From Lasiosphaeris hirsuta (Eukaryota; Ascomycota; Sordariomycetes; Sordariales; Lasiosphaeriaceae): a stretch of 64,000 bases of DNA. Positions 1 through 64,000 of the stretch are shown here, piece after piece. The stretch lies in assembly GCA_030549175.1 (NCBI GenBank), contig JAUKUA010000002.1, positions 124,001 through 188,000 of the forward strand. The letters run 5' to 3'. Position numbers and translations under genes: made by a program. Numbering within the stretch: position 1 is the first letter of the stretch; each line of letters starts with the position of its first letter. The notes below the pieces were generated by a model. That model searched no databases. It saw only the letters and a list, made by a program, of their open reading frames with translations, and had not been told where the DNA came from.

Positions 1-462
1 GACCACGCCGAAATGACCAAAGGTGTTGGCGTAGACTGTGGAAGGCACGAGGGGCTCTGATGGGTCAGAGTAGTGGACTAGTTCCAGGAGACCCTCAATA
101 TTATTCTTCTGGCGGTTGATCTCGCGCACGGTTTGGTATCCGGTCCCATTCCTCCCACCGTGGCTGTGTGCCATGTAGGCGATGGAGAACTTCTCTGTGG
201 CCCTGAATATGAAGATGAGACGGAGGCCGAGGACTTGGTTGTACCACGCAGTGCTGAGCGTCAGATTCTCGACGTTAAGCGAGAAGTGGTTCAGGAAGTA
301 GCCCGTTGTCGCCGGGTCCGCGGGCGTATCACTCCCTGCGTCGATTCTTGGGAAGCCGGGACCGCGACCCGCCAAGGCCGAAGCCACGGGCACGAGACCT
401 CTCGCGAGTAGAAAAACCTGCGCGAGAAGTCCTTTGGCGAGAAGTCCTTTGGCGAGAAGCAT
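1..462 (-). CDS. Secreted glyoxalase/VOC-family protein, C-terminus beyond the left edge
   Basis: Reads from the ATG at 462 leftward off the window; 154 residues are visible in one exon. The first ~31 residues form a signal peptide (Leu/Ala/Val-rich, ending VASALA). Its start is built from a duplicated five-residue unit, LLAKG-LLAKG-LLAQ, encoded by a 15-bp direct repeat. From residue ~53 the sequence follows the vicinal-oxygen-chelate fold of lactoylglutathione lyase: NHFSLNV with His59 where the family has a metal ligand, then STAWYNQVLGL, and LLELVH with Glu127 in the second metal position. Known family members isomerise the methylglyoxal-glutathione hemithioacetal. The secretion signal makes a classical cytosolic role doubtful, so substrate and reaction are not claimed. 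The family call is fairly sure; the function is open. Confidence 0.72.
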   Translation of the reverse strand, partial: MLLAKGLLAKGLLAQVFLLARGLVPVASALAGRGPGFPRIDAGSDTPADPATTGYFLNHFSLNVENLTLSTAWYNQVLGLRLIFIFRATEKFSIAYMAHSHGGRNGTGYQTVREINRQKNNIEGLLELVHYSDPSEPLVPSTVYANTFGHFGVV

Positions 463-1249
463 TCTGGCGTGTACGTGTTGTTGTTGCTGTTGGGGTTTGG
501 ATCCGGAATCTAGGCTGACGAAAGATGTGCTGAAGAAGATGCTGGACGCCGACGACTGATGGGGGCGGGGTTTGCAGCTTGGCCCTTCATAAAAGCTTCC
601 ATGAGTGGGTGTATGCTGCCTATACTTTATATCTGTCGTGGGCTTGTACCGTGATATGGGCTGGCGAACATTTCTGGATGGTGGCCAAAAACTGAGTCGA
701 AAAGGATCAAACTGCCGTGGGGGCTGAAGAGCAGAAGCGCATGCGAGCCTGCGGCAAAGTGGATTGCAAACATCGCAGATTCGGGCCGCGCGTAGAATGC
801 GTCCTCTTTCGGCAACATCTCAGGCACCCCAGATCCAATCGAACCGGGTACCAGCGGCAAATCTCTCTGGGTCAGCACAAATCCGCGGGGGGGGGGGGGG
901 GTCGTCTTGCGGTAAGCGAAGCGGTTCCATCCTTGATCCCCACCCCAAATCCTAGGGCTTTGATCCTTGGCCAAGAAACTGCATAGTACGTGCCTGCCTT
1001 ACCTAGATTGTAGAAATCTTCCATACTAGGCACAGAGGTGGAAATAATAGCGCTAGCCTCCGCGCCTGCCTCCTCCCCCTCCTCCTCCCTCCCCTTCCTC
1101 CCTTCCTCCTTTCCTCCCTTCCTCCCTCTCGGGCTTCCAACAGTGTCGCCATACCCTAAAGGCACTCTTGCCGTTCGTCACCAGGCATTCTGTCTGTCAT
1201 TTATGGAGTATGACGATCCCGAGCCTCGAATAAGCACCGTAACGCAGCC
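463..1249. other. Intergenic region with homopolymer tracts
   Basis: No convincing gene. It holds a run of 15 G at 887-901 and a strongly pyrimidine-biased CT tract at about 1068-1131 that lies in the promoter of the downstream Zn2Cys6 gene. Open frames on both strands here lack family similarity that I can recognise and look like chance frames. Confidence 0.5.
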
Positions 1250-2790
1250 ATGGTTGGCGTTCCCGGTAGATCCAAGGCATGCACAACATGCAAGAAACGA
1301 AGGAAAGGCGTGAGTGGCCACTACCCGCTGCAGCGCGCGCCAACTGTTTCCCAAAGCAGTAGCAGTAGTAGCAGTAACTTGGGGCGCCGCTAACTTGACC
1401 GTAACCCCCCTCTGTGCTGGTAGTGTGATCTCCAACGACCCGTCTGTGGGCGATGCCGCAAGGGTGGGCTCGTATGCGAAGGTTACGCGCGCCCGCGCGC
1501 CTTTATCAACTGGGCGCCACCCAAGGGGGCCCCGTTAACCGTTGGCCACACGACCGAAATCGTGCTCTCGCATGGGCTGATGCGGTCCGCCTACGAGGAG
1601 AAGCTCCTTGGCTTGCACTGGGAGACCTACTTACCCAACGGCCGCGACTTCTGCTGCTCTGCAGAGATCTGCCGCATCCTCGGCGGTTGGACGACTGTGG
1701 TGCGGGAACTAATCGCGACCGATACCTTGCTGAAGAAGTCGGTGTTGGCACTGTGTCTGACAACGGTTGCGCGGCGGGACGGCGTAGTCTGGATGGCCGA
1801 ACAAGGCCTGAGCGCCTATATCAGTGGATTGCAGGAGATGGCAGCTGCCTTGCAGGTCCCCTCGCGCGCGAGGAGTGACGCCCTCCTCTGTGCGGCGAAG
1901 ATGTTCAGTCTCTACGAGGTGCGTGGACCTTTGATACCTAGGTACCTAAGCACTAACCATGCCGTTATCATCAGGCAATACACGGCATAGACAGAAAGGA
2001 GAGAGATGCGCAGGCAAAGAGCTGGCTGACGCACTGTCACGGCGAAATTTCCATTGTACGCTTAGGAGGGCCAAGCCGCTATCAATTTGGTCGTGCCCAC
2101 CGACTGTTTGCCGATGGGAGGCTACATCAGATATCTGTGGCTCTCAGAACAAGGAAGAGGTCCTTTCTGGCCGACGCGGAATGGAAGATACTGCCTTGGA
2201 AATGGCATCCAAAGACAATAAAAGACACACTCCTCGACATCATCGCTGATACGACCGAATTGTTAGAAGAACTCGACGCTCTCAACGCATGCTCTAATCC
2301 AGACGATAAGGAGTGGAGGCGAGTAGGCTTGGCTGAAAAGTGCTGGCTTCTCGACAGGGCACTAGTGGCGTGGCAAGCATCATCCATGCCAACACTTGCG
2401 GAGTTGGGTGAACAAGCCGTTGCCGCGAGTGACGACTCGGTTTCGGCTGATGCCCTAGCAGCCGCCCATATTCCGACATTGTACTCGACTGCATGCCTCA
2501 TCGTCTACACTACCCTGGCTGCTGTTGTGGAGCCCTACGTAGTGATGCCGGCTCGCACCAACCCCAAGACACACTGCCGCGATATTCTCTCGGGTGTCCC
2601 CATCTTCTTTCACCCGGCTGTGGGGACATTCCGCGCGCATTTGGCGACCCTACCCATTGCCGTCGTTCTGGCTGTCATTAATATGGCAGGGCCGGGAGTC
2701 ATGGAAGAGGAGCGAAGGCTGTTGAGGGGCATACTTGCGCGCCCAGAAGCCGCTGGGATTGGGAGGCTACTGCATAGCATGCAAGTCTAG
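1250..2790 (+). CDS. Zn2Cys6 fungal transcription factor
   Basis: Three exons (1250-1309, 1424-1918, 1975-2790) give 456 residues. The Zn2Cys6 binuclear cluster is split by intron 1 and restored exactly by splicing: Cys11, 14, 21, 28, 31 and 38 with spacing C-x2-C-x6-C-x6-C-x2-C-x6-C, at the extreme N-terminus. The rest resembles the variable C-terminal region of fungal regulators of this class (RELIATDTLLKKSVLALCL, repeated helices), with no other domain I can name. Such proteins act in the nucleus and usually control nearby metabolic or secondary-metabolism genes. The closest intact pathway is the amidase fusion and NCS1 permease at 5.1-11.5 kb, so it could be their regulator; that is inference from position only. 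Both introns have good GT..AG borders. Confidence 0.85.
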
Positions 2791-2879
2791 GATGCCATGC
2801 TTTCACACACCCCCCTCCCCCCGCCCCCCTTTGCAAATTTGCAAATTTCATAGTGGAAGGACCGCTACGGCCACCAAAG

Positions 2880-3350
2880 ATGTCTGCCTGTACCGATTAC
2901 TCTATCGACTCCTTGGAGCGCTCAAAAAGCCCTGAGCGAGCCCCGCCCTCTAAGTGGAGGGTGCCATGGCTGGCGGACCGCCACCGTCGCGACTGGCAGC
3001 GTATCGCGACGGTACTGCGCGTCGGCGGTGTCGTGCTGACATGCTTCCGCAGTAGGTCGGTCGCGCACCTCGACGAGGTCCCGCCGCGAGTCCCATAGCC
3101 GCCACCACACCTAACACGTATCAAGGAGGACCACGCCGAAGAGAGGAAGGTGCTGCGGGATGCCCACCTTATGGTAGTGCGCGAGCTGAGGGTCAAGGAT
3201 GGGCTTCACGGCGGGGAGTAGGAGGACGGGGGGATGCAGGAGAACAACAGCCCAGGGAGGAGGATACCTGCGCCGTGAGGAAGTTGCTGATCGAGGTGCT
3301 GGGTCAGATCCCCGTTCCGGGAGAGGATTTTGCGGAATGAGTGAGGGTAC
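2880..3350 (+). CDS. Possible small hypothetical gene (low confidence)
   Basis: An ATG at 2880 opens a 72-codon frame with a charged, fungal-like composition. A strong intron signal (branch GCTGAC, acceptor CGCAG) ends at about 3052. Charged helical stretches continue in shifted frames at 3124-3222 (EERKVLRDAHLMVVREL) and 3277-3340. No single splice model keeps all pieces open, so this is either a real small gene with unusual splicing or the remains of one. I do not recognise a family. Confidence 0.25.
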
Positions 3351-3741
3351 CTGTATCCTTGCATTTGTGGATCTCGCTACCGTACCTAGCATGTTTTAGA
3401 GTCCGAGTCTCGTGATGCCGGTGGATAGGATAGCCACTCCGGCGCTGTGAGTTTTTTGTCAGCGGGCCCACGGAACCTACTGACCTTGATTATGATGCCA
3501 GGAACTGGCTGTTTGTTTGCTTCCCCAATGAAGCCCTCTTCTCTTTATTTCGAGCGGTGGTGCAGTGTGCGGAGTATCGCCCTTGAGCCCCTGCTATCGG
3601 CCATATTGTTTCACTCTGGAGCAGCAGAGGCGACGTCTTCGGGTTGGATGCAAAAGAAAAGGGTGCATTGGGTAAGCTCCTCGCGTTTCTTCGGACGCCC
3701 TGCAAAAATACTGGTCGTTTTGCTCCTCCGAGTCCTCAGCG

Positions 3742-4320
3742 TTACGGCCAGAATCCACATAGCTGTAAGACTTGAAGAAGCACATTGTCGCAATAGCGTT
3801 CTACTCTACCCACACACCGCTTCGTGAAATTTCGCCAGTAGGCGAGGTGAAAAGGGCGCAAAAAACGGTCACGGCGAGAGGTCCCGAGACCATAATCGGC
3901 CAGCAGCATACCCCTAACCAGCCTCCAAGTGTCAGGTTGACGAAACCTTGGGGCTGTGGCTTCTCCAGTGGAGCGTTCTTCGGTTGCGCTCGGGGCTGGG
4001 GCGCCGCTGCACTCGTGGTCGTAGAGGATCAGGGCGACAGGTCCGAGGATCCTCTTCGCGTACATATCGGGCTTGAGAACGTCGAGTTCGTCGAGGACAC
4101 TAGCCAGTGTTGATTCGCCGCTGCGACTGAGCGTTGCTTGATATAGCTTGCGGAGAGCTCGCATCCATTCTGGGATTTCTCTCTGTCCCTTCATGAGCAT
4201 GGCAAACTCAGGTCTCTCTGGCCAGATAGAGGTTAACCCGATTTGCTTGTCCCATCGCGGGAGACAGAGCTAGTTCAGCCTCTGGATGTCGTAGTCTTCC
4301 TAGAAGCTGATATTACTATC
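3742..4320 (-). pseudogene. Truncated hypothetical protein gene with in-frame amber stops
   Basis: On the minus strand a clean frame of ~152 residues (4200-3742) extends upstream without a start codon through coherent protein sequence (EDYDIQRLN, then LCLPRWDKQIG and SIWPERPEFAMLMKGQ). It is cut by two TAG codons, at about 4270 and 4300. Both stops sit where CAG (Gln) would be expected from the context, as C-to-T mutation produces. The reading ends in the AT-rich island that begins near 4320, so the 5' part is lost or unreadable. Family not recognised; no membrane segment or signal peptide is evident. Confidence 0.45.
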
Positions 4321-5127
4321 GTCACCCCCTCGGACGGTGGAAGAAGCACCATTGGTGACCAGGGACCCGTATTATAATGCAAAATATGTTGGTTATTGTG
4401 TAACCAAACGTTTCAAAAACTTTGTTTTTCAACGTCACACCCGGCGTTGTTGAGTTAGATTTTTGAGGGTGTATTTCATGAGTTAGGCCGCGAGCCAGTA
4501 GAAGGTTTATGAAAAAGTAAATGCTGATCAACAGAAATGAAAAGTTGAATTACAAAAGGAAGGAAGAGCTGCGCTCTTCCAACAAAGCAATCATCACCTC
4601 AATCCATCACCTCAGTCACTTTCAACAATGGAACTACCGATTCTCTCCACAAGAATGTTAGGTACCTATCTTGACTTCAGCCAAGCCGGCCAAAAAAGAT
4701 AGCAGAACCTATAACGCCTTGATCAGCATTGCGAGATCAATCACCGATACGTGGGTGTTTTAGTAATATGAGAGCTCAGTTCTACTGCGAAGCCTGGGTG
4801 TCGAAAGAACTCGGTAGTACCGAACCGTCGAAAGGACGCCAGGCATGGTGTTGCCTCACGACCTGTCTTATTTTGGTCATATACAATCAGTTATCCGTCG
4901 AAAGCATAAAAAATTAGTGTCATCACGGCCGCCAGAGCAGTGGCGCTTTGCCAGGTACTTAGTTAAGGTATTTACACATCCTTCAAGCCCCGCCGCTTAG
5001 GAAAAGACCGTGACAAGGTCCTATGCTCTTCACCCCGTGACACAACCACGCCGTCATGAGAATCGGCATCCAAACCCACCCCAACAACAATATGCACAAA
5101 TAACGTCAAAATGCTTCCAGATGCCCC
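4321..5127. other. AT-rich degenerate DNA
   Basis: AT-rich stretch with stops in all frames, typical of RIP-mutated repeats. I see no transposon termini or recognisable protein fragments. It separates the truncated gene at 3742-4320 from the amidase fusion gene. Confidence 0.4.
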
Positions 5128-7364
5128 TCAGTCTTTTGCAAAAGCCTCCTGAAAGGCCTCCTCCGCTACTGCCGCAATATCCAAAACCTTCGCATCAAAC
5201 CCGCTCCCCCCAAGAACAGTAATCCCAAATGGCAACTTGATCCCCTCCTCATCAGCATACATCCCGGCCGGCACATTAACCCCACACATATCCACTACAT
5301 TGGCATAGTGCGTGAATGTTCCCAGCTTCGAGTTCAGGCGCAGCGGATCTGCAACCATCTGCTCGACCGTCGGATGCTGCGTCGTCGTCGGCACAACCAG
5401 CACATCAACTCCCCCGCGGAGGGTATCAAACGCCTGCTGTGCTTTGCGCGTGAGCTGGATCTGCAGCGCCTGGTCCCGGAACACGTCGTACGCCGAGGGT
5501 GGGTTGGCTAGGGCACCGCCGAACAGCGCCTTGATGACAGGGTGCAGCTCTTCGAGGCGGTTGCGCAGGAAGTCGAGGCCGATGCACGTCATGCGCTCAT
5601 GCAGCAGCGCGCCTTCATACAGCAGGTCGCCGGCGACCTCGAACGTGGTGTAGTCAATCTCGACGAGCCGCCCGCCCGCTGAGCGCAGCACCTGCACGGC
5701 GCGCGCGAACAAGTCTTGGTACTTGGGCGTGCATTCGTCAAGGGCGGATGGGGGCGGGATGCCAAAAGTGAAGCCGCCCATGCGGGGGCCGCGGAAGTCG
5801 GTCTTCCATGTAACGAGGGTGTGCGGCAGCTTGGAGAAGGGGTCGTCGCGGTCGTGCTGGGCGATGATTTGCCAGACCTTGCGGGCGTCGGGGATGGACG
5901 GCGACACGACGGTGATGGTGTCGAGGGTGCGGCAGGCGGGGACGAGTCCCTTGGCTGATACGGTCCCCTTGGTGGGTTTGAAGCCGACAATGCCGTTGAA
6001 TGCGGCCGGGACGCGGCCGCTGCCCGCCGTGTCGGTGGCCAGGCCAAACGAAATAAGCTTCGCACCCACTGATACCGCTGATCCCGACGACGACCCGCCC
6101 GAGATGTGCTTCTCGCTGAAGACGCTGTGCGTGATGCCATACGGGGATCGGCAGCCAGACAGGCCAGTAGCCAGCTGGTCGAGGTTGGCCTTGCCAATGA
6201 ATATGCCACCGGCGTCAAGAACATGCTGCACAGCTGGCGCATGGAAGATTGCTGTGTAGGCGTATTGTGGGCAGGCCGCGGTAGTCGTGATCCCGTTGAC
6301 ATCGATCGTATCCTTTACGGAGAACGGCACCCCGAAAAGTGGCGGTAACGGCTTCCCGGAATACCGAGCGGCCAGCTTCTCGGCCGCTTGTAACACCTTT
6401 TCCCTCGGCTCAAGATGGATCCATACAGCAGGGTCAATTGACTTGTACTTTTCGATACGGTCAAAGACAGAGTTGACGACCTCGGCGGGTGAGGTCACAC
6501 CCTTTTTGTACAGCGCGAGGAGCTCATCAATGGGCGGCAGCCCATCACCGGACAGCAGTGGCGGCGTGGAAGGAGGTGTTGCCTCTATCTGGGATTCGTT
6601 CACTGCAGCAAAGAAATCGGAGCTCGTACCAACGAAGCCGAACAAGCCGTCCTGGCCGCACACAATATCAAGAGACGTTGTGACTTGTTGAGCGTCGAAG
6701 CCCTGGGTGCAGTCGTCGAGAATGCAGCACTGATAGCCACGGTCGCTGCATTCACGCAAGGTCGAGGTAACACAACATCTGTAGTAAGTTGGTCAGTCGG
6801 CAATGTTACTCAAATGGGGAAGGCGGTCGATGCCTACTCGGTAGTGACACCGGTGAAAAGGATATGGGTGATGCCTCGTGAAAGCAAGATTCGATGAATG
6901 TTGGTCCCCCAGAAGCTCCCTTTTCCTGGCTTGTCGATGATTGTCTCACCGGGACACGGCGTTAGTTCGTCAATGATATCATGGCCCCATTCGCCCCTGA
7001 CCAAGAGGCGGCCCATTGGGCCTTGGTCGCCGATGCCCATGGCATGGTGGCCGTTGGGTGCAGATACCTGTCGGAACTTTTTGGATGCTGGCAGGTCGGC
7101 GAGGTCAGGTTGGTGGCCTTCACGCGTGTGGATGACATGGCTTCCTGCCGAGCGGAAGACATCCAGGACCTTGCGCACGTTCGGGACGATGGCACGCGCC
7201 TGGGAGAAGATCTCATCGTTGCCGCATTGAATGGAGCCAAAGCCGCCGGGGTCGACGAAATCCCGCTGGATGTCAATGATGATCAGGGCCGTCGTAGCAA
7301 GGGGAAACTGGAAGGCATACGGTCTGGCATTGGGGAGAGTCAGCTGGGGATGCCGGGGTGCCAT
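5128..7364 (-). CDS. Fused isochorismatase-like/amidase enzyme (biuret hydrolase-like + allophanate hydrolase-like)
   Basis: Two exons (7364-6838, 6778-5128; 59-nt intron) encode 725 residues. Residues 1-~235 are a cysteine hydrolase of the isochorismatase superfamily: Asp31 (IIDIQRDF), Lys145/148 (DKPGKGSF) and the nucleophile Cys178 in GVTTECCV, a motif split by the intron and restored by splicing. HTREGHQPDLADLP resembles biuret amidohydrolases more than ureidoacrylate hydrolases. Residues ~255-725 are an amidase-signature domain: Lys331 (FSVKDT), cis-Ser in SGGSSSGSA (405-407), nucleophile Ser429 in DTAGSGR, the form seen in AtzF-type allophanate hydrolases; their small C-terminal domain is missing. 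Together these could convert biuret via allophanate to ammonia and CO2; the substrate is inferred. The ATG at 7364 was chosen for its good context (GGGACCATGG) just before the domain. It is divergent from the NCS1 permease. Confidence 0.88.
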
Positions 7365-9564
7365 GGTCCCGCCTCGCACTGTTCTATGAGAGTTGATTGG
7401 GTCCCAGAGTATCAACGGCTGCTTTGGCAGCCAGGTCCAAGGCAGTCTGTCCAAGACACACAGTCGACTCGAGAGAATGGAAAACTCTGCGCGTCATCCA
7501 CCACGGCAGAATTTGCTCGACACCAGAAGAGGATATGAGCTTCCTGTCGGTGATACGGAGTCCAGTTGCTCACTGGTACCGGGCGTAGAGTAGCTGCGCC
7601 GTGATTGTTCGGCGAAAGCGAGATTAGGGCACGGATAAGCAGAGCACCGGCGGCGACAGAGGGCGCGGAGGTGATAGGTAGCAAAGGATCGAGAATCAGA
7701 CCCCGTATCAGAGCTGGTGGCTGTCGGGGAGGCAGTTGCCCGTTGGGTACAGGCTTATCATTATATCAAGGAATGTGCTGCATTGGTCATTGCGAGGCTT
7801 CATGATGCGTCCCGGGTCGGCAGCAGCCGAAGTGATCGGCCAATCCAATGACACGCCTCGCGGGGAAGCTTATCTTTAGCTTTCGGTGTGAGCAATCGCT
7901 TGGTGGTGCGGGGTAGCTTTGCAGCGAGGTGCAGCATTGCGCGGGTTTGGTGATGCTGCTGAGGGAGGCCATGCCCCGACGGCCCGACGGCGGCAGGTGC
8001 CTTTCCAGTTCAATAATTAAGGAACGGTAATCGTAGGCGGCAACTGCAGTTGGTGGAGGCTTCCCGAATATCGCGGGGTTTGGATGTTTTCAACCCAAGT
8101 ATTTGTCCTCTCGTCTACCACAACTGCGACGGCTGCGTAGGACGCAACTGCGAGGTGGAAAGCCATTCATCTGGGCGATTGGATGTGGAGTTATGGACGA
8201 AGCGATGGTTGAGAAAGGAGGAGGGAGCAAAGAGTTCCACAGAACCACGCTACGCAAGAAAAATCCCGTGACTTCCACCCCTCCGACAACCTCTCAGACC
8301 CGGGCCACTTCCTTGCCTGTGGAGGAAGGAGTAGTCGTTAGGCCCCGAGTCCCAGGTAATCGTCACATCCATGGAATGCAGCCACACAATTCTCGACACA
8401 CGCTCCTCGCGTGTCTCATGAACCCGGGGTACTCTCCAGGCTTCAAAGCGTGATTAGATATAGATCGCAGACATCTGGGGCTAACAAACAAAAGGCCTTC
8501 ACGATAGCCCTATCAGCCCCAACTTTCAGCTTCAACGCCGGTTCGACTTCCCCGCAAAATGAACGGCCGCAGTCTGCAAAGTGTGTAAACCGTCGGCGCG
8601 CCGAAGGCAAGTCGAGACGATATGGAACTGGGGGCGGTTGGCGGCTACTGATTGGACAGCATTTGGAGATGGGATTTCCCCTGCTGATAAGATGCAGGCC
8701 GTCTCTTATCTTGGCCGTCGCCGTCGCCATCGCCATCGCCCCTGGTCGGTCCCCCCCGCCCGCTCGAGTCCTGAGTGCCCCGAACCCCAATCGTTTTCCA
8801 ACGGCATTTCGCCCGCCACCCCCACCAACCCCCAGCTTCGACCACCCGCATCGTCAGCAGATTCCCATGCAAACAAAGGTTAAGCCTCGACGCCCCCTCG
8901 TGGGCGTGATGGGGCTCGCTTGACTGGCGAGAGCTGGAGAAATACACCCGCTTCCCATTGGCTCCCGACTCGTCAACTCGCGTGCCCCCCCTCCCAAATG
9001 TTGCATCCAATGGGAGACCAATGGTAGACCAATGGTAGACCAATAAGACACGCTGTGGTCTGCCACCCAAAGCACCAAAGCGGATCATTCCACCCAAATT
9101 GGTTATCTCGACAGTCCAGCCCCTGCCGCAATATCGGGGAACCTCAGACCCACGGCCGTCGGCAGAGCATGCCACAGGCAGCACAGGGCTATCTTATCTT
9201 GTCGGTGCCCACCCGCCCAGCGTAGTGAAGACCTGGATGAGGCGTTATTCCCAGCAGCCCATTCGCAGCGCCGCCCGTGAGGCGTACCAACCTCTCGTCG
9301 TGATAGGTGGCCGGGGGTGGCATGCAGCACAGCATTCTCTTTTGGGGGTGTTTACATGGCACACACACCACTTGCATCTCGACGTCCCGTCAGATATTTC
9401 CGTGGCATATATGACGGCCGTTGCTTCCGCGTCTCAGGTCGGGTTGCGGCTGGAGCCAGAGTCACACCAGACTGTTCCACTCTTCCCTCCGGCATTCGAT
9501 CGGGTTGCGAGGATCCACCGTTGCAAGCGCCCCAGTCGGCCCAAAGACTTTCTTTCCGTTCACC
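7365..9564. promoter_or_regulatory. Divergent promoter region with many GATA-factor sites
   Basis: 2.2 kb between the start codons of the amidase fusion (minus) and the NCS1 permease (plus), without a supported gene. HGATAR sites (either strand) occur at 7672, 7755, 7870, 8502, 8510, 8685, 8706, 9189, 9194 and 9301; several are paired (8502/8510, 8685/8706, 9189/9194). HGATAR is the site of AreA/NIT2-type nitrogen regulators, and close pairs are typical of their targets. This fits nitrogen-catabolite control of both genes, which remains inference. Confidence 0.55.
9007..9044 (+). promoter_or_regulatory. Four CCAAT boxes at 11-bp spacing
   Basis: CCAAT begins at 9007, 9018, 9029 and 9040, each followed by a near-identical 6-bp spacer, about 525 bp upstream of the NCS1 start codon. 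CCAAT is the core of the HAP/CBC complex site. The spacing is about one helical turn, so all four boxes face the same side of the DNA. Confidence 0.6.
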
Positions 9565-11497
9565 ATGTCGCGGCGCATCTCGGCCATCAAGGCCGACTTG
9601 AAGTCCAAGACCACCAAGGAAGGATGGGCCTTGCCCCGTCCCACCAGCTCCTTTGCCGACCCAGGCGTCTGGTAAGAGCCTACCGAGTTTCCACCGTACA
9701 TGCATGCATGCTGACTTGGTCATCGCAGGACAAACATCGACTGCGATGTCACCCCTCTTGATCGCCGGACCTGGTCAGCCTGGACCATGTTTGGTTACTG
9801 GTTCTCTGATGCCCTCAATGCCCAGAGCTGGATGGCACCGGCCTCCATCATCGCCATTGGCTTGACCTGGTCCGTACACGAGGGATCACCTCTGATCTAG
9901 GCATAGGCTCTAACCAATCATCCTAGGCGCGAAGCAGTTGTCTGCATCATCTTTGGCAGTTTGGTCTGCACCGTCCCCCTCGTGCTTAACGGCATGGTCG
10001 GCGCCAGGTTGCACATCCCCTTCCCCGTTGCGATGCGTGCCTCCTTCGGCTGGTACTTCTCCCGCTTCGCTGTCGTCACCCGTGCCATCACCGCTCTGTT
10101 CTGGCACGCCATTCAGACCTACACCGGTTCGACCGCCATGACTCAAATGATCCGTGCCATCTGGCCCTCGTACCTCGACATCCCGAACCACATCCCCGAG
10201 TCCGTCGGCATCACGACGCAAGGCATGGTCAGCCACCTCATCTTCTGGACCATTCAGTTCCCGATTCTGCTTATCCCTCCCCACAAGCTCAAGTGGTTCT
10301 TCGTCGCCAAGAGCGGTATGTCAGACACCCCCCTTTATGCATATTCATGTCAGCTGACCGAGTGTGCAGTGCTTGTTGTCACAACCTCGATTGCCGTCGT
10401 TATTACCATGACTTCCAAGGCCGGCGGCACTGGTGACATCTGGAACCTGCCATACGGTGTTGATGGCTCAGCCCGGTCGTGGCTTATCCTCTCGTCCCTG
10501 TCTAGTATCACTGGCGGCTGGTACGTCTTCCCCCAACACCCCAATGGTAATCAAAGCCCTAGCTAACTCCTTCCTTCTCCAGGGCGACCATGGCGACCAA
10601 CATTCCCGATTTCACCCGTTACCTCAAGACCGACAAGGGCGTCTACTACCAAGTTCTCTTCCTCCCGGCCATCCAGCTCATGCTAGGCCTGTTCGGCATC
10701 ATCTGCTGCTCAGCCTCCAAGGTCGTCTATGGCAAGTACATCTGGGATCCTCTCGAGATCGCCTCGCACTGGGACGGCCCGTCCGGCCGCGCCGGCGCCT
10801 TCTTCGTCGGTCTGTGCTGGGTCGTCGCGCAGATCGGAACCAACCTATCGGCCAACGTCATCAGCTGCGCCAACGACATCTGCTGTCTCTTCCCCAAGGT
10901 ATCCCCCCTTCATTCCCCCTCCACATATTCACCGCTAACAGTGCGCAGTACGTCAACATTAAGCGCGGCGTCGTCTTTGCCACCATCACCGCCGCTTGGA
11001 TCATGCAGCCGTGGAAGATCATCCACTCGGCGCAATCCCTCCTGGCCTTCATGGCCGGCCTCGGCATCTTCCTGGCCCCCATCGCCGCGCTGCTGTCCGC
11101 GGATTTCTGGGTAGTGCACAAGCACAAGTACGACGTGCCCGGGCTGTACCGCGCACACGGTCGCTACCGCTACAACAAGTACGGAACCAACTGGCGCGCG
11201 GCTATCGCCGTGCTGGTGTCGGTTGTTCCCAACCTGCCGGGCATGGCGGCGAGTGTCAACCCCTCGATCGCCGGGAAGATTGGAGATGCGGACAAGCTGT
11301 ACTTTATGTTTTACTTTTGGGGGTACACGAGTGCGTTTGTCGTGTATGTCGCGCTGAATTACTTTTGGCCGGCGCCTGAGACTCATATCTCTGCTACGAT
11401 TTATGACGATGGGGATATCATCTCAGCCGAGGAGAGGGCGGATTCGGATGTTGCCGAGGATAAGAAGGGCTTGGAGGTTGAGACCTCTCCGGTCTAA
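9565..11497 (+). CDS. NCS1-family nucleobase/ureide permease
   Basis: Six exons (9565-9671, 9729-9869, 9927-10315, 10370-10520, 10583-10898, 10949-11497) encode 550 residues; every junction has GT..AG and keeps frame. The protein is a polytopic transporter of about 12 helices with NCS1 hallmarks: MFGYWFSDALNAQSW near TM1, NGMVGARLHIPFPV, RASFGWYFSRFAV, NIPDFTRYLK, and LSADFWVVHKHKYDVPGLY in the C-terminal half; the tail is acidic. Members import uracil, uridine, allantoin, cytosine or related compounds with protons or Na+ across the plasma membrane. The substrate cannot be fixed by eye. Its divergence from the biuret/allophanate-type hydrolase suggests a small amide or ureide. Start ATG has a CACC context. 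Confidence 0.9.
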
Positions 11498-11854
11498 GGG
11501 GAAGAGCTAATCGGAATAACTGGCAAGAGGGAGCGCGGCTTGGGTAGGGGGGGACTGGAGGCTGTGGCTTTGGCTGTTTCGTTGGTCCGTGTTGAAAGAT
11601 ACCCTCGTTATTTGGGTTTGTAACGCTGTGTGCTGTTTGGACTGCTCTAATATGTTGCCAAATATACAGGCCAACGATGGTACTACTCTATCCATTTTGT
11701 CACATTCGTGGTGTTGCTGCCTTGTTGACACCTTCGGGGGTGCCGATTGAATGGTTAAAACAGCGGGTCTTTGAAGTAGTTGTGTTGTGTGTGACTTTAC
11801 ATCGATATTATCCATCCGTATTGGTCTAAAATGCATGGAATATAAATTATTTTC
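11498..11854. other. 3' flank of the NCS1 gene
   Basis: Transition from GC-rich coding DNA to the AT-rich island. It presumably holds the NCS1 3' UTR. No gene seen. Confidence 0.4.
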
Positions 11855-12017
11855 TGTAATCGAGAAGTCGCTGTCGCGCGTGCCCGGTTTAGCGCCATCT
11901 CCATTTTATCGCGGCGTTTTGCCTTGGTTGGCTGCACGCTCCCCGCTCCGTCACGTTCGCGCATAAATAGAACCCCGATCCCAACATCGGTCGACGTCCT
12001 CTCCTTACATTCTTGAC
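11855..12017 (+). repeat. 163-bp direct repeat, copy 1
   Basis: Aligns without gaps to 13734-13896; most differences are C/T or G/A transitions, with copy 2 generally the more T/A-rich. Both copies start TGTAATCGAGAAG and contain a TATA-like cataaataga. TGTAA at the start and ttaca near the end resemble LTR termini, but no target-site duplication is evident. Confidence 0.7.
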
Positions 12018-12939
12018 AATGGCTAGCCTGGAGATTCAGTATGGGTATGGCCCTCGCTGACATGGTATCACCTTGGTTAGAAGCCGGAAGATAGCCTCAT
12101 GAATAAACCCCGATGGGCGTAACATTCTCCCCTGCCCCTTCGCTCGTAGGATGAAGCACTCTTAGATCCGAGTTTGGCAGGTCGGCGTGCACTCTTAGGC
12201 ATCCCTTATTTCACACAACGCTATGTTGGAACCATTTTAGAGACTAACCAGCCAAAACGATATCTCGAAGTGAGGATTAGCTCTGCTCTCGATCTCTAGC
12301 TCCCTCTAACATACAATGGCACCACTCCTTACAGCTTAAAACGAGAAAGCGCTGTTCTGACGGCCGGATCCGGCTGACGCGCATCGCCATTTTTAGCGTC
12401 CTCGACAGTGAGGTGTAAATTGTTAGCCACACCCCCAGTTAGGCTTTAGCGGGTTCCAAAGTATCTGTGCTCCTCTGAAGCCAACCATAGCTTCGAACTT
12501 TCTTCCCACAAGTAGCTTTCTTCCCACAAGCAGCTTTCCTCAAAAATGCATCAATTCCGACAACTTCTGCACCGTACTCCCACCCTGCCCATGAGGCTTT
12601 TTAAACTCGGAAATTGTTGACCTACCTGAAAACCCACGTTGTTTATCGACACTTCTCTACTACCGTCGCCCCTATACTACCGCCGTCACCTCTACCGCGG
12701 GACGAAGTGGTGTGGCTTGCGTGTGGGGCTTTTAACAAGAATTTTTCTTGGATGTACTTTTTCTGCCGTTTTCAGGGTTATTTCAGGGTTATGTATGGCA
12801 TTATAGTGGAAAGAAGACGCTTCCTTATTGTGGACAGTGGCGGCCTCTTAATCAATGATAAGAACCTTGAAGTAGACCTATTACCCTGTCGATAAAGGTT
12901 TGATTTGGGAGCCAGTACTTGGCCAGTAGGTAGATAACG
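12018..12939. other. Degenerate DNA between the direct repeat and the HNH relic
   Basis: No readable gene. It contains a short tandem duplication near 12500-12540 (ctttcttcccacaag repeated). Probably the decayed 5' part of the same element or gene as the HNH relic. Confidence 0.35.
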
Positions 12940-13710
12940 AAATTACGACTACCACCTACCTCTTCCCGTGGCAGTCAGTCGATATGATAGATTCAATCTT
13001 CGGGCCTAGGTCACGAGATAAGCTCTTCTCCGCCGCCAACGGCATCTTTATACGAAAATTAAGAAGGCGTTCAACCGTAGTTTTTTTAGCTATTGTTCCA
13101 GACACTAGGGTTAACCCGAAAGACGTTAGTACCATGGGAAAATAAGAAAGAACGACACAAGGGTTTAAGGAAGTAGGAGACATTGTAACTACACGAGTAC
13201 TATATCACAGTCCTTAACCAAATACCAGCTTACATAAAGGAGTAAGTATTTGGCGAATAAGTATATACGTAACTCGGTTTTAAGACCTTAGGAGATCTTG
13301 ACGGACACCGCCTGGTTTTTCGGAACGATACTTACCTAAGAGCAAGATATATATGGTAGATATTTCTCAACGCCATCACACAACTATCATAGAAGGCCTC
13401 GGTCAAAAGCCCGGATTCGTTGATCCAGAAAGAGGTCCTCAAAAGCACAAGATCTTGGGGTACCCATAGGAAGTTCATAAGAAAGAATATACTTCTTAGG
13501 TTTACCCAAGAGATTGGGTATAACATCAGTAGTATCATGGAGTTAATCATGGAACATACGATTGATGAGGGCACTCTTGTTGGAACAGAAGCAGACCAGA
13601 TAGGGCTAGTAATTGTGGCAGACAATATCATCCACCGGGCATAACAGCACGATGGTGTCGACTATGACTCTGAATTAGAAGAGGAGGAGGATGATGAGGA
13701 GGATGATTAG
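12940..13710 (+). pseudogene. Decayed HNH-endonuclease-domain (HNH_2-type) gene
   Basis: Conceptual translation gives the C-terminal part of the fungal HNH_2-domain family in order: YLFPWQSVDMIDSIFG, KLFSAANGIFI, VFLAIVPDTRVNP, then LGDLDGHRLVFRND, YLRARYIW, SWGTHRKFIRKNILL, and an acidic tail YDSELEEEEDDEEDD ending at 13710. The frame is broken by at least one shift and by TAG/TAA codons where Trp or Gln would be expected (TGG to TAG, CAA to TAA), and His-to-Tyr changes also fit C-to-T mutation. In intact relatives the HNH motif is a nucleic-acid cleaving beta-beta-alpha-metal fold; none is functional here. The gene ends 24 bp before direct-repeat copy 2. The 5' end is not definable. Confidence 0.6.
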
Positions 13711-13733
13711 GTATGAGGATGAGGGATTACATT

Positions 13734-13896
13734 TGTAATCGAGAAGCCGCTGTCGTACCTGCCGGGTTTAGCGCCCTCTCCAGTTTATCACGCTGCTTCG
13801 CCCTGATTAGCCGCACACTCCCTACTCTACCACGCCCGCGCATAAATAGACCCCCGACCCTAACGTCGATCGACGTCCTCTTCTTATACTCTTAAT
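13734..13896 (+). repeat. 163-bp direct repeat, copy 2
   Basis: Second copy of 11855-12017, same orientation, 1.88 kb away and equally long. It begins 24 bp after the stop of the HNH relic. Confidence 0.7.
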
Positions 13897-14649
13897 TTTC
13901 GTATGCTCTCCTCTTTTCTTGTAAATTCCTCTCAGTGGCTTCGCCCTGTCAGAAGCACTGCACTCCCATAATTATACCCCTTACTCGGGACATATAGGCT
14001 TCCCCTATTATATTAATAATAGACTCGTATAATATAAATAAAGTTTGTAATATTATGGAAAAGTACATGGAGCTCTCATCGCGGTGGTAGTTAAACCAAG
14101 CCATCGCGCCCTTAAATGCCAGCTCTTACTTTACGCTCCTATCTAGTGTGACGGCTGGCATGGCTGGTACATAAACTCCTCCTACCAGAAAGATAGCAAT
14201 TCACTATCAGTGTGGACCATTCACTGGAAGAACGAGTGGCCCGAGCTATCCAGGACTCCTACAAAAGCCCGGAGTCCGGCTACCACTTGTTCTACTTCCT
14301 CTCTCTCCCCTTAGCTTGCTTTTCCACAATCTAGATTGGGATACTGCAGCCTCGCCTCTCTCATCCTACCTGGCCGTGACATCTAGGATAATATTAGACA
14401 TTAGACCTTAGTCTTATTCTAAGTAATACCGTTCTATCGGTTTATACTATCCAGGTAGTATCGGAATTAGCGGAAGGGATATTTTACGCTAAACGTACTA
14501 ATGAGCGGCTCCCATACACTATAGTTCCATTCGACCCCCTATATCTGGTCGATGAGGGCGTATAGATCCGCCTTAAACTCGTTCCACCGATTCTCGGGTA
14601 TCGTATCTAGCTCCACTTTCGATACCACGTTAAACCAGCTGGGTTATTA
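13897..14649. other. AT-rich relic DNA before the pogo element
   Basis: AT-rich, with stops in all frames. Short GC-richer patches near 14060-14350 look like remains of another repeat, but no terminus or protein motif is recognisable. Confidence 0.35.
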
Positions 14650-16511
14650 AGTCAGGAGGTCTGCTTTTGGAACACCCCCACCTTTAGAACAGGATTTGTC
14701 ACCAATGACTCACTACCCGCTACCCAGCTCACCTATTTCAATTACCAACAACTCAACCAATTCTGCTCCAATCCTTTTCCTACTTTTCCCATTCGATTTA
14801 GAATTGAACAATGAAGCGATATACAGCGTTATATTTACAGAATGCGCTGGTAGAGTATGCAGAAACTGGCTTACTCCGCAGCTCTGCTAAAAACCATGGC
14901 ATACCCCCTACCTCTCTCTTTAATCGGGTTCGCGGTTCTGAGCCAGCCTCTAAGGCCCAAATTATCAATCAAAGCTCTCTCCGACCATGGAAGAACGTTT
15001 GACAGAATGGATTTTATTCCAGGGGTCGCTCGGTCACCCTCTAACCCACGCCCAAATTCGGAAACTGGCTAGAAGAATTCTTGGAGACGACGAGAACCTC
15101 GGAAAACGCTAGACTAGCCGGTATTTAGCCAGAAACCCCTCCATCTTTACTAAGAGGCCTCGTAGAATCCACGCTAGCCGTGCTGATCGAGCTTGTGAGG
15201 TCGTTATTCGGCCCTAGTTTGACTACTTGAAGCTTCTAGGTGTGGAGGCCATTTTACCTAAGCATAGGTATAATATGGACGAAACTGGTATTACTTCTGG
15301 TATTAGAGATAACGGTTTGGTCGTTAGCTCTAAGGAAAGAAAGAAATTTTAGAAAAAGAAGAAAGGAGACTGAATCTAGACCTCAATTATTGAGTGTATC
15401 TTTACTGACGGCCGGTATTTAAATCCAGTCGTCAATTTTAAGGGTAGAAGCTTTTAATAATAGTAATATCTACGTGACTTACGGCTATTTAAGAACTGGA
15501 AGTAAAAAACTATTAAAAACGGCTAGTCTGACGATAACATTACCGTCGCTTAGCTCTATAATATCTTTCTCCTAGAGACTCGGCTAACTACCTCCTTAAG
15601 AAAGTACCTTCTTATTTTAGATAGTTACAGTACCTATACCACCGAAAAATTCATATAGTTAGCCTTTTCGAATAATATATAGTTATTATTTTTACTAGCC
15701 TTTACCTCCTACGTTCTCTAGCCTTTAGATTTATCCGTTTTCGGCCCCTTAAAGGCTAAGTATAGAGCCAGGTATAAGGAGGTAGTTTCTAGCTTTGACG
15801 AAGGTACTGTGGCTGAAAAGCGAGCCTTTCTAGAATGCTACCGTCAAGCTAGGGTCTATGGAATGACCGAATCTAACATCAGAGCCGGCTAGAGAGCTAT
15901 AGGCCTGTGGCCAGTCAGTCTAAGGAAACTCCTAAGTAACAACTTCGTTATTAAGAATTCTAATGGCGATGTTAGTCAGGTGACTTCTACGGTTTCTGTA
16001 AACTTTTAAGAAGTCTATAACCCCATTCTAGGTAAGAATTCGGAGGGCCGGCCTATGTGGTTTACCCCTAAAAAGCCGAAGGATTTCCGGGTTTAGGGGT
16101 AGGTTTTTTTTAGCCGGTCAGAAACGGACCGCCAACGACCGGCTTTTTATCCGCAAGGCCTCAAAAGCCTTTGATAACGTGGTTTTCCAACTGGCCAATA
16201 CGGCACATCAATTAGAGGCTGTAGAAAAAAGCCTAGAACGTACAAGAGGCCGAAAGAGAAGGAAGGTCTAAGTCGACCCTAACACGTAGTTCGTTAGAAT
16301 TGAGGAGGTTCGTGCCTCACAGAGAGAGGCTGGCAGGGAAGACCTTAGTAATTCTAAAAGAGAAGAATCAGGCGATTCTTATACTAAAGACTATATTATT
16401 GTAGCTATTTAATTGACGAAGTTGTGGGCAATTATAGTTTGTGGTGTGGTGCGGGGTCCGACTCAGGGCTGTTCCAAAGGCAGGGGTGTTCCAAATGCCC
16501 CCCACCTGACT
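14650..16511 (+). mobile_element. Full-length, RIP-decayed pogo/Fot1-type DNA transposon
   Basis: 1862 bp bounded by imperfect terminal inverted repeats of about 45 bp: the left end starts AGTCAGG and contains ttttggaacacccccacctt; the complement of the right end starts AGTCAGG and contains tttggaacacccctgcctt. TA dinucleotides flank both ends (14648-14649, 16512-16513), the usual target duplication of the Tc1/mariner-pogo superfamily. The interior codes for a DDE_1/CENP-B-type transposase, listed separately. Both ends are present, so the copy is complete but inactive. Confidence 0.85.
14811..16412 (+). pseudogene. Pogo/Fot1-type transposase, inactivated
   Basis: Starts MKRYTALYLQNALVEY with a psq/CENP-B-like N-terminal helix-turn-helix, then EERLTEWILFQ and HAQIRKLARRILGD (second DNA-binding part). 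The DDE_1 catalytic core follows: YNMDETGI (first Asp), NGLVVSSKERK, a C-terminal QPLDLSVF-like PLDLSVFGPLKAKYR, and AIGLWPVSLRKLL. In an active enzyme this cuts and rejoins at TA sites. Here more than a dozen TAG/TAA codons replace Trp or Gln, and there are at least two frame changes, one near 14985. The stops are mostly TGG to TAG or CAG to TAG, as RIP produces. Confidence 0.85.
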
Positions 16512-18368
16512 TACCTCGCTAGTAACGGATCGGTATATTGGGAAGGGATATATTTCGGGAGAGGCGGTATGGTTACTAAGTTTATCTCTGGAGTGGCGAA
16601 ACCTGCCTATTATTCCGATACCAGTGACTTAAGGGCGATATGACGTCGTATGAGATCGATAGATGGTAGAGGATGGGCCCCGATCGGGGCCGCTAAAGGT
16701 AGATTAAATGTCGAACCCATTCTTGTTTAATTTCTCCTCTGTTCGTATAAATGCCATTTCCACACCATAACCGAGGTTCATAAGTAAATTGGGATACGCG
16801 TCCTTTATACACCGAGCGATCAGCACCAGCCCCACTCCATACTTCTTGAGACAGTCGGCTCCCATGCCTTCCCATCCCGCACCCACACGCCGCGCCTCTC
16901 AGCCTATCGTCAAAGGGAGGCAGCCTCTCGGGGGGTAGAAGTTTGATTCACAACAAGATTGGGCCGGGTCTTGCCAGTGGGCGAGAGACCATGTCCCAAG
17001 CCTTCTCGCACCTCCTGATCCGAAGCCATCTGTATCAAACATCTCGATCATCGAATAGGATCGACCGCCGCTAATCAAGACAATCGTCGGCTTCCACGAG
17101 GCAGAGGAGTGGGGCAGGCCACCAGCACGCATTGCGAAAGTGGCCGGGCTGCAATCATCCTCTGCATATGAGGAAATGTGCCTGACTTGCTGCTATTGTT
17201 TCTTCTCAACATCTCTCTTGAATATTCCGAAATGGTCTTCATTGCCTCGACTTTACGGGTCCAGGTTTCTGAAAATAGGAGAACTGAAGCAAGGCGTTCC
17301 TAATTGTGGCAGGGTGAAACTGTGTGTATATGCTGCCGTATGTGAGGAGTCCCTCCTTTTCAGAAGCCTCCAAGTCCTGGAGATGGTCGCGATATTATAT
17401 CACGAGCTGGCCTACCTTATACTAGCAATCACCTTCCCTGAGGAGTTTGAAGAGCTACTACGTTCGGTAGTATCGGTGATCTGTTGTTCTCAATGGAATA
17501 TTGACTACATCGGGTCAGGTGTGCATTTACAGGATCATGCCGAACAGACGCCTGCAAGAATAGTGGGTAGAACTTCGTAATGCAATAGCAAGGGCGACGC
17601 CGGTTTGATTCAGCTGTGGGAACATACTGGCAAAATAGAAAAGGGGGGGGTTGGTGCCTGGCGGTGAACTTGAGCAGGCAGAAACCCAAAAGGTCACCAC
17701 CCCCTCTTCACCATCAGTGGTAGTCCAGGCGATCGCCGTGTGGAAGGCGTACATGGGGGGTGGATAATGGGCCAAGAACGTCGTTTCTTGATCTGGTTAC
17801 TGATTGTGGCACTCGAGGATATCCAAAACATTGGCGTTGGTATCCTATCAGCTGTAATTTCTGCACTGAGCTTCTGCACTAATTATCAATCTCTCTGAGT
17901 ACAATATCCTGTGGGTGCCTTCCGCGGAGCGAAAAGTGTGGCATGAAGCTTATTTATGTATGTCCGGGCCCGTCTTCATGCGGCCCACTGGATCACAACA
18001 TCTTGTGAGCTTCCATTTAACAAATATCTTTGTTCATGACGGATGTAGGCTTCAGAGTCTCCAATGATGGCATCAAGGGCTTCCAACCACAGCAGTGGTA
18101 CTCGACCCTTTCACTCGGATGAAGGGGCTCAGAGTATCAACACGGGTGCTGATTTAGACAACGACCCTGTACGGTCAACCGGATATCACATCAGTAATAA
18201 TGATATCGTAAGTAATTCAAGATTCTCACGCATAATAACTCAATGTTTTAGGATGACTACCTACCGTACCTAATAGGGAATGAAGCTAGGTTGCACACTA
18301 CTAGTAGTAATAACTCTGGAGGACCGAGTTGATAGAAGAAAGAAAACAACACAAGAGGGTTAAGAGGG
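16512..18368. other. Gene-poor region between the pogo element and the TauD gene
   Basis: No gene can be supported. Short frames with protein-like composition occur on the minus strand (16899-17132 and 17527-17775), but they lack a start, splice continuity or a recognisable family and may be fragments of a decayed gene. Confidence 0.35.
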
Positions 18369-19709
18369 TTAGTGAGCCATTCCATTCCCCCCGGCAGCCG
18401 CACCGTTAGCTGCCATAGCAGCCATTTTAGGGCACACAGCACCGCCACCCGCAGCCATACTGGGGCATGCCTTCGCATGACCTGTGGCAGGGGCTCCGTT
18501 GCTCTGGGGTTCCTTCACGAGGCCCAGGGCCTCAGCGCGGGACTTGCTTCCGGGATCAAAGTAGGGTGCCTCGCCAATGCCGACGGCACGGTTGCCAGAC
18601 CGCTCCCCGAGGTTCATGTAATCAAAGGTGGCGCGGTGGAAAACGCTGCGGTTGTCCCAAATGGCTAAAAGGACCGCCGGTGTTAGCTTCTCGAGCCAGG
18701 GGGTATCGGTGAGCACCAGGGAGGGGGGTTCCCCCTCTTACCAATGTCATGGGGGTTCCTCCACTTGAATCTGCACTGCAGGTCATGGTTGTCTTGTATC
18801 ATGCCGTAGAACTTCTTGAGCAGCTCATCCGACTCGTACTGATTCACCTCGTTGATGCGCTTGGAGAACTGGCCCACGGCGAAGATGCTCTTCCAGCCCG
18901 TGACCGGGTTGGTACGCACGACTGGGTGCACGGCGGTCAGGGCGGTCCCGGTGTTCAGGGGGTTACCGCGCTCGCCCTCCTCAATCTTCTCGCCGCGGTT
19001 GCGGATGGCCATGAGCACGCAGTCGGCGCGGCATGTCACGGTCAGGCCGTCAACGAAGCTCTGGTACGGCTTGGACAGGCGGTTGTACAGCTCATAGCCC
19101 GACGCCCACAGCGTGTCGCCGCCCGTCTCGGGCAGCTTGATGACGCGCAGCGACGTGTAGTCGGCCGGCACGGGCTCGAACTGGATGTCCGTGTGCCACT
19201 CGGCCGCGTCGAAGCGCCGCTTGTCCATGTTGGGCATCTTCTCAAACATGTACTTGAAGCCGACCGAGTTGACGTAGCTGATGTGCCGGTCCGGCGTGCC
19301 GCCCTCGGGCACGTGCGCCGGCGCCAGCGGGAAAATATGCACAGAGGACTCCTCGGGCTTGCCGGCTAGCTGGCCTAGCCGGTGTACGAATTCCTTCTGG
19401 AGGTCGTTGCTAAGGTTGGTCTGGGCCCGAAAGAAGACTACCCCCCGCCTCGAGACTAAGATGGTGCCCGACCGGGCCGGGTTAGCGCCGTGGCCCCTTT
19501 TCACACAGGCTCCCGCCAAACGCCGGTTGCTACTTACTCGTGATGGCGAGATCGCGGAGCAAATCGTCGGCACTCTCGGCCTTGAGTAGGTCATCCACAA
19601 TGTTGACATTGACATATTCGCGACCAATCTCGGGCGTTGTCTCCTCATACCCGAACTTATCCAGGGCCCCGCTCAGCTCGAGAGGCTTGCGGCCCTGTCC
19701 CTCTGCCAT
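18369..19709 (-). CDS. TauD/TfdA-family Fe(II)/2-oxoglutarate-dependent dioxygenase
   Basis: Three exons (19709-19538, 19455-18742, 18664-18369) encode 393 residues. It has the fungal TauD/JLP1-type layout: IGREYVNVNIVDDL, RRGVVFFRAQ, the iron-binding facial triad H-x-D in EWHTDIQF, the distal His in IWDNRSVFHRATFDY, and a following Arg that would hold 2-oxoglutarate. Family members hydroxylate, desaturate or cleave small acids and sulfonates using O2; the PvcB subgroup desaturates tyrosine isocyanides. By sequence it looks more like the general fungal sulfonate-dioxygenase group, so a pathway role is inferred from its place beside the isocyanide synthase locus. Unusual C-terminal tail of ~40 residues rich in Ala, Gly, Met, His with two Cys-Pro-x-Met repeats (CPSMAA, CPKMAA). 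Divergent from the SDR. Confidence 0.88.
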
Positions 19710-20894
19710 GGCGTGCGGGTGGTCGTAGGGTCAGAGGGTCCCCAAGGTACACCTAAGGTAAAGGTATCAGGTAAGTTGGCAGGTAAGGTGCTCAGGCTAG
19801 CAGTATAGGTAGAGGAGATAAGGTAGGCAAGCAGGGTGTATGTAGGTGGGGGGGAGATGGTGCGGCCTGGGTTACTCTGGCTCATTCGACCGCCACGTCT
19901 CCCAAATCAACCTTTATAGCAGCAAGGAACTTAACTCACCCAGACGACTTAGGTGCGGGCTCGCAAGCCGGGGCTGTATCGTAAGGCCTCCCATCTGCCC
20001 ACGTCTTCGGTCTCGCAAGAGTGAGCAAGTTGAGTAAGATATCCCCAAGGGGAAAGATTAGACGAGCTAGCTCTGCTCGCCCCTTTTCCCACGTTCTATA
20101 CGTCCGAGTAGAGATACATGTAGTATTGCCGCCACCGTAACAAGACGTCCCGTTTCTTCAACTTGACCGTTTTCTATCGATTCATCTGCTGATATGCCAC
20201 GCCGAGGAGAACCACATCCTCGCCGAGTGTCAGCAGCCCAACCAGAGAGCCCAAAGCTAGGCGCTTATGCGGCATCCCTACTACGGTCATGGCGCGGTGG
20301 ATTGGTGTTTGCAGGTAAACATGCACTGCTAGTGAGGCACTCGACAGAATGCAGAAAGAAATGGATGTGTGAGAATGAGTGAGAAAGTTGCCACCCCTGG
20401 CCGTGGCGTCTGCGAGCCTGGGGCGACCCCCAGCCGAGCATAAATGAGCAGGAATGAGCAGGAATGTAGGCTCGTCACACCGAGGGTCACGAAGATGGTC
20501 AAAATTGCTTGGTTGGATGAGGAGTAGGTAGCTTCTGCTACGCCTGCTCACGGCGTGGGCCCTGCAGTTGCGCCCCATGCCCCCGGTGCTCGGCCGTGAA
20601 CCGATGGTCTGAGAGTCGGCGTAGAGGCATATCGACGGGAAACGAGCTGCCGATACCGACGGGTACCAGCTATGGTTGTACCTTGGCTTCCTTTGTGGTC
20701 CATGATACATCACATCTGTTTCTGCTTACGCCTATTTAAAGGGGCAGAGGATGAGAGCACCCAGCAGCATCTGGGCATCCAGTATCAACAGTGGCACTAG
20801 TACCTGGGGACAACGCGTCAACGACCTCCACTCACGACCCGATAATCAGCACACAGCTTTCGGCGCATTTAAAAAAAAAAAAACCAGTTCCATC
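19710..20894. promoter_or_regulatory. Divergent promoter region of the TauD and SDR genes
   Basis: About 1.2 kb without a supported gene. It has a poly-A run just before the SDR start and, on the TauD side, the octamer TGAGCAAG (complement CTTGCTCA) at 20022-20029. Confidence 0.5.
20022..20029 (-). promoter_or_regulatory. CTTGCTCA motif, Mac1-site-like
   Basis: One base from the S. cerevisiae Mac1 copper-response site TTTGCTCA; about 310 bp upstream of the TauD start. The same octamer occurs before the Ctr gene and between the copper-fist and second Ctr genes. Confidence 0.35.
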
Positions 20895-22026
20895 ATGTCG
20901 TCACCTCCGCGAGCTTTCGACTTCGCCGGGACGGTTGCCATCGTCACGGGCGCCGGCTGCCGGATGAAGGGTGAGCTCGGCAATGGGAGTGCCACGGCCG
21001 TCCTTCTCGCACGCCACGGTGCCCGGGTAGCCGTGGTCGACCGCAACCTCGAGGCCGCGGCTGAGACCAAGCGCGTGATCGAAGAGGAGGGAGGCGTGGC
21101 CGAGGTGGTGCTGGGCGACGTGACGGTGGACGAAGACTGCAAGGCCGCTGTGGCCAAGACGATCGAGGTGTTTGGAAAGCTGGACATTCTCGTCAACATT
21201 GGTTAGTCCAACACACACACACACACACACACACACACGAATCCGTCACACACCGAGTACCTGCGGGGGATGTACCCAGGCTCGAAAGAAGCTGAAGAAC
21301 TAACACGGCCTGGGAATGACTAGTGGGTATCGGAGGAGCCCAGGGTACGGTGGACAAGGTGAACATTGACGAGTTCAATCACGACCTGCACTACAATGTC
21401 ACCAGCATGGTGCAGATGGCGCGCTACGCCGTGCCCGAGATGCGCAACAATGGCAGCGGCGCCATCGTCAACATGAGCTCGGTCTGCGGGCTGACGGGCG
21501 GAAGCCCGTCCGTCTTCTACCCGACGGCGAAGGGGGCCATTGTGCAGATGACGCGGGCCATGGCTGGCCAGCACGGCCCTGATGCCATCCGGGTCAACTG
21601 CGTGTGCCCGGGCATGGCCTACACACCCATGGCGCGCAGCCGGGGCATCACCGACGAGATGCGGCACGAGCGCAAGAGCCTTGGCTTCCTCAAGTACGAG
21701 GGAACGGCTATGGACATTGGATACGGTGAGCCATTTTCGCCGTGTTATCTTCCCCCTCCCCCCCCCTCCCTGGTCCGGGACGCGCTTGAGGCTCCTTCTG
21801 ACAGACGCTGGCGTGATAGCCATCATGTTTTTATGCAGCAAGGAGGCGAGGTGGATCACGGGGGCCATCCTGCCCATCGACGGAGGTGTAAGTCATTCAA
21901 CCCCCTCCTTCTGACCCCATCGCTACCGTGCGGAATCGAGCATTCAGGCTGACACACCACAAGTATACGGCCGGCCGAGTTGACCACCCCAAGATGGGCA
22001 ACATGGCCATGGGGACCCACCAATGA
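20895..22026 (+). CDS. Short-chain dehydrogenase/reductase
   Basis: Four exons (20895-21201, 21324-21725, 21805-21887, 21964-22026) encode 284 residues. Classical SDR fold: VAIVTGAG at the N-terminal beta-alpha-beta unit, followed by an atypical lengthened glycine loop (TGAGCRMKGELGNGSA instead of TGxxxGIG). Next come Asp in VVDRN (suggesting NAD rather than NADP), NMSSVCG with the catalytic Ser, and the active-site Y-x3-K in VFYPTAKGAI. RVNCVCPGMAYTP and ITGAILPIDGG complete the family pattern. It would oxidise or reduce an alcohol/carbonyl group; substrate unknown. It is divergent from the TauD dioxygenase, suggesting co-regulation. Intron 1 holds an (AC)n microsatellite at about 21210-21238. 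Confidence 0.9.
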
Positions 22027-22680
22027 GGAGGGCTTGGAAGGCCCCGGGCTGGCCTAGGCTGGCCCCCTTGGGACAAATACAAGGGGTGATGTAGCTTCCG
22101 ATAGTTGCCCAGACTGACAAGGGTTGATGGTCGTATGTACCTAGGCCCCCGGGGTGCATAAGGCACCTTGGCATATGCAAGCCTGTTTCTCTTCCTTCTG
22201 CAAAAACATGCCATACGTGCTCCTTCAGGACGATGTAATAATATGCATGCCGTAATCGCATCCAAAATCGCTGGCCCACGCCGCAACGCAGCACCGTCCC
22301 CAGCAACCAGCAAATGTCAGCTCTGGTAGCCCCGCCCACTTGGCGAGAAATTTGTCCTTGCCTTGATTACGACTCTATAATCTGAGGCGCCTTCAGCCTC
22401 CTCATTCCAGATACTACCCACCTAGGTATCCAGCACTGCAGAGGGGGAGCAGCCTCTTGGCCCCCATCCATGGCTGTGGTTTCCTCGTCGTCGTGCATGC
22501 TACCCTCCTGGGGTTGTATAGACGCTATTTCATTCTTGACGGGGGGGACGGATACTTGTGTTTGCGATCGCAATGTAATGTTTTCGAGCTGTATTACTGG
22601 GTGCAATCCGCTTTTTGCGCCATATTGTAGTCTAGTTAACGGAAACAAGAAGGGCGGCTAGTCTTTTTTCTTCTACGGCA
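22027..22680. other. Intergenic region between the convergent SDR and MFS genes
   Basis: No gene seen. It lies between two gene 3' ends, so it should hold both 3' UTRs. Confidence 0.4.
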
Positions 22681-24477
22681 TCAAGATGTCTCTCCATCCT
22701 TCTGACCCTTCTCGACATCTGCCTCTGACGCAGTTCCAACGTGATTCGCCGGCGGCCCAGCCACAGTGGTAACGACGTCGGATCCCGTCCTCCGGCGCGT
22801 GCCGTATACTATGAGTCCTAGGCAGGCAGATTAGAATTAGTAGTTTTAGGGTCAGAAGAGAGCACGGCCCCGGACCGGTGCGCAGGTAGGTGAGGTAGTT
22901 GACCGGGAGGAGCGTCCGTGAACTCACCAGAAGCCCCCGCGCCGAAGGTGACGAGATCGAGCACGGCGAAGCCGGTGTAATACCAGCCCGCGCCCATTCT
23001 AGCAATGAGGGAGGGAGCCACAACGGCAGTGATGGCGGCAGCCGCGTTGCGGAGCAGATTCTCCACAGCCATGGCGCCGGCCGCCGCTTGGGGGGCGCAT
23101 TCCGTCAAAAAGGCAAAGGTCACGACGAGGACCGAAGACATGCCGAAGCCGGACAGGAAAGTCGCCGCTATCACGGCTGCCGGATGGACATCTTTCTCGA
23201 CTACCCATCCGTACATGAGGGATCCCGCCGCACACACGCCGGCACCCCAGACCTGGTCGGCTAGGCGGCCCTCGGGGGCAAAGCGGCCGCCAGCCGCCGC
23301 GCGAACCGCGCGGGCACGTCGCCAGTCCGAGAATCGGCCGGCGAGCAGCGAGCCGGTAACGATGGCGATGCCGAGGGCGAGGTAGCCCCCGCCCACGGCG
23401 GTGACGGACCACGAGTACCGGCTGGTCAGCACGACGGGCAGGTCAACGGCCATGGAGAAGTAGTTGGCAAACAGGATGGCCGTGTACACGGACGAGATGC
23501 TGACGGGGGGGGAGCAAGCAAGTCGCCAGAGCAATCTGGGAGAGGGCTTGGGTGGCGGCGGGCCCCGCTCCTCCTCGGGCGCCAGCGGCGACAACAAGTG
23601 CGGCGGGAACTGGATGAGGCCCCTTTCGGCGGCAAGACGTCCGTTGCCGACACGGCATCGTAGGGTCTCGGGAAGGGCAATGAGGAAGGCGAGCCACGTG
23701 ACACCGACGGTGATGGCTGCGCGCTCACTTGCCATTAGCACTGGCTGCTCCGGGGCACCATTACAGCTGGCACTGCCGGGGCGCTGCCGGGCCTGTATGT
23801 AGGTGGTCGGGGGGGGGGGGGGGGGGGACTGTAACGTACCCAAGAAGCCAAATGTCCAGCGCCATGATGCCTGGCCGGTAATCACGCCTCCGAGTACGGG
23901 TCCTAGCGTTGGCCCCAGGTTCGGGCCCAGGAGAAATATCGACATGTAGAAGCCACGGCGGGCGGGTTCGATGATCTACACGGAAGTGTTCAGCGGGGAG
24001 GCCAAAACGGCCAGCTTGGAGGGGGGGGGGGGGCGGTGCACTCACATCCGCTATCGTCCCAGCTCCCAGTGCGATGACTGACGAGCACCCAAAAGCCTGC
24101 ACCATTCTCAGGAATAGCAAGGCCCCAAAGTTGGCGGGGAGGGTGGCCATGAGGATGTTCGCCGTCAGATAGATGGCCATGGAGGTGATGTAAAGGGGCC
24201 TCCTCCCCTTCCAGTCGGCAAGCACGGAGAAGGCGAGCGGGGAGATGGCGCAAAGGGCCATGAAGACGGAGACAGTGGCATTGATGGCCGTGTTGCTAAC
24301 GCCGAACTCGTTCTCCAGCACGGGCAGGGCGGGAAGGTAGATGCCTCCGGCCAGGGGGCCGAGAAAGCCTGCCGTGCTCACCAGGCCGACGATGAAGCGC
24401 CGCTGCACCGGCTTGAAGCCGCTGTAGCTCGCGACGGCCGGGACCGTCTGCTGTTGTTGCCCGTCGTTGGCTGCCAT
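22681..24477 (-). CDS. DHA1-type MFS exporter (Qdr/Dtr1-like)
   Basis: Four exons (24477-24046, 23975-23840, 23740-22928, 22817-22681) encode 505 residues with about 12 membrane helices. DHA1 drug:H+ antiporter features: GGIYLPALPVLENEF in TM1, motif A DWKGRRPLY after TM2, RMVQAFGCSSVIALGAG in TM4 and a motif-C-like GPNLGPTLGPVLGG in TM5. DHA1 members such as yeast Qdr1-3 and the dityrosine-precursor exporter Dtr1 pump small organic molecules out across the plasma or prospore membrane. In yeast DTR1 works with DIT1 and DIT2; homologues of both of those lie 3-8 kb to the right here, so export of an isocyanide/tyrosine-derived product is a fair inference. Introns 1 and 2 contain long C runs in the sense strand. 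Confidence 0.88.
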
Positions 24478-24945
24478 GTCTCCGGATTAGCACTGCTTCG
24501 AAATAGAGAACAGAGACTTGCACCTTGAAAGGAAAAGAAGAATGAGATTCACGCCGCAAAAAAAAAAAAAAAAAGAGAACAAAACTGTGGCAGGCTGCTG
24601 CACTGCCTACCTGACCTAGCTAGGTCGTTACCCATGTTTTTTTTCTACCCACAGATCCGGGCCGTGACCTGGTTCGTGATATTGGGTGCCGTGGGGGCCT
24701 GGACGTCACGAACCACCTGCATGGGGTTGGCTGGCGCCCAGAACCAAATGCGGATTGGGGCGAAATAACTCGCTCATACTTGCGCATCCCCCATCGACTT
24801 GCATAGCTTGGTACCTACAATATTCGAGACGAGAGAGAGTACAGAAAACTTGGACACCACCCGACCTCACCTCCTGCTGATGATCAAGCACTGCCACCAG
24901 TGGGGATTTCTCACATCGCATCCTGCTCCACGCCCTGATACCATC
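24478..24945. promoter_or_regulatory. Short divergent promoter of the MFS exporter and the Atg22-like gene
   Basis: 468 bp between two start codons facing away from each other; a poly-A tract lies at about 24559-24574. No clear shared motif with the other promoters in the locus. Confidence 0.5.
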
Positions 24946-27004
24946 ATGTCCTCGTACACGCCCCCGAAGGAGCTAGCCCCGGCCGAGCCCGTAGTTCGGG
25001 CCATCAGCGAGAAGGCCGATGAGGATGAGCCCGACAGCGCGGGCCCCGAACCGAGCCCGGGCGACTCGGACGGATACCGAAAGCCTCTGGGGTCCTCGCA
25101 GTCGCTATGGGGCTGGCTGGTAGTAAACCTAGCGGTACGCTGAACGAACCACGACCCCCAAGGGACTCCCGAAGCACACGGACGTGGGGCCATGTGTTGT
25201 TTTCGGTGGAAAGTTGCTGACCAGCCTGGTTGCCAGACCGGCCCGACGAGTGCCATGCTCTTCACCTTTCTGCCCGCAACTATCCAGACGGTGGCCAACG
25301 CCGTCGGCCATGTGCCGGGCACCGACGAACCGTGCGCCGCGGTCGGGCTGATTGAATGCGTCGTGAGCTTTGGCTCCCGAGAGGTGGACTATCTGACCTA
25401 CTTGTAAGTGGACAGCAAACAATGTCTCCAATAGTACCTACGATGCCCAAGTTGGCGCAAGGGGAATGAAGCACTGGGCTGACTGAAATGGTCATGGAAA
25501 AAAATAATAGCCTTTATCTCAATTCCATCTCGCGCGGCCTACAGGCGGTTGCCTGCATCCTGGCCTCGGGCCTGGCCGACTATTCCCGCTTCCGGAAGCC
25601 CATGATGATGGCGACCATCTATGTGTTCGCCATTCTATCCCTGCCTCTTGCAGGCCTCGAATCACAGTCGTACGGCACGCTCAACACGCTCGCTGCTCTA
25701 TACGTTTCATCGAGCGTTGTCATGGCTGTCTTTATGATCATCCAGGCGTCTTACATCCCCATGTTCATGGCCACGGCGCAGCAGCAAGCCAAGCCCGACT
25801 CTTGCCAATCAGAGGCGGGCCATGATGGGCTCGGCCTGGCTTCCTGGGCACGGGGCGCGCGGGCCAGCACATGGGGCATCGTTGTCAACAACATTGGCCA
25901 GATCGCTGCCGTGTTAGCTGGTATCATCATCGCCTATACCCAGGATCCCGGCCCGGACGCAAGCTTCAAGAGGTGAGTAGTGCTGATACAGGTGCCGACC
26001 CGTCTATCCGTGTCGAGCTAACAGAAGGGGCCCTGCGAAGTTATCGGCTAGCCATGACGGTCAGCGGCGTAGCAACGTGTAAGTATGCGCCGCGATTAGT
26101 CAGATCCTACCCTCCCAACCAAAAAAAAAACCCCCCATTCCCTATGACCATCTTTCTGATCTCTAGTCCTACAGTCGTTATCGCTGTCGTGGGCCATTTC
26201 TTGCTCCCAAACATCCCTGGAACGGCGCGGCCCACCAATTGGAGTATCGCGCTCCCGTTCCGCACATGTAAGTTCATTGACGGCTAGCCGCTAACCTCCC
26301 TCCATGAAGCTGTGTGCCTAGCTGACAGCCATCCAATCAAATCAGGCTGGCGTCTTCTGCGTTCGGTGAAATCCCATCCCGAGGTCTTCAAGTTCTGTGT
26401 GGGATGGATGCTGTTTGATGCTTCCTGGTTCAACTTTGCCCCCCTCCTGTCGGCCCTTTTCCTCGAGGTGACGGGCCTGAACCTGTCGGGAGGCGGCGTG
26501 TTTGCGGTCTACACTCTGGTTGGCATCCTGGCGGGGTGCCTGGGGTCCCTGGGATGGATGTATGCGTTCCCGCGCGTCAGGACGCCAGTCAAGGCATGGC
26601 TCTACCTCCTGCTCGGCCTCAACATCTTCTGCGTCTTCTGGGGCTGCATCGGCGTCAGCGCCACCACCGCCGTCGGTCTCAAGCAGGCGCCCGAGTTCTG
26701 GGTCATCCAGGTCGTCTTCATGGCCGCCAACAGCGCCATGCTGGCCTACAACCGCGTCGTGTTCGCCTCCTTCATCCCCAAGGGCAGCGAGGCCCTGCTG
26801 TCCGGGCTCATCTTCCTCCTCGACCTGTGCACCGGCTGGATCATGCCGCTGATCCAGGCCCGCATACAGGACCATACCGGCGACTTGCACTATTCTCTGC
26901 TCTTGTCCTTGGGTCTCATGGTTGCCTCGGTGCCCTTTTTTGTCTGGGTGAAGGTGGACAGGGGGATTGCGCAGGCGGAAAAGCCACTGTCGGGGTTTGC
27001 CTGA
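24946..27004 (+). CDS. Atg22-like vacuolar amino-acid effluxer family transporter
   Basis: Six exons (24946-25134, 25237-25403, 25511-25972, 26041-26078, 26175-26267, 26346-27004) encode 535 residues. The pattern is that of the fungal Atg22 branch of the MFS: an acidic cytosolic N-terminus, then LWGWLVVNLA, SISRGLQAVACILASGLADY, ASTWGIVVNNIGQIAAVLAG, HPEVFKFCVGWMLFDASWFN and SGLIFLLDLCTGWIMPLIQA; about 12 helices. In yeast Atg22 exports leucine, isoleucine and tyrosine from the vacuole. Here it may supply the tyrosine used by the isocyanide synthase, an inference from context. Exon 4 is only 38 nt; its acceptor (GCGAAG at 26035-26040, with a GCTAAC branch point) is the one that keeps frame. 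That small exon is the least certain part of the model. Confidence 0.85.
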
Positions 27005-27408
27005 GGTAAGGTAGGTAGCAAGGGAAGCAGTGTATTACCAACGAGGGAGCACCCCCACGCAGGATACCCCTAGGTTAGTTAGGTACCTACCTAGGTAGGT
27101 AGTCCAAGGTACCGTGAAGCCTTCCATTAAACATGTTGTTCCTCACTACAGCCGGCTACCAATGACCATGCCTCTCGGCGTATTTCCCGTCATCTCTTCG
27201 TCATTTGCCTGGGTACGGTACCATTTGACTGTCTTACAAAAAGAAAGAGAGAGCCGAAAGATACGCCAACACCTAGGCCTTGCACTGGGCCTTTTCCCTT
27301 TGCATTTTTTCACCATTCTTCTCGCTCCTTGAACACCAAACGCAAGGCCCTGGGGAAGAGAGGCCCAGCCTAGGATACCCTCCTCGTCAGCACGGCATCA
27401 TCCAATCA
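27005..27408. other. Intergenic region between the convergent Atg22-like and P450 genes
   Basis: Contains a palindrome-rich ACCTAGGT/TACC microsatellite at about 27068-27112. No gene seen. Confidence 0.4.
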
Positions 27409-29002
27409 CTACCAAAGGAGCGGCATCGAGCACATGGGGGTGGGGAGTGGGGGCTCGGGACGTACGGGAGTCATCTTGTTGGGCCAAGTAGGATCCAGCT
27501 GCCAGGCGAACCGCCTCGTCAGCATGAACAAGGTGACCTTGAGCTCCAGCACGGCAAACCGCTCGCCCAGACAGGCCCTGTTCCCGCCGTGGAAGGTTAC
27601 GAACTCGGCCCTGGTGCGCTTCAGGCGGTAGAAGCGCTGGATGTCCTCCATGGTGTCGCCCCACCGCTCGGGCCGGAAGCGGTCGGCATCCGGGCCCCAG
27701 CAGTCGGTGTCGCGGTGGGTCGAGTAGCAGTGGTACCCCAGGTACGTACCCCTGGGGATGCGCAGGCCGTCGCCGTCACCGAGCACGACGTCGCTGGCCG
27801 CGCGCCGGTTGATGAGCTGCGAGAGCGGCGGGAGCACGCGCAGGCTCTCGTACACGACCGAAGCCAGGTAGGGCATGTGCTGGAGCGCCTCGTGCGTCGG
27901 CTCCGGCTCCGGCTTCCCGTAGCCTGCGCCGCCCGGGGAGCGCATCTCGGCCAGCAGCCGCTCCTGCGCCTCCGGGTGCTGCGCGAGCAGGTAGAGCGTC
28001 GAGATGAGCCCGATCTGCGGGTTCTCCTGGCCGGCGACGTAGAGGACCGTCAGGTTGTCTCGGAACTGCGTCTCGGTCAGCTCGCCCGAGCGCCGGGCCG
28101 CCAGCAGCCGGGCGCCCAGCTCGCCCCCCGGCGGGCCGCCGAGGCCGTCCGCCTTGCCGTGCGCGCGCACGAGGCTCGCCGTCAGCTCGTCCTTGAACTC
28201 GGACACGGTGAGGCGCGCCGCCAGCCGGCTTGGGATCGGGAGCGTGTCGAGAAACGGGAAGTTCATAAACACGGGCTTGAATATCTGCTGCTTGAGGCTT
28301 GTTTGGAGCTTGTGGATCTTGGCATCTGGCCGGTCCAAAGCCTGCCGGGACGGTTAGCCCGGAAGTCAAAGTAGTACCTACAGTAGGTAGGAAGCTGCAG
28401 CTCACCCCAAAGTCGGTCTGCAAAACCGCATCGCCAATGTTGGCAATGGTGTACCTCTGCAGCAGGTCCTGGACGGCGACTGCACGCGCTCCATGCACAC
28501 CGCCGCTGGCACTGGTGATCAGGTCGCAAAGCCTCGCGGCGTTCCGGGCCAGCAGCTCCGTCTCGAAGGTTCTCTGGAGCCCCGGCTTGATGACCTGCCT
28601 GTACCGCTTCCACGTCGAGCCGTGGCTAGATATGATGTTGTCCCCTAGGAAGGCGGCGAGAACGCTATGCGGGATCTTCTTCTGGTTGCCGCTTTTCTGG
28701 TAGACGTCTTCGTGCTTGAACAACTCGGCCAGGTACCGGGGCCGATGGACCAAGATGTTCCACTGCGCCCCGAAGAAGATCTTGACAGCCCCGTGGGTGC
28801 GGAGAGGCTCCTCCAGGTACGCCTTGAACGTTTCGGACTGGTCGACATCTCTCCAGAAGGGGATCAGGGTGACCCAGAAGGGCACCGCCGGGATTCCCTT
28901 GGGGTGTCGAGGCGGCACGAGAACCAGGTAGCCTGCAACTCCAACGACGAGTGCTGCTCCCACCAGCAGAGTTGACAACAGAGAAGCCATGCCGGTCACC
29001 AT
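27409..29002 (-). CDS. Cytochrome P450, Dit2/CYP56-like
   Basis: Two exons (29002-28406, 28341-27409) encode 509 residues. N-terminal membrane anchor (TLLVGAALVVGVAGYLVLV) followed by the proline hinge PPRHPKGIP. I-helix VAGQENPQ with the Ala-Gly-x-Glu-Asn form also found in yeast Dit2; K-helix ESLR; heme loop FVTFHGGNRACLG with Cys456 as the thiolate ligand. Dit2 couples formyl/isocyanide tyrosine units to dityrosine in the yeast spore wall. This gene shares an 845-bp promoter with a Dit1-like gene, the same divergent pairing as yeast DIT1/DIT2, so a comparable oxidation of the synthase product is likely. An alternative start 12 nt downstream (28990) is possible. It would act at the ER membrane. 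Confidence 0.9.
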
Positions 29003-29847
29003 ATCTTACTCGTCTGGTATCGAGCGGGTCCAGTTTGAGATGCCCTTTTGGCGAGGAACCTGGAGGAACCTGGAGGAGGCTGAAGGAAGGGGGTCAAAGT
29101 CTCGCGGCATCATTCCGCGCGCTCTTGGAGCTCGGCGTACGGGCGAGAGCGACCCGTTCCCCCTCGTGGGCCTTGCCCCTCTGCCAACCACCCGAGCAAG
29201 GCATCTTGTCCAAAACCGGGTCGACACCGCTGGCCCTGTTACGTAACTCCGCCGTCACCTCGGGAATGGGGGGAATAGATAGCTGCCAACACCTCGGGCT
29301 GGGTTGGGAAAGGCCATGAGTAGCGGTGCCAAGCCCATTCAAGTACCTGTACCTTGCGGAACGCGAAACGGACCGGAACGGCGCGGCTCCGTGACTGCAC
29401 CGTTTTGGCCCGCCAGACTTTGGCAACCAATCATTTCTGCCCTCTTACATGCAGACTGGGGGACTTCAATAATACTACGAGCAAAGGTAGCAACCATGCA
29501 CAGCAGTGTCTCGCTCCTTCAGCCCACTCCCCCTCACGAACCAAAACAGAAAAACAAAAAAAAACCTCGTGCTCGAGCAGACATGGCGACATTCCGGTGG
29601 CAAGGGGCCTAGCTCACACCACGCAGAGAGAGTCGCACCGGGCAGCACCGATGCACTAGCGCCTCGGTGGCCCAGACGACCAGCGGTGGCCCAGACGACC
29701 AGGAAGGGACGGGTGCTCGCCCTCCCGGTATCGTGCAACGATAAGTATACCTGTAGGTAACTCCATGTCGTCTCGTTGTAGCTGGCAAACCGCGCAAACA
29801 TTCTCACTACTCACGCACCCATCAGCCCTTGGCATTTTGTCGGAATT
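29003..29847. promoter_or_regulatory. Divergent promoter region of the P450 and the isocyanide synthase
   Basis: 845 bp, no supported gene. It holds GAGCAAA (complement TTTGCTC) at 29479-29485 and CGAGCAAG at 29193-29200. Both are close to the Mac1-type copper site but neither is an exact match. Confidence 0.45.
29479..29485 (-). promoter_or_regulatory. TTTGCTC core, Mac1-site-like
   Basis: Seven of eight bases of the yeast copper-response site TTTGCTCA, in the shared P450/isocyanide synthase promoter. A single short match; weak alone. Confidence 0.25.
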
Positions 29848-31812
29848 ATGGAGCATCTGAATCCGGGTGTGTATCATCGAGTCAGCTGCGCCTATGTGCG
29901 GACACTTGTTGGGCAGTTGGTCTCTTGCACGGGACCTCGCTCGCAGGCCGTCGGGGACTGCTGGCTCGAGTTGCTACCCCTTGTCACCTCGCCTTCGCTC
30001 CAGCAACCCTTGGCCTTTCCGGGCGCCGAGGCGGCGGCGACCGAGAAGACTCCGTGTCTCGGGGAGTCGCCGCCAATCACTAAGTCGCTGGTACACGTCG
30101 ACAGGGTACACGAGGGTGGGCTGGCGGTGTACGAGGGCCGGCAAGGCATCGCCACGGAGCATGTCTTTGGCCTCGTCGTCCAGCTGCAGCCCCCCAAAGC
30201 AGGGCAGAGCGGCTTCGACGACGTCTTCGCGTCGCTCCTCGTCCAGAACATGCGGCTCTTCACGTCGAAGGCACAGGACCACGGCGGCGACGCCCGTGAC
30301 GCCGAAGCGAGAGAGACGACAGACAAGATCGTCCACCTGTTCGACTCGTGGCTGAGATATGCCGGCACCAACGACAAGTGGCACAGCCGGGGACGCGAGT
30401 ACTTCTTCGGGTGCGTCTTTGAGTTTGTGCAACGCCGGGCAAGGCTCGAGTTCTGTCTCCCAGCCTTCCCCTGCAAGTCGTCCAACCAAGACAAGGTCTT
30501 TGGCGTGCTGCCCGACAGGGGCGAGCAGCTCGCCCTGGAACATCTCTACTCCTTCCTCGAGGCCATCGCCGAGGTCTACGACGAAGGCGCGAAGCTGTGG
30601 ATTGTAAGCGACGGGCACGTTTTCAGCGATTGCAGTGAGTCCGCCTTCCTTAGCTACCTCTCTACCTCCATACCTCCCTACCTACTTACCTACCTACCTA
30701 CCTACCTACCTACCTTACCCAAGGTAGGTAAGGCAGGTATAGGTAGGTAGGCAGGTAGGTACCCAAGGTCAAGGTACCTGTCCCCGGTACCCATTCCCGG
30801 TACCAGGCCTTGGCGCACCCCAGTCTGACAGAAAACGTCCACAGTCGGGGTCGACGACCAGACGGTCGACCAGTACAGCGAGCAGCTGATCAAGATGAGC
30901 TCGGCCATCAGCCAGAACCGGCGGGGCAAAGACCTGATTGGCTTCAAGTCCCTCGTCGACATATTCGACCTGGGGGGCGACAAGGCCGCGGCCGTCGCGC
31001 GACAACTGCAGCTGCCGGCCTTGGACTCGCGCATCGCCACGCGGCGCACCCCGGCGGCCGAGCTCAGCCGGCAGATGCTGGTGCACAGCTGCGGCACCGA
31101 CCCCGCGGCGCTGCGCGCGCGCATCAAGGCGGCGGACCGCGGGGCGCTCAAGCTCTACCGCGGCTTCTCGCGCTTCATGTCCGAGGACCTCAGCCAGAAC
31201 CGGCACACCAAGCACCTCAGCCGGTGCAAGCTCAAGCAGCTGGCGTCGGCCGTGGCCTTTGAGATGATGCAGCGCAACGACGCCTACTCGAACCTCGTCG
31301 AGCTCTTCTTCCCGAACCATGTCCGGCTGTCGATCCACGCCCACGACAACGCCGGCCCCAAGTTCGGCATCCGCATGTTCGGCCCCGGCGTCCGCGCGCT
31401 CGACCGGCTCTCGCTCAGCGCCGGCGAGGCGCGCTCGGCCGACCTGCTGCACGTGCCGACGCCGTGGCACAACTGCATCGCCGTCGTCTCGGGCCAGTCC
31501 ACGACCGTCATGACCAAGGCCAAGGTCGCCCGGGAGGCGCTGGCGCGGGGCGAGTTCGCCGGCGGCTGGGTCGACGCCGGCCACGCTGCGAGCGCCGGCT
31601 ACTTTGCCCTGCAGGCCCCCTGCGCCACGAGGGACGCGCCGCGCGAGACGTTGAGGACGGAGCGGGAGCGGGAGCGGGAGCGGGACCAGGCCCACCGCGA
31701 CGTCCTGGACTGCTCCGACGCCGCGAACCGGTACATGTGGGACGTGGAATCCGCCGCCGATGCCGACATGGTCTACCTGCGCGCGTCGCTGGCTGGGGTC
31801 GGCGCTTTCTAG
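29848..31812 (+). CDS. Isocyanide synthase, Dit1/PvcA family
   Basis: Two exons (29848-30634, 30845-31812) encode 584 residues. Hallmarks of the DIT1_PvcA family appear in order: FCLPAFPCKSSNQDKVFGVLPDRGE, LWIVSDGHVFSDC joined by splicing to IGVDD, LVHSCGTDPAALRARI, LYRGFSRFM, VRLSIHAHDNAG and a C-terminal TPWHNCIAVV. PvcA-type enzymes turn the amino group of tyrosine or tryptophan into an isocyanide using ribulose-5-phosphate; yeast Dit1 makes the spore-wall dityrosine precursor. The C-terminus includes a low-complexity ERERERER stretch coded by a GAGCGG repeat. It is a stand-alone synthase, without the fused NRPS or dioxygenase domains of some Aspergillus relatives. The ATG at 29848 is the only good start; an upstream exon cannot be excluded. 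Confidence 0.9.
30635..30844 (+). repeat. Intron with a self-complementary ACCT/AGGT microsatellite
   Basis: The 210-nt intron of the isocyanide synthase gene has a run of (CTAC)n/(ACCT)n around 30660-30719 followed by (GGTA)n-type sequence around 30720-30765, so the transcript could fold into a long hairpin. It is much longer than the other introns here, which are ~50-120 nt. Confidence 0.6.
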
Positions 31813-32099
31813 CTTGGACTGGTTGCTAGTGGGTGCTCGCGGGTAGGAGGATGGACGACGGGGTACGGAGGACACCTGGTTTCTTGTCGAATCTTCTCAT
31901 CGATGCGGGATGCGCGCTGGTTTCTTTGCATTGTTTTGGCTCTTGTTCAGCCGTCGCTCTTCTCCATCAGGGGTACGGCTCGCGGGGAGGGCGGACGGTT
32001 GCCGCGATCAGCAAACGTGGTGGCATTGGCGCCGGGGACCTGCCGATCATTACTAGTACCTACCTACCTAGGTACCTACTTTAGCATAGGCAACCATCA
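31813..32099. other. 3' flank of the isocyanide synthase gene
   Basis: No gene; ends in a CCTACCTAGGTACC microsatellite at about 32057-32080. Confidence 0.4.
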
Positions 32100-32650
32100 T
32101 GTCAGTAACCAGGCCTCTCCTCTGGGTGCCTTATCCCGCCAAGGAAAAGAGAGTGACTCACCACTTAGAATATGCCGCCCATCCTGCACCCGCCGCGCGC
32201 TCCCGTCGGAACCCATGTGCGTGTTTCTGCCAAAGCGCGTGGCATTGCCCAATGGCGCTTCGGCGGTGGTAACCCGGCGGCCATCGAGAGGGTCAGCACG
32301 AGCGAGAAGGCGAGCCCCGGTGCAGACGGACAGGGTGTGCTCAGTCTCGTCGAAGCGGGCGGCTACAAGGTCCCCCAATCGCACCGTGGTTGTACACCAC
32401 TCGACTGGAGCCCCACATTTCTCATCCCACCGGCACGACCAGTATTTCCAAAGGGGGTGGGGGTGGGCCTCTGGAGCGTGTGCGTGTCGAGCATGCTGGA
32501 CTTGGTCGTTGGCAAGAGCGCACCGTCAAAGGTTCACAGTGCTGCTGGTCCATGGTCGTCAATTTTATGGCATTCTATACCCGAGGGTGCCCGTGGCCCG
32601 AGAATACTATAGGCACGGTACTGATACCCAGCATGTCAGGCGGACCAAGG
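32100..32650 (-). pseudogene. Decayed DJ-1/PfpI-family gene (isonitrile-hydratase superfamily)
   Basis: On the minus strand, pieces of a DJ-1/PfpI protein follow in order but in different frames. LEILVVP and GMRNVGAPVEW match the glycine-rich VPGG region. LSVCTGARLLARADPLDGRRVTT is the nucleophile elbow with its Cys and the following helix. WVPTGA and RRVQDGRHI match the next strand. At least three frame changes and no usable start make it non-functional as read. The superfamily contains isonitrile (isocyanide) hydratases as well as many other enzymes, so a former detoxifying role beside the isocyanide synthase is attractive but only inferred. The 5' part beyond 32550 is hard to align. Confidence 0.55.
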
Positions 32651-33017
32651 TGGCATCTTGTACCCGAGGCAGGTAATTGGAACATTAACCATCTTGTAGG
32701 GTTTGGTTGCTGGTGATACGACCACGCCTTCTCGGCTAAGTTCTGGTGGGGCAGGAGAGAGCAAGTTTAGACCCCCAGTGGACCGAGACCGCGGCACTCG
32801 ACTCACGACACCGAGAAAATGGGAACTGCCCATGTTATTGGGTGGTGGGACTATCTAGGTACCTTAGGTATATCAGAGGTGGACTCATTATGCTCCTCAA
32901 AGGCTCCGACTCCGTCACGGGTCTCAGATGGAGAAGTGGTGTCTACCCGACTACCCGCAGCAAACGGTGGCCTCGTTTGAAGCACTCGTGGAGCCTTTCC
33001 CACTAAAGTGATGGCTT

Positions 33018-33841
33018 CTAGTTAGTCTTGATCAAATGGTATGGGGGTGGTGAGGATGACGGGCTGCCCGAGGTTTCAACGTACTGTGCGCCGAGCGTTT
33101 CCCACTGAAACACGAATGCGCCCAGGAACGCACCGATGAATATGCAGATGATGATATAGCCGTTGTAGTACATGGCAAGCCTGGCAGAAACGCCGTCAGC
33201 CCCGGCAAAAAAGCGATGCCAAACTGGGTAAGTGAGTATGCAATGGGATTGCCCTACAGCATTACGAGGTAGGCCACAGCGAACTGGACCATGTGGAGGA
33301 AGGCCCGGACAGCCTGCTGGAAGATGGTAGGGCGAAACTCGCCTGCCGCCAACGCCGTCGGCCCAGCTACGAGGTAGTGGGGCGATGTGCTGCGCTCCAG
33401 GGGCGTGTCATTGTTCTTGCCAGGGGAGGCCAACTGTCCGTGCTGGCGGATCAGGAAGCGGTCGTACTCCTTGACGGCGCGGCGCAGAAATTCGAGTGAC
33501 ATGACCAGCAGTATAACGCCGATGCACGATCCGGCAAACATGCCCGACGAGGTGACATGCCAGGTGGAGGAAATGAAGCAGCTATCGATTGTGTACCAGT
33601 TCCAAAGCATCTGTCGGAGAGTTGGAGCCGCCACATGTCAGTGAACCATCATGATCCTTGACGAGCAAGGGGGTTGGAAGGTCTATTGGAGGCAAGGAGG
33701 CAGGCACGGGACCGGCAGACTCACCGAGATCTTGCAGTCACCGCTTCCCATACCCATATCCATCGTTGCGGTGGCCGTAGATGTCGCTGCAGCAGAGGCA
33801 GCCGTCGCGGTGGGCGACATGCTCATGGTTCCCATATCCAT
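33018..33841 (-). CDS. Ctr-family high-affinity copper transporter
   Basis: Three exons (33841-33725, 33610-33258, 33180-33018) encode 210 residues. The N-terminus is methionine-rich (MDMGTMSM, later MDMGMGSGDCKISM), as in copper-collecting Ctr ectodomains. Three helices follow: TM1 MFAGSCIGVILLVMSLEF, TM2 ending in VMLLAM with the M-x3-M copper-binding motif, and TM3 with the G-x3-G packing motif (GAFLGAF). The copper pathway is formed by a trimer in the plasma (or vacuolar) membrane and carries Cu(I). The charged loop between TM1 and TM2 contains RRAVKEYDRFLIRQHG. It lies 1.2 kb from the isocyanide synthase 3' end, on the opposite strand, and has the CTTGCTCA motif ~200 bp upstream of its start. 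Confidence 0.92.
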
Positions 33842-34379
33842 CTCGGCTCGATATTGTTGGATAAGTTCGCTCTCGGGATGCTGTCAAGCTACATGACGGG
33901 AAATGTGCCCGCGGGTGGTGGGGACCTCCCAGTATTAAGAAATTATCGGGAAGCTCTGCTGAGGTCCAGGCGCACAAACAAGACGTCCCATTGGAGACGG
34001 GTGTCGTCCCATTGGAGATAAGGTGGGTGAGTGGGTTTGAGCAAGTTTGGAAGCCACCAAAAGCGCCACCCTTCCCCTCCCAAGCACAACCTGCATATCT
34101 GGTGCTACACTTATCATTCCTTTGGCCAGACAATGGCCTGCACCATGGATGATCATGGGTCTCAAGAGTTTTGACAAGGAACGAACCGACCCGAACACGA
34201 ATTTCACCACGGGCACTGCTTGCAGCGAGGCAGCAGCTCCCTTTGCGACCACCCACAAGTGCCTAGGTGTAGGCATTGAACTCAAGCCGAAACATCCATG
34301 GCTTTGCTCTTCCTACCGGGCGCGGCAACGACCGCTCCAACGTCGTCGCAAATAAGCCCCATCCCACCAGCATCCTGCA
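33842..34379. promoter_or_regulatory. Upstream region of the Ctr copper transporter
   Basis: GC-rich DNA before the AT-rich island. Contains CTTGCTCA (complement of 34038-34045) and a TTTGCTC at 34303-34309. No gene seen. Confidence 0.4.
34038..34045 (-). promoter_or_regulatory. CTTGCTCA motif upstream of the Ctr gene
   Basis: Mac1-site-like octamer ~197 bp upstream of the Ctr start codon and in the same orientation as the gene. Confidence 0.4.
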
Positions 34380-36480
34380 CTAGGTACTAGGTAGAAACGG
34401 CTTTCGTTTGACTAGCAGTATTGGCCTCCCTAGTAGTTATCGCCCTTGGACTATTAGCTTGAATTCTCGTTCGATCCGGGAATGGCCCACTCTATCTCGA
34501 AGGAGCGCCTCGGTCAACCTATGCCTAAGAAAGTCAGCGACTACACCTAATAAAGGTTGGACTATTTTACTAGTGATTCCCAATCGTGCAATGGTTTGTC
34601 AGGGGGCCGTCTCGAATTGAACGAGAATTTGCAGCAAAGAAGTCGGTCATCTATCCGCCGTGGTTTGCTGTGCCGCTGCAGCATCTCCAGAGGGATGGCA
34701 GACAACGGACGACTCTTCCAGGGCCGCAACGGGCTCAGTCTCGGCAAGTAGGTGCAGGCGTGTCCGCCCGACCCCGAGCGCCAACGCACACCGGCAACCT
34801 TGACACGGACATGGCCCTCGCCCCCATAGTACAGAGGACGAAGACGTAAGCGACTCAACGGTATAGCGGTAAAATGGTCAATCAAGACCGGTTAGATAGC
34901 TGGAGGAGCATGTTATTTCTCAACGAGAAGAGAGGAACTAAGGATGATGAGAAAAACATGAAGGTAAGGGTCTCTATCTACACTAAAAGTCAACGGCGAT
35001 AAAAATAGACATTTCTCGACATATAAACATGCCGTACCGACCATATATAACCTCGAACATATCTGACGCGACATAAAAATACCAGAAATGGTCCACCCAG
35101 GAATACCACCGCCTTATTAAAAGCTACATATACGTACATAACCGACACTACTAGAAGTTGCACTGTATATTATAGCTTTAGGTGTTAATTATCTACTCCT
35201 TACACCTCTAAAATTTAACAATAAATGGGCACTATATTATAATAGACAGTTATGATAGTATGGGGTAAGCTTATGTATAGCAATGCTTGTGGGGCATGAT
35301 AAGTAAATTGTTGTAGCATTATTTAACTATTTTACACGTGTTTTCCTTGCCTAAGCTATTTAAATATCTACAACAGCATTTAATTAACGACTATTAAATC
35401 AACGGTGATATATTAAAACAAGGTGCATTTATAATAGATGCTACGACCCTAGCTACCCTCGACAGTGCTATAGCTCGAGGCTGTAAGTAGAAATCTTAGC
35501 CCTACGGTATTGTGGAAAGGCGATTATCATAGTATGCTAAGGTAGTCTCTGAAAAAGGCTAAGGATGGTAACTGTTGTACACTTGTTAAGTTGTTGTGGG
35601 TGTACACCTAGAGAGAATACCAGAGGAATCTGCCAGCGCCGGAACTCGTTAGAGCGAACGCTGGAGTGAGACGGGGTTAGACAGACTCCAACAAGGTCTA
35701 ACAGGGTCCAAGGAGCCAGGTAGAGTTAGAGGGAATTAGCTACATGCCTAATCTAACCCTTGTTTCAATTGCTAGCTAGTATAACTACAGAGTAATCGTG
35801 TTACGTAGAAAACGAAAAGGAGAAACAGTTCGTTCACACTTACGGCTTAGTCAAGTTAATTAACTAGCTCAAGACTTGACCTATGAACAATAGAGAAGAA
35901 TGGGAGTCTCCTGACTTAGTTTAGAGTTCTAATAAAAATTCATAGGGGCGTATATATTGGATTACAACGTATATAATAAGTAAGCCGAACAGATAGATGA
36001 GCCGAATAAATAGGCGAGCTGAACGCTTTTCACCACTCCACTACGTCTATCCTTAATTACACAACCACAACACTAGGAAATAATAATAATTGAACCAGAA
36101 TCAGAAGAATCAGGCAATTCTATAGCCTCCATACAGGTACATACATTATGGCTAGGCTTACCGTATACACCATAGTACGAATCTTCATACGAAACCCCCT
36201 TGTACCACCACTATTTTGTTGTATTTCCTAGACAAACTACTCTCCTATATCCTTCTAATCCAATACATCCTATGCCACTTATATAGTAAATAGCCCTTTA
36301 AGCCGAATATGTGTTTTTTGGCTCTCTTTTACTTGTTAAGCTCCTTATTAGCCTTCCGTAATACTAAGACCTTTATACGTAGAAGAGAGACCTTATATAT
36401 TATAGCCATCGTACCTTTATATCACACTGCTGGAGCTTACTAAAGTTAATAAGGTGAATCACCTCCTTAACTTAGGCTTG
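34380..36480. other. AT-rich island of decayed repeats inside the copper/isocyanide locus
   Basis: Strongly AT-rich with stops in every frame. Short coding-like pieces remain: QGAFIIDATTLATLDSAIARG near 35420-35490 and ESEESGNSIASIQ near 36098. The second shares an 18/19-base match (agaagaatcaggc..) with the C-terminal coding end of the pogo element at 16361. It looks like one or more RIP-mutated transposable elements; termini were not found. Confidence 0.45.
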
Positions 36481-37279
36481 CAGTAACTCGGCGCATGGAG
36501 CCATACCCGACGAGGAGCTGCGAGTGGGCGCCAGTCGAGTCGACCACGGGCCCTGACAGTGCCAGACGGGTGGCAGAAAAAGCCTCACTGTGCGTTGCCT
36601 TGACTAAGTGGCACCAAGGGCTGGCCTTGCCGAGGGCTAGCCTTGCCGACCTAGGAAGGCAGCAAAATTCATGGCGAACTTCAGCTGAAGTTGACAGGCG
36701 ACACAAGTGCTGTCGGCGGCTAGGTGGTGAGCGGGTATGAGAGAGTTTCTCGACGGATAGACCCTTTTTTGTTTCTTTTTTTTAATAAGAATGAGCTCAA
36801 ATGCGCTCTCGGTGCTGCGCATGACGACGGATTCAATGTTGTTGTCTCAGCGGCACGAGGTGAGCTCTATACCTAGGTAGGCAGGCAGGTACCGGCTCGG
36901 GTCCATCTGCACCGCCCCTTGTTTCCCATCGGGCACAGCATCAACAGTGGACCTAATTATGAATATCGTGGCCATGTTCATGACATCAGGCCGATGCCAA
37001 TCCCACCAACCGGGATACCACCCATTTTGTGCGTGCCAAACATGCATCCGTCGGGTGCCTGACATCCGTTGAGGAGGTTTGAGCAGATTAACCGGTCGCA
37101 ACCGGTCGTCCAAAGGCCCATCAAGTAATCACTACCTAGGTACCTACCTTACCTACCTTTAGGCCGGCTCACTTAGGCCCATTCCAACACGAGATTTCCG
37201 TCTCGTCGATATTGTCTTTTCCAAACCAGTCCGCAAATGCACGCTGTTCCTCCCCAATTCTCAAACCCAAGCTGCAATC
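36481..37279. other. Intergenic region with microsatellites
   Basis: Return to normal base composition; an ACCTACCTTACC microsatellite at about 37130-37160. Frames on both strands show no recognisable family. Confidence 0.35.
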
Positions 37280-38174
37280 ATGCGGCGACTAGAACCTGCA
37301 CGCTGCCTCCTACTCTCCATCGAGCTCGTCATCGTGGCCACCGCACTTGGTGTTTTTGCCCATGGATATACACAGGACTTGAGAAGGGTCCTGTGGGTGG
37401 TTGGAGGGGAGCGAGGATGGAACTCGAACCCACGGCTACGAATCTATTTCTACGCAAACCATAGGCAACCGCCGCCAATCCCCTTCCTCTGGACCGACAG
37501 GTAGGAGTAGAACCACTGCGTCCATGCCGCATACTAGCACCGCAGTATCTGACGCCCGAGCCCTCTCAGACTTGCAGACTCCCTCCTCGGCATCGCAATC
37601 GTCAGTGTCGTCGTGTGGGTCATCAAGATCGGCCTCCTCTGTTTCGATTTAAGTCTGCCCTTGTTCAGCGCCTTTTACGACATGCTGCTGTCTGGATTCT
37701 GGATGTTTTGCGTGAACGCACAGTCGTCCAGCGACCTGACGGACCCACAGCACCTGAGCCCGAGCCCGTGGTACTTGGAGAGAAGCTGCGGCCAGCTCTC
37801 GGGGCACGACGGGATAGCGTGTAAGTATGGGAAAACGTCGTTTACCATTGCGGTCGTTTGCATGTGAGCTCAGCCGTCTAGCCCTCCCTCGTCGCCCGCC
37901 TGCGTCGTGTAAGCCCTTGTCGCCTCGGTATTAGAAGCTGACCTATCCTACGGCAAGGGGATTCTACCTCGGACAATCCATCGTCTCCGTCCTCCGGCTT
38001 GCGTACTGGTGTGGCAAGTACCGCGTCCTCGACCGGTGCGCCATTTGGCTCGGGCAGTACTGTCTCGGCTCTGAGGGGAAGAGGCAGGGCAGCCGGTTTG
38101 CCAGGGACATGGACATGGAGTTGCTGGAGCAAGAGTCACTCTGCGAGCATGGTATACATGAGGATTCAGAATAA
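37280..38174 (+). CDS. Four-helix membrane protein of a fungus-specific family
   Basis: Three exons (37280-37500, 37570-37863, 37958-38174) encode 243 residues. Four hydrophobic segments: SIELVIVATALGVFAHGY, LLGIAIVSVVVWVIKIGLL, FYDMLLSGFWMFCVNAQ and the splice-joined FTIAVVCMGFYLGQSIV. Between TM1 and TM2 is the family-like RIYFYANHRQPP; between TM3 and TM4, DPQHLSPSPWYLERSC with conserved-looking Pro, Trp and Cys. The layout resembles the MARVEL-like tetraspan proteins common in Sordariomycetes, whose function is not established. The acceptor at 37569 was chosen because only it keeps the hydrophobic frame. It sits between the first Ctr gene and the copper-fist gene; whether it belongs to the copper system is unknown. 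Confidence 0.75.
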
Positions 38175-38352
38175 GGAGCCGTTGGTAAACTGTGTTTCGT
38201 GGTTGGGTTTTGCCCTGATGACACTCGAGGTAGAACAAGGGTAACATCATGAGATTATTCTTCCGATATTCCGGTTGTTTCCAAACTGGTAAATTCATCA
38301 TGTCCTGTGCTTCGGAACTTGCACCTCGAGGCCACGGAAGAGGCGCCGACAA

Positions 38353-39217
38353 CTAGCTACCTGATTTAGTCCCTCGGTTGCCGCTCGATGGGCCCCCACC
38401 TCCCCCGTCCTCTCTCTCCTCCTCCTCCTCCTCCGCCGCCGTCTCAGGTCCGGCCCGAGATTGGGAGAAAACATCGGTGGAAATCTCTGCTTCCAGCCCA
38501 GACAAGTCCTGGACACCCATCCAAGGTGCCGGCCACCGCTCACCCCACTGCTCGTGTGCAAACATGGCGGCAGTGTCCACGGTGTGGGCGTCGTGGGGGT
38601 GCGCGGGATAGTCGACAGGCTCCAGCTGCTGGGTCGTCGCCGGTCCATCGACGGCGAAGAGGCCCAACGGCATCTCAGGATTGCCGTGGCTGTCCTGGGT
38701 GATGGGGCTGAAGGCATTTGTGCCATAACCAGGGGCCGCGAGGGTTCCAAGGGGGGCGAGGAGATCGAGGTCGGTCAGTGAAAGCGCCAGGTCGCCAAAG
38801 TGATGGTCCGGGATAGGATAGAGCATGTTTTGTGGGTGGCTATCAACGGTGTCAATGGTGGACATGGGCCAACTAGACGGTGTCGGCAAGGCTGTTAGGT
38901 CTGTCGGGCCTGTTGAGCCTGTCGTTTCTGGCGTTGTCGCGAGGGTGCTTGCACTACTCGGGCCCGTGGTGGTGGTCCCGGAGGTGGCAGCTGGGGGACG
39001 ACATTGGCACCTCGCACCCGGGAAATGCGGGCAGGACGATAATGGTCGGCCGGGCCGCCGCACTGCCATCATGGGACGGTCACTGGCATGGTTGCAAGTT
39101 CCCACGCGGTGTCCCCGGATGCAAGGCCAACTGCCGGTACCATGAGGTTAGAAGAGCGCAGCCCGGACTTTTCTTTCAAGCTCACCAAGCCACCTTCTCT
39201 CCGTCGACCACGGGCAT
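38353..39217 (-). CDS. Copper-fist transcription factor (Mac1/Cuf1/Ace1-type)
   Basis: Two exons (39217-39186, 39130-38353) encode 269 residues. The copper-fist DNA-binding domain spans residues 1-~60 and is split by a 55-nt intron: MPVVDGEKVAC joins WPCIRGHRVGTCNH, giving C11-x2-C14-x8-C23-x-H25 with the RGHR signature. The minor-groove GRP motif follows (RRPGRPLSSCPH), then a CQC pair. The remainder is rich in Ser, Thr, Pro and Gly with an acidic Glu run near the C-terminus (AAEEEEEERED). No Cys-rich copper-sensing repeats of the yeast Mac1 kind (CxCxxxxCxCxxCxxH) are visible, so sensing must lie elsewhere or differ. A likely regulator of the two Ctr genes beside it, and perhaps of the isocyanide genes; inferred. 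Confidence 0.88.
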
Positions 39218-40178
39218 GGTTAACCGAGCTTCGTCCCGGCGACTGCGTTGCAGGGAGGTAGGATTGATGTCAGAGTCGAACCGAGACGCTTGCACACGAT
39301 GACGAAGTTGGGCCGCGACGAAAGTAGGGAGGGGTACCAGCGAGTCGAACTCCGCCCTTCCCCTTTCGAGTCCCTCCTCATCCGTCCCTCACACGGCCCC
39401 ACGTGGGTAAACGAGAGCCTCCCCAGGCAGATGACCACTTAGGTAAGTATTGGGGAAGATCCGAGAAGCCTTTTCTGCTGGCGACGGCGTGGAAACCACA
39501 CGCACGGGGGCTAGCGTGAGCGGCAAAGAGAAGCTGCTGGTGATTCATCACATCTGGTCGACTACAGATTACAATGTGCTGGGTACCGAGCTGCCACCAT
39601 GACAAACCATGCATGCCCACCTACCTACGTGCCCCCCATTTGCAGAGAGTTCCAGAGTAATATCGGCTACGCGGGTACGGATTTGGTTGGTCTGTTTCTG
39701 CGGAAGCCGTGGGGCCCAGGGGGGGCGGCGGCGGATCAAAACTTGCTCAAACGCCCACCCCTGGCGGGCGCAGGTGCCTTCCCGACCGGGCGCTCGAACC
39801 CCCTTCATCACCGCAACAGGCCCGACAGGGGCAGAGAGGTCGATGGCGACCCTCATTAAAAGACTGGCCCTTTCCAGGCTCAGATGGCTGCGGATCCAGA
39901 TGCCGCCCGACAACTTGAGAAGCCAATGGTCCAGCGGCTCCTCAACTTGGCCGAATACTATAAGGCAATAGGCACTAGCGAAGGGCCAGAAGCTCGCCAG
40001 CCAGGCCCGCTCGCGATCCGTCCGAGACCCCATCGCCATCGCCACGAACACGGCCACCACCTTGCCGCCGTCCTCGACTCGGCGACGTGGCAGCAGCCAA
40101 AGGCGCCCGCAGCCTCTGCCCGTTTCCCGATTGCTACCTAGCCCGCAGCCATAGATATGGACCACAGCCAACGCCGAC
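39218..40178. promoter_or_regulatory. Divergent region between the copper-fist gene and the second Ctr gene
   Basis: About 0.96 kb. Contains CTTGCTCA at 39742-39749. The open frames on both strands look like chance frames in GC-rich DNA. Confidence 0.45.
39742..39749 (+). promoter_or_regulatory. CTTGCTCA motif between the copper-fist and second Ctr genes
   Basis: Third exact occurrence of the Mac1-site-like octamer, between two divergent copper genes. Confidence 0.4.
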
Positions 40179-40844
40179 ATGCACGGCACCGACAGCGGGA
40201 CCACCATGGACTCTCCGAATAGCATGGCCATGACCTTGTTCCAGTCTCCAACTTTCCCCGCTGCTCTTCCACGGCCTGAAGCCCACAACCGCGGGCCAGT
40301 ACGCCTGGGCCTGCATCGCGTTCGCCCTCCTGGCCGTCCTGACGCGTGCGCGGGTCAACCTCAAAACGGTCCTCGAACGCTCCGTCTGGATACCGCCACG
40401 GCTCGACGCGGAACAGCCTCTCCTCCGAGAGCACGAAAAGGCTGCCGCCAAGGCCGAGAACCCGCCCGTGTCCGGCACGCGGCCGGTTGGGCTATGTGGG
40501 GTCCGCGGCGAGCTGTGGAGGACGTGGAGCGCGTGGAGGTCTACGTTGCTGCTGCAGAGGCTGGGGACGACGTCGTATGAGATCCTGCTCGTCGGGTTTG
40601 GGTATATTTTGTGAGTCCAGTCCCCGTCGCTGGCTACCTCCCTACGTAAGGTCACTAAGGGAGGTATTGAGCTGGATAGGTACACGGGCGGGAAGCTAAT
40701 CTTGTCTGCCAAATGCCTAGGATGCTTGCCGTCATGACGATGAACGTGGGCTATTTCCTTTCCGTCTTGGGTGGCATCTACGTAGGAACTTTCGTACTCG
40801 GGGCGGCGACCGCGGCGGCCGACAATACATTACAGCACTGTTGA
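40179..40844 (+). pseudogene. Second Ctr-type copper transporter gene with a frameshift
   Basis: Two exons (about 40179-40610, 40721-40844). The N-terminus MHGTDSGTTMDSPNSMAMTLF resembles Ctr3-like proteins. Then come TM1 GQYAWACIAFALLAVLTR, a loop with AEQPLLREHEKAAAKAENPP, and after a normal intron TM2 with MLAVMTMNVGYF and TM3 with GGIYVGTFVLG (the G-x3-G motif). The frame changes once, near 40255 in a CCCC run, between MAMTLFQSPTFP and the following LLFHGL; no intron explains it. Either a one-base indel has inactivated the gene or it is an assembly error. Otherwise the gene is intact. It would be a plasma or vacuolar membrane Cu(I) channel of ~200 residues. Confidence 0.7.
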
Positions 40845-41327
40845 CGGGGACACGGCGGATCGGATCGTGTTCTCGCGTCTGGGTACGGGGATATTGCCGG
40901 ACTTGTATCGACAGATGAATGAGGAGGTTGCACGTCAGCTATTGCGCTCACTTTTCTGAGGAGGGTACCTAGGCATGTCCTGGGTTTGCTGGGCTTCTTC
41001 CAACGGGGCGTTGGCACCCGGAAGTCTTACAATAACGTTTCATATTCCCATGGCGTGCATACTTGGATGAGGCTACCTAGGTACGGTCAGAGGGTCATGG
41101 TATCAAGGAATTTGTATAAACGGTAGGAGCTGTTTGCATCGCCACCGCCCGGAACCATCCAGCTATGCACTACGCGCCCGGCGCTGTCTCCTAGGGTAAA
41201 GAGGTATTCACCATCCAACTATTCAAGCTCTCGGTAAACTCGGGATTAAACTCATCCAACATTATAGCATTAAACGGCTGCGCTAGCGCACTAACTCGCA
41301 CGGGCGCGAGCACCAGTATCCACGTAG
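40845..41327. other. Intergenic region
   Basis: Nothing recognisable; marks the right end of the copper/isocyanide locus. Confidence 0.35.
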
Positions 41328-41518
41328 TGTTGAAGGGCAACACGATGAAGGTGATGATATTCAGTGGTGGTTCTGGCCCAGAGAAATCTCCGGCCCTCTT
41401 TTGTGGGTGGCCACACCAGAACCACGCTAGGCTATCTACCTATCAGAGGCGGCTACACCTTCTGGACGGCCATTCACTGGAGGCCGCCATTCACTGGAGG
41501 CCATTCACTCTTCTAACA
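41328..41518 (+). repeat. Inverted repeat arm A flanking the 41.9-43.3 kb gene
   Basis: Nearly identical to the complement of 43603-43886: shares TGTTG.AGGGCAACACGATG, the stretch through ttctggcccagagaaatc, and ends CATTCACTCTTC.AACA. Has a single copy of the 31-bp unit that is expanded in arm B. Confidence 0.85.
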
Positions 41519-41882
41519 CGTAGCCCGTATAGTCCTGGTCGCCCTGGCCGATAATGTAAGTATGCGACGAGATGGTAGGTACATGGCCATCAAGACGCGC
41601 ATCAGAGACGCCCAACGGCGAACTGTTGATGTTGACAAATTACGTTGTAAAAAGAGTAGTGTGTTTACCATTCTCCTATGCTCTCTATAGCTATGTTTGC
41701 TCTCGCGGAAAAGAAACAATGCTTAACCATTCATCGTTATCCCTAGCAGCCATGGTTTCCCGGGGGGATGGGGATAATCCCTGACCATATCATCATTTCC
41801 CCCACCAGCCAGCCTTCTCCTTAAAAATAAATGCCGTGTGCAGCTACGTGTCCACCGAGGGAGCCCCTATCCTTGACGCCAT

Positions 41883-43320
41883 CTACCACTTGCGGGGAAA
41901 CCGCGCCAAGAGCCGGCTCCAGGGAGCAATCACGGCCCGGGCCGGGCTCGTCACGAGAGGGGGTCTGCCACCAAAAAGAGCAGTACCCAGGGCGCGCTGG
42001 CGGCCCTCAGGCACGGCGGGGCCCTTGAATGCGTGGCCACTTGCACGAATCATAGGGGGCTGTGCAAAAGTCGACAGGGGTTGCCGCTTGCCGCCGTGGC
42101 CAAACAATCCATTCGCCACGAGTCTGCCCGCAAGAGTCGACAAGGATTGCTTGCCTCTATCAGACATTGGGCCACTTCTTGGAAGCGTGGATGGGGGTCG
42201 CTTGCCACTGCCCGACGCAATGGAGCTGCTGGGCGGAGTGGACTTGGTTGTGTTGATACTCGGGATGCCGCGGTCCCAGAAGCGGTATTTCTTGACGGCA
42301 GAGGCGAGAATGGTGGCATACGGAATGGTGATGTTAGGCTGGCGGTGGTTGGCCCTGGAATAGGAAAAAGTTAGACGAGTCTGGGTGGATCTTGGTGACA
42401 CTGTACGAAGAAGAAGAAAAAAAGAAAAAAAAAGGAAGAAAAAAAAAATACATACCTGACGTCAAGGGGTCGAACAAACTCATCCGGGAGACTCTCACGT
42501 TCCTTGACCAAATCCGACAGCCATAGTTTAACACCCCCTCCCGATGTAGAGAGTGGCTCCTGTTGCACAGCCGTCTTGACAGCCCCATCAACCATGGTAA
42601 AAACCGAGACGAAGGATTTTTGAGCCAAACACTGCAGCTTTCTCTCGCTATCCATCCGACCTGGCAGACCAAGCTGTATGGCGACCACGGTATGGATATC
42701 TTCCGGGTGCTCGGTGATGAACTGGGCATATTTTCTCGCGCCTTCGTGATTGCCGTTGAAGAAAACGATCAGACAAGCGGGCATCTTGTGCTTAGCAGTG
42801 GTGTAGAGTACGATGGCAGAATGATACGTTGCCGCTTGGTCGAGAGCGCAGACGCCCAAGTCAACCGCAAGGGCCAGCTGACCGATTGGTTTGTCAAGTT
42901 GACCGAGGGATTCCAGGCTATTGGCTATGACGTGGTAGCATTCGTGAGTGATGTAGCTCGTAGCCGTGGCATAAAGAGAAGCAGCCATGGTCACAAGGTT
43001 TCCGGTCGATGGGTCAAATTCCTACAAGAGACGTTCTGTCAGATAAGTCAAGTGCAGGGGATTTGACTATTACTCACGAAAGGTATCAGCCGCCTTGGGC
43101 TGTAAAGATCTCGGCTGATAGCCGCAGCAAGCTCTTGCAATTCAGGGAAACCGTTGTCGATACGATGGTGGTCCTCACGGTTGACGGTGAACACGAAGTA
43201 GAATGCGTCCGAAGCTGAGGGTGGCGCAACCTGAAAACAGTGGAGGGCAGCAAGGACTTTGTCGAGAGGCTCTGGCTTGTCGGTATCAAGACCTGCCCAG
43301 AAGGGGCGAGGAGAAGGCAT
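41883..43320 (-). CDS. Unrecognised protein encoded between long inverted repeats
   Basis: Three exons (43320-43078, 43021-42456, 42354-41883) encode 426 residues with consistent GT..AG splicing. Residues ~1-300 look globular, with no membrane helix or signal: DAFYFVFTVNREDHHRIDNG, SYITHECYHVIANS, ALDQAATYHSAIVLYTT, HPEDIHTVVAIQLGLPG. The C-terminal ~110 residues are basic and Ser/Pro/Gly-rich, apparently disordered, with repeats of the type (K/R)(P/Q)xLST and the fragment KKYRFWDRGIPSINTTKST. I recognise no family. The gene sits almost centrally between two inverted repeat arms. An (AT)n tract lies just upstream of the start, and a possible 5' exon donating an ATG (near 43425) would add three residues. 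Intron 2 is A-rich. Confidence 0.7.
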
Positions 43321-43333
43321 CGGGGTCGCCTAG

Positions 43334-43362
<29 letters not shown>
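43334..43362. repeat. (AT)n microsatellite
   Basis: About 14 AT units immediately upstream of the start codon of the unrecognised gene. Confidence 0.9.
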
Positions 43363-43365
<3 letters not shown>

Positions 43366-43602
43366 TTCCTCCATCTTATGCTGTCTGTTTAGGTTTTGTA
43401 GTGATGGGAGAGACCTCACCATTATGATGCTTGGTTTCAAAGGGCGCGTTGTTGGGTTACAAGGTTGGTTTGGAAAGGAAGAGAGACAGGTAATCTGTGT
43501 CAAAGGCCATGATTGTACGTGCCACTTTGATCTATGCGTGGTGAAAGCTTTAGCTAGCACGTACCCCAGTTAAGCCCGTCTTCAGACGATATAGCAGAGC
43601 TT

Positions 43603-43886
43603 TGTTGGAAGAGTGAATGGCCTCCAGTGAATGGTGGCCTCCAGTGAATGGCCTCCAGTGAATGGTGGCCTCCAGTGAATGGCCTCCAGTGAATGGTGGC
43701 CTCCAGTGAATGGCCTCCAGTGAATGGTGGCCTCCAGTGAATGGCCTTCCAGAAGGTGTAGCCGCCTCTGATAGGTAGATAGCCTAGCGTGGTTCTGGTG
43801 TGGCCACCCATAAAAGAGGGCCGGTGATTTCTCTGGGCCAGAACCACCACTGAATATCATCACCTTCATCGTGTTGCCCTCCAACA
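43603..43886 (-). repeat. Inverted repeat arm B with an expanded 31-bp tandem repeat
   Basis: Complement of arm A (41328-41518), but with the 31-bp unit (a 17-mer plus a 14-mer, both starting cctccagtgaatgg) present four times at 43621-43744, so arm B is ~93 bp longer. Confidence 0.85.
43621..43744. repeat. Minisatellite, 4 x 31 bp
   Basis: Four near-perfect tandem copies of a 31-bp unit, itself a 17+14 dimer of cctccagtgaatgg. Confidence 0.9.
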
Positions 43887-46834
43887 AGCCTTCCAGCGCT
43901 TGAGGGGAGAGACACTTCTCCATCTGGATCCTTCACACTAAGGCTTGACGGGTTGCTCCTCACAGGGGATTCCTGGTGCTGTCTTTCGGTCATTTCAGCT
44001 AAGAGTGACTGGCAGCTGCAGAACAGCGAAGGCAATCAAGACTGGAGTGGCATCGAGCTGTGCGTTCCTGGTGCTTTTGTCGCGGGGAGCAAAAAGACCC
44101 CCTGTTTTTTCGCCACCCCTCCCGATTGTCATAGGTGATTGACTCAGACGGCCACAGCAACCTGGATCAATGATTGCTTTGTCGCTAGGAGCAAAAGGAC
44201 GATCCATTGTAAATACGCTTTGTATCATGTCAGGGCACACAGGACTATGAGAAGACCGACGCCACACCTTGCCCCCTTCCAATTCCACCTACGTGGCGTG
44301 AGGCCCAAAACCTCGGAAAAGTGCGCCGGAGATGAGATCGCTACGGCCACTGATCCTTTTTACCCCGGCCGTAGGGTGCACAGGAGGACCATTTCATTCG
44401 AATACGACTGCGCCGCTAGTCAACTCGAGATCCGCACCCCACATCGGTCCCGTCGTCGTGTGCGGCGGCACGCGTGAATGCCTGCCTGTGCTCCAAAGAT
44501 CTATAGTGGTTATAGGGCCTGGATAGGAATATCATCACCGATCCAAGCAACTTCGTGCGCTCAACCACAGGCGTCATGTAAATCCTCACACCACAGCCCC
44601 ATTGTTTCGGCGCTTCTAGGCTGATAACTAAAGCGACTTTGTATTAGAGCTGCCGGGTTCTCAATGGATTAATGAGCCATCGCTAGGTAGACAATACAAC
44701 AATACAGTATGCAGACTCTTCGACTTCATATAGTTAGGACAATGGGCTTCGCCATTATTACAACACCGAGCTGGCCGACATGCTTCCGTCATCACGATGC
44801 CGCAGCTTTGAGAGGCGAGTTGAGCGAGAGCTGACAACGTCACCAAATCTGACGCGTCGACTGGCGACTCTAAAGATGGGTCGCAATGACACGGTCGAGC
44901 ATCTCACGGAGCTGCGGCAGGCGAGATATTACAGAACTCTGATATCTCTCCTCGAGAGGCATGACGAACCCCAAGTCGAGACAGCGAAGGACACTCGAAA
45001 CGGCCGAGAGCGCGTGATGCGCTCAAGAACTCCTAGCCTGTCAAGAGCCTCATCCCCAAAGCCTCTCCATCTCCGCTTGGCGGACATGACGTTCGCCAAA
45101 CCCCAGTCTTCGGGTCGTGCGGACCGCGAGTTGGTGTCGTACCAGCAAACGCGGGCGGTTATGGAGTGGCGGCACTATTCGACGACGGCTTCGGCTCAGG
45201 TGCGCTCCTAGATCGATGCCCGGGTGCACAGCTTGTCAATGCAGCTCTACCAGCTCTCCGATGTATCCGGTACTTGCCTCCTCTCCTGTCTGGGCTACGT
45301 CCACGACGGGGTGAGCGTTACGGGAGCCTGTTCGCTCATCTGCAGGGCCGCGACGGGTCGTCGCCGCCAATGTCGCTCCGAGAGCATTGCTAATACCAGC
45401 CGAAAACTGCTCCTTCCTTCTGACCATTTCCCTCCAACACCAGAATTTCAGTCACGATGCCTCGCTCTAGCCAGGCCGCTGGGCAGCCTAAGCACTCGAC
45501 GAGCTTGTGGTTCTGGAACGGCGGCCCGGGCAATCAGTGAACGGAAGCCCCCGCGACAACGCTAAGCCCCCATGCCTTCCCACCCATCTGCTTTGACAGC
45601 GCCGAGAAGCCTACGCCCTTGCGAGAGTTTGGAAGCGCAAGCCATCCGACTGGGTTTCTTTCTTCAAGCCTCTGGTGCAGGAGCCTCGAACACGCAAGCA
45701 GGGACCACCTTCTATCCCCCTTCCTCCACGACGAATATGTTTGTCAGAGCGAGGGAGCTCGGTTGGTCTCAACTTCAGTATCCCTCTCCGCCGATGCATT
45801 CGTTTGTTGGATCTCATAGCTCCCTCTGCCTCTCGGCGTACGCTTTCGGGCAGCATAACGATCAGCACCCCGTTCCGCCTATGCACACGAATCATGACCT
45901 TTTTCGGCTATTATCGTCAACAGAAATACCAAAGCAATAAACATGAAAGGGTTGACAACTCCCACAGCATCGGCGACGGCAGAGATGCCCGAAGAAGAAG
46001 CAGCTACACCGATGCACCCCAAATCGTCCCCAGCGGAGGTTTCCGAATCAGAAACGGCATCACCCTCTTCGACAGCAACGGTCAAATTATATACACATAC
46101 CGGGCAGACCGCTCTCGCCACCACTCCCCCCTATGGCCTTCATGCAGCAGTTCGTACGGGCCGAGATCTACCTACCCGGGCGCTCTCGAAAGGCTTCTCA
46201 ATGAGATAGTTTTCAGGGTTCAGGAAGCCCGGCTCCTCCGCGGCCTTCCCATCGGCCTTTACCTCCGCGTCGGGCGATTCGGATGCATTCACTGAATGGT
46301 GTGGGGCTTGGGGGCTCCGTGCCAGGCAATTCAGATACCTTCTTTGGAAGGGGTGAATCTTGGGGCCTCGTATCACCGGCCACTCGCTCGAGTTGTGGGG
46401 CCATGTTTGATAAGGGGAGGCTCTCGCTCATCGGGACTCTGAGAAAGGCAAGGGCCGAAAGAAAAAGCAGAAACAAAAGGACAGAGCAAAATCTTGCAGC
46501 GTCGTCCTTTGACCTTCGCAGGGCAGGGCATATGTTTTCCACCAGCTGCTTTTTTTAAAATCGATACGAGCTTGCCCTACTGTACGATATGTATTTCCCC
46601 GTCGACATGCTGACCGACTTGGTTCCCTCGATAGAACAGGAAGAATCAGAGCAGATTGTGTCGCGCTTTATCATCAGAGCCTCTGGAGGGCGAGTGGACC
46701 GGCTGCGAACGGGTTGAGTGAGCTGCGCCCTCCCTGGCGGCAAGGTTGAGAACGAGGGCGGCTGACGGGCCAGCACCAATGTTTCCGCCCCCCTTGGGGA
46801 GAACTCTGCTATCCATCAACACCAATCTCCGCAT
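43887..46834. other. Gene-poor region with unassigned open frames
   Basis: Three kilobases without a gene I can support. The best candidates are a 143-codon plus frame at 44780-45211 (charged, Arg/Ser-rich, no family) and a minus frame at 46213-46542 whose N-terminal half has one hydrophobic segment (SVLLFLLFLSALAFL). Both could be remnants. Confidence 0.3.
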
Positions 46835-48894
46835 CTACAACGCTCGCTGCATCCCGCCATAGTCCCACGGGTTCCGGGCCCTGTTTTCTCCCGCCGACGA
46901 CGGATCGTCGCACCCGCAATACTCCACCCCCTTGGGCACCTCATCGGCTACGAACCACTCTTTCGTACTCAGCAACTCGCACAGTATCCACTTCTTGATG
47001 GGCTTCCCAGAGTGCGTCCGTGGGATCTGCTCGTCCTCCGCCACGACGCGAAGGACAACCGGGAGCATGTACTTTGGCACGACGCCACCGAGATCGGCCC
47101 GGACGCGCTCTAAACCCACCTCGCCTTGCGGCCCGTTGCGGCGGACCTTGACGACAGCGCCGCAAAGCTGCTTGCTCTCATGAAAGGGTACCCCAAGGAC
47201 GCAGGCGTCTCTCACGTAAGGGAGCGCTAATATGGCCGCCTCCACGGTCAGGGCTGGAATTCGGTAGAAGCGGAACGATATGTCTGTGTCTGTCGGTTAG
47301 CTGAGACATCTTGCTTCGGGCCACGGAACGTGGCTCACAGTCAGCTGCCGCACGGCCGGCGAAGAAGACGTGCCCGTCTATGACTTCGGCGGTATCTCCC
47401 GTCTTCTAAAAGCCGTCGTCGTCAAAGGCGGCTCTGGTGCTCTTCTCGTCGTCTAGGTAGCTGGTTGATTTGACTTTTTCTTTAGCGACCAGCTTCCGCG
47501 AAGGGAATAGTCCAGGGGTTGCCGATACATACCCGATAAACATCCCCGGCGTCTTGACCAAGATCTCCCCGCCCTGGACACCAGACACCTTGACTTCGCA
47601 CCCGGGCAACGGCGTGCCAATCGAGCCCTGCTCACCAGGGTCAGCCTCACCCTCAAGACCGGAGAAGGGAAAACAGCGCTGCAAGCGACGCACCTCCGAC
47701 CCCCAAACGAGATGCCCCCGCCCGCCTCGGTCGCGGCGTACCGATTCCGGATGGGCAGGCCCGTCGCCCGCACCCACCAGTCCCGCAGCGACGGATCCAG
47801 CGGCGCGCTGGTGTTGTTCAGTGCGCCCAGGCCCCGGAACCCGTCGGCGTAGCTCTCCGGCGGATCACCCCGCGCCAGGACCGCCTCTTTCACCCCGCGC
47901 AGCATCGTCGGCGTGAAGCTCATGCGCGAGGGCCGGTGGCGCATCACTGCGTCGAGCACGTCGCCGGCGCTGGCCGTCTCCAGGAGGACGTGGAGCGTGG
48001 CACCCTCGAGGAGCCCGTTGACGAGCCCCGCGGCGCCCGCGACCTAGTGGCACGACCGGTAGCAGACGGCGATGCCGCCGCCGGTCCGGCCGCGGCCCGA
48101 GGCGGAGGCGGCGAAGCACGCGCGGGGGAGCACGACGCCCTTGGGCAGGCCGGTGGTGCCGGATGTGAAGAGCAGGAGCCCGGGGCTGCGGGGGTCGAGC
48201 GGCAGGTCCGGGTCGAGCTCGAGCTCGATGCCGCGGCCGCCGCGGCTGCTGTAGCGGGTGGAGTTGGAGATGGCATGCCACGGGGGACGGTGGCCGCCTT
48301 GAGGCTTTTTATCAGAGACGCAGATCTCGGCCGCCGTGTCGTGGCAGCCGTCGCCGGCGAGGAGACAGATGGCCTTAGCCTTGGAGATGAGATAGTGTGC
48401 CTCCTCGACAAGAATTCCGGACGCTGTCTGCGTGAGTCTGGGGCGTTTTGAGTCGACGTGGAGCTCGGAGACTGACCTATGGGCATGCAGGCGCCGCCCA
48501 GGCACCGGATAGCGAAGAAGGCAACGATGAACTCATAGCCGCTGCGCACTAGCACGCTAACGTATGGGGAATCCTGCCTCAGGAGGCCTTGCCTGTCAAA
48601 CGCAGACGGTGGCAGAGCCTTGCGGAGAGAGTTTGCGGTTTGAACAACGTCGCCGAGCAGCTCAGCATACGTCTTTTGGAAGCCGCGGGCGTCGTGGATG
48701 ACGGTGTCGGATCTACCGCCGCGATGGTGAGGCGACTCGAGAAGCCGAACGAGAATCGGATCCAACGGGATTTTGAGCTTTGTTTTGGAGGTACGATTCC
48801 GAATCTTGAGGCCAGGAAAGCCGGATGAAATGAAACTTACCAAGCTACACAGGCTTACCGTAGAGGCGACGCTGGTATCCCCGCGGGCGGCCAT
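46835..48894 (-). pseudogene. Broken acyl-CoA synthetase/adenylate-forming enzyme
   Basis: Family motifs are in correct order on the minus strand: LLLFTSGTTGLPKGVVLPR (ATP-binding P-loop), a later RNRYAATEAGGG, KTGD and the C-terminal HSGKPIKKWI with the catalytic Lys of the A10 motif; the C-terminus ends ...DYGGMQRAL at 46837. The reading is interrupted by a TAG near 48044, a TAG before KTGD at about 47406, and a frame change near 47700. An intact enzyme would activate a carboxylic acid as acyl-AMP and form the CoA ester; the N-terminal half resembles ACSF3/malonyl-CoA-synthetase-type fungal ligases, but this is uncertain. Introns near 48480 and 47280 look normal, so decay is recent. Confidence 0.75.
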
Positions 48895-50856
48895 AATGGC
48901 TACACTGACAAGTGGTCAGAGAGTGGTACTAGAGGTTGGCGGCAAGAGTCCTCGAGGCGAAATTGTTAACAGAGAAGAAGAGAAGCTCTTCGTGTGGCAG
49001 AGGGACCGGACGCCCCAAAGATAGACCTTGGGTGCCATTATCAGCAACAGCAGCGAGTTCTTCCTAAATCATCGGGCTCACCTAACGTCAAGCCTAGGAG
49101 CAGGGATTACGTACCCCTAGCCGCTGTTCTCGATTTCGCCAAGGTGGTTTCAGTACTGACGACTGGGTGAGGGTGTTGGCGAGACTTTCGATAGCGACAC
49201 ACTGATGACAATGCTAGATCTCCATACCAAAGACTAAACTTCTCACCGAGAGCCAGAATTCATCACAGTATGGTATATGTGCCGCTGCAGGGCTCATCGC
49301 CGGCCATCCGTGGCGCCCCGAGGATCACCTAGCGATCAGCGCTGGCCATGGTCCAGGCTTTTTCTTGGCAGACAGGTTAGGTCGACCTTATGGACAGACA
49401 GGCATTCCAAGTCCGGCCAAAATAATAGTCGCAGTTCCAGGGTCCGCCAGTTCCAGGGCCCGCCAGATCCATAATAAGAACGGCCAGAACTGCCACCTGG
49501 GGAACTGGGTCTGACGGCCCAAGCTGCGCTGTCAGCCAGCCCGGACCTGCCCCCACCAGAACTGTAGGACTATGCTTCTCTATCCACAGGGCACAATTGC
49601 GGCAGTTCTGGTTCTAAGGATCTGTTGGGTGCCAGTAGCAACGAGATCTTGGAAAAGGATTTTCTTGAGTTGGAAAAGAGAAAAGCTCTGCAATCGCTAA
49701 AATACATGCGGTTGGTGGCCAGTGCAGGCTGACCTAATGGAGGGTTAGGGTTAGTGGAGCCCTCCAACAGGATCTGTTTGCGTACGACGCTCATCATCAC
49801 CTGCACTCTGAAACTTTTTAGCGGGTGAAAATTAATACTCGGGAGATGGTGCGCTGCGCAGAAATCGCGGGATTTTGGATCGCTAAGCAAAATCTCAACT
49901 GTGAATATCCTCGTTGGAGATGGCTGTCTGGGTTCCAAGAGACTGTTTTCACCATACATTGCCCTAACGTGGGAATTCTTGACGTCTGGCAGTCCCTTGG
50001 CAATTCCTTGGTAGTTCTGGCAGTTCTGGCAGTCCAGGCAAGTTTTGGACTGCTGACTGGTGGACAGGCCAGGTCCGATCCCCAGAACTGGCTTCTCTGG
50101 ACCATGGCCAGCGATGCTGGCGATATCCCAACACCCAAGGATTGTCTCGTCGTCAAGCCTCGCCAAGAGACACGTATGTTGTCCCCAGCGAGACCAGGCT
50201 ACGAGCTGTCTCGGCTCTCTGACTGCCGCGGGATACTCCGCGGCGCCGAGCGTGGTGGACGGCGGTGGTTGGGGGCAGCCCGGTTGGTGATTGGCGGTTG
50301 TTGTCTGAGACCTCAGCCCGGATCTGCACGTCAATCAGGTCCCGGGGAGAAGTACACTAGCTTCACCAATACCGATCCGCAGTGGTACGAGGCTTGATGG
50401 TTCGGAGACATTGGCGGACCCGCCCGCGGTATCCGCGCCGAAACCTCGTCGGACTCGTCGGACCACCCCACATCGCAACACTTCAGGCAAAGAATGTTTT
50501 GACATGTGACACGCGTGCAATGAAAAGGGGAAACTGATGCTCGTGACCTTTGCTTCGGCCGCATGCTCCAGGCTTGAAAGCTGGGCTGATTGGGCTTTGT
50601 CGCATCACGAGCGACAGCTGACGAGGTTCGTTTCGACTCGAGCTGTCCAAGTCAGCGGAAAACCATCGAACTACTCCGGATCGCGCTCCCAGCTCACTTG
50701 CTGTCAATGCAGGTCGTGGCCGAGTATAAGATGCCAGCATCGTTCCTCACGTGAGGGTTCCCTCCCACATCGGCAATTTCTACGCTTTGGCCGCCCCTGT
50801 TGCTGTGTTTACATTCACCCCTTTTCTGCCCCTTTCCCGCAACCGCGCGTTTCGTC
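48895..50856. other. Intergenic region with CCAGAACTG-type repeats
   Basis: No supported gene. Between about 49430 and 50095, short motifs (ccagaactg / cagttctgg, cagttccag) recur in both orientations. A 16-base near-palindrome, gctggccatggtccag, occurs at about 49341 and inverted at about 50100, suggesting a ~0.77 kb non-autonomous element. The long minus frame at 49570-50334 has no recognisable domain. Confidence 0.35.
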
Positions 50857-51840
50857 ATGGCCGAGGACGAGACCACCAACGGCGTGGCCCCCAGCTGCAA
50901 GGTTCTCGAGTACTCGGATGAGGTGCACGCCGAGCAGCCCGAGGACCTGGTCATCGGCGAGCACGGCTACAAGTACCGGCTCGTCGAGGGCCGCGTGATG
51001 CCGCCTTACATCACGCCGGCGCGCTACGCACTGTCCCGGTCCATCGCCACGCGCCCCACCGACATTTGCTTCGTGTCGTACCCCAAGTCGGGCTCGACGT
51101 GGCTGTCGTACATCCTAGTGCTGCTCACGGGCGGCGGCGACACGGCGACGGCGCCCACGGGCGCGACGACGCTCCGCAATTCGCTGCACTGGGTCGAGAG
51201 CAGCTGGACGTACCCGCGCACCGCGGCCGAGCTCGAGGCGGCGCCGGCGCCGCGCATCTTCAAGTCGCACATGCCCTACGACATGGCGCTGGGCGGCGAC
51301 CCGGCGCGCCAACCGTGCCGGTACATCTACGTCGCGCGCAACCCCAAGGACGTGTGCGCGAGCTACTACCACTTCGAGAGTTGCAAGAGCTGGTCGGGCT
51401 ACTACCAGGGCGGCTGGGACCACTGGCTGGCCATGTTCGCGGCGGGCAAGGTGCAGCGCGGCGACTGGTTCGACCATGCGCTGGGGTGGTGGGCGCGCTC
51501 GCGCGACAACGCCGCCGCCGGTGGCGCCGAGAACATCCTGTTCGTCACGTACGAGGACCTGCTGGCCGACACGCGCGCGCAGCTGTCGCGCATCGCCGCC
51601 TTTTTGGGCGTCGCCGCCGACGACGCGCGACTGGCCGAGGTCGAGCGCGCGAGCGGGTTCCGCGAGATGCAGACGACCGAGTTCAGCGCGCTGCGCGACG
51701 TCAAGGAGTTCAATCGCTTCTTCCGCAAGGGCTGCGTCGGGTCCTGGAAGGAGTCGTTCACCGTTGCGCAGAGCGAGGCGTTTGATCGGCTGTACCGCGA
51801 GCGGACGGCGGGCAGTGGGCTGGAGCTGCGGTTCGAGTGA
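50857..51840 (+). CDS. Cytosolic-type PAPS-dependent sulfotransferase
   Basis: Intronless, 327 residues, start chosen at the ATG at 50857 (ttcgtcATGG). Contains the full SULT signature: YPKSGSTW (residues 75-82, 5'-phosphate binding of PAPS), the catalytic His138 in FKSHMP, YVARNPKDVCASYYHF (3'-phosphate binding) and the C-terminal RKGCVGSWKESFT. It would transfer sulfate from PAPS to a hydroxyl or amino group of a small molecule in the cytosol; the acceptor is unknown. Length and motif spacing match animal/plant SULTs well, and this family is patchy in fungi. Very GC-rich coding sequence without introns, unlike most genes of the window, which could reflect retroposition or transfer. No pathway partner is evident next to it. 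Confidence 0.92.
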   Translation: MAEDETTNGVAPSCKVLEYSDEVHAEQPEDLVIGEHGYKYRLVEGRVMPPYITPARYALSRSIATRPTDICFVSYPKSGSTWLSYILVLLTGGGDTATAPTGATTLRNSLHWVESSWTYPRTAAELEAAPAPRIFKSHMPYDMALGGDPARQPCRYIYVARNPKDVCASYYHFESCKSWSGYYQGGWDHWLAMFAAGKVQRGDWFDHALGWWARSRDNAAAGGAENILFVTYEDLLADTRAQLSRIAAFLGVAADDARLAEVERASGFREMQTTEFSALRDVKEFNRFFRKGCVGSWKESFTVAQSEAFDRLYRERTAGSGLELRFE

Positions 51841-52705
51841 GTCGGGACGGATGACGGGGATGCTTGGGGGTGCTATCCCGCGTTGGCTGCTGCCAGTGCA
51901 AGTGAGTGGGCTTCCTTTGCAAGCAGAGCTGGGGGGAGGGCGAGACATGAAAAGAGTCTGTTCCAAAATGCGGCGCCATACTCAACATACCTCACGTCAT
52001 GCCTGGTGGCCAGAGAGTCTCACCAACTGTCCCCCATCGCAGCTAGGTACCAAGACGGCGTCCGGCGACGCCCTCGAAAAAGTCCGAGCCTTTATATACC
52101 CAAATACAATCATATCCTCCTGAGTACGGAAATAGCACCGCCGGCGCCTTGGTCGAGTCAAGATGGGAGGGGTGAGCGGACCCATCGACACCGTCCATCC
52201 ACGGTTTTTCAATGTCCTGTATTCCATGCTTTGTTTGGTTAGCCAAACCGTAATCACAATCATTGTCCAAAGAGTAACACCCAACGCCAAACCGACTATG
52301 CCCGACCACCAAGCGACACAACCCTCCCCCCTCCCGGTCACTCGGCATCTAGCGGCGCCCCGCGGCGGGTTGTCGCCGTAGTCCCGGGAGATGAGCGGTG
52401 AGGCCGCGCAGGGGCGATAAGCCGCCGGGTGAAGCGAACATTCCCGACCCGTTTACCTAACCAATGTCGCCCGGCCTGATAAAGAACTCCCGTCCTACAA
52501 TCGATGAAAGAAGTTGAAGATTCGATAAAGCCATGCGAGGGAGAGCCCGTCCGGGTTTCTATAGCGCCTCGTTGTTGTGGATCAGTCCCTACAATGATTA
52601 ATCCAACGCTCCATCGGGCATACCTCATTCGAAAGCCGAACCGCTCAATTGCTCCGCTCACTACCTTCTTGTATCCCACATCTGATGACCAGCCCGACGC
52701 CAACG
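51841..52705. other. Intergenic region
   Basis: No recognisable gene; probably the 3' flanks of the sulfotransferase and of the GH47 pseudogene. Confidence 0.35.
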
Positions 52706-53825
52706 CTAGAAATACACAACGCATGTCCATCCCCATCCACTCCCCCCATTTTTCATGACGGAAGCAGCCGCTTGAACGGGGTGCATCTCCGTATTAAAGA
52801 CGTATTCGTGGAGGCTGACCAGATCGGGCTCGCTGAAGATAAGGTAGAAGTACCTGAGCATCTCGCCCAGCCAGAAGCTCTCCATGATGTCGGCCATGGG
52901 CGCCTTCTCTTCCGTGACCATCACGTCGCTGAGAGCCGAGTTTGCGAGCTCGGTTTGCGTGTTGCCGTCGTTGGCCTTAGAACATGTCCCAGGCCGACTC
53001 GAGCAGATCGACACGCCCCGTGATGCGGTAGAGGATGAAGACGCTCTCGATCGCCTCGGGCCGCAGGTGGTAATTGGCATCGGGGATCGCCGTGAAACCC
53101 TCGGGTAACCGCGTGTACACGATGAGCGCTGCGGACTTTTCGGGTGTCACCTCCTCGGCCGGGATCTCGGCCCTCGCCATCACGGCGTCCACCCACCGCT
53201 TCTCGTCCACCAAGCAGAGCGTGTGTTTTAGGCAGGTATTCATAGAGCGGGTCTGACATGGATCCCAGCGTGAAGCTAGAGTGCTTGAAGACCATGCTCC
53301 TTGCGCTGACAACCATTGGCCACATGCCGGGCAGGAGCGTCCTGTTTTGCTGCTTGTGCAGCGCATCGATGATGCGCTGCGATGCGTCGAACCGCTTGGC
53401 GTCACCCGTGATCATGGACAGCCGCGTAAATTCAAGCGAAAACGTGCCAATCTCGGGTCGAGCCCGAGATGAGCGCCAGCTCGTCCCGCATCCATGCGAC
53501 GGAGCGGTACGAGCCTCAGCAGCGAACGAAGGCATCTTTTGACCTGGCGTTGCCTGGTGGCGCGGCGGCTGCGTTCCGTGTCGCTCTTGGCGGGGAACTC
53601 GTGCTGGATCCTGGGCTGCTCTAGGAGGATCCCGGTGAGTATCTGCTGCATCGACTCGACGGGAACTGGATAGCGGACTGTGTACGACTTCCAGCGCAAT
53701 TGACGAGAGCCCGTCGAGCCCGCTCCGGGCGCGGCGACGTCGGGCCACGATAGCCGGTCGCGTTCGACATTGTGGAAGAGCAGGAAGAGGATTGTAACGT
53801 TTCTTCAGAAGACGATAGAGGCCAT
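52706..53825 (-). pseudogene. GH47 class I alpha-mannosidase pseudogene with internal deletions
   Basis: Minus-strand reading starts at 53825 (MASIVF, then a TGA) and gives a GH47 protein in pieces. WKSYTVRYPVPVESMQQI and RIQHEFP come from the N-terminal part; LEFTRLSMITGDAKRFDASQRI and FTLGSMSDPLYEYLP from the catalytic barrel. After a jump come LPEGFTAIPDANYHLRPEAIESVFILYRITG, MESFWLGEMLRYFYLIFSEPDLVSL and the final NTEMHP. Two blocks of the barrel are missing: before LEFTRL and after YEYLP. Frames shift several times. Intact enzymes trim alpha-1,2-mannose from N-glycans in the ER/Golgi or are secreted. This copy cannot make an active enzyme. Confidence 0.8.
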
Positions 53826-54964
53826 CTTGGCGGGTTGTGCGGGCGGCTGTTTGCTGCCGCGGGCGGGGCGACGTTGGCGCAGAGCGGGATGATGATTTTT
53901 TATTTTTATTTTTTATTATTTTTTTGAAGATTGGAGTTTCACGTTGAAACGCGGCATACCATCCACAACAGTGTCGAGCGCTGCAGTGTAACACTGGGGA
54001 ACCGACTAGAGCGATGGGATATCGGCCTCGTCTTTGCGCGAGCCGCTTGCACAGTGTCAGTGGCAGACTTCCCCCCACTCCCCAAGTGAACACCTTCCGT
54101 CGACGCGATGATTGCCCGCTCCTCTTCCGAAATGCAACCAATCCGGAAAGTCTACCGCTCTTGTTGCAAGACAACTAAGGAACGTGGTTCAAGGAGATGA
54201 CCCAACAGGGATCAACAATCCCTTTGAGCGCTGCGTCGACAGCCATCTGGCCGCAGCTCATCGATGGAGCTTTGTGGAGAGGCTTCTCTCTCTGCGAATA
54301 CTGTTTGTCTGCGAGGACGATACCCCTATTCTTCGAGTGTAACGCCTTGCGTTGTTTGCCTTATCACCTCGACGGCGTCCCATATCAACCTCATGCTTGT
54401 CTTCTCGAATCAAACCCAGACACCACTCGAGCAGCCAACAAGATGTCACTGGACTTGACATACACATACCGGGATAAGAGGAAGATTATTAACGCTGCCA
54501 GGGGTGTCTACAAGTTCGGATAAGCCCGAGGTGACGACGGTTGAGGTGCTGCCCCCTGAACCTTCTCTGGTTCAGGGCTAACGAAGATAAGGAAACTGCT
54601 CTGAGTGCCTCCAGATCACCAGTTGAGCCAGCCTCAGCGTTAACCGGCGCCGCCGTAATCCCGTCGAGGCGGAATATTCCGTGCGCTGTAACTGGGCAGC
54701 ACCCGAAACTTATCCATATTAATTTGACGCGCTGCCCGGTGCCTTATACAGCAACCCCATCCACGCCGTGAGCGGCACAGGCGTCGGGATCCCGGATGGT
54801 CTCTGCATTGGTCTTCTCCCGCATTCCTGGTGGTCGCCCACTTTTTTTCATCCCTTTTTTCGCTTTGCTCTTAGTCCCCCCCCCCCCAGACGGCTTCCCA
54901 AAAAGTCACCGGAGGCTATTCTACTCCCCGTCTCTTGAATGAATGTAACTCACCACTACAGATA
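53826..54964. other. Intergenic region
   Basis: A T-rich low-complexity stretch at 53897-53924 and a C run near 54880-54889 before the next gene. No gene supported. Confidence 0.35.
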
Positions 54965-56558
54965 ATGTCTTCGTTGCCGATGGGGACGACGGTGGAAGAT
55001 AGCCAAGAGCGCGCGAATGAAACTTTCGACATCAGGGCAAGCACGGCTCCCTGCACCATCAATGAAGATGAGTTACCAGAGGCAATACCATCCGTCGCTT
55101 ACTCCGAGTACAAAGGTTACGGGAATAATTTACCGCAGATGGTTTCTAGCGAAAAGGACGGGAAAGTATGCCATGTCGCCGACAATGCTGGATTAGAAGT
55201 CGTCCCAACACCTTTGTTAGGTACCGGTGAGCCCAGCGGCTTTAGGGGTTGGATGGCGAGAAGAAGCAGGACCGTGAAACTTGTCGCTTTGGCTGGGTTG
55301 GCGATTTTGATTGCTGGTATCGTCATCGGCACAATATTTGGGGTGAGAGCGCGTACATCATCCGCAAGCTCTGCCACTGCTGCGACGTCGAATGGGTCAG
55401 CAAGTGGCTCACCTACAACCGTGGGTGCTACCGCTCCATCGGCATCGCCAGGAGAGACAACGACCCAGGGCAAACCATATCTTGTGGCTGCTACAGTCAA
55501 GACCGACCAATATATCGGGGGCCACTATCTGTACATATTTCACCAACTTGCCTCGTCCAACGAGATTCGGCTCAACCGTGCAGCAGGAGAAAACTTCACA
55601 TGGAACGGACCGCGAGAGGAGACGATACCATTGAGTTTCCAAGCCGAGGCAGGAACTCCACTGGCGATCGTCGGGCAGCCTGCCGACGACAAGGCCAACG
55701 GTCTATTCGACTTGTTTTATTTGCACGTCCCGGTAGCATCGAACTCGACCGAGATCGCTCATATTCGGCTCAACTGCGACCCCATCAGCGGGTGCAGCAG
55801 TTTCGGTTCGTCGTTGGTCACATCACCCAGCGACATGTACAAGGTCGAGATCAACGAGGCCACGCTGGCTGCATCACTTTTCCGGCGCAACGAAACAGGG
55901 AACAGAGAGATGGTTCTCTATTATCGCACCACTAGCGGAGGTATCGCCCAAAAGACGCTGAGCTACAAGAGCCTCACCGAGGATGTCACGGTCACATCCG
56001 TATCGAAGCTCGCCTCCACCGATGAAAACTTCAAGTTGTCAACCATGGCCGCAGCCGGGATGCCTGAAGAAGAGTATGTTGTGTTCTTTGGGAATGAGGA
56101 GTCCTCATTGCAGACGTGGTGGAATGCGACATCGTGGTTCGGACGTGAGTCTCCTTCCCTATCATTTTACCCTTGGCCTTCCTTTCATATTTAAACCGCC
56201 TCTTTTCTCATACAAATCCTCAGCAATGGCTTGGAAGCCAGAAAACAATTCATACTGGAGTCGAAGCTTGACGCTGACGGCCTGCGCACACCCGCGCAAG
56301 TTTGAATACCACGCCCTCTATACCGATATCCGCGGCGGAAGCATCATAGAAATGCACCATACGGGAAACCTCCTAGGACATACTTACGAGGAACCCATTT
56401 ACACGAATCTCTCGAGGTTGCAACCCGTTGATGGGGGACGTGGGGGGCTGGCAGTATCATGTTTTGATGATTCGTTGGTGTTGGTGTATTGGAGTCAGGG
56501 CAAGCTCGTGTATGGCATCAAGGCCAATGGGACGTGGACCGAGACCATGGTATTGTGA
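54965..56558 (+). CDS. Type II membrane protein with a lectin-like beta-propeller ectodomain
   Basis: Two exons (54965-56144, 56224-56558) encode 504 residues. There is no signal peptide. A ~103-residue acidic cytosolic N-terminus is followed by one membrane helix (residues ~104-127, KLVALAGLAILIAGIVIGT), a Ser/Thr/Ala-rich linker (SASSATAATSNGSASGSPTT), and a ~330-residue ectodomain with N-glycosylation sequons. The ectodomain repeats short beta-strand units ending in small Gly/Trp motifs (NEIRLNRAAGENFTWNG, NREMVLYYRTTSGG, ETWWNATSW-like), reminiscent of the fungal fucose-specific-lectin/six-bladed propeller proteins. The function is inferred as sugar binding at the cell surface or in the secretory pathway; not proven. 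The ATG at 54965 follows a possible 5'-UTR intron. Confidence 0.75.
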
Positions 56559-57595
56559 TGGCTGGAGTGGGAGTTTATTGTGGGGTTACTCCAGCACTAA
56601 GCTGCAGCTCAACCTTCTTATTGCTCCGTGGAAGTTAGATTCCTTTCCCCCTTCGCCAATGGCGACAAGAGTTGTGTCTCTGAGGCTTCCGTGTCGCCAT
56701 TGAAGTCCTGTCGAGAGATATTTATCTAACATCGAGAAAAGGGGTTCAGCTTTAAGCGGATTTGTACGCCTATCAGGAGGGAAGCTTGAAGCTATTCTTA
56801 TTACATCGATGCCAGAAATTGGTGGGTGATATATATTTGAGGACTTAACCATCGCTCTCAGCACGTTTGTGGACAGCAGATACACACGGTTCGCTCGCTT
56901 ATCGAAAACAACCTCTCGACTTGGGAGGATCGCACTTCAGGGGCAGTGCAAAGTTGGTACACTCAAGTTCTCAAAAATGGTCCTGTAACCAGAGAAAAAA
57001 AAAAAAAAGGTCCCAGCGCTATAAAATAGGCGACTAGTATATACTATTTGTCTGCCGTATTCGCTTTGCTTCGCCATGTAGCTCAAGCACCATTAAGCGT
57101 CAGTATCATACTCAAGCTTGAGCTTGAATTCGGCCGGTCCCTGTGGTCCGTCCTGACGCTCCAGAGGCGTCATATCAAGCAGCTGAAACGTCCCCAATAA
57201 ATGATCTAGCCCACGGGAATACAATTAGTAGGTGTGATTCACATCTGTCAAGGCCGAGGGCGATGCCGTTCCAGAGGGGGGTAGCGTTGAAGGAGAGATA
57301 TCGATCAACCAACGCCCATTCATCCAAGAGGCTTGAAAAGTGGTCAGTTCTATCGCTATGAGCTCCGAGTCCCAGTCGCCAAAGATGTAGGAGTGGAGGA
57401 TTATGTTCTAATCTAGAATGCGGACTTTAGCCTATTTTCTTTTTAATATAACATTGTTAGGATATGATAGCCTATACATAGAGAGATAGAATGAGTTTTG
57501 ACAGTATAGTTGAGCGACATACACACACCTGTCTGATCTCAGCGCTGGAGTGATTTATGGCGACCTCTGGCTTTATTTGGTGGACTGGAGCATCT
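56559..57595. other. Intergenic region
   Basis: Poly-A run at 56995-57008 and AT-rich DNA; nothing recognisable. Confidence 0.35.
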
Positions 57596-58568
57596 CTAGC
57601 GTCCCAGGTACGGTTGGAAGGCAAAAGATAGTGGTTTCAGGCGTGGCGATTGGGGACGGCGTCTCGCTCTGGGCGTCGCGTGAAGCGGGCTCGGCCGGGG
57701 GCAAGACAAGATGCTCGTCGACTGCCCAAGCGCCACCGGACGGAGGCAGCTTGCTGATAACGGTAGCCCCGTTTCTGCGACTGTGCTCGAGTCCCGGGAA
57801 ATAGCGATTTTAGGGATGGGACGGGCCGACATAGTTTTGATCATGAGGTCGTAGCTCTGCAGGCCAGGCAAAGTCTTGTTGCGGACCTTCCCAAGCGCTC
57901 TGTCCAAGGCCCGTCTGAGGGTTTCAAGGGCAACGGAATCAAAGTGATTGAGCCCAAGAGGCGTTTGGGGCTTGTGTAGCCAAAACCCGCGTGATTGGCA
58001 TCCTACTCTTGACCATCAAAGCGTTCGCGATTGGTCGGCTTCCTCCCATCATCCCGAGCTCAAGCATTTCCCACCACCCGACGGCGCGCGTCTGCTTTGG
58101 GGCGAGCGTGTACACCAATATGTCGACTTTTTTTTTTTTTTTTTTGGCGATCAGCTTGCGAATCGTGTGGAGGTTCACCACCCGTATTCAATCCACGGGT
58201 GGGGAAGGCGTGCCGTCGAACGCTTTCATGATAACCGCGAAGAGATCAAGTGATGGGATATCTGCATATACGAGCAGCAGATTTTTGAGCTCTTGTAGGA
58301 TTTGAAGACACCTGGCTGGAACGATGGTGATGCCGTTGTCGTTGCGAAGGTCAAGCAGGCGAAGATGAAGCTGCACGTTCTGGACACGCGCAATCAAGAC
58401 TACAAGTGGTAGATTAACGAGATGGAGTGGCGGATGGTCTAGATTAAACGGGACCTCACCAGGACCTACACGTCGCTTTGTGATTTTACAGCCTGAGTCG
58501 AAGAAGATAAAGATACTCGTTATCACCGGGTCCAACTCTAAACAACGGTAGACATGCTTCCTTTCCAT
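57596..58568 (-). pseudogene. Possible decayed hypothetical gene
   Basis: Protein-like minus frames at 58568-58188 (DIPSLDLFAVIMKAFDG, LHLVNLPLVVLIARVQ) and 57907-57596 (ALGKVRNKTLPGLQSYDLMIKTM) are separated by a T17-18 run and stops. They could be parts of one gene, but no family or splice path links them. Confidence 0.3.
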
Positions 58569-59259
58569 GGCTACTCCGTAGGCATGTTCATCAGGGGGTG
58601 GTGGTTATACATGCACCAGTAGCGTTCTAGCCCCTCTCAGTCCCTAGTAACGGTGTGGAGAACAGAAGGGAAACAAGAAAAAGTCCAGCTAGCAGCTCAC
58701 CAATTTATCGGGCCAACGCCCCCCCCCCCCCCTCCCCCCCACTACGGTCAACGGCTACAAGGCCATGTATACAGTCGCAATGTAATGATAGAGCTTTAAA
58801 TCAACCCCGAAGCTCCAGGAAGAGCCAGGGAAGAGCGAGAGAACCGTGCGAGCTGTCAATGTCGACCACTCCAAACGTTTTGGAAATCAAAATGATAGAA
58901 GAGCATTGTTTCATAAAGCCAACTAACAACCTCCCGTACAATTACCACATCGTGCTATGCCACGCTACACTATTCTATGCTCTACTCCGTGCCGTTTCAC
59001 CTCGGCAAAATCCCAAGGCCATGCCGTCCAAAACCATCATGTGATCCATACCCTACGCTACTCTGTTTCATTTAGGAGGAAAAATTAGCGACATAAAATC
59101 TGACCGAGGAGACGACGAGCCGAAGCGTAGCTCGCAGTAGAAAGCGGGTTGATAGCGCGGTAGAGCCACGGTCCATGGGTGACTACATAGTATGTTGGGG
59201 GGTACTAGGTGTAGATAGGAGCTAGTAGGCCGATATGCCACAACGGAGGCCGTACAGCT
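58569..59259. other. Intergenic region with a poly-C tract
   Basis: C-rich run at about 58718-58740; no gene seen. Confidence 0.35.
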
Positions 59260-60230
59260 GAGCAACACGGGCTACAAAGCTAAAGACGAAATCGGGCAGT
59301 AGGACCACGGAAGCCCGAAGAGGGTCGATATCGTTCGGAGTGGGGTTACCGGTGAGGGAACCGCCGCTGGTAGTAACCTCGCGAACCTCATAGAAGATGT
59401 CGGAGAACTTGACAACGGCCTCGGGGTTATATTACTTTATATTTTTGCCAGGTAGGCGAAGACGAAGCTCTCCACTTTTAAGCAATTACTCTGATAAGGA
59501 CTAGGCGAACTCGCCGCCATAACGATCCCAAACCATAACTTACGACTTGTCGGCGACGCGGTCGACGCGGCCCTCGACGTCGCGGTTACCCTTACGATCT
59601 TTGCCGTCCGGACCACCAAACTCCAGACAGGCGATGGTCTTGATTATGTTGTAGGTACGCATGACATAGTGCAAAATTGAGGTCATAGACTTCTCGGTCG
59701 TGTTATAGTCGCCCAAGGTTCGGGTAGCATACAGGATCAGGGTATGTGACTTCTCGTTATGGTCAATGACTACGAGGTACTAAGCCACCTGGTCAGACTT
59801 ATCACGATCCGAGAGGATATAGTACACGCTGAGTCCGGGCATTCCGGAAATGCCAGCTTTGACCGAGCTGACCACGATACTTCTGACTCGTATCAAGAAC
59901 TCTTCGGAGACGTTGTCAACTGTCATCTCGCCGGTGGCCGGGTTAAAGTGCTACGGAGTCCCCCGAGGTTAGTTAGAGCCTTTGGAGTATGGCTACAAGC
60001 GCAAGAGCGGGATGTGGTATACTTACGACTAAGATGCCGTAGGGGAGTAGCTACTTAAGATGAGTTAGTTGCGGAAAGCCTTCGCGAACGATTTGGTGGT
60101 GGTCGATGGGGTCGGCGATGAAGTGATAGTCCTAGGCTTTGGGGTTGAATACGAGGAGGTAGTAGAGAGTTACCATGACGTGTTGAAGGCGCTGGGGCTT
60201 AGGAACTTTATAGATTACCTAGGTAGGGCT
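59260..60230 (-). pseudogene. RIP-decayed hypothetical gene
   Basis: A long minus-strand reading is coherent over ~250 codons apart from TAG/TAA codons: NPATGEMTVDNVSEEFLIR, VKAGISGMPGLSVYYILSD, SMTSILHYVMRTYNIIKTIA, CLEFGGPDGKDRKGNRDVEG, RVADKS*VMVWDRYGGEFA*SLSE. The stops lie where Gln is expected (CAG/CAA to TAG/TAA). Composition and order look like a soluble fungal protein, possibly of a multi-copy family, but I do not recognise it. The upstream part (toward 60230) is in shifted frames. Confidence 0.5.
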
Positions 60231-63200
60231 CAGGGCTCTCGAGGCCGCGGCGGAGACTCCGCAATCGTGAAGAATCTACGTTGTGGCTGTTAGCGAGTGG
60301 TACAGCGCAAACCTGCGGCACTCCACGATCGGCATGGCTATGTACCGCGTGGTCATCAAAGCCGGGACAAAGAGACTAACCATGTTAGAATGATTGACCT
60401 GCGCCGACATTTTGGAATTCAAAGATTAGAAATTTGGGTGCGCGCCGATGGAACAAGGCTGGGAGGTTGGAGATGTCGATGGAGCGTTTCGGAGCTTTGA
60501 AAACAAACAACGAAATTGGCGCCAGCCGCCATTCACTTGCACTTACACTTATCCAACCAAAGAAACCACCAGCGGCTACACGTGCCCATCATCCAATGAT
60601 TTCCCCCACAATTCACCTTCGTTCAATCAATATACCTTTCTGGGCCAGCCATTCACTTATTTCTTTCACGCATACTTTGCTACAGTGCGTGCCTTTCCAA
60701 TTTGGTGCCTGGGGCAGCAACCTGGGCACCAAGGTCGCTCCGCACTCTGCTTGGCGTCTTGTCTCAAGCTCAGGTACCTTGGCCTGACGCCCACGCTTTG
60801 TGCCAGCTTCGGATAGCGATAATGTAAGTACCAGACCCTTTTGCGTAATTAGGTGACTGGGAGGTTTGATCGCGAAAGGCCGGTGGAAGGCTAGGCTGGC
60901 CGTGAGCACGCGCCTAATCAGCGCAATGATAACATGATGCTTACCAAGAAAGAATAGCTTACAGGCACCATGTTGGAGTCTGCGATCGACTTGATGTTCT
61001 ATTCATTTGATGAGCCAGCGCACTGCTGCGTGGTCATTGGCGAGAGAATCGTCTGGGGGTGGTGACGATATGGATTTAGGTAGTGGTGGCGGCCAGAATT
61101 GAATATCAAAGGACTGGGTGCTGCTGGACGGGCTGGCCTTGACCTCTTTCTTGAGCCGGTGAATACATTCGGGCAGTGAAAAAAACCCTGTTGTGAATTT
61201 GGTACAGGTATCCGACATAGGCGAGGTCATTGCCGGTAAAGTTGTGGACTTCGCGTGGCCGACATTGTTGGATACCAGGAGACTCCCCAGAAAAAATCGC
61301 AGCGCCTTCGAAATTGGGCCGCATAGTGCGCTAGACAGTTGCTTATGGCAGGCTAACATGTTCTTGCTGGGGGTGGGGGGGGGTGATGGGTTGATCGGAG
61401 TTAGCCCACCATCTGTGCCTCCAGGATCTGCAAGATCCTGGCCTTTTCTTTCTCTTTAGCAGCAATAAAACAAGTTTGACACACCTTTTTGCTTGGAAGT
61501 GTGCTTGCAAGCCCAACACCACCTCTTCCGTCTCTGCGGATGGGAGCCATGTTTGGTGGGAGAGAATGAGGCGGGAGACGATGTAGGATGAAATTCCAGT
61601 ACTGGGAGAGGACTGTATCGGGCGCGAAGGGTTAGTATGCTGAGAAGTGAGTGACCAAATTTGGAGCTGGGAAACTGGAGCCCAGATTCAGGCCTCATTC
61701 GAGGAAGTTGAAATGGTGACGAGCCCCGCCCCCCCCCTTCCCCCCCCCACCCGGCAGACAAGGTCAGACAAGGTGGTACGTATGTACAAGTACAGAGCCC
61801 CTCACTGTTATTGTCGTCGAAAATAGCGACACGCGCCAGCCAAATTCGGCGACCAGAACAGCGCTTTCTCGCTTTAAGCTGTAAAGAGCGAAGTGGTGAT
61901 ATTGCTCCCGAGGTGGTGTGAACAATAGCTGTAGGGAGGGAGTGTGAGTTGACTGGGTCTTCTACAAGAATGCCCCGACCTGGTAACTGTCAAATAACAC
62001 GTGTATTCACTAGAAAAGATGCAATTGAGTGTGCAGAATTGAATGAGCGTCGATTGGGCGCTTGTTTAGCTCGGGAGCGCCTCGCAACTAAAAACCCCGA
62101 ATTCTTTAGTTAGCGACTCGTTATGAAATGCCCCCTGTATTATGGGGGTGACAACGGGCTATAAGCCACGCAGGGCACCCCCAAAAATGGCATCTCGGCC
62201 TTGAAACTTTCTAGGTCTTTTCAATACTACACTGAGGTGGTACCTGATTTGCGCTACCTTTTTGTTGAGGGAGCGAAGTGGTTATTTTGCTACCTTGGTG
62301 GTGCTGCTGCAGTGGCAGTGGCTGCAGGAAAGCCTGTGGGCCGTCTGTATAAATACCCCGAGCTGATCCGGGCACAGGCCAGGCAAAGTGCAACGGGTTA
62401 CCATGTCCGTAACCATGTAGTATATATAGATCCTGTTCGACCTTCCAGTCACCGTGCAAACTTGGGCTCACCACCCGCAGGTGCTTATGTAATATGACAT
62501 GCGGGTCAATTCAGGGCCCTGCATTGGTTCACTTGATAGACAAATCAATGACGCACACAACCCACTAGGGATTTGGCACTGCATTTTTAGCGCGCTCCCA
62601 AGGTTTCCAATTTCAAGTTTCCTTTCAGCCTCTTCCGAATTCAAGCAGGATCCCATCATCACACCAGCATAGTACAAGCCAGTCCGAAGCGAGGGAAGCC
62701 ATTTTTTTTTTCTCTGCTGTCTTTGGAGTTCATGTTTGGTGACATTTTCCCTCTACAAATCGGGTTTAGACTGGAGAATAGTTACGGTCTTCTCGAGGAG
62801 GCTCGGAAGGAAACCTTCAGCCCTGGCTTTTGGCGGATGAGAAAGGCGTTTAACATTAGATGGTGATGTCAGAGTTCAACAGCTGCGAAAAAGTGGCATT
62901 GTGCAACAGTATATAGGGGGAATGGGACATGATCTGGTAGGATAGCAAATTTAGATTCAGATGCCAACTTCAACGTTGGAGCCGAGAAAGTGCTGTAAAA
63001 GCTGATTCTGAGCCACCCAAGCCGATATGTGTGAGTTCGAGGTATAAAAGACAGTGCCCTTGAACCCATGACAAAATCTTCGGAGTAGTAGCTGTCTCAA
63101 AGGTTACGTGCTACGAATAAGCTCGCAAGGCCCTGAGGGGTGCCTACGGATGAATTAGAAACGTGATCAAGACCTTAGGCTGTGTAGTGGTGACCGAACT

Positions 63201-63239
63201 GTGCCCAAAACTCAGCTGTATCTCGAAGGCGAAGCCTGT
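60231..63239. other. Gene-poor region
   Basis: Three kilobases without a supported gene. A 118-codon minus frame at 61003-61359 and a 98-codon plus frame at 62201-62497 have no recognisable domain. G- and C-runs occur near 61370-61384 and 61727-61750. Confidence 0.3.
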
Positions 63240-64000
63240 TCAGTTGAGCCAGATGTTCCCTCGCTCCGCTCCAAATGAGCGGGCCGGATTGCATATCCTG
63301 AAAGGCTGAGCGAGCGAAATGTTGCGATCCTCAAGCACCACAGTGAGATCGAGCACTCTAATACGTTTCCCAACGCGGTTTTCCCTCTCAAAGACTATGG
63401 CGTACTTTCTCCAACGGCATCTTTCCGTGTATGTTGAAACTGCCTCAAATTGTCCCATCAAAAGCTTTCCCGGGAATGCGGTCCCAAAGTCCGGAAAGAA
63501 CTGCAAGACTGTGTTAGAGTTATCACCTGAAACCTTACCTACCGCCTCAACTTTGATATAGTGATACAGCATCTTCCCAGCCGTTAGCTGCAAGAATGGT
63601 CCGAGACTGAATATCCATCCATGGATTCGCAATCGTGAGCCCCAACTGGATGGCGAGAGACTCAACCCCCCAGCCCGAACAAAGCAACACCAGCCAACCA
63701 TCTCCCCGCTTGCTGTCTCCACCTCGAACCCATACAGCTCCCTCCCCACAAAATTGTTAAGGCGACCATGTCGTCTGGCGTCACCAGCATGATGGGCCGG
63801 CTGAGATGCTCAAACGCTTTGCACTTGGCACACTGAAAGGGCATCTCAACGTCGGAGAAGAATAGTATTCGAGCCGCTTCCTAGAACGTCCACGCGCGTG
63901 TATTCCAAAGCGAGGTCTCGATAGAAAGCAGCTGCCTGTTGTGGATCGGTCCAGAGGCAAGGAGACGAGACCCAACCCGGCCAAGAGTATAGTATCCGTA
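63240..64000 (-). pseudogene. Hypothetical protein gene with frameshifts, running off the right edge
   Basis: Coherent minus-strand protein pieces in shifted frames: AAAFYRDLALEYTRVDVLGSG, then SDVEMPFQCAKCKAFEHLSR and IMLVTPDDMV, then GRELYGFEVETASGEMVGWC, GKMLYHYIKVEA and a C-terminal FGTAFPGKLLMGQFEAVSTY to the stop at 63240. The changes near 63870 and 63769 are not explained by introns; a 42-nt in-frame segment at about 63500-63540 has intron-like borders. The CAKC motif could bind zinc. Family not recognised; the 5' end lies outside the window. Confidence 0.45.

Follow-up and report, generated by a model that had tools for sequence, protein, structure and literature searches.

A dit-type gene cluster beside copper transporter genes in Lasiosphaeris hirsuta, with a possible tie to copper uptake

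The dit superfamily is described as the most widely distributed family of isocyanide-synthase clusters in fungi, and dit, the yeast cluster included, is said to have no known metal association (Nickles et al., 2023 preprint, PMC10153163). In contrast, a dit1 gene of Lasiosphaeris hirsuta (Sordariales) adjoins genes for Ctr copper transporters and a copper-fist transcription factor. Does this "dityrosine" pathway have to do with copper? The analysis covered a window of 64,000 nt (the whole stretch of DNA that was searched) and the 44.4-Mb genome to which it belongs.

Gene content of the locus

All gene types named in the original prediction were located in the sequence and scored against Pfam using spliced models (table 1). 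The locus region is 140-165 kb from a contig end. Six genes (ICS, P450, MFS, ATG22, TauD and SDR) have open models, all over their Pfam cut-offs. The predicted set is present in type but not wholly intact: the DJ-1/PfpI piece is a fragment that scores below threshold, and the reading frame of the second Ctr gene is broken.

Table 1. Genes and Mac1-type promoter sites at the L. hirsuta locus (window positions)
Feature	Position	Strand	Pfam score
TauD-family Fe(II)/2-oxoglutarate dioxygenase, 393 aa, 3 exons	18369..19709	-	PF02668, 154.4 bits
TauD/SDR divergent promoter, four DHNTGCTCA sites (20022-, 20445-, 20455-, 20542+)	19710..20894		
Short-chain dehydrogenase/reductase (SDR), 270 aa	20895..21983	+	PF13561, 194 bits
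MFS efflux-type transporter, 497 aa	22681..24477	-	PF07690 (MFS_1), 145 bits
Atg22-like transporter (ATG22), 556 aa	24880..27004	+	PF11700, 312 bits
Dit2-type cytochrome P450, 510 aa, 3 exons	27310..29002	-	PF00067, 194.6 bits
Dit1-type isocyanide synthase (ICS) homologue, 584 aa	29848..31812	+	PF05141 (DIT1_PvcA), 291.5 bits
DJ-1/PfpI (isocyanide hydratase-like) fragment, relic	32100..32525	-	PF01965, 19.7 bits
CtrA copper importer, 205 aa, 4 exons	32951..33841	-	PF04145, 148.9 bits
ACTTGCTCAAAC, Mac1-type 12-mer, 194 bp upstream of CtrA start	34035..34046	-	
Copper-fist transcription factor, 269 aa	38353..39217	-	PF00649, 61.5 bits
ACTTGCTCAAAC, Mac1-type 12-mer, copper-fist/CtrB divergent promoter	39741..39752	+	
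CtrB, second Ctr gene, broken reading frame	40179..40844	+	PF04145, 89.3 bits

The ICS gene is the one DIT1_PvcA gene found by profile search of the genome (a lower bound). Its two exons (29848-30634 and 30845-31812, splice checked) give a 584-aa model that contains the public partial synthase P0001; the score in table 1 came from an earlier 586-aa model. PF05141 is the sole Pfam match at E ≤0.01, so the protein is single-domain, with no NRPS-like or further Pfam domain, unlike the crm-type ICS-NRPS, and ICS and TauD are separate genes rather than one xan-type protein. The ICS is 72% identical to that of Madurella fahalii and groups at 100 with 11 other entries in a tree of 111 relatives, built without yeast Dit1, XanB and CrmA. 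The P450 gene is divergent to it. Across 488 aa its product shares 57% identity with the P450 portion of P0102, a gene model that joins a P450 to Dit1, in a comparison without yeast Dit2. An isocyanide is a putative product of this enzyme, since for yeast Dit1 the case has been made that it yields formyl tyrosine and is no isocyanide synthase (PMC7345447).

Regarding the other genes, no NCBIfam model scored over its cut-off for TauD (3 matches), SDR (best 25 of 227) or MFS (best 25 of 37). The best MFS model among those 25 was Bcr/CflA efflux, at 98.6 bits against a cut-off of 200.9; the assignment to DHA1 is a reading shared with the original prediction, without a model match over cut-off. 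The DJ-1/PfpI reading frame (E 8e-4, cut-off 26.6 bits) was absent from the results of a genome-wide DJ-1 search. The final CtrA model equals the public protein P0121, its score having been obtained on an earlier 205-aa model, and from its CKISMLWNWYTID stretch we take it to be of the Ctr3/CtrC type. CtrB has no single open frame from the start to the last transmembrane helix: unlike in its paralogue L012, the Met-rich start and the first transmembrane helix are in different frames, and the Pfam score covers only the part after the break. The copper-fist gene has two exons (38353-39130 and 39186-39217) and its model equals the public protein P0241.

Copper transporter genes beside dit1

Genome-wide, at least eight Ctr loci (our own grouping of 14 exon matches) and at least three copper-fist genes were identified. 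Two of the eight and one of the three are less than 11 kb from the ICS gene. By our own post hoc arithmetic, the expected number within 11 kb either side is approximately 0.004 for Ctr loci and 0.0015 for copper-fist genes, and the proximity in this genome is more than chance.

The original prediction would have been refuted by relatives in which copper genes and synthase are never neighbours. For Ctr this was not the case: of 30 other species compared, 14 have a Ctr protein on the same contig as the ICS, against an expectation of 1.04 if genomes are 40 Mb, with no listed Ctr on the dit1 contig in the other 16. Adjacency is not proved by a common contig several Mb long. The dit1 and Ctr locus tags follow directly on each other in Mycothermus, Remersonia and Chaetomium olivicolor and differ by two in Gaeumannomyces, and a Collariella gene model (P0031) has Dit1 fused with Ctr, both on one strand, whereas the two genes converge in L. 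hirsuta. The link is present in both deep ICS clades and in species of three orders (order looked up for three of the species). Chance is hard to credit for such a recurrence. The copper-fist gene is on a different contig from dit1 in both comparable relatives (Cladorrhinum PSN259 and Podospora australis).

Promoter sites and the copper-fist protein

Mac1-type sites were searched with the consensus DHNTGCTCA. The TauD/SDR promoter has four against 0.31 expected (P 3e-4), and none of 3,009 overlapping background windows reached that number. The CtrA promoter has one in 800 bp and the copper-fist/CtrB promoter also a single one, neither significant alone (P 0.19 and 0.22, respectively). These two sites share the exact 12-mer ACTTGCTCAAAC, which occurs seven times in the genome, two of them here, 5.7 kb apart; by our own arithmetic, about 0.005 pairs that close would be expected. 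The 12-mer is no commoner genome-wide than its reversed control (7 versus 9). Four of the other five copies lie within predicted genes or at their boundaries and one is outside any model; with gene models judged by eye, none adjoins a copper gene, and the copper regulon is therefore not enlarged by them. In the six Ctr promoters outside the window, TGCTCA ranks 2 of 1,763 hexamers and TGCTCAA 1 of 3,448 heptamers. TGCTCA is absent from the P450/ICS (845 bp) and MFS/ATG22 (402 bp) promoters.

Two other words were considered and set aside. TGCTCG, as an alternative copper element, matches the P450/ICS promoter five times (P 8e-4), with both strands of one palindrome among the five, and was not counted because it ranks 1,290 of 1,763 in the other Ctr promoters. 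The word ACCACCCG appears in four of five cluster promoters (nominal P 1e-6), and was rejected because background stretches, resampled in 300 sets, did equally well in 20 of them.

The copper-fist protein resembles the Mac1/GRISEA activators (PMC11563359, PMC3495915) in its Cys/His at positions 11, 14, 23 and 25 and in its RGHR and GRP motifs, and has 20 of 31 hand-aligned fist residues in common with L004, the Mac1-like protein of the same genome. L004 has two Cys-rich sensor motifs of the form C-x-C-x3-C-x-C-x2-C-x2-H, whereas the copper-fist protein has no Cys past residue 54; the three relatives found likewise have none after the fist, and the motif is missing from all four. A pattern with the yeast spacing (x4) did not match even L004.

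Interpretation and known systems

We tentatively prefer, at somewhat less than even probability, the reading that this dit-type cluster is tied to copper uptake, by way of an old genomic association of dit1 with a Ctr3-type importer, and that its product would bind copper. The copper link has support where Ctr is concerned; it is weak for the regulator and putative for the synthase. Recurrence of the Ctr pairing in related moulds suggests that the "dityrosine" pathway may act in copper supply and not in spore walls alone. The gene identities, the location of Ctr with dit1 in relatives and the Mac1-type sites at the Ctr and copper-fist promoters are observations; what the product is, that it binds copper and how dit1/dit2 are regulated are inferred. 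In the proposed mechanism, Dit1 would turn tyrosine into a derivative of isocyanide (or formyl) type, two units of which the P450 would join, and the MFS exporter would release a product that binds copper outside the cell, Ctr3 importing the copper freed by surface reduction. At low copper, Mac1 would induce CtrA and the copper-fist gene, and probably TauD/SDR as well. The copper-fist protein, which has a Mac1-like DNA-binding domain but no copper sensor, would then act as a relay. The predicted self-contained copper system is supported in part: the Ctr co-location in relatives and the ACTTGCTCAAAC copies before CtrA and between the copper-fist gene and CtrB favour it, but two promoters without a Mac1-type site, a regulator without the sensor motif and unlinked to dit1 in relatives, a broken CtrB and a hydratase relic do not. 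A bolder version is doubtful, namely that the Sordariomycete "dityrosine" genes fundamentally serve copper, as an ancient module of dit2, dit1 and ctr3 that makes a copper ligand from tyrosine, and that L. hirsuta gained a dedicated activator when a Mac1 copy became a copper-blind relay factor.

In yeast the MFS exporter of the dit set is DTR1. Dit1, Dit2 and an MFS exporter are the yeast set, and the genes could make bisformyl dityrosine for ascospore walls, with Ctr feeding copper to the same developmental stage, for instance for a melanin-forming laccase, and no chalkophore involved; the dit1-Ctr link would then be developmental. The formyl tyrosine argued for yeast Dit1 (PMC7345447) and the P450/ICS promoter without a Mac1-type site fit this. 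In Podospora anserina, which belongs to the order of L. hirsuta, expression of PaCtr3 is driven by the Mac1 orthologue GRISEA, and loss of GRISEA gives bleached ascospores and affects fertility (PMC3495915). However, dityrosine deposition by filamentous fungi is unclear (PMC10153163), and the copper-fist gene and hydratase-like fragment are left unexplained; a metagenome model (P0120) also has a DJ-1-like end joined to Dit1 (18.3 bits, below cut-off). We regard the spore-wall role as possible, though on balance improbable.

It is unlikely that two units with separate functions, the dit cluster (~22.7-31.8 kb) and a Ctr/copper-fist/Ctr patch (33-41 kb), came together by chance or hitchhiking. 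Mac1-type sites at the copper patch and TauD/SDR with none at P450/ICS or MFS/ATG22, the missing copper-fist linkage in two relatives and the decay of CtrB and DJ-1 agree with it, but the dit1-Ctr recurrence across orders and clades does not. The same decay, together with the lack of a Mac1-type site before dit1, could denote that a once-complete copper-isocyanide cluster is breaking down in L. hirsuta, which would still use Ctr but have stopped making the metabolite; this is highly improbable, given six open genes over their Pfam cut-offs and an ICS so similar to that of M. fahalii.

With a copper importer recurring beside dit1, the question of the dit product outside yeasts can be tested by growth with and without copper, and short copper-fist factors without sensor cysteines are a natural test of the role of those cysteines. 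Among the papers listed in the literature searches, none showed a published dit1-Ctr link. The main text of PMC10153163 has no word starting with "Ctr", though Ctr may already be drawn in its Figure 5a, which gives the gene content of Clan 2, or in its supplements. The word "copper" is absent from PMC7345447.

Among known systems, yeast DIT1/DIT2 is the same divergent pair (orientation from PMC5974471), but its product goes into the spore wall, with formyl tyrosine as the argued starting point (PMC7345447). Clan 2 of the dit superfamily (Eurotio- and Sordariomycetes) likewise has a single-domain DIT1_PvcA gene divergent from a Dit2-type P450 (PMC10153163). The xan (xanthocillin) cluster of A. 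fumigatus is comparable in its tyrosine isocyanide (a putative product here), the Dit2-like P450 XanG and the isocyanide hydratase homologue XanA, and its expression is affected by copper-fist factors; XanB, however, is a fused ICS-dioxygenase, while here a single-domain ICS has TauD separate and 10 kb off, and the counterpart of XanA is a relic (PMC5974471). The crm cluster of A. fumigatus, a copper-regulated isocyanide cluster (PMC9381783), has four genes with an ICS-NRPS and lacks a P450 and a copper-fist gene, and crmB, C and D are reported to be poorly conserved in more distant species; as at the L. hirsuta locus, its ICS gene is clustered with a Ctr transporter (crmD), there under MacA control (PMC9381783, PMC5974471).

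The dit1 neighbourhood of Lasiosphaeris hirsuta

The window covers positions 124001-188000 of contig C7 (6,674,962 bases) of a 44.4-Mb genome of 14 contigs, from an organism in the Sordariales. Genes were modelled with a purpose-written splice-aware finder. Its training material, with only 45 long ORFs as a starting point, was the window plus 17 stretches of ten kilobases each from this genome. Domains were assigned by a Pfam scan of the models. Four divergent pairs have a common promoter region: TauD|SDR, MFS|ATG22, P450|ICS and copper-fist|CtrB. The genome has at least one DIT1_PvcA gene, at least eight Ctr loci (a manual grouping of 14 exon matches) and at least three copper-fist genes. Two of the Ctr loci lie within 11 kb of the synthase (ICS), as does one of the copper-fist genes, against approximately 0.004 and 0.0015 expected by post hoc arithmetic.

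Features of the dit1 region, in order along the window
Feature	Position	Strand	Remarks
AT-rich stretch, upstream of cluster	12001-18000		GC 0.43-0.49 (18001-34000, 0.57-0.66); few or no confident gene models
TauD dioxygenase	18369-19709	-	
C-terminal tail of TauD protein	18369-18500		contains Cys/Met (CPSM...VCPKM...)
SDR	20895-21983	+	
MFS	22681-24477	-	
Atg22-like (ATG22)	24880-27004	+	
P450, Dit2-type	27310-29002	-	
Dit1-type synthase (ICS, dit1)	29848-31812	+	
(CTAC)n microsatellite	30654-30715		within sole intron of synthase gene
DJ-1/PfpI fragment		-	
CtrA	32951-33841	-	
AT-rich stretch, CtrA/copper-fist interval	34001-36000		GC 0.455; few or no confident gene models
DHNTGCTCA match	37080		near the ORF pieces
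ORF pieces between CtrA and copper-fist	37163-38352		one has hydrophobic stretches
Copper-fist factor	38353-39217	-	
CtrB (second Ctr)	40179-40844	+	
17-bp repeat	41469-41502		letters resembling the 31-bp minisatellite
Minisatellite	43612-43752		31-bp unit, 4.5 copies, 99% matches

The reading frames of the synthase, P450, CtrA and copper-fist factor are clean after intron removal. The CtrA and copper-fist models are identical to public records P0121 and P0241, and a public partial synthase (P0001) is contained in our model. The DJ-1/PfpI piece scores 19.7 bits against a cut-off of 26.6, a below-threshold value in keeping with the relic described in the original prediction. In CtrB, the Met-rich start and the first TM helix are in different frames, and the paralogue L012 is open across the same region. 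No GT is well placed for an intron preserving TM1: the only GT dinucleotides in 40080-40260 either precede the Met-rich start (40087, 40122) or fall at the break, too near TM1 (40238, 40244); the break could conceivably be an assembly error. Another Ctr locus of this genome, L010 (C1:2433186-2433359), has a TAG within its matched stretch and, alone among the six Ctr promoters outside the window, lacks a Mac1-type site; it is possibly a decayed Ctr. The two AT-rich stretches are possibly mutated repeats, and the TauD tail might bind metal, judging from its residues. None of the three ORF pieces tried between CtrA and the copper-fist gene exceeded the Pfam cut-off.

Ctr genes on the dit1 contig in other species

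The synthase shares 72% identity with a protein of Madurella fahalii and forms a fully supported clade (FastTree, local support only) with 11 other rows: Madurella fahalii, four Monosporascus, two Gaeumannomyces, Chaetomium fimeti, Neoarthrinium and two metagenome rows. A second ICS clade (65 rows, support 99) holds the remaining Sordariales and Xylariales rows, with Colletotrichum; yeast Dit1, XanB and CrmA were not among the tree rows. Madurella fahalii has both clades (P0002 and P0037, on separate contigs), and its listed Ctr shares a contig with the second-clade copy. A Parathielavia gene model joins P450 and Dit1, and its P450 half matches the L. hirsuta P450 at 57% identity over 488 residues.

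ICS and Ctr protein matches with the same recorded source-contig size were taken to share a contig; the recorded contig is the longest one of a 90%-identity cluster, and a mismatch may also reflect differing assemblies. The input was 109 ICS proteins with an NCBI organism name, from the best 120 of 577 matches, and 100 such Ctr proteins, from the best 120 of 2420 (four without readable species). Among the matches listed, at least 15 pairs have matching contigs, both members coming from one species in 15 of 15. The contig is shared in 14 of the 30 species present in both lists (window species excluded), against 1.04 expected for random placement in 40-Mb genomes (P = 3e-16, treating species as independent though related), and in 11 of 25 against 0.35 expected for ICS contigs below 1.2 Mb. 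The locus tags of the two genes follow directly on each other in Mycothermus thermophilus (4114/4115), Remersonia thermophila (1437/1438) and Chaetomium olivicolor (11110/11111); those of Gaeumannomyces hyphopodioides (006007/006009) differ by two. One Collariella gene model joins Dit1 and Ctr. The predicted neighbourhood of Ctr and synthase recurs in relatives. The link occurs in both ICS clades and, from orders looked up for three species and presumed for the others, in Sordariales, Xylariales and Magnaporthales.

The 16 species with no shared contig tell less than they appear to: nine of these species are in the Ctr list only with the unlinked type of Ctr paralogue and may also have a linked one. 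In the Ctr tree, which has many weak branches, a Hypoxylon-type clade of 14 rows shows no link in any of its 10 comparable cases, and a separate Daldinia and Jackrogersella paralogue clade is linked in four of five; Jackrogersella has one of each type. For the remainder (two Monosporascus, two Colletotrichum, Dactylonectria, Rhypophila and Daldinia eschscholtzii) no link was seen among the matches listed. In L. hirsuta, dit1 and CtrA are convergent with the DJ-1 relic in between, and the Collariella and Parathielavia models place Dit1 on one strand with Ctr and P450, respectively; the neighbourhood is therefore conserved and the gene arrangement is not.

Mac1-type sites and the copper-fist factor

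The Mac1 site of F. oxysporum is given in PMC11563359 as DHNTGCTCANNN. TGCTCA, a word named beforehand, ranks second of 1763 hexamers enriched in the six Ctr promoters outside the window (present in 5/6), and TGCTCAA first of 3448 heptamers, with gene starts inferred from models and P values uncorrected. Inside the window, four DHNTGCTCA sites are in the TauD|SDR interval (0.31 expected; four or more in 0 of 3009 overlapping background windows), two of them 10 bp apart within a short direct repeat. Single sites at CtrA (P = 0.19) and copper-fist|CtrB (P = 0.22) are non-significant; pooling six promoters gives seven sites against 1.32 expected (P = 4e-4). ACTTGCTCAAAC has one copy 5' of CtrA and one between copper-fist and CtrB, 5.7 kb apart; as it occurs seven times genome-wide and the reversed control pattern nine times, only the closeness of these two is unusual (about 0.005 such pairs expected). 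Zero Mac1-type sites were found in the P450|ICS and MFS|ATG22 promoters, which counts more than any other result against one shared copper regulon and speaks against the self-contained copper system first proposed.

A search of public proteins (E up to 0.001) for copper-fist proteins of 0.55-1.75 times the query length, a range excluding most full-length Mac1, returned four, including the query. None of the four has a Cys after the fist, or the motif C-x-C-x3-C-x-C-x2-C-x2-H. Over 31 hand-aligned fist residues, the query has 20 in common with L004 and 16 with L003, the other copper-fist loci, which we take from their motifs to be Mac1-like and Ace1-like; in L004 the fist is followed by 17 Cys, and the protein has two such motifs. 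Copper-fist and dit1 are on different contigs in both comparable relatives, Cladorrhinum PSN259 (469061 and 478834 bases) and Podospora australis (17306 and 77039 bases), contigs short enough that the genes may still be near each other. The copper-fist link is therefore known only from L. hirsuta.

Chemistry of Dit1 and the crm cluster

The Dit1-type enzyme here might form either an isocyanide or a formyl product, both of which have been put forward for Dit1. Isocyanide hydratases belong to the DJ-1/PfpI family. An isocyanide step would therefore fit the DJ-1 piece next to dit1 and a metagenome model (P0120) joining Dit1 to a DJ-1-like end (18.3 bits, under the cut-off). Such hydratases occur in 21.1% of isocyanide synthase clusters according to PMC10153163, whose authors treat Dit1 as an isocyanide synthase. 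For the formyl product, PMC7345447 reports that PvcA, an isocyanide synthase, does not make up for the loss of yeast Dit1, and the Dit1 product is taken there as formyl tyrosine. For the link between dit and Ctr, we found no published statement in the passages of the literature searched, among them the running text of PMC10153163; a Ctr gene in an isocyanide cluster is already known as a feature of crm.
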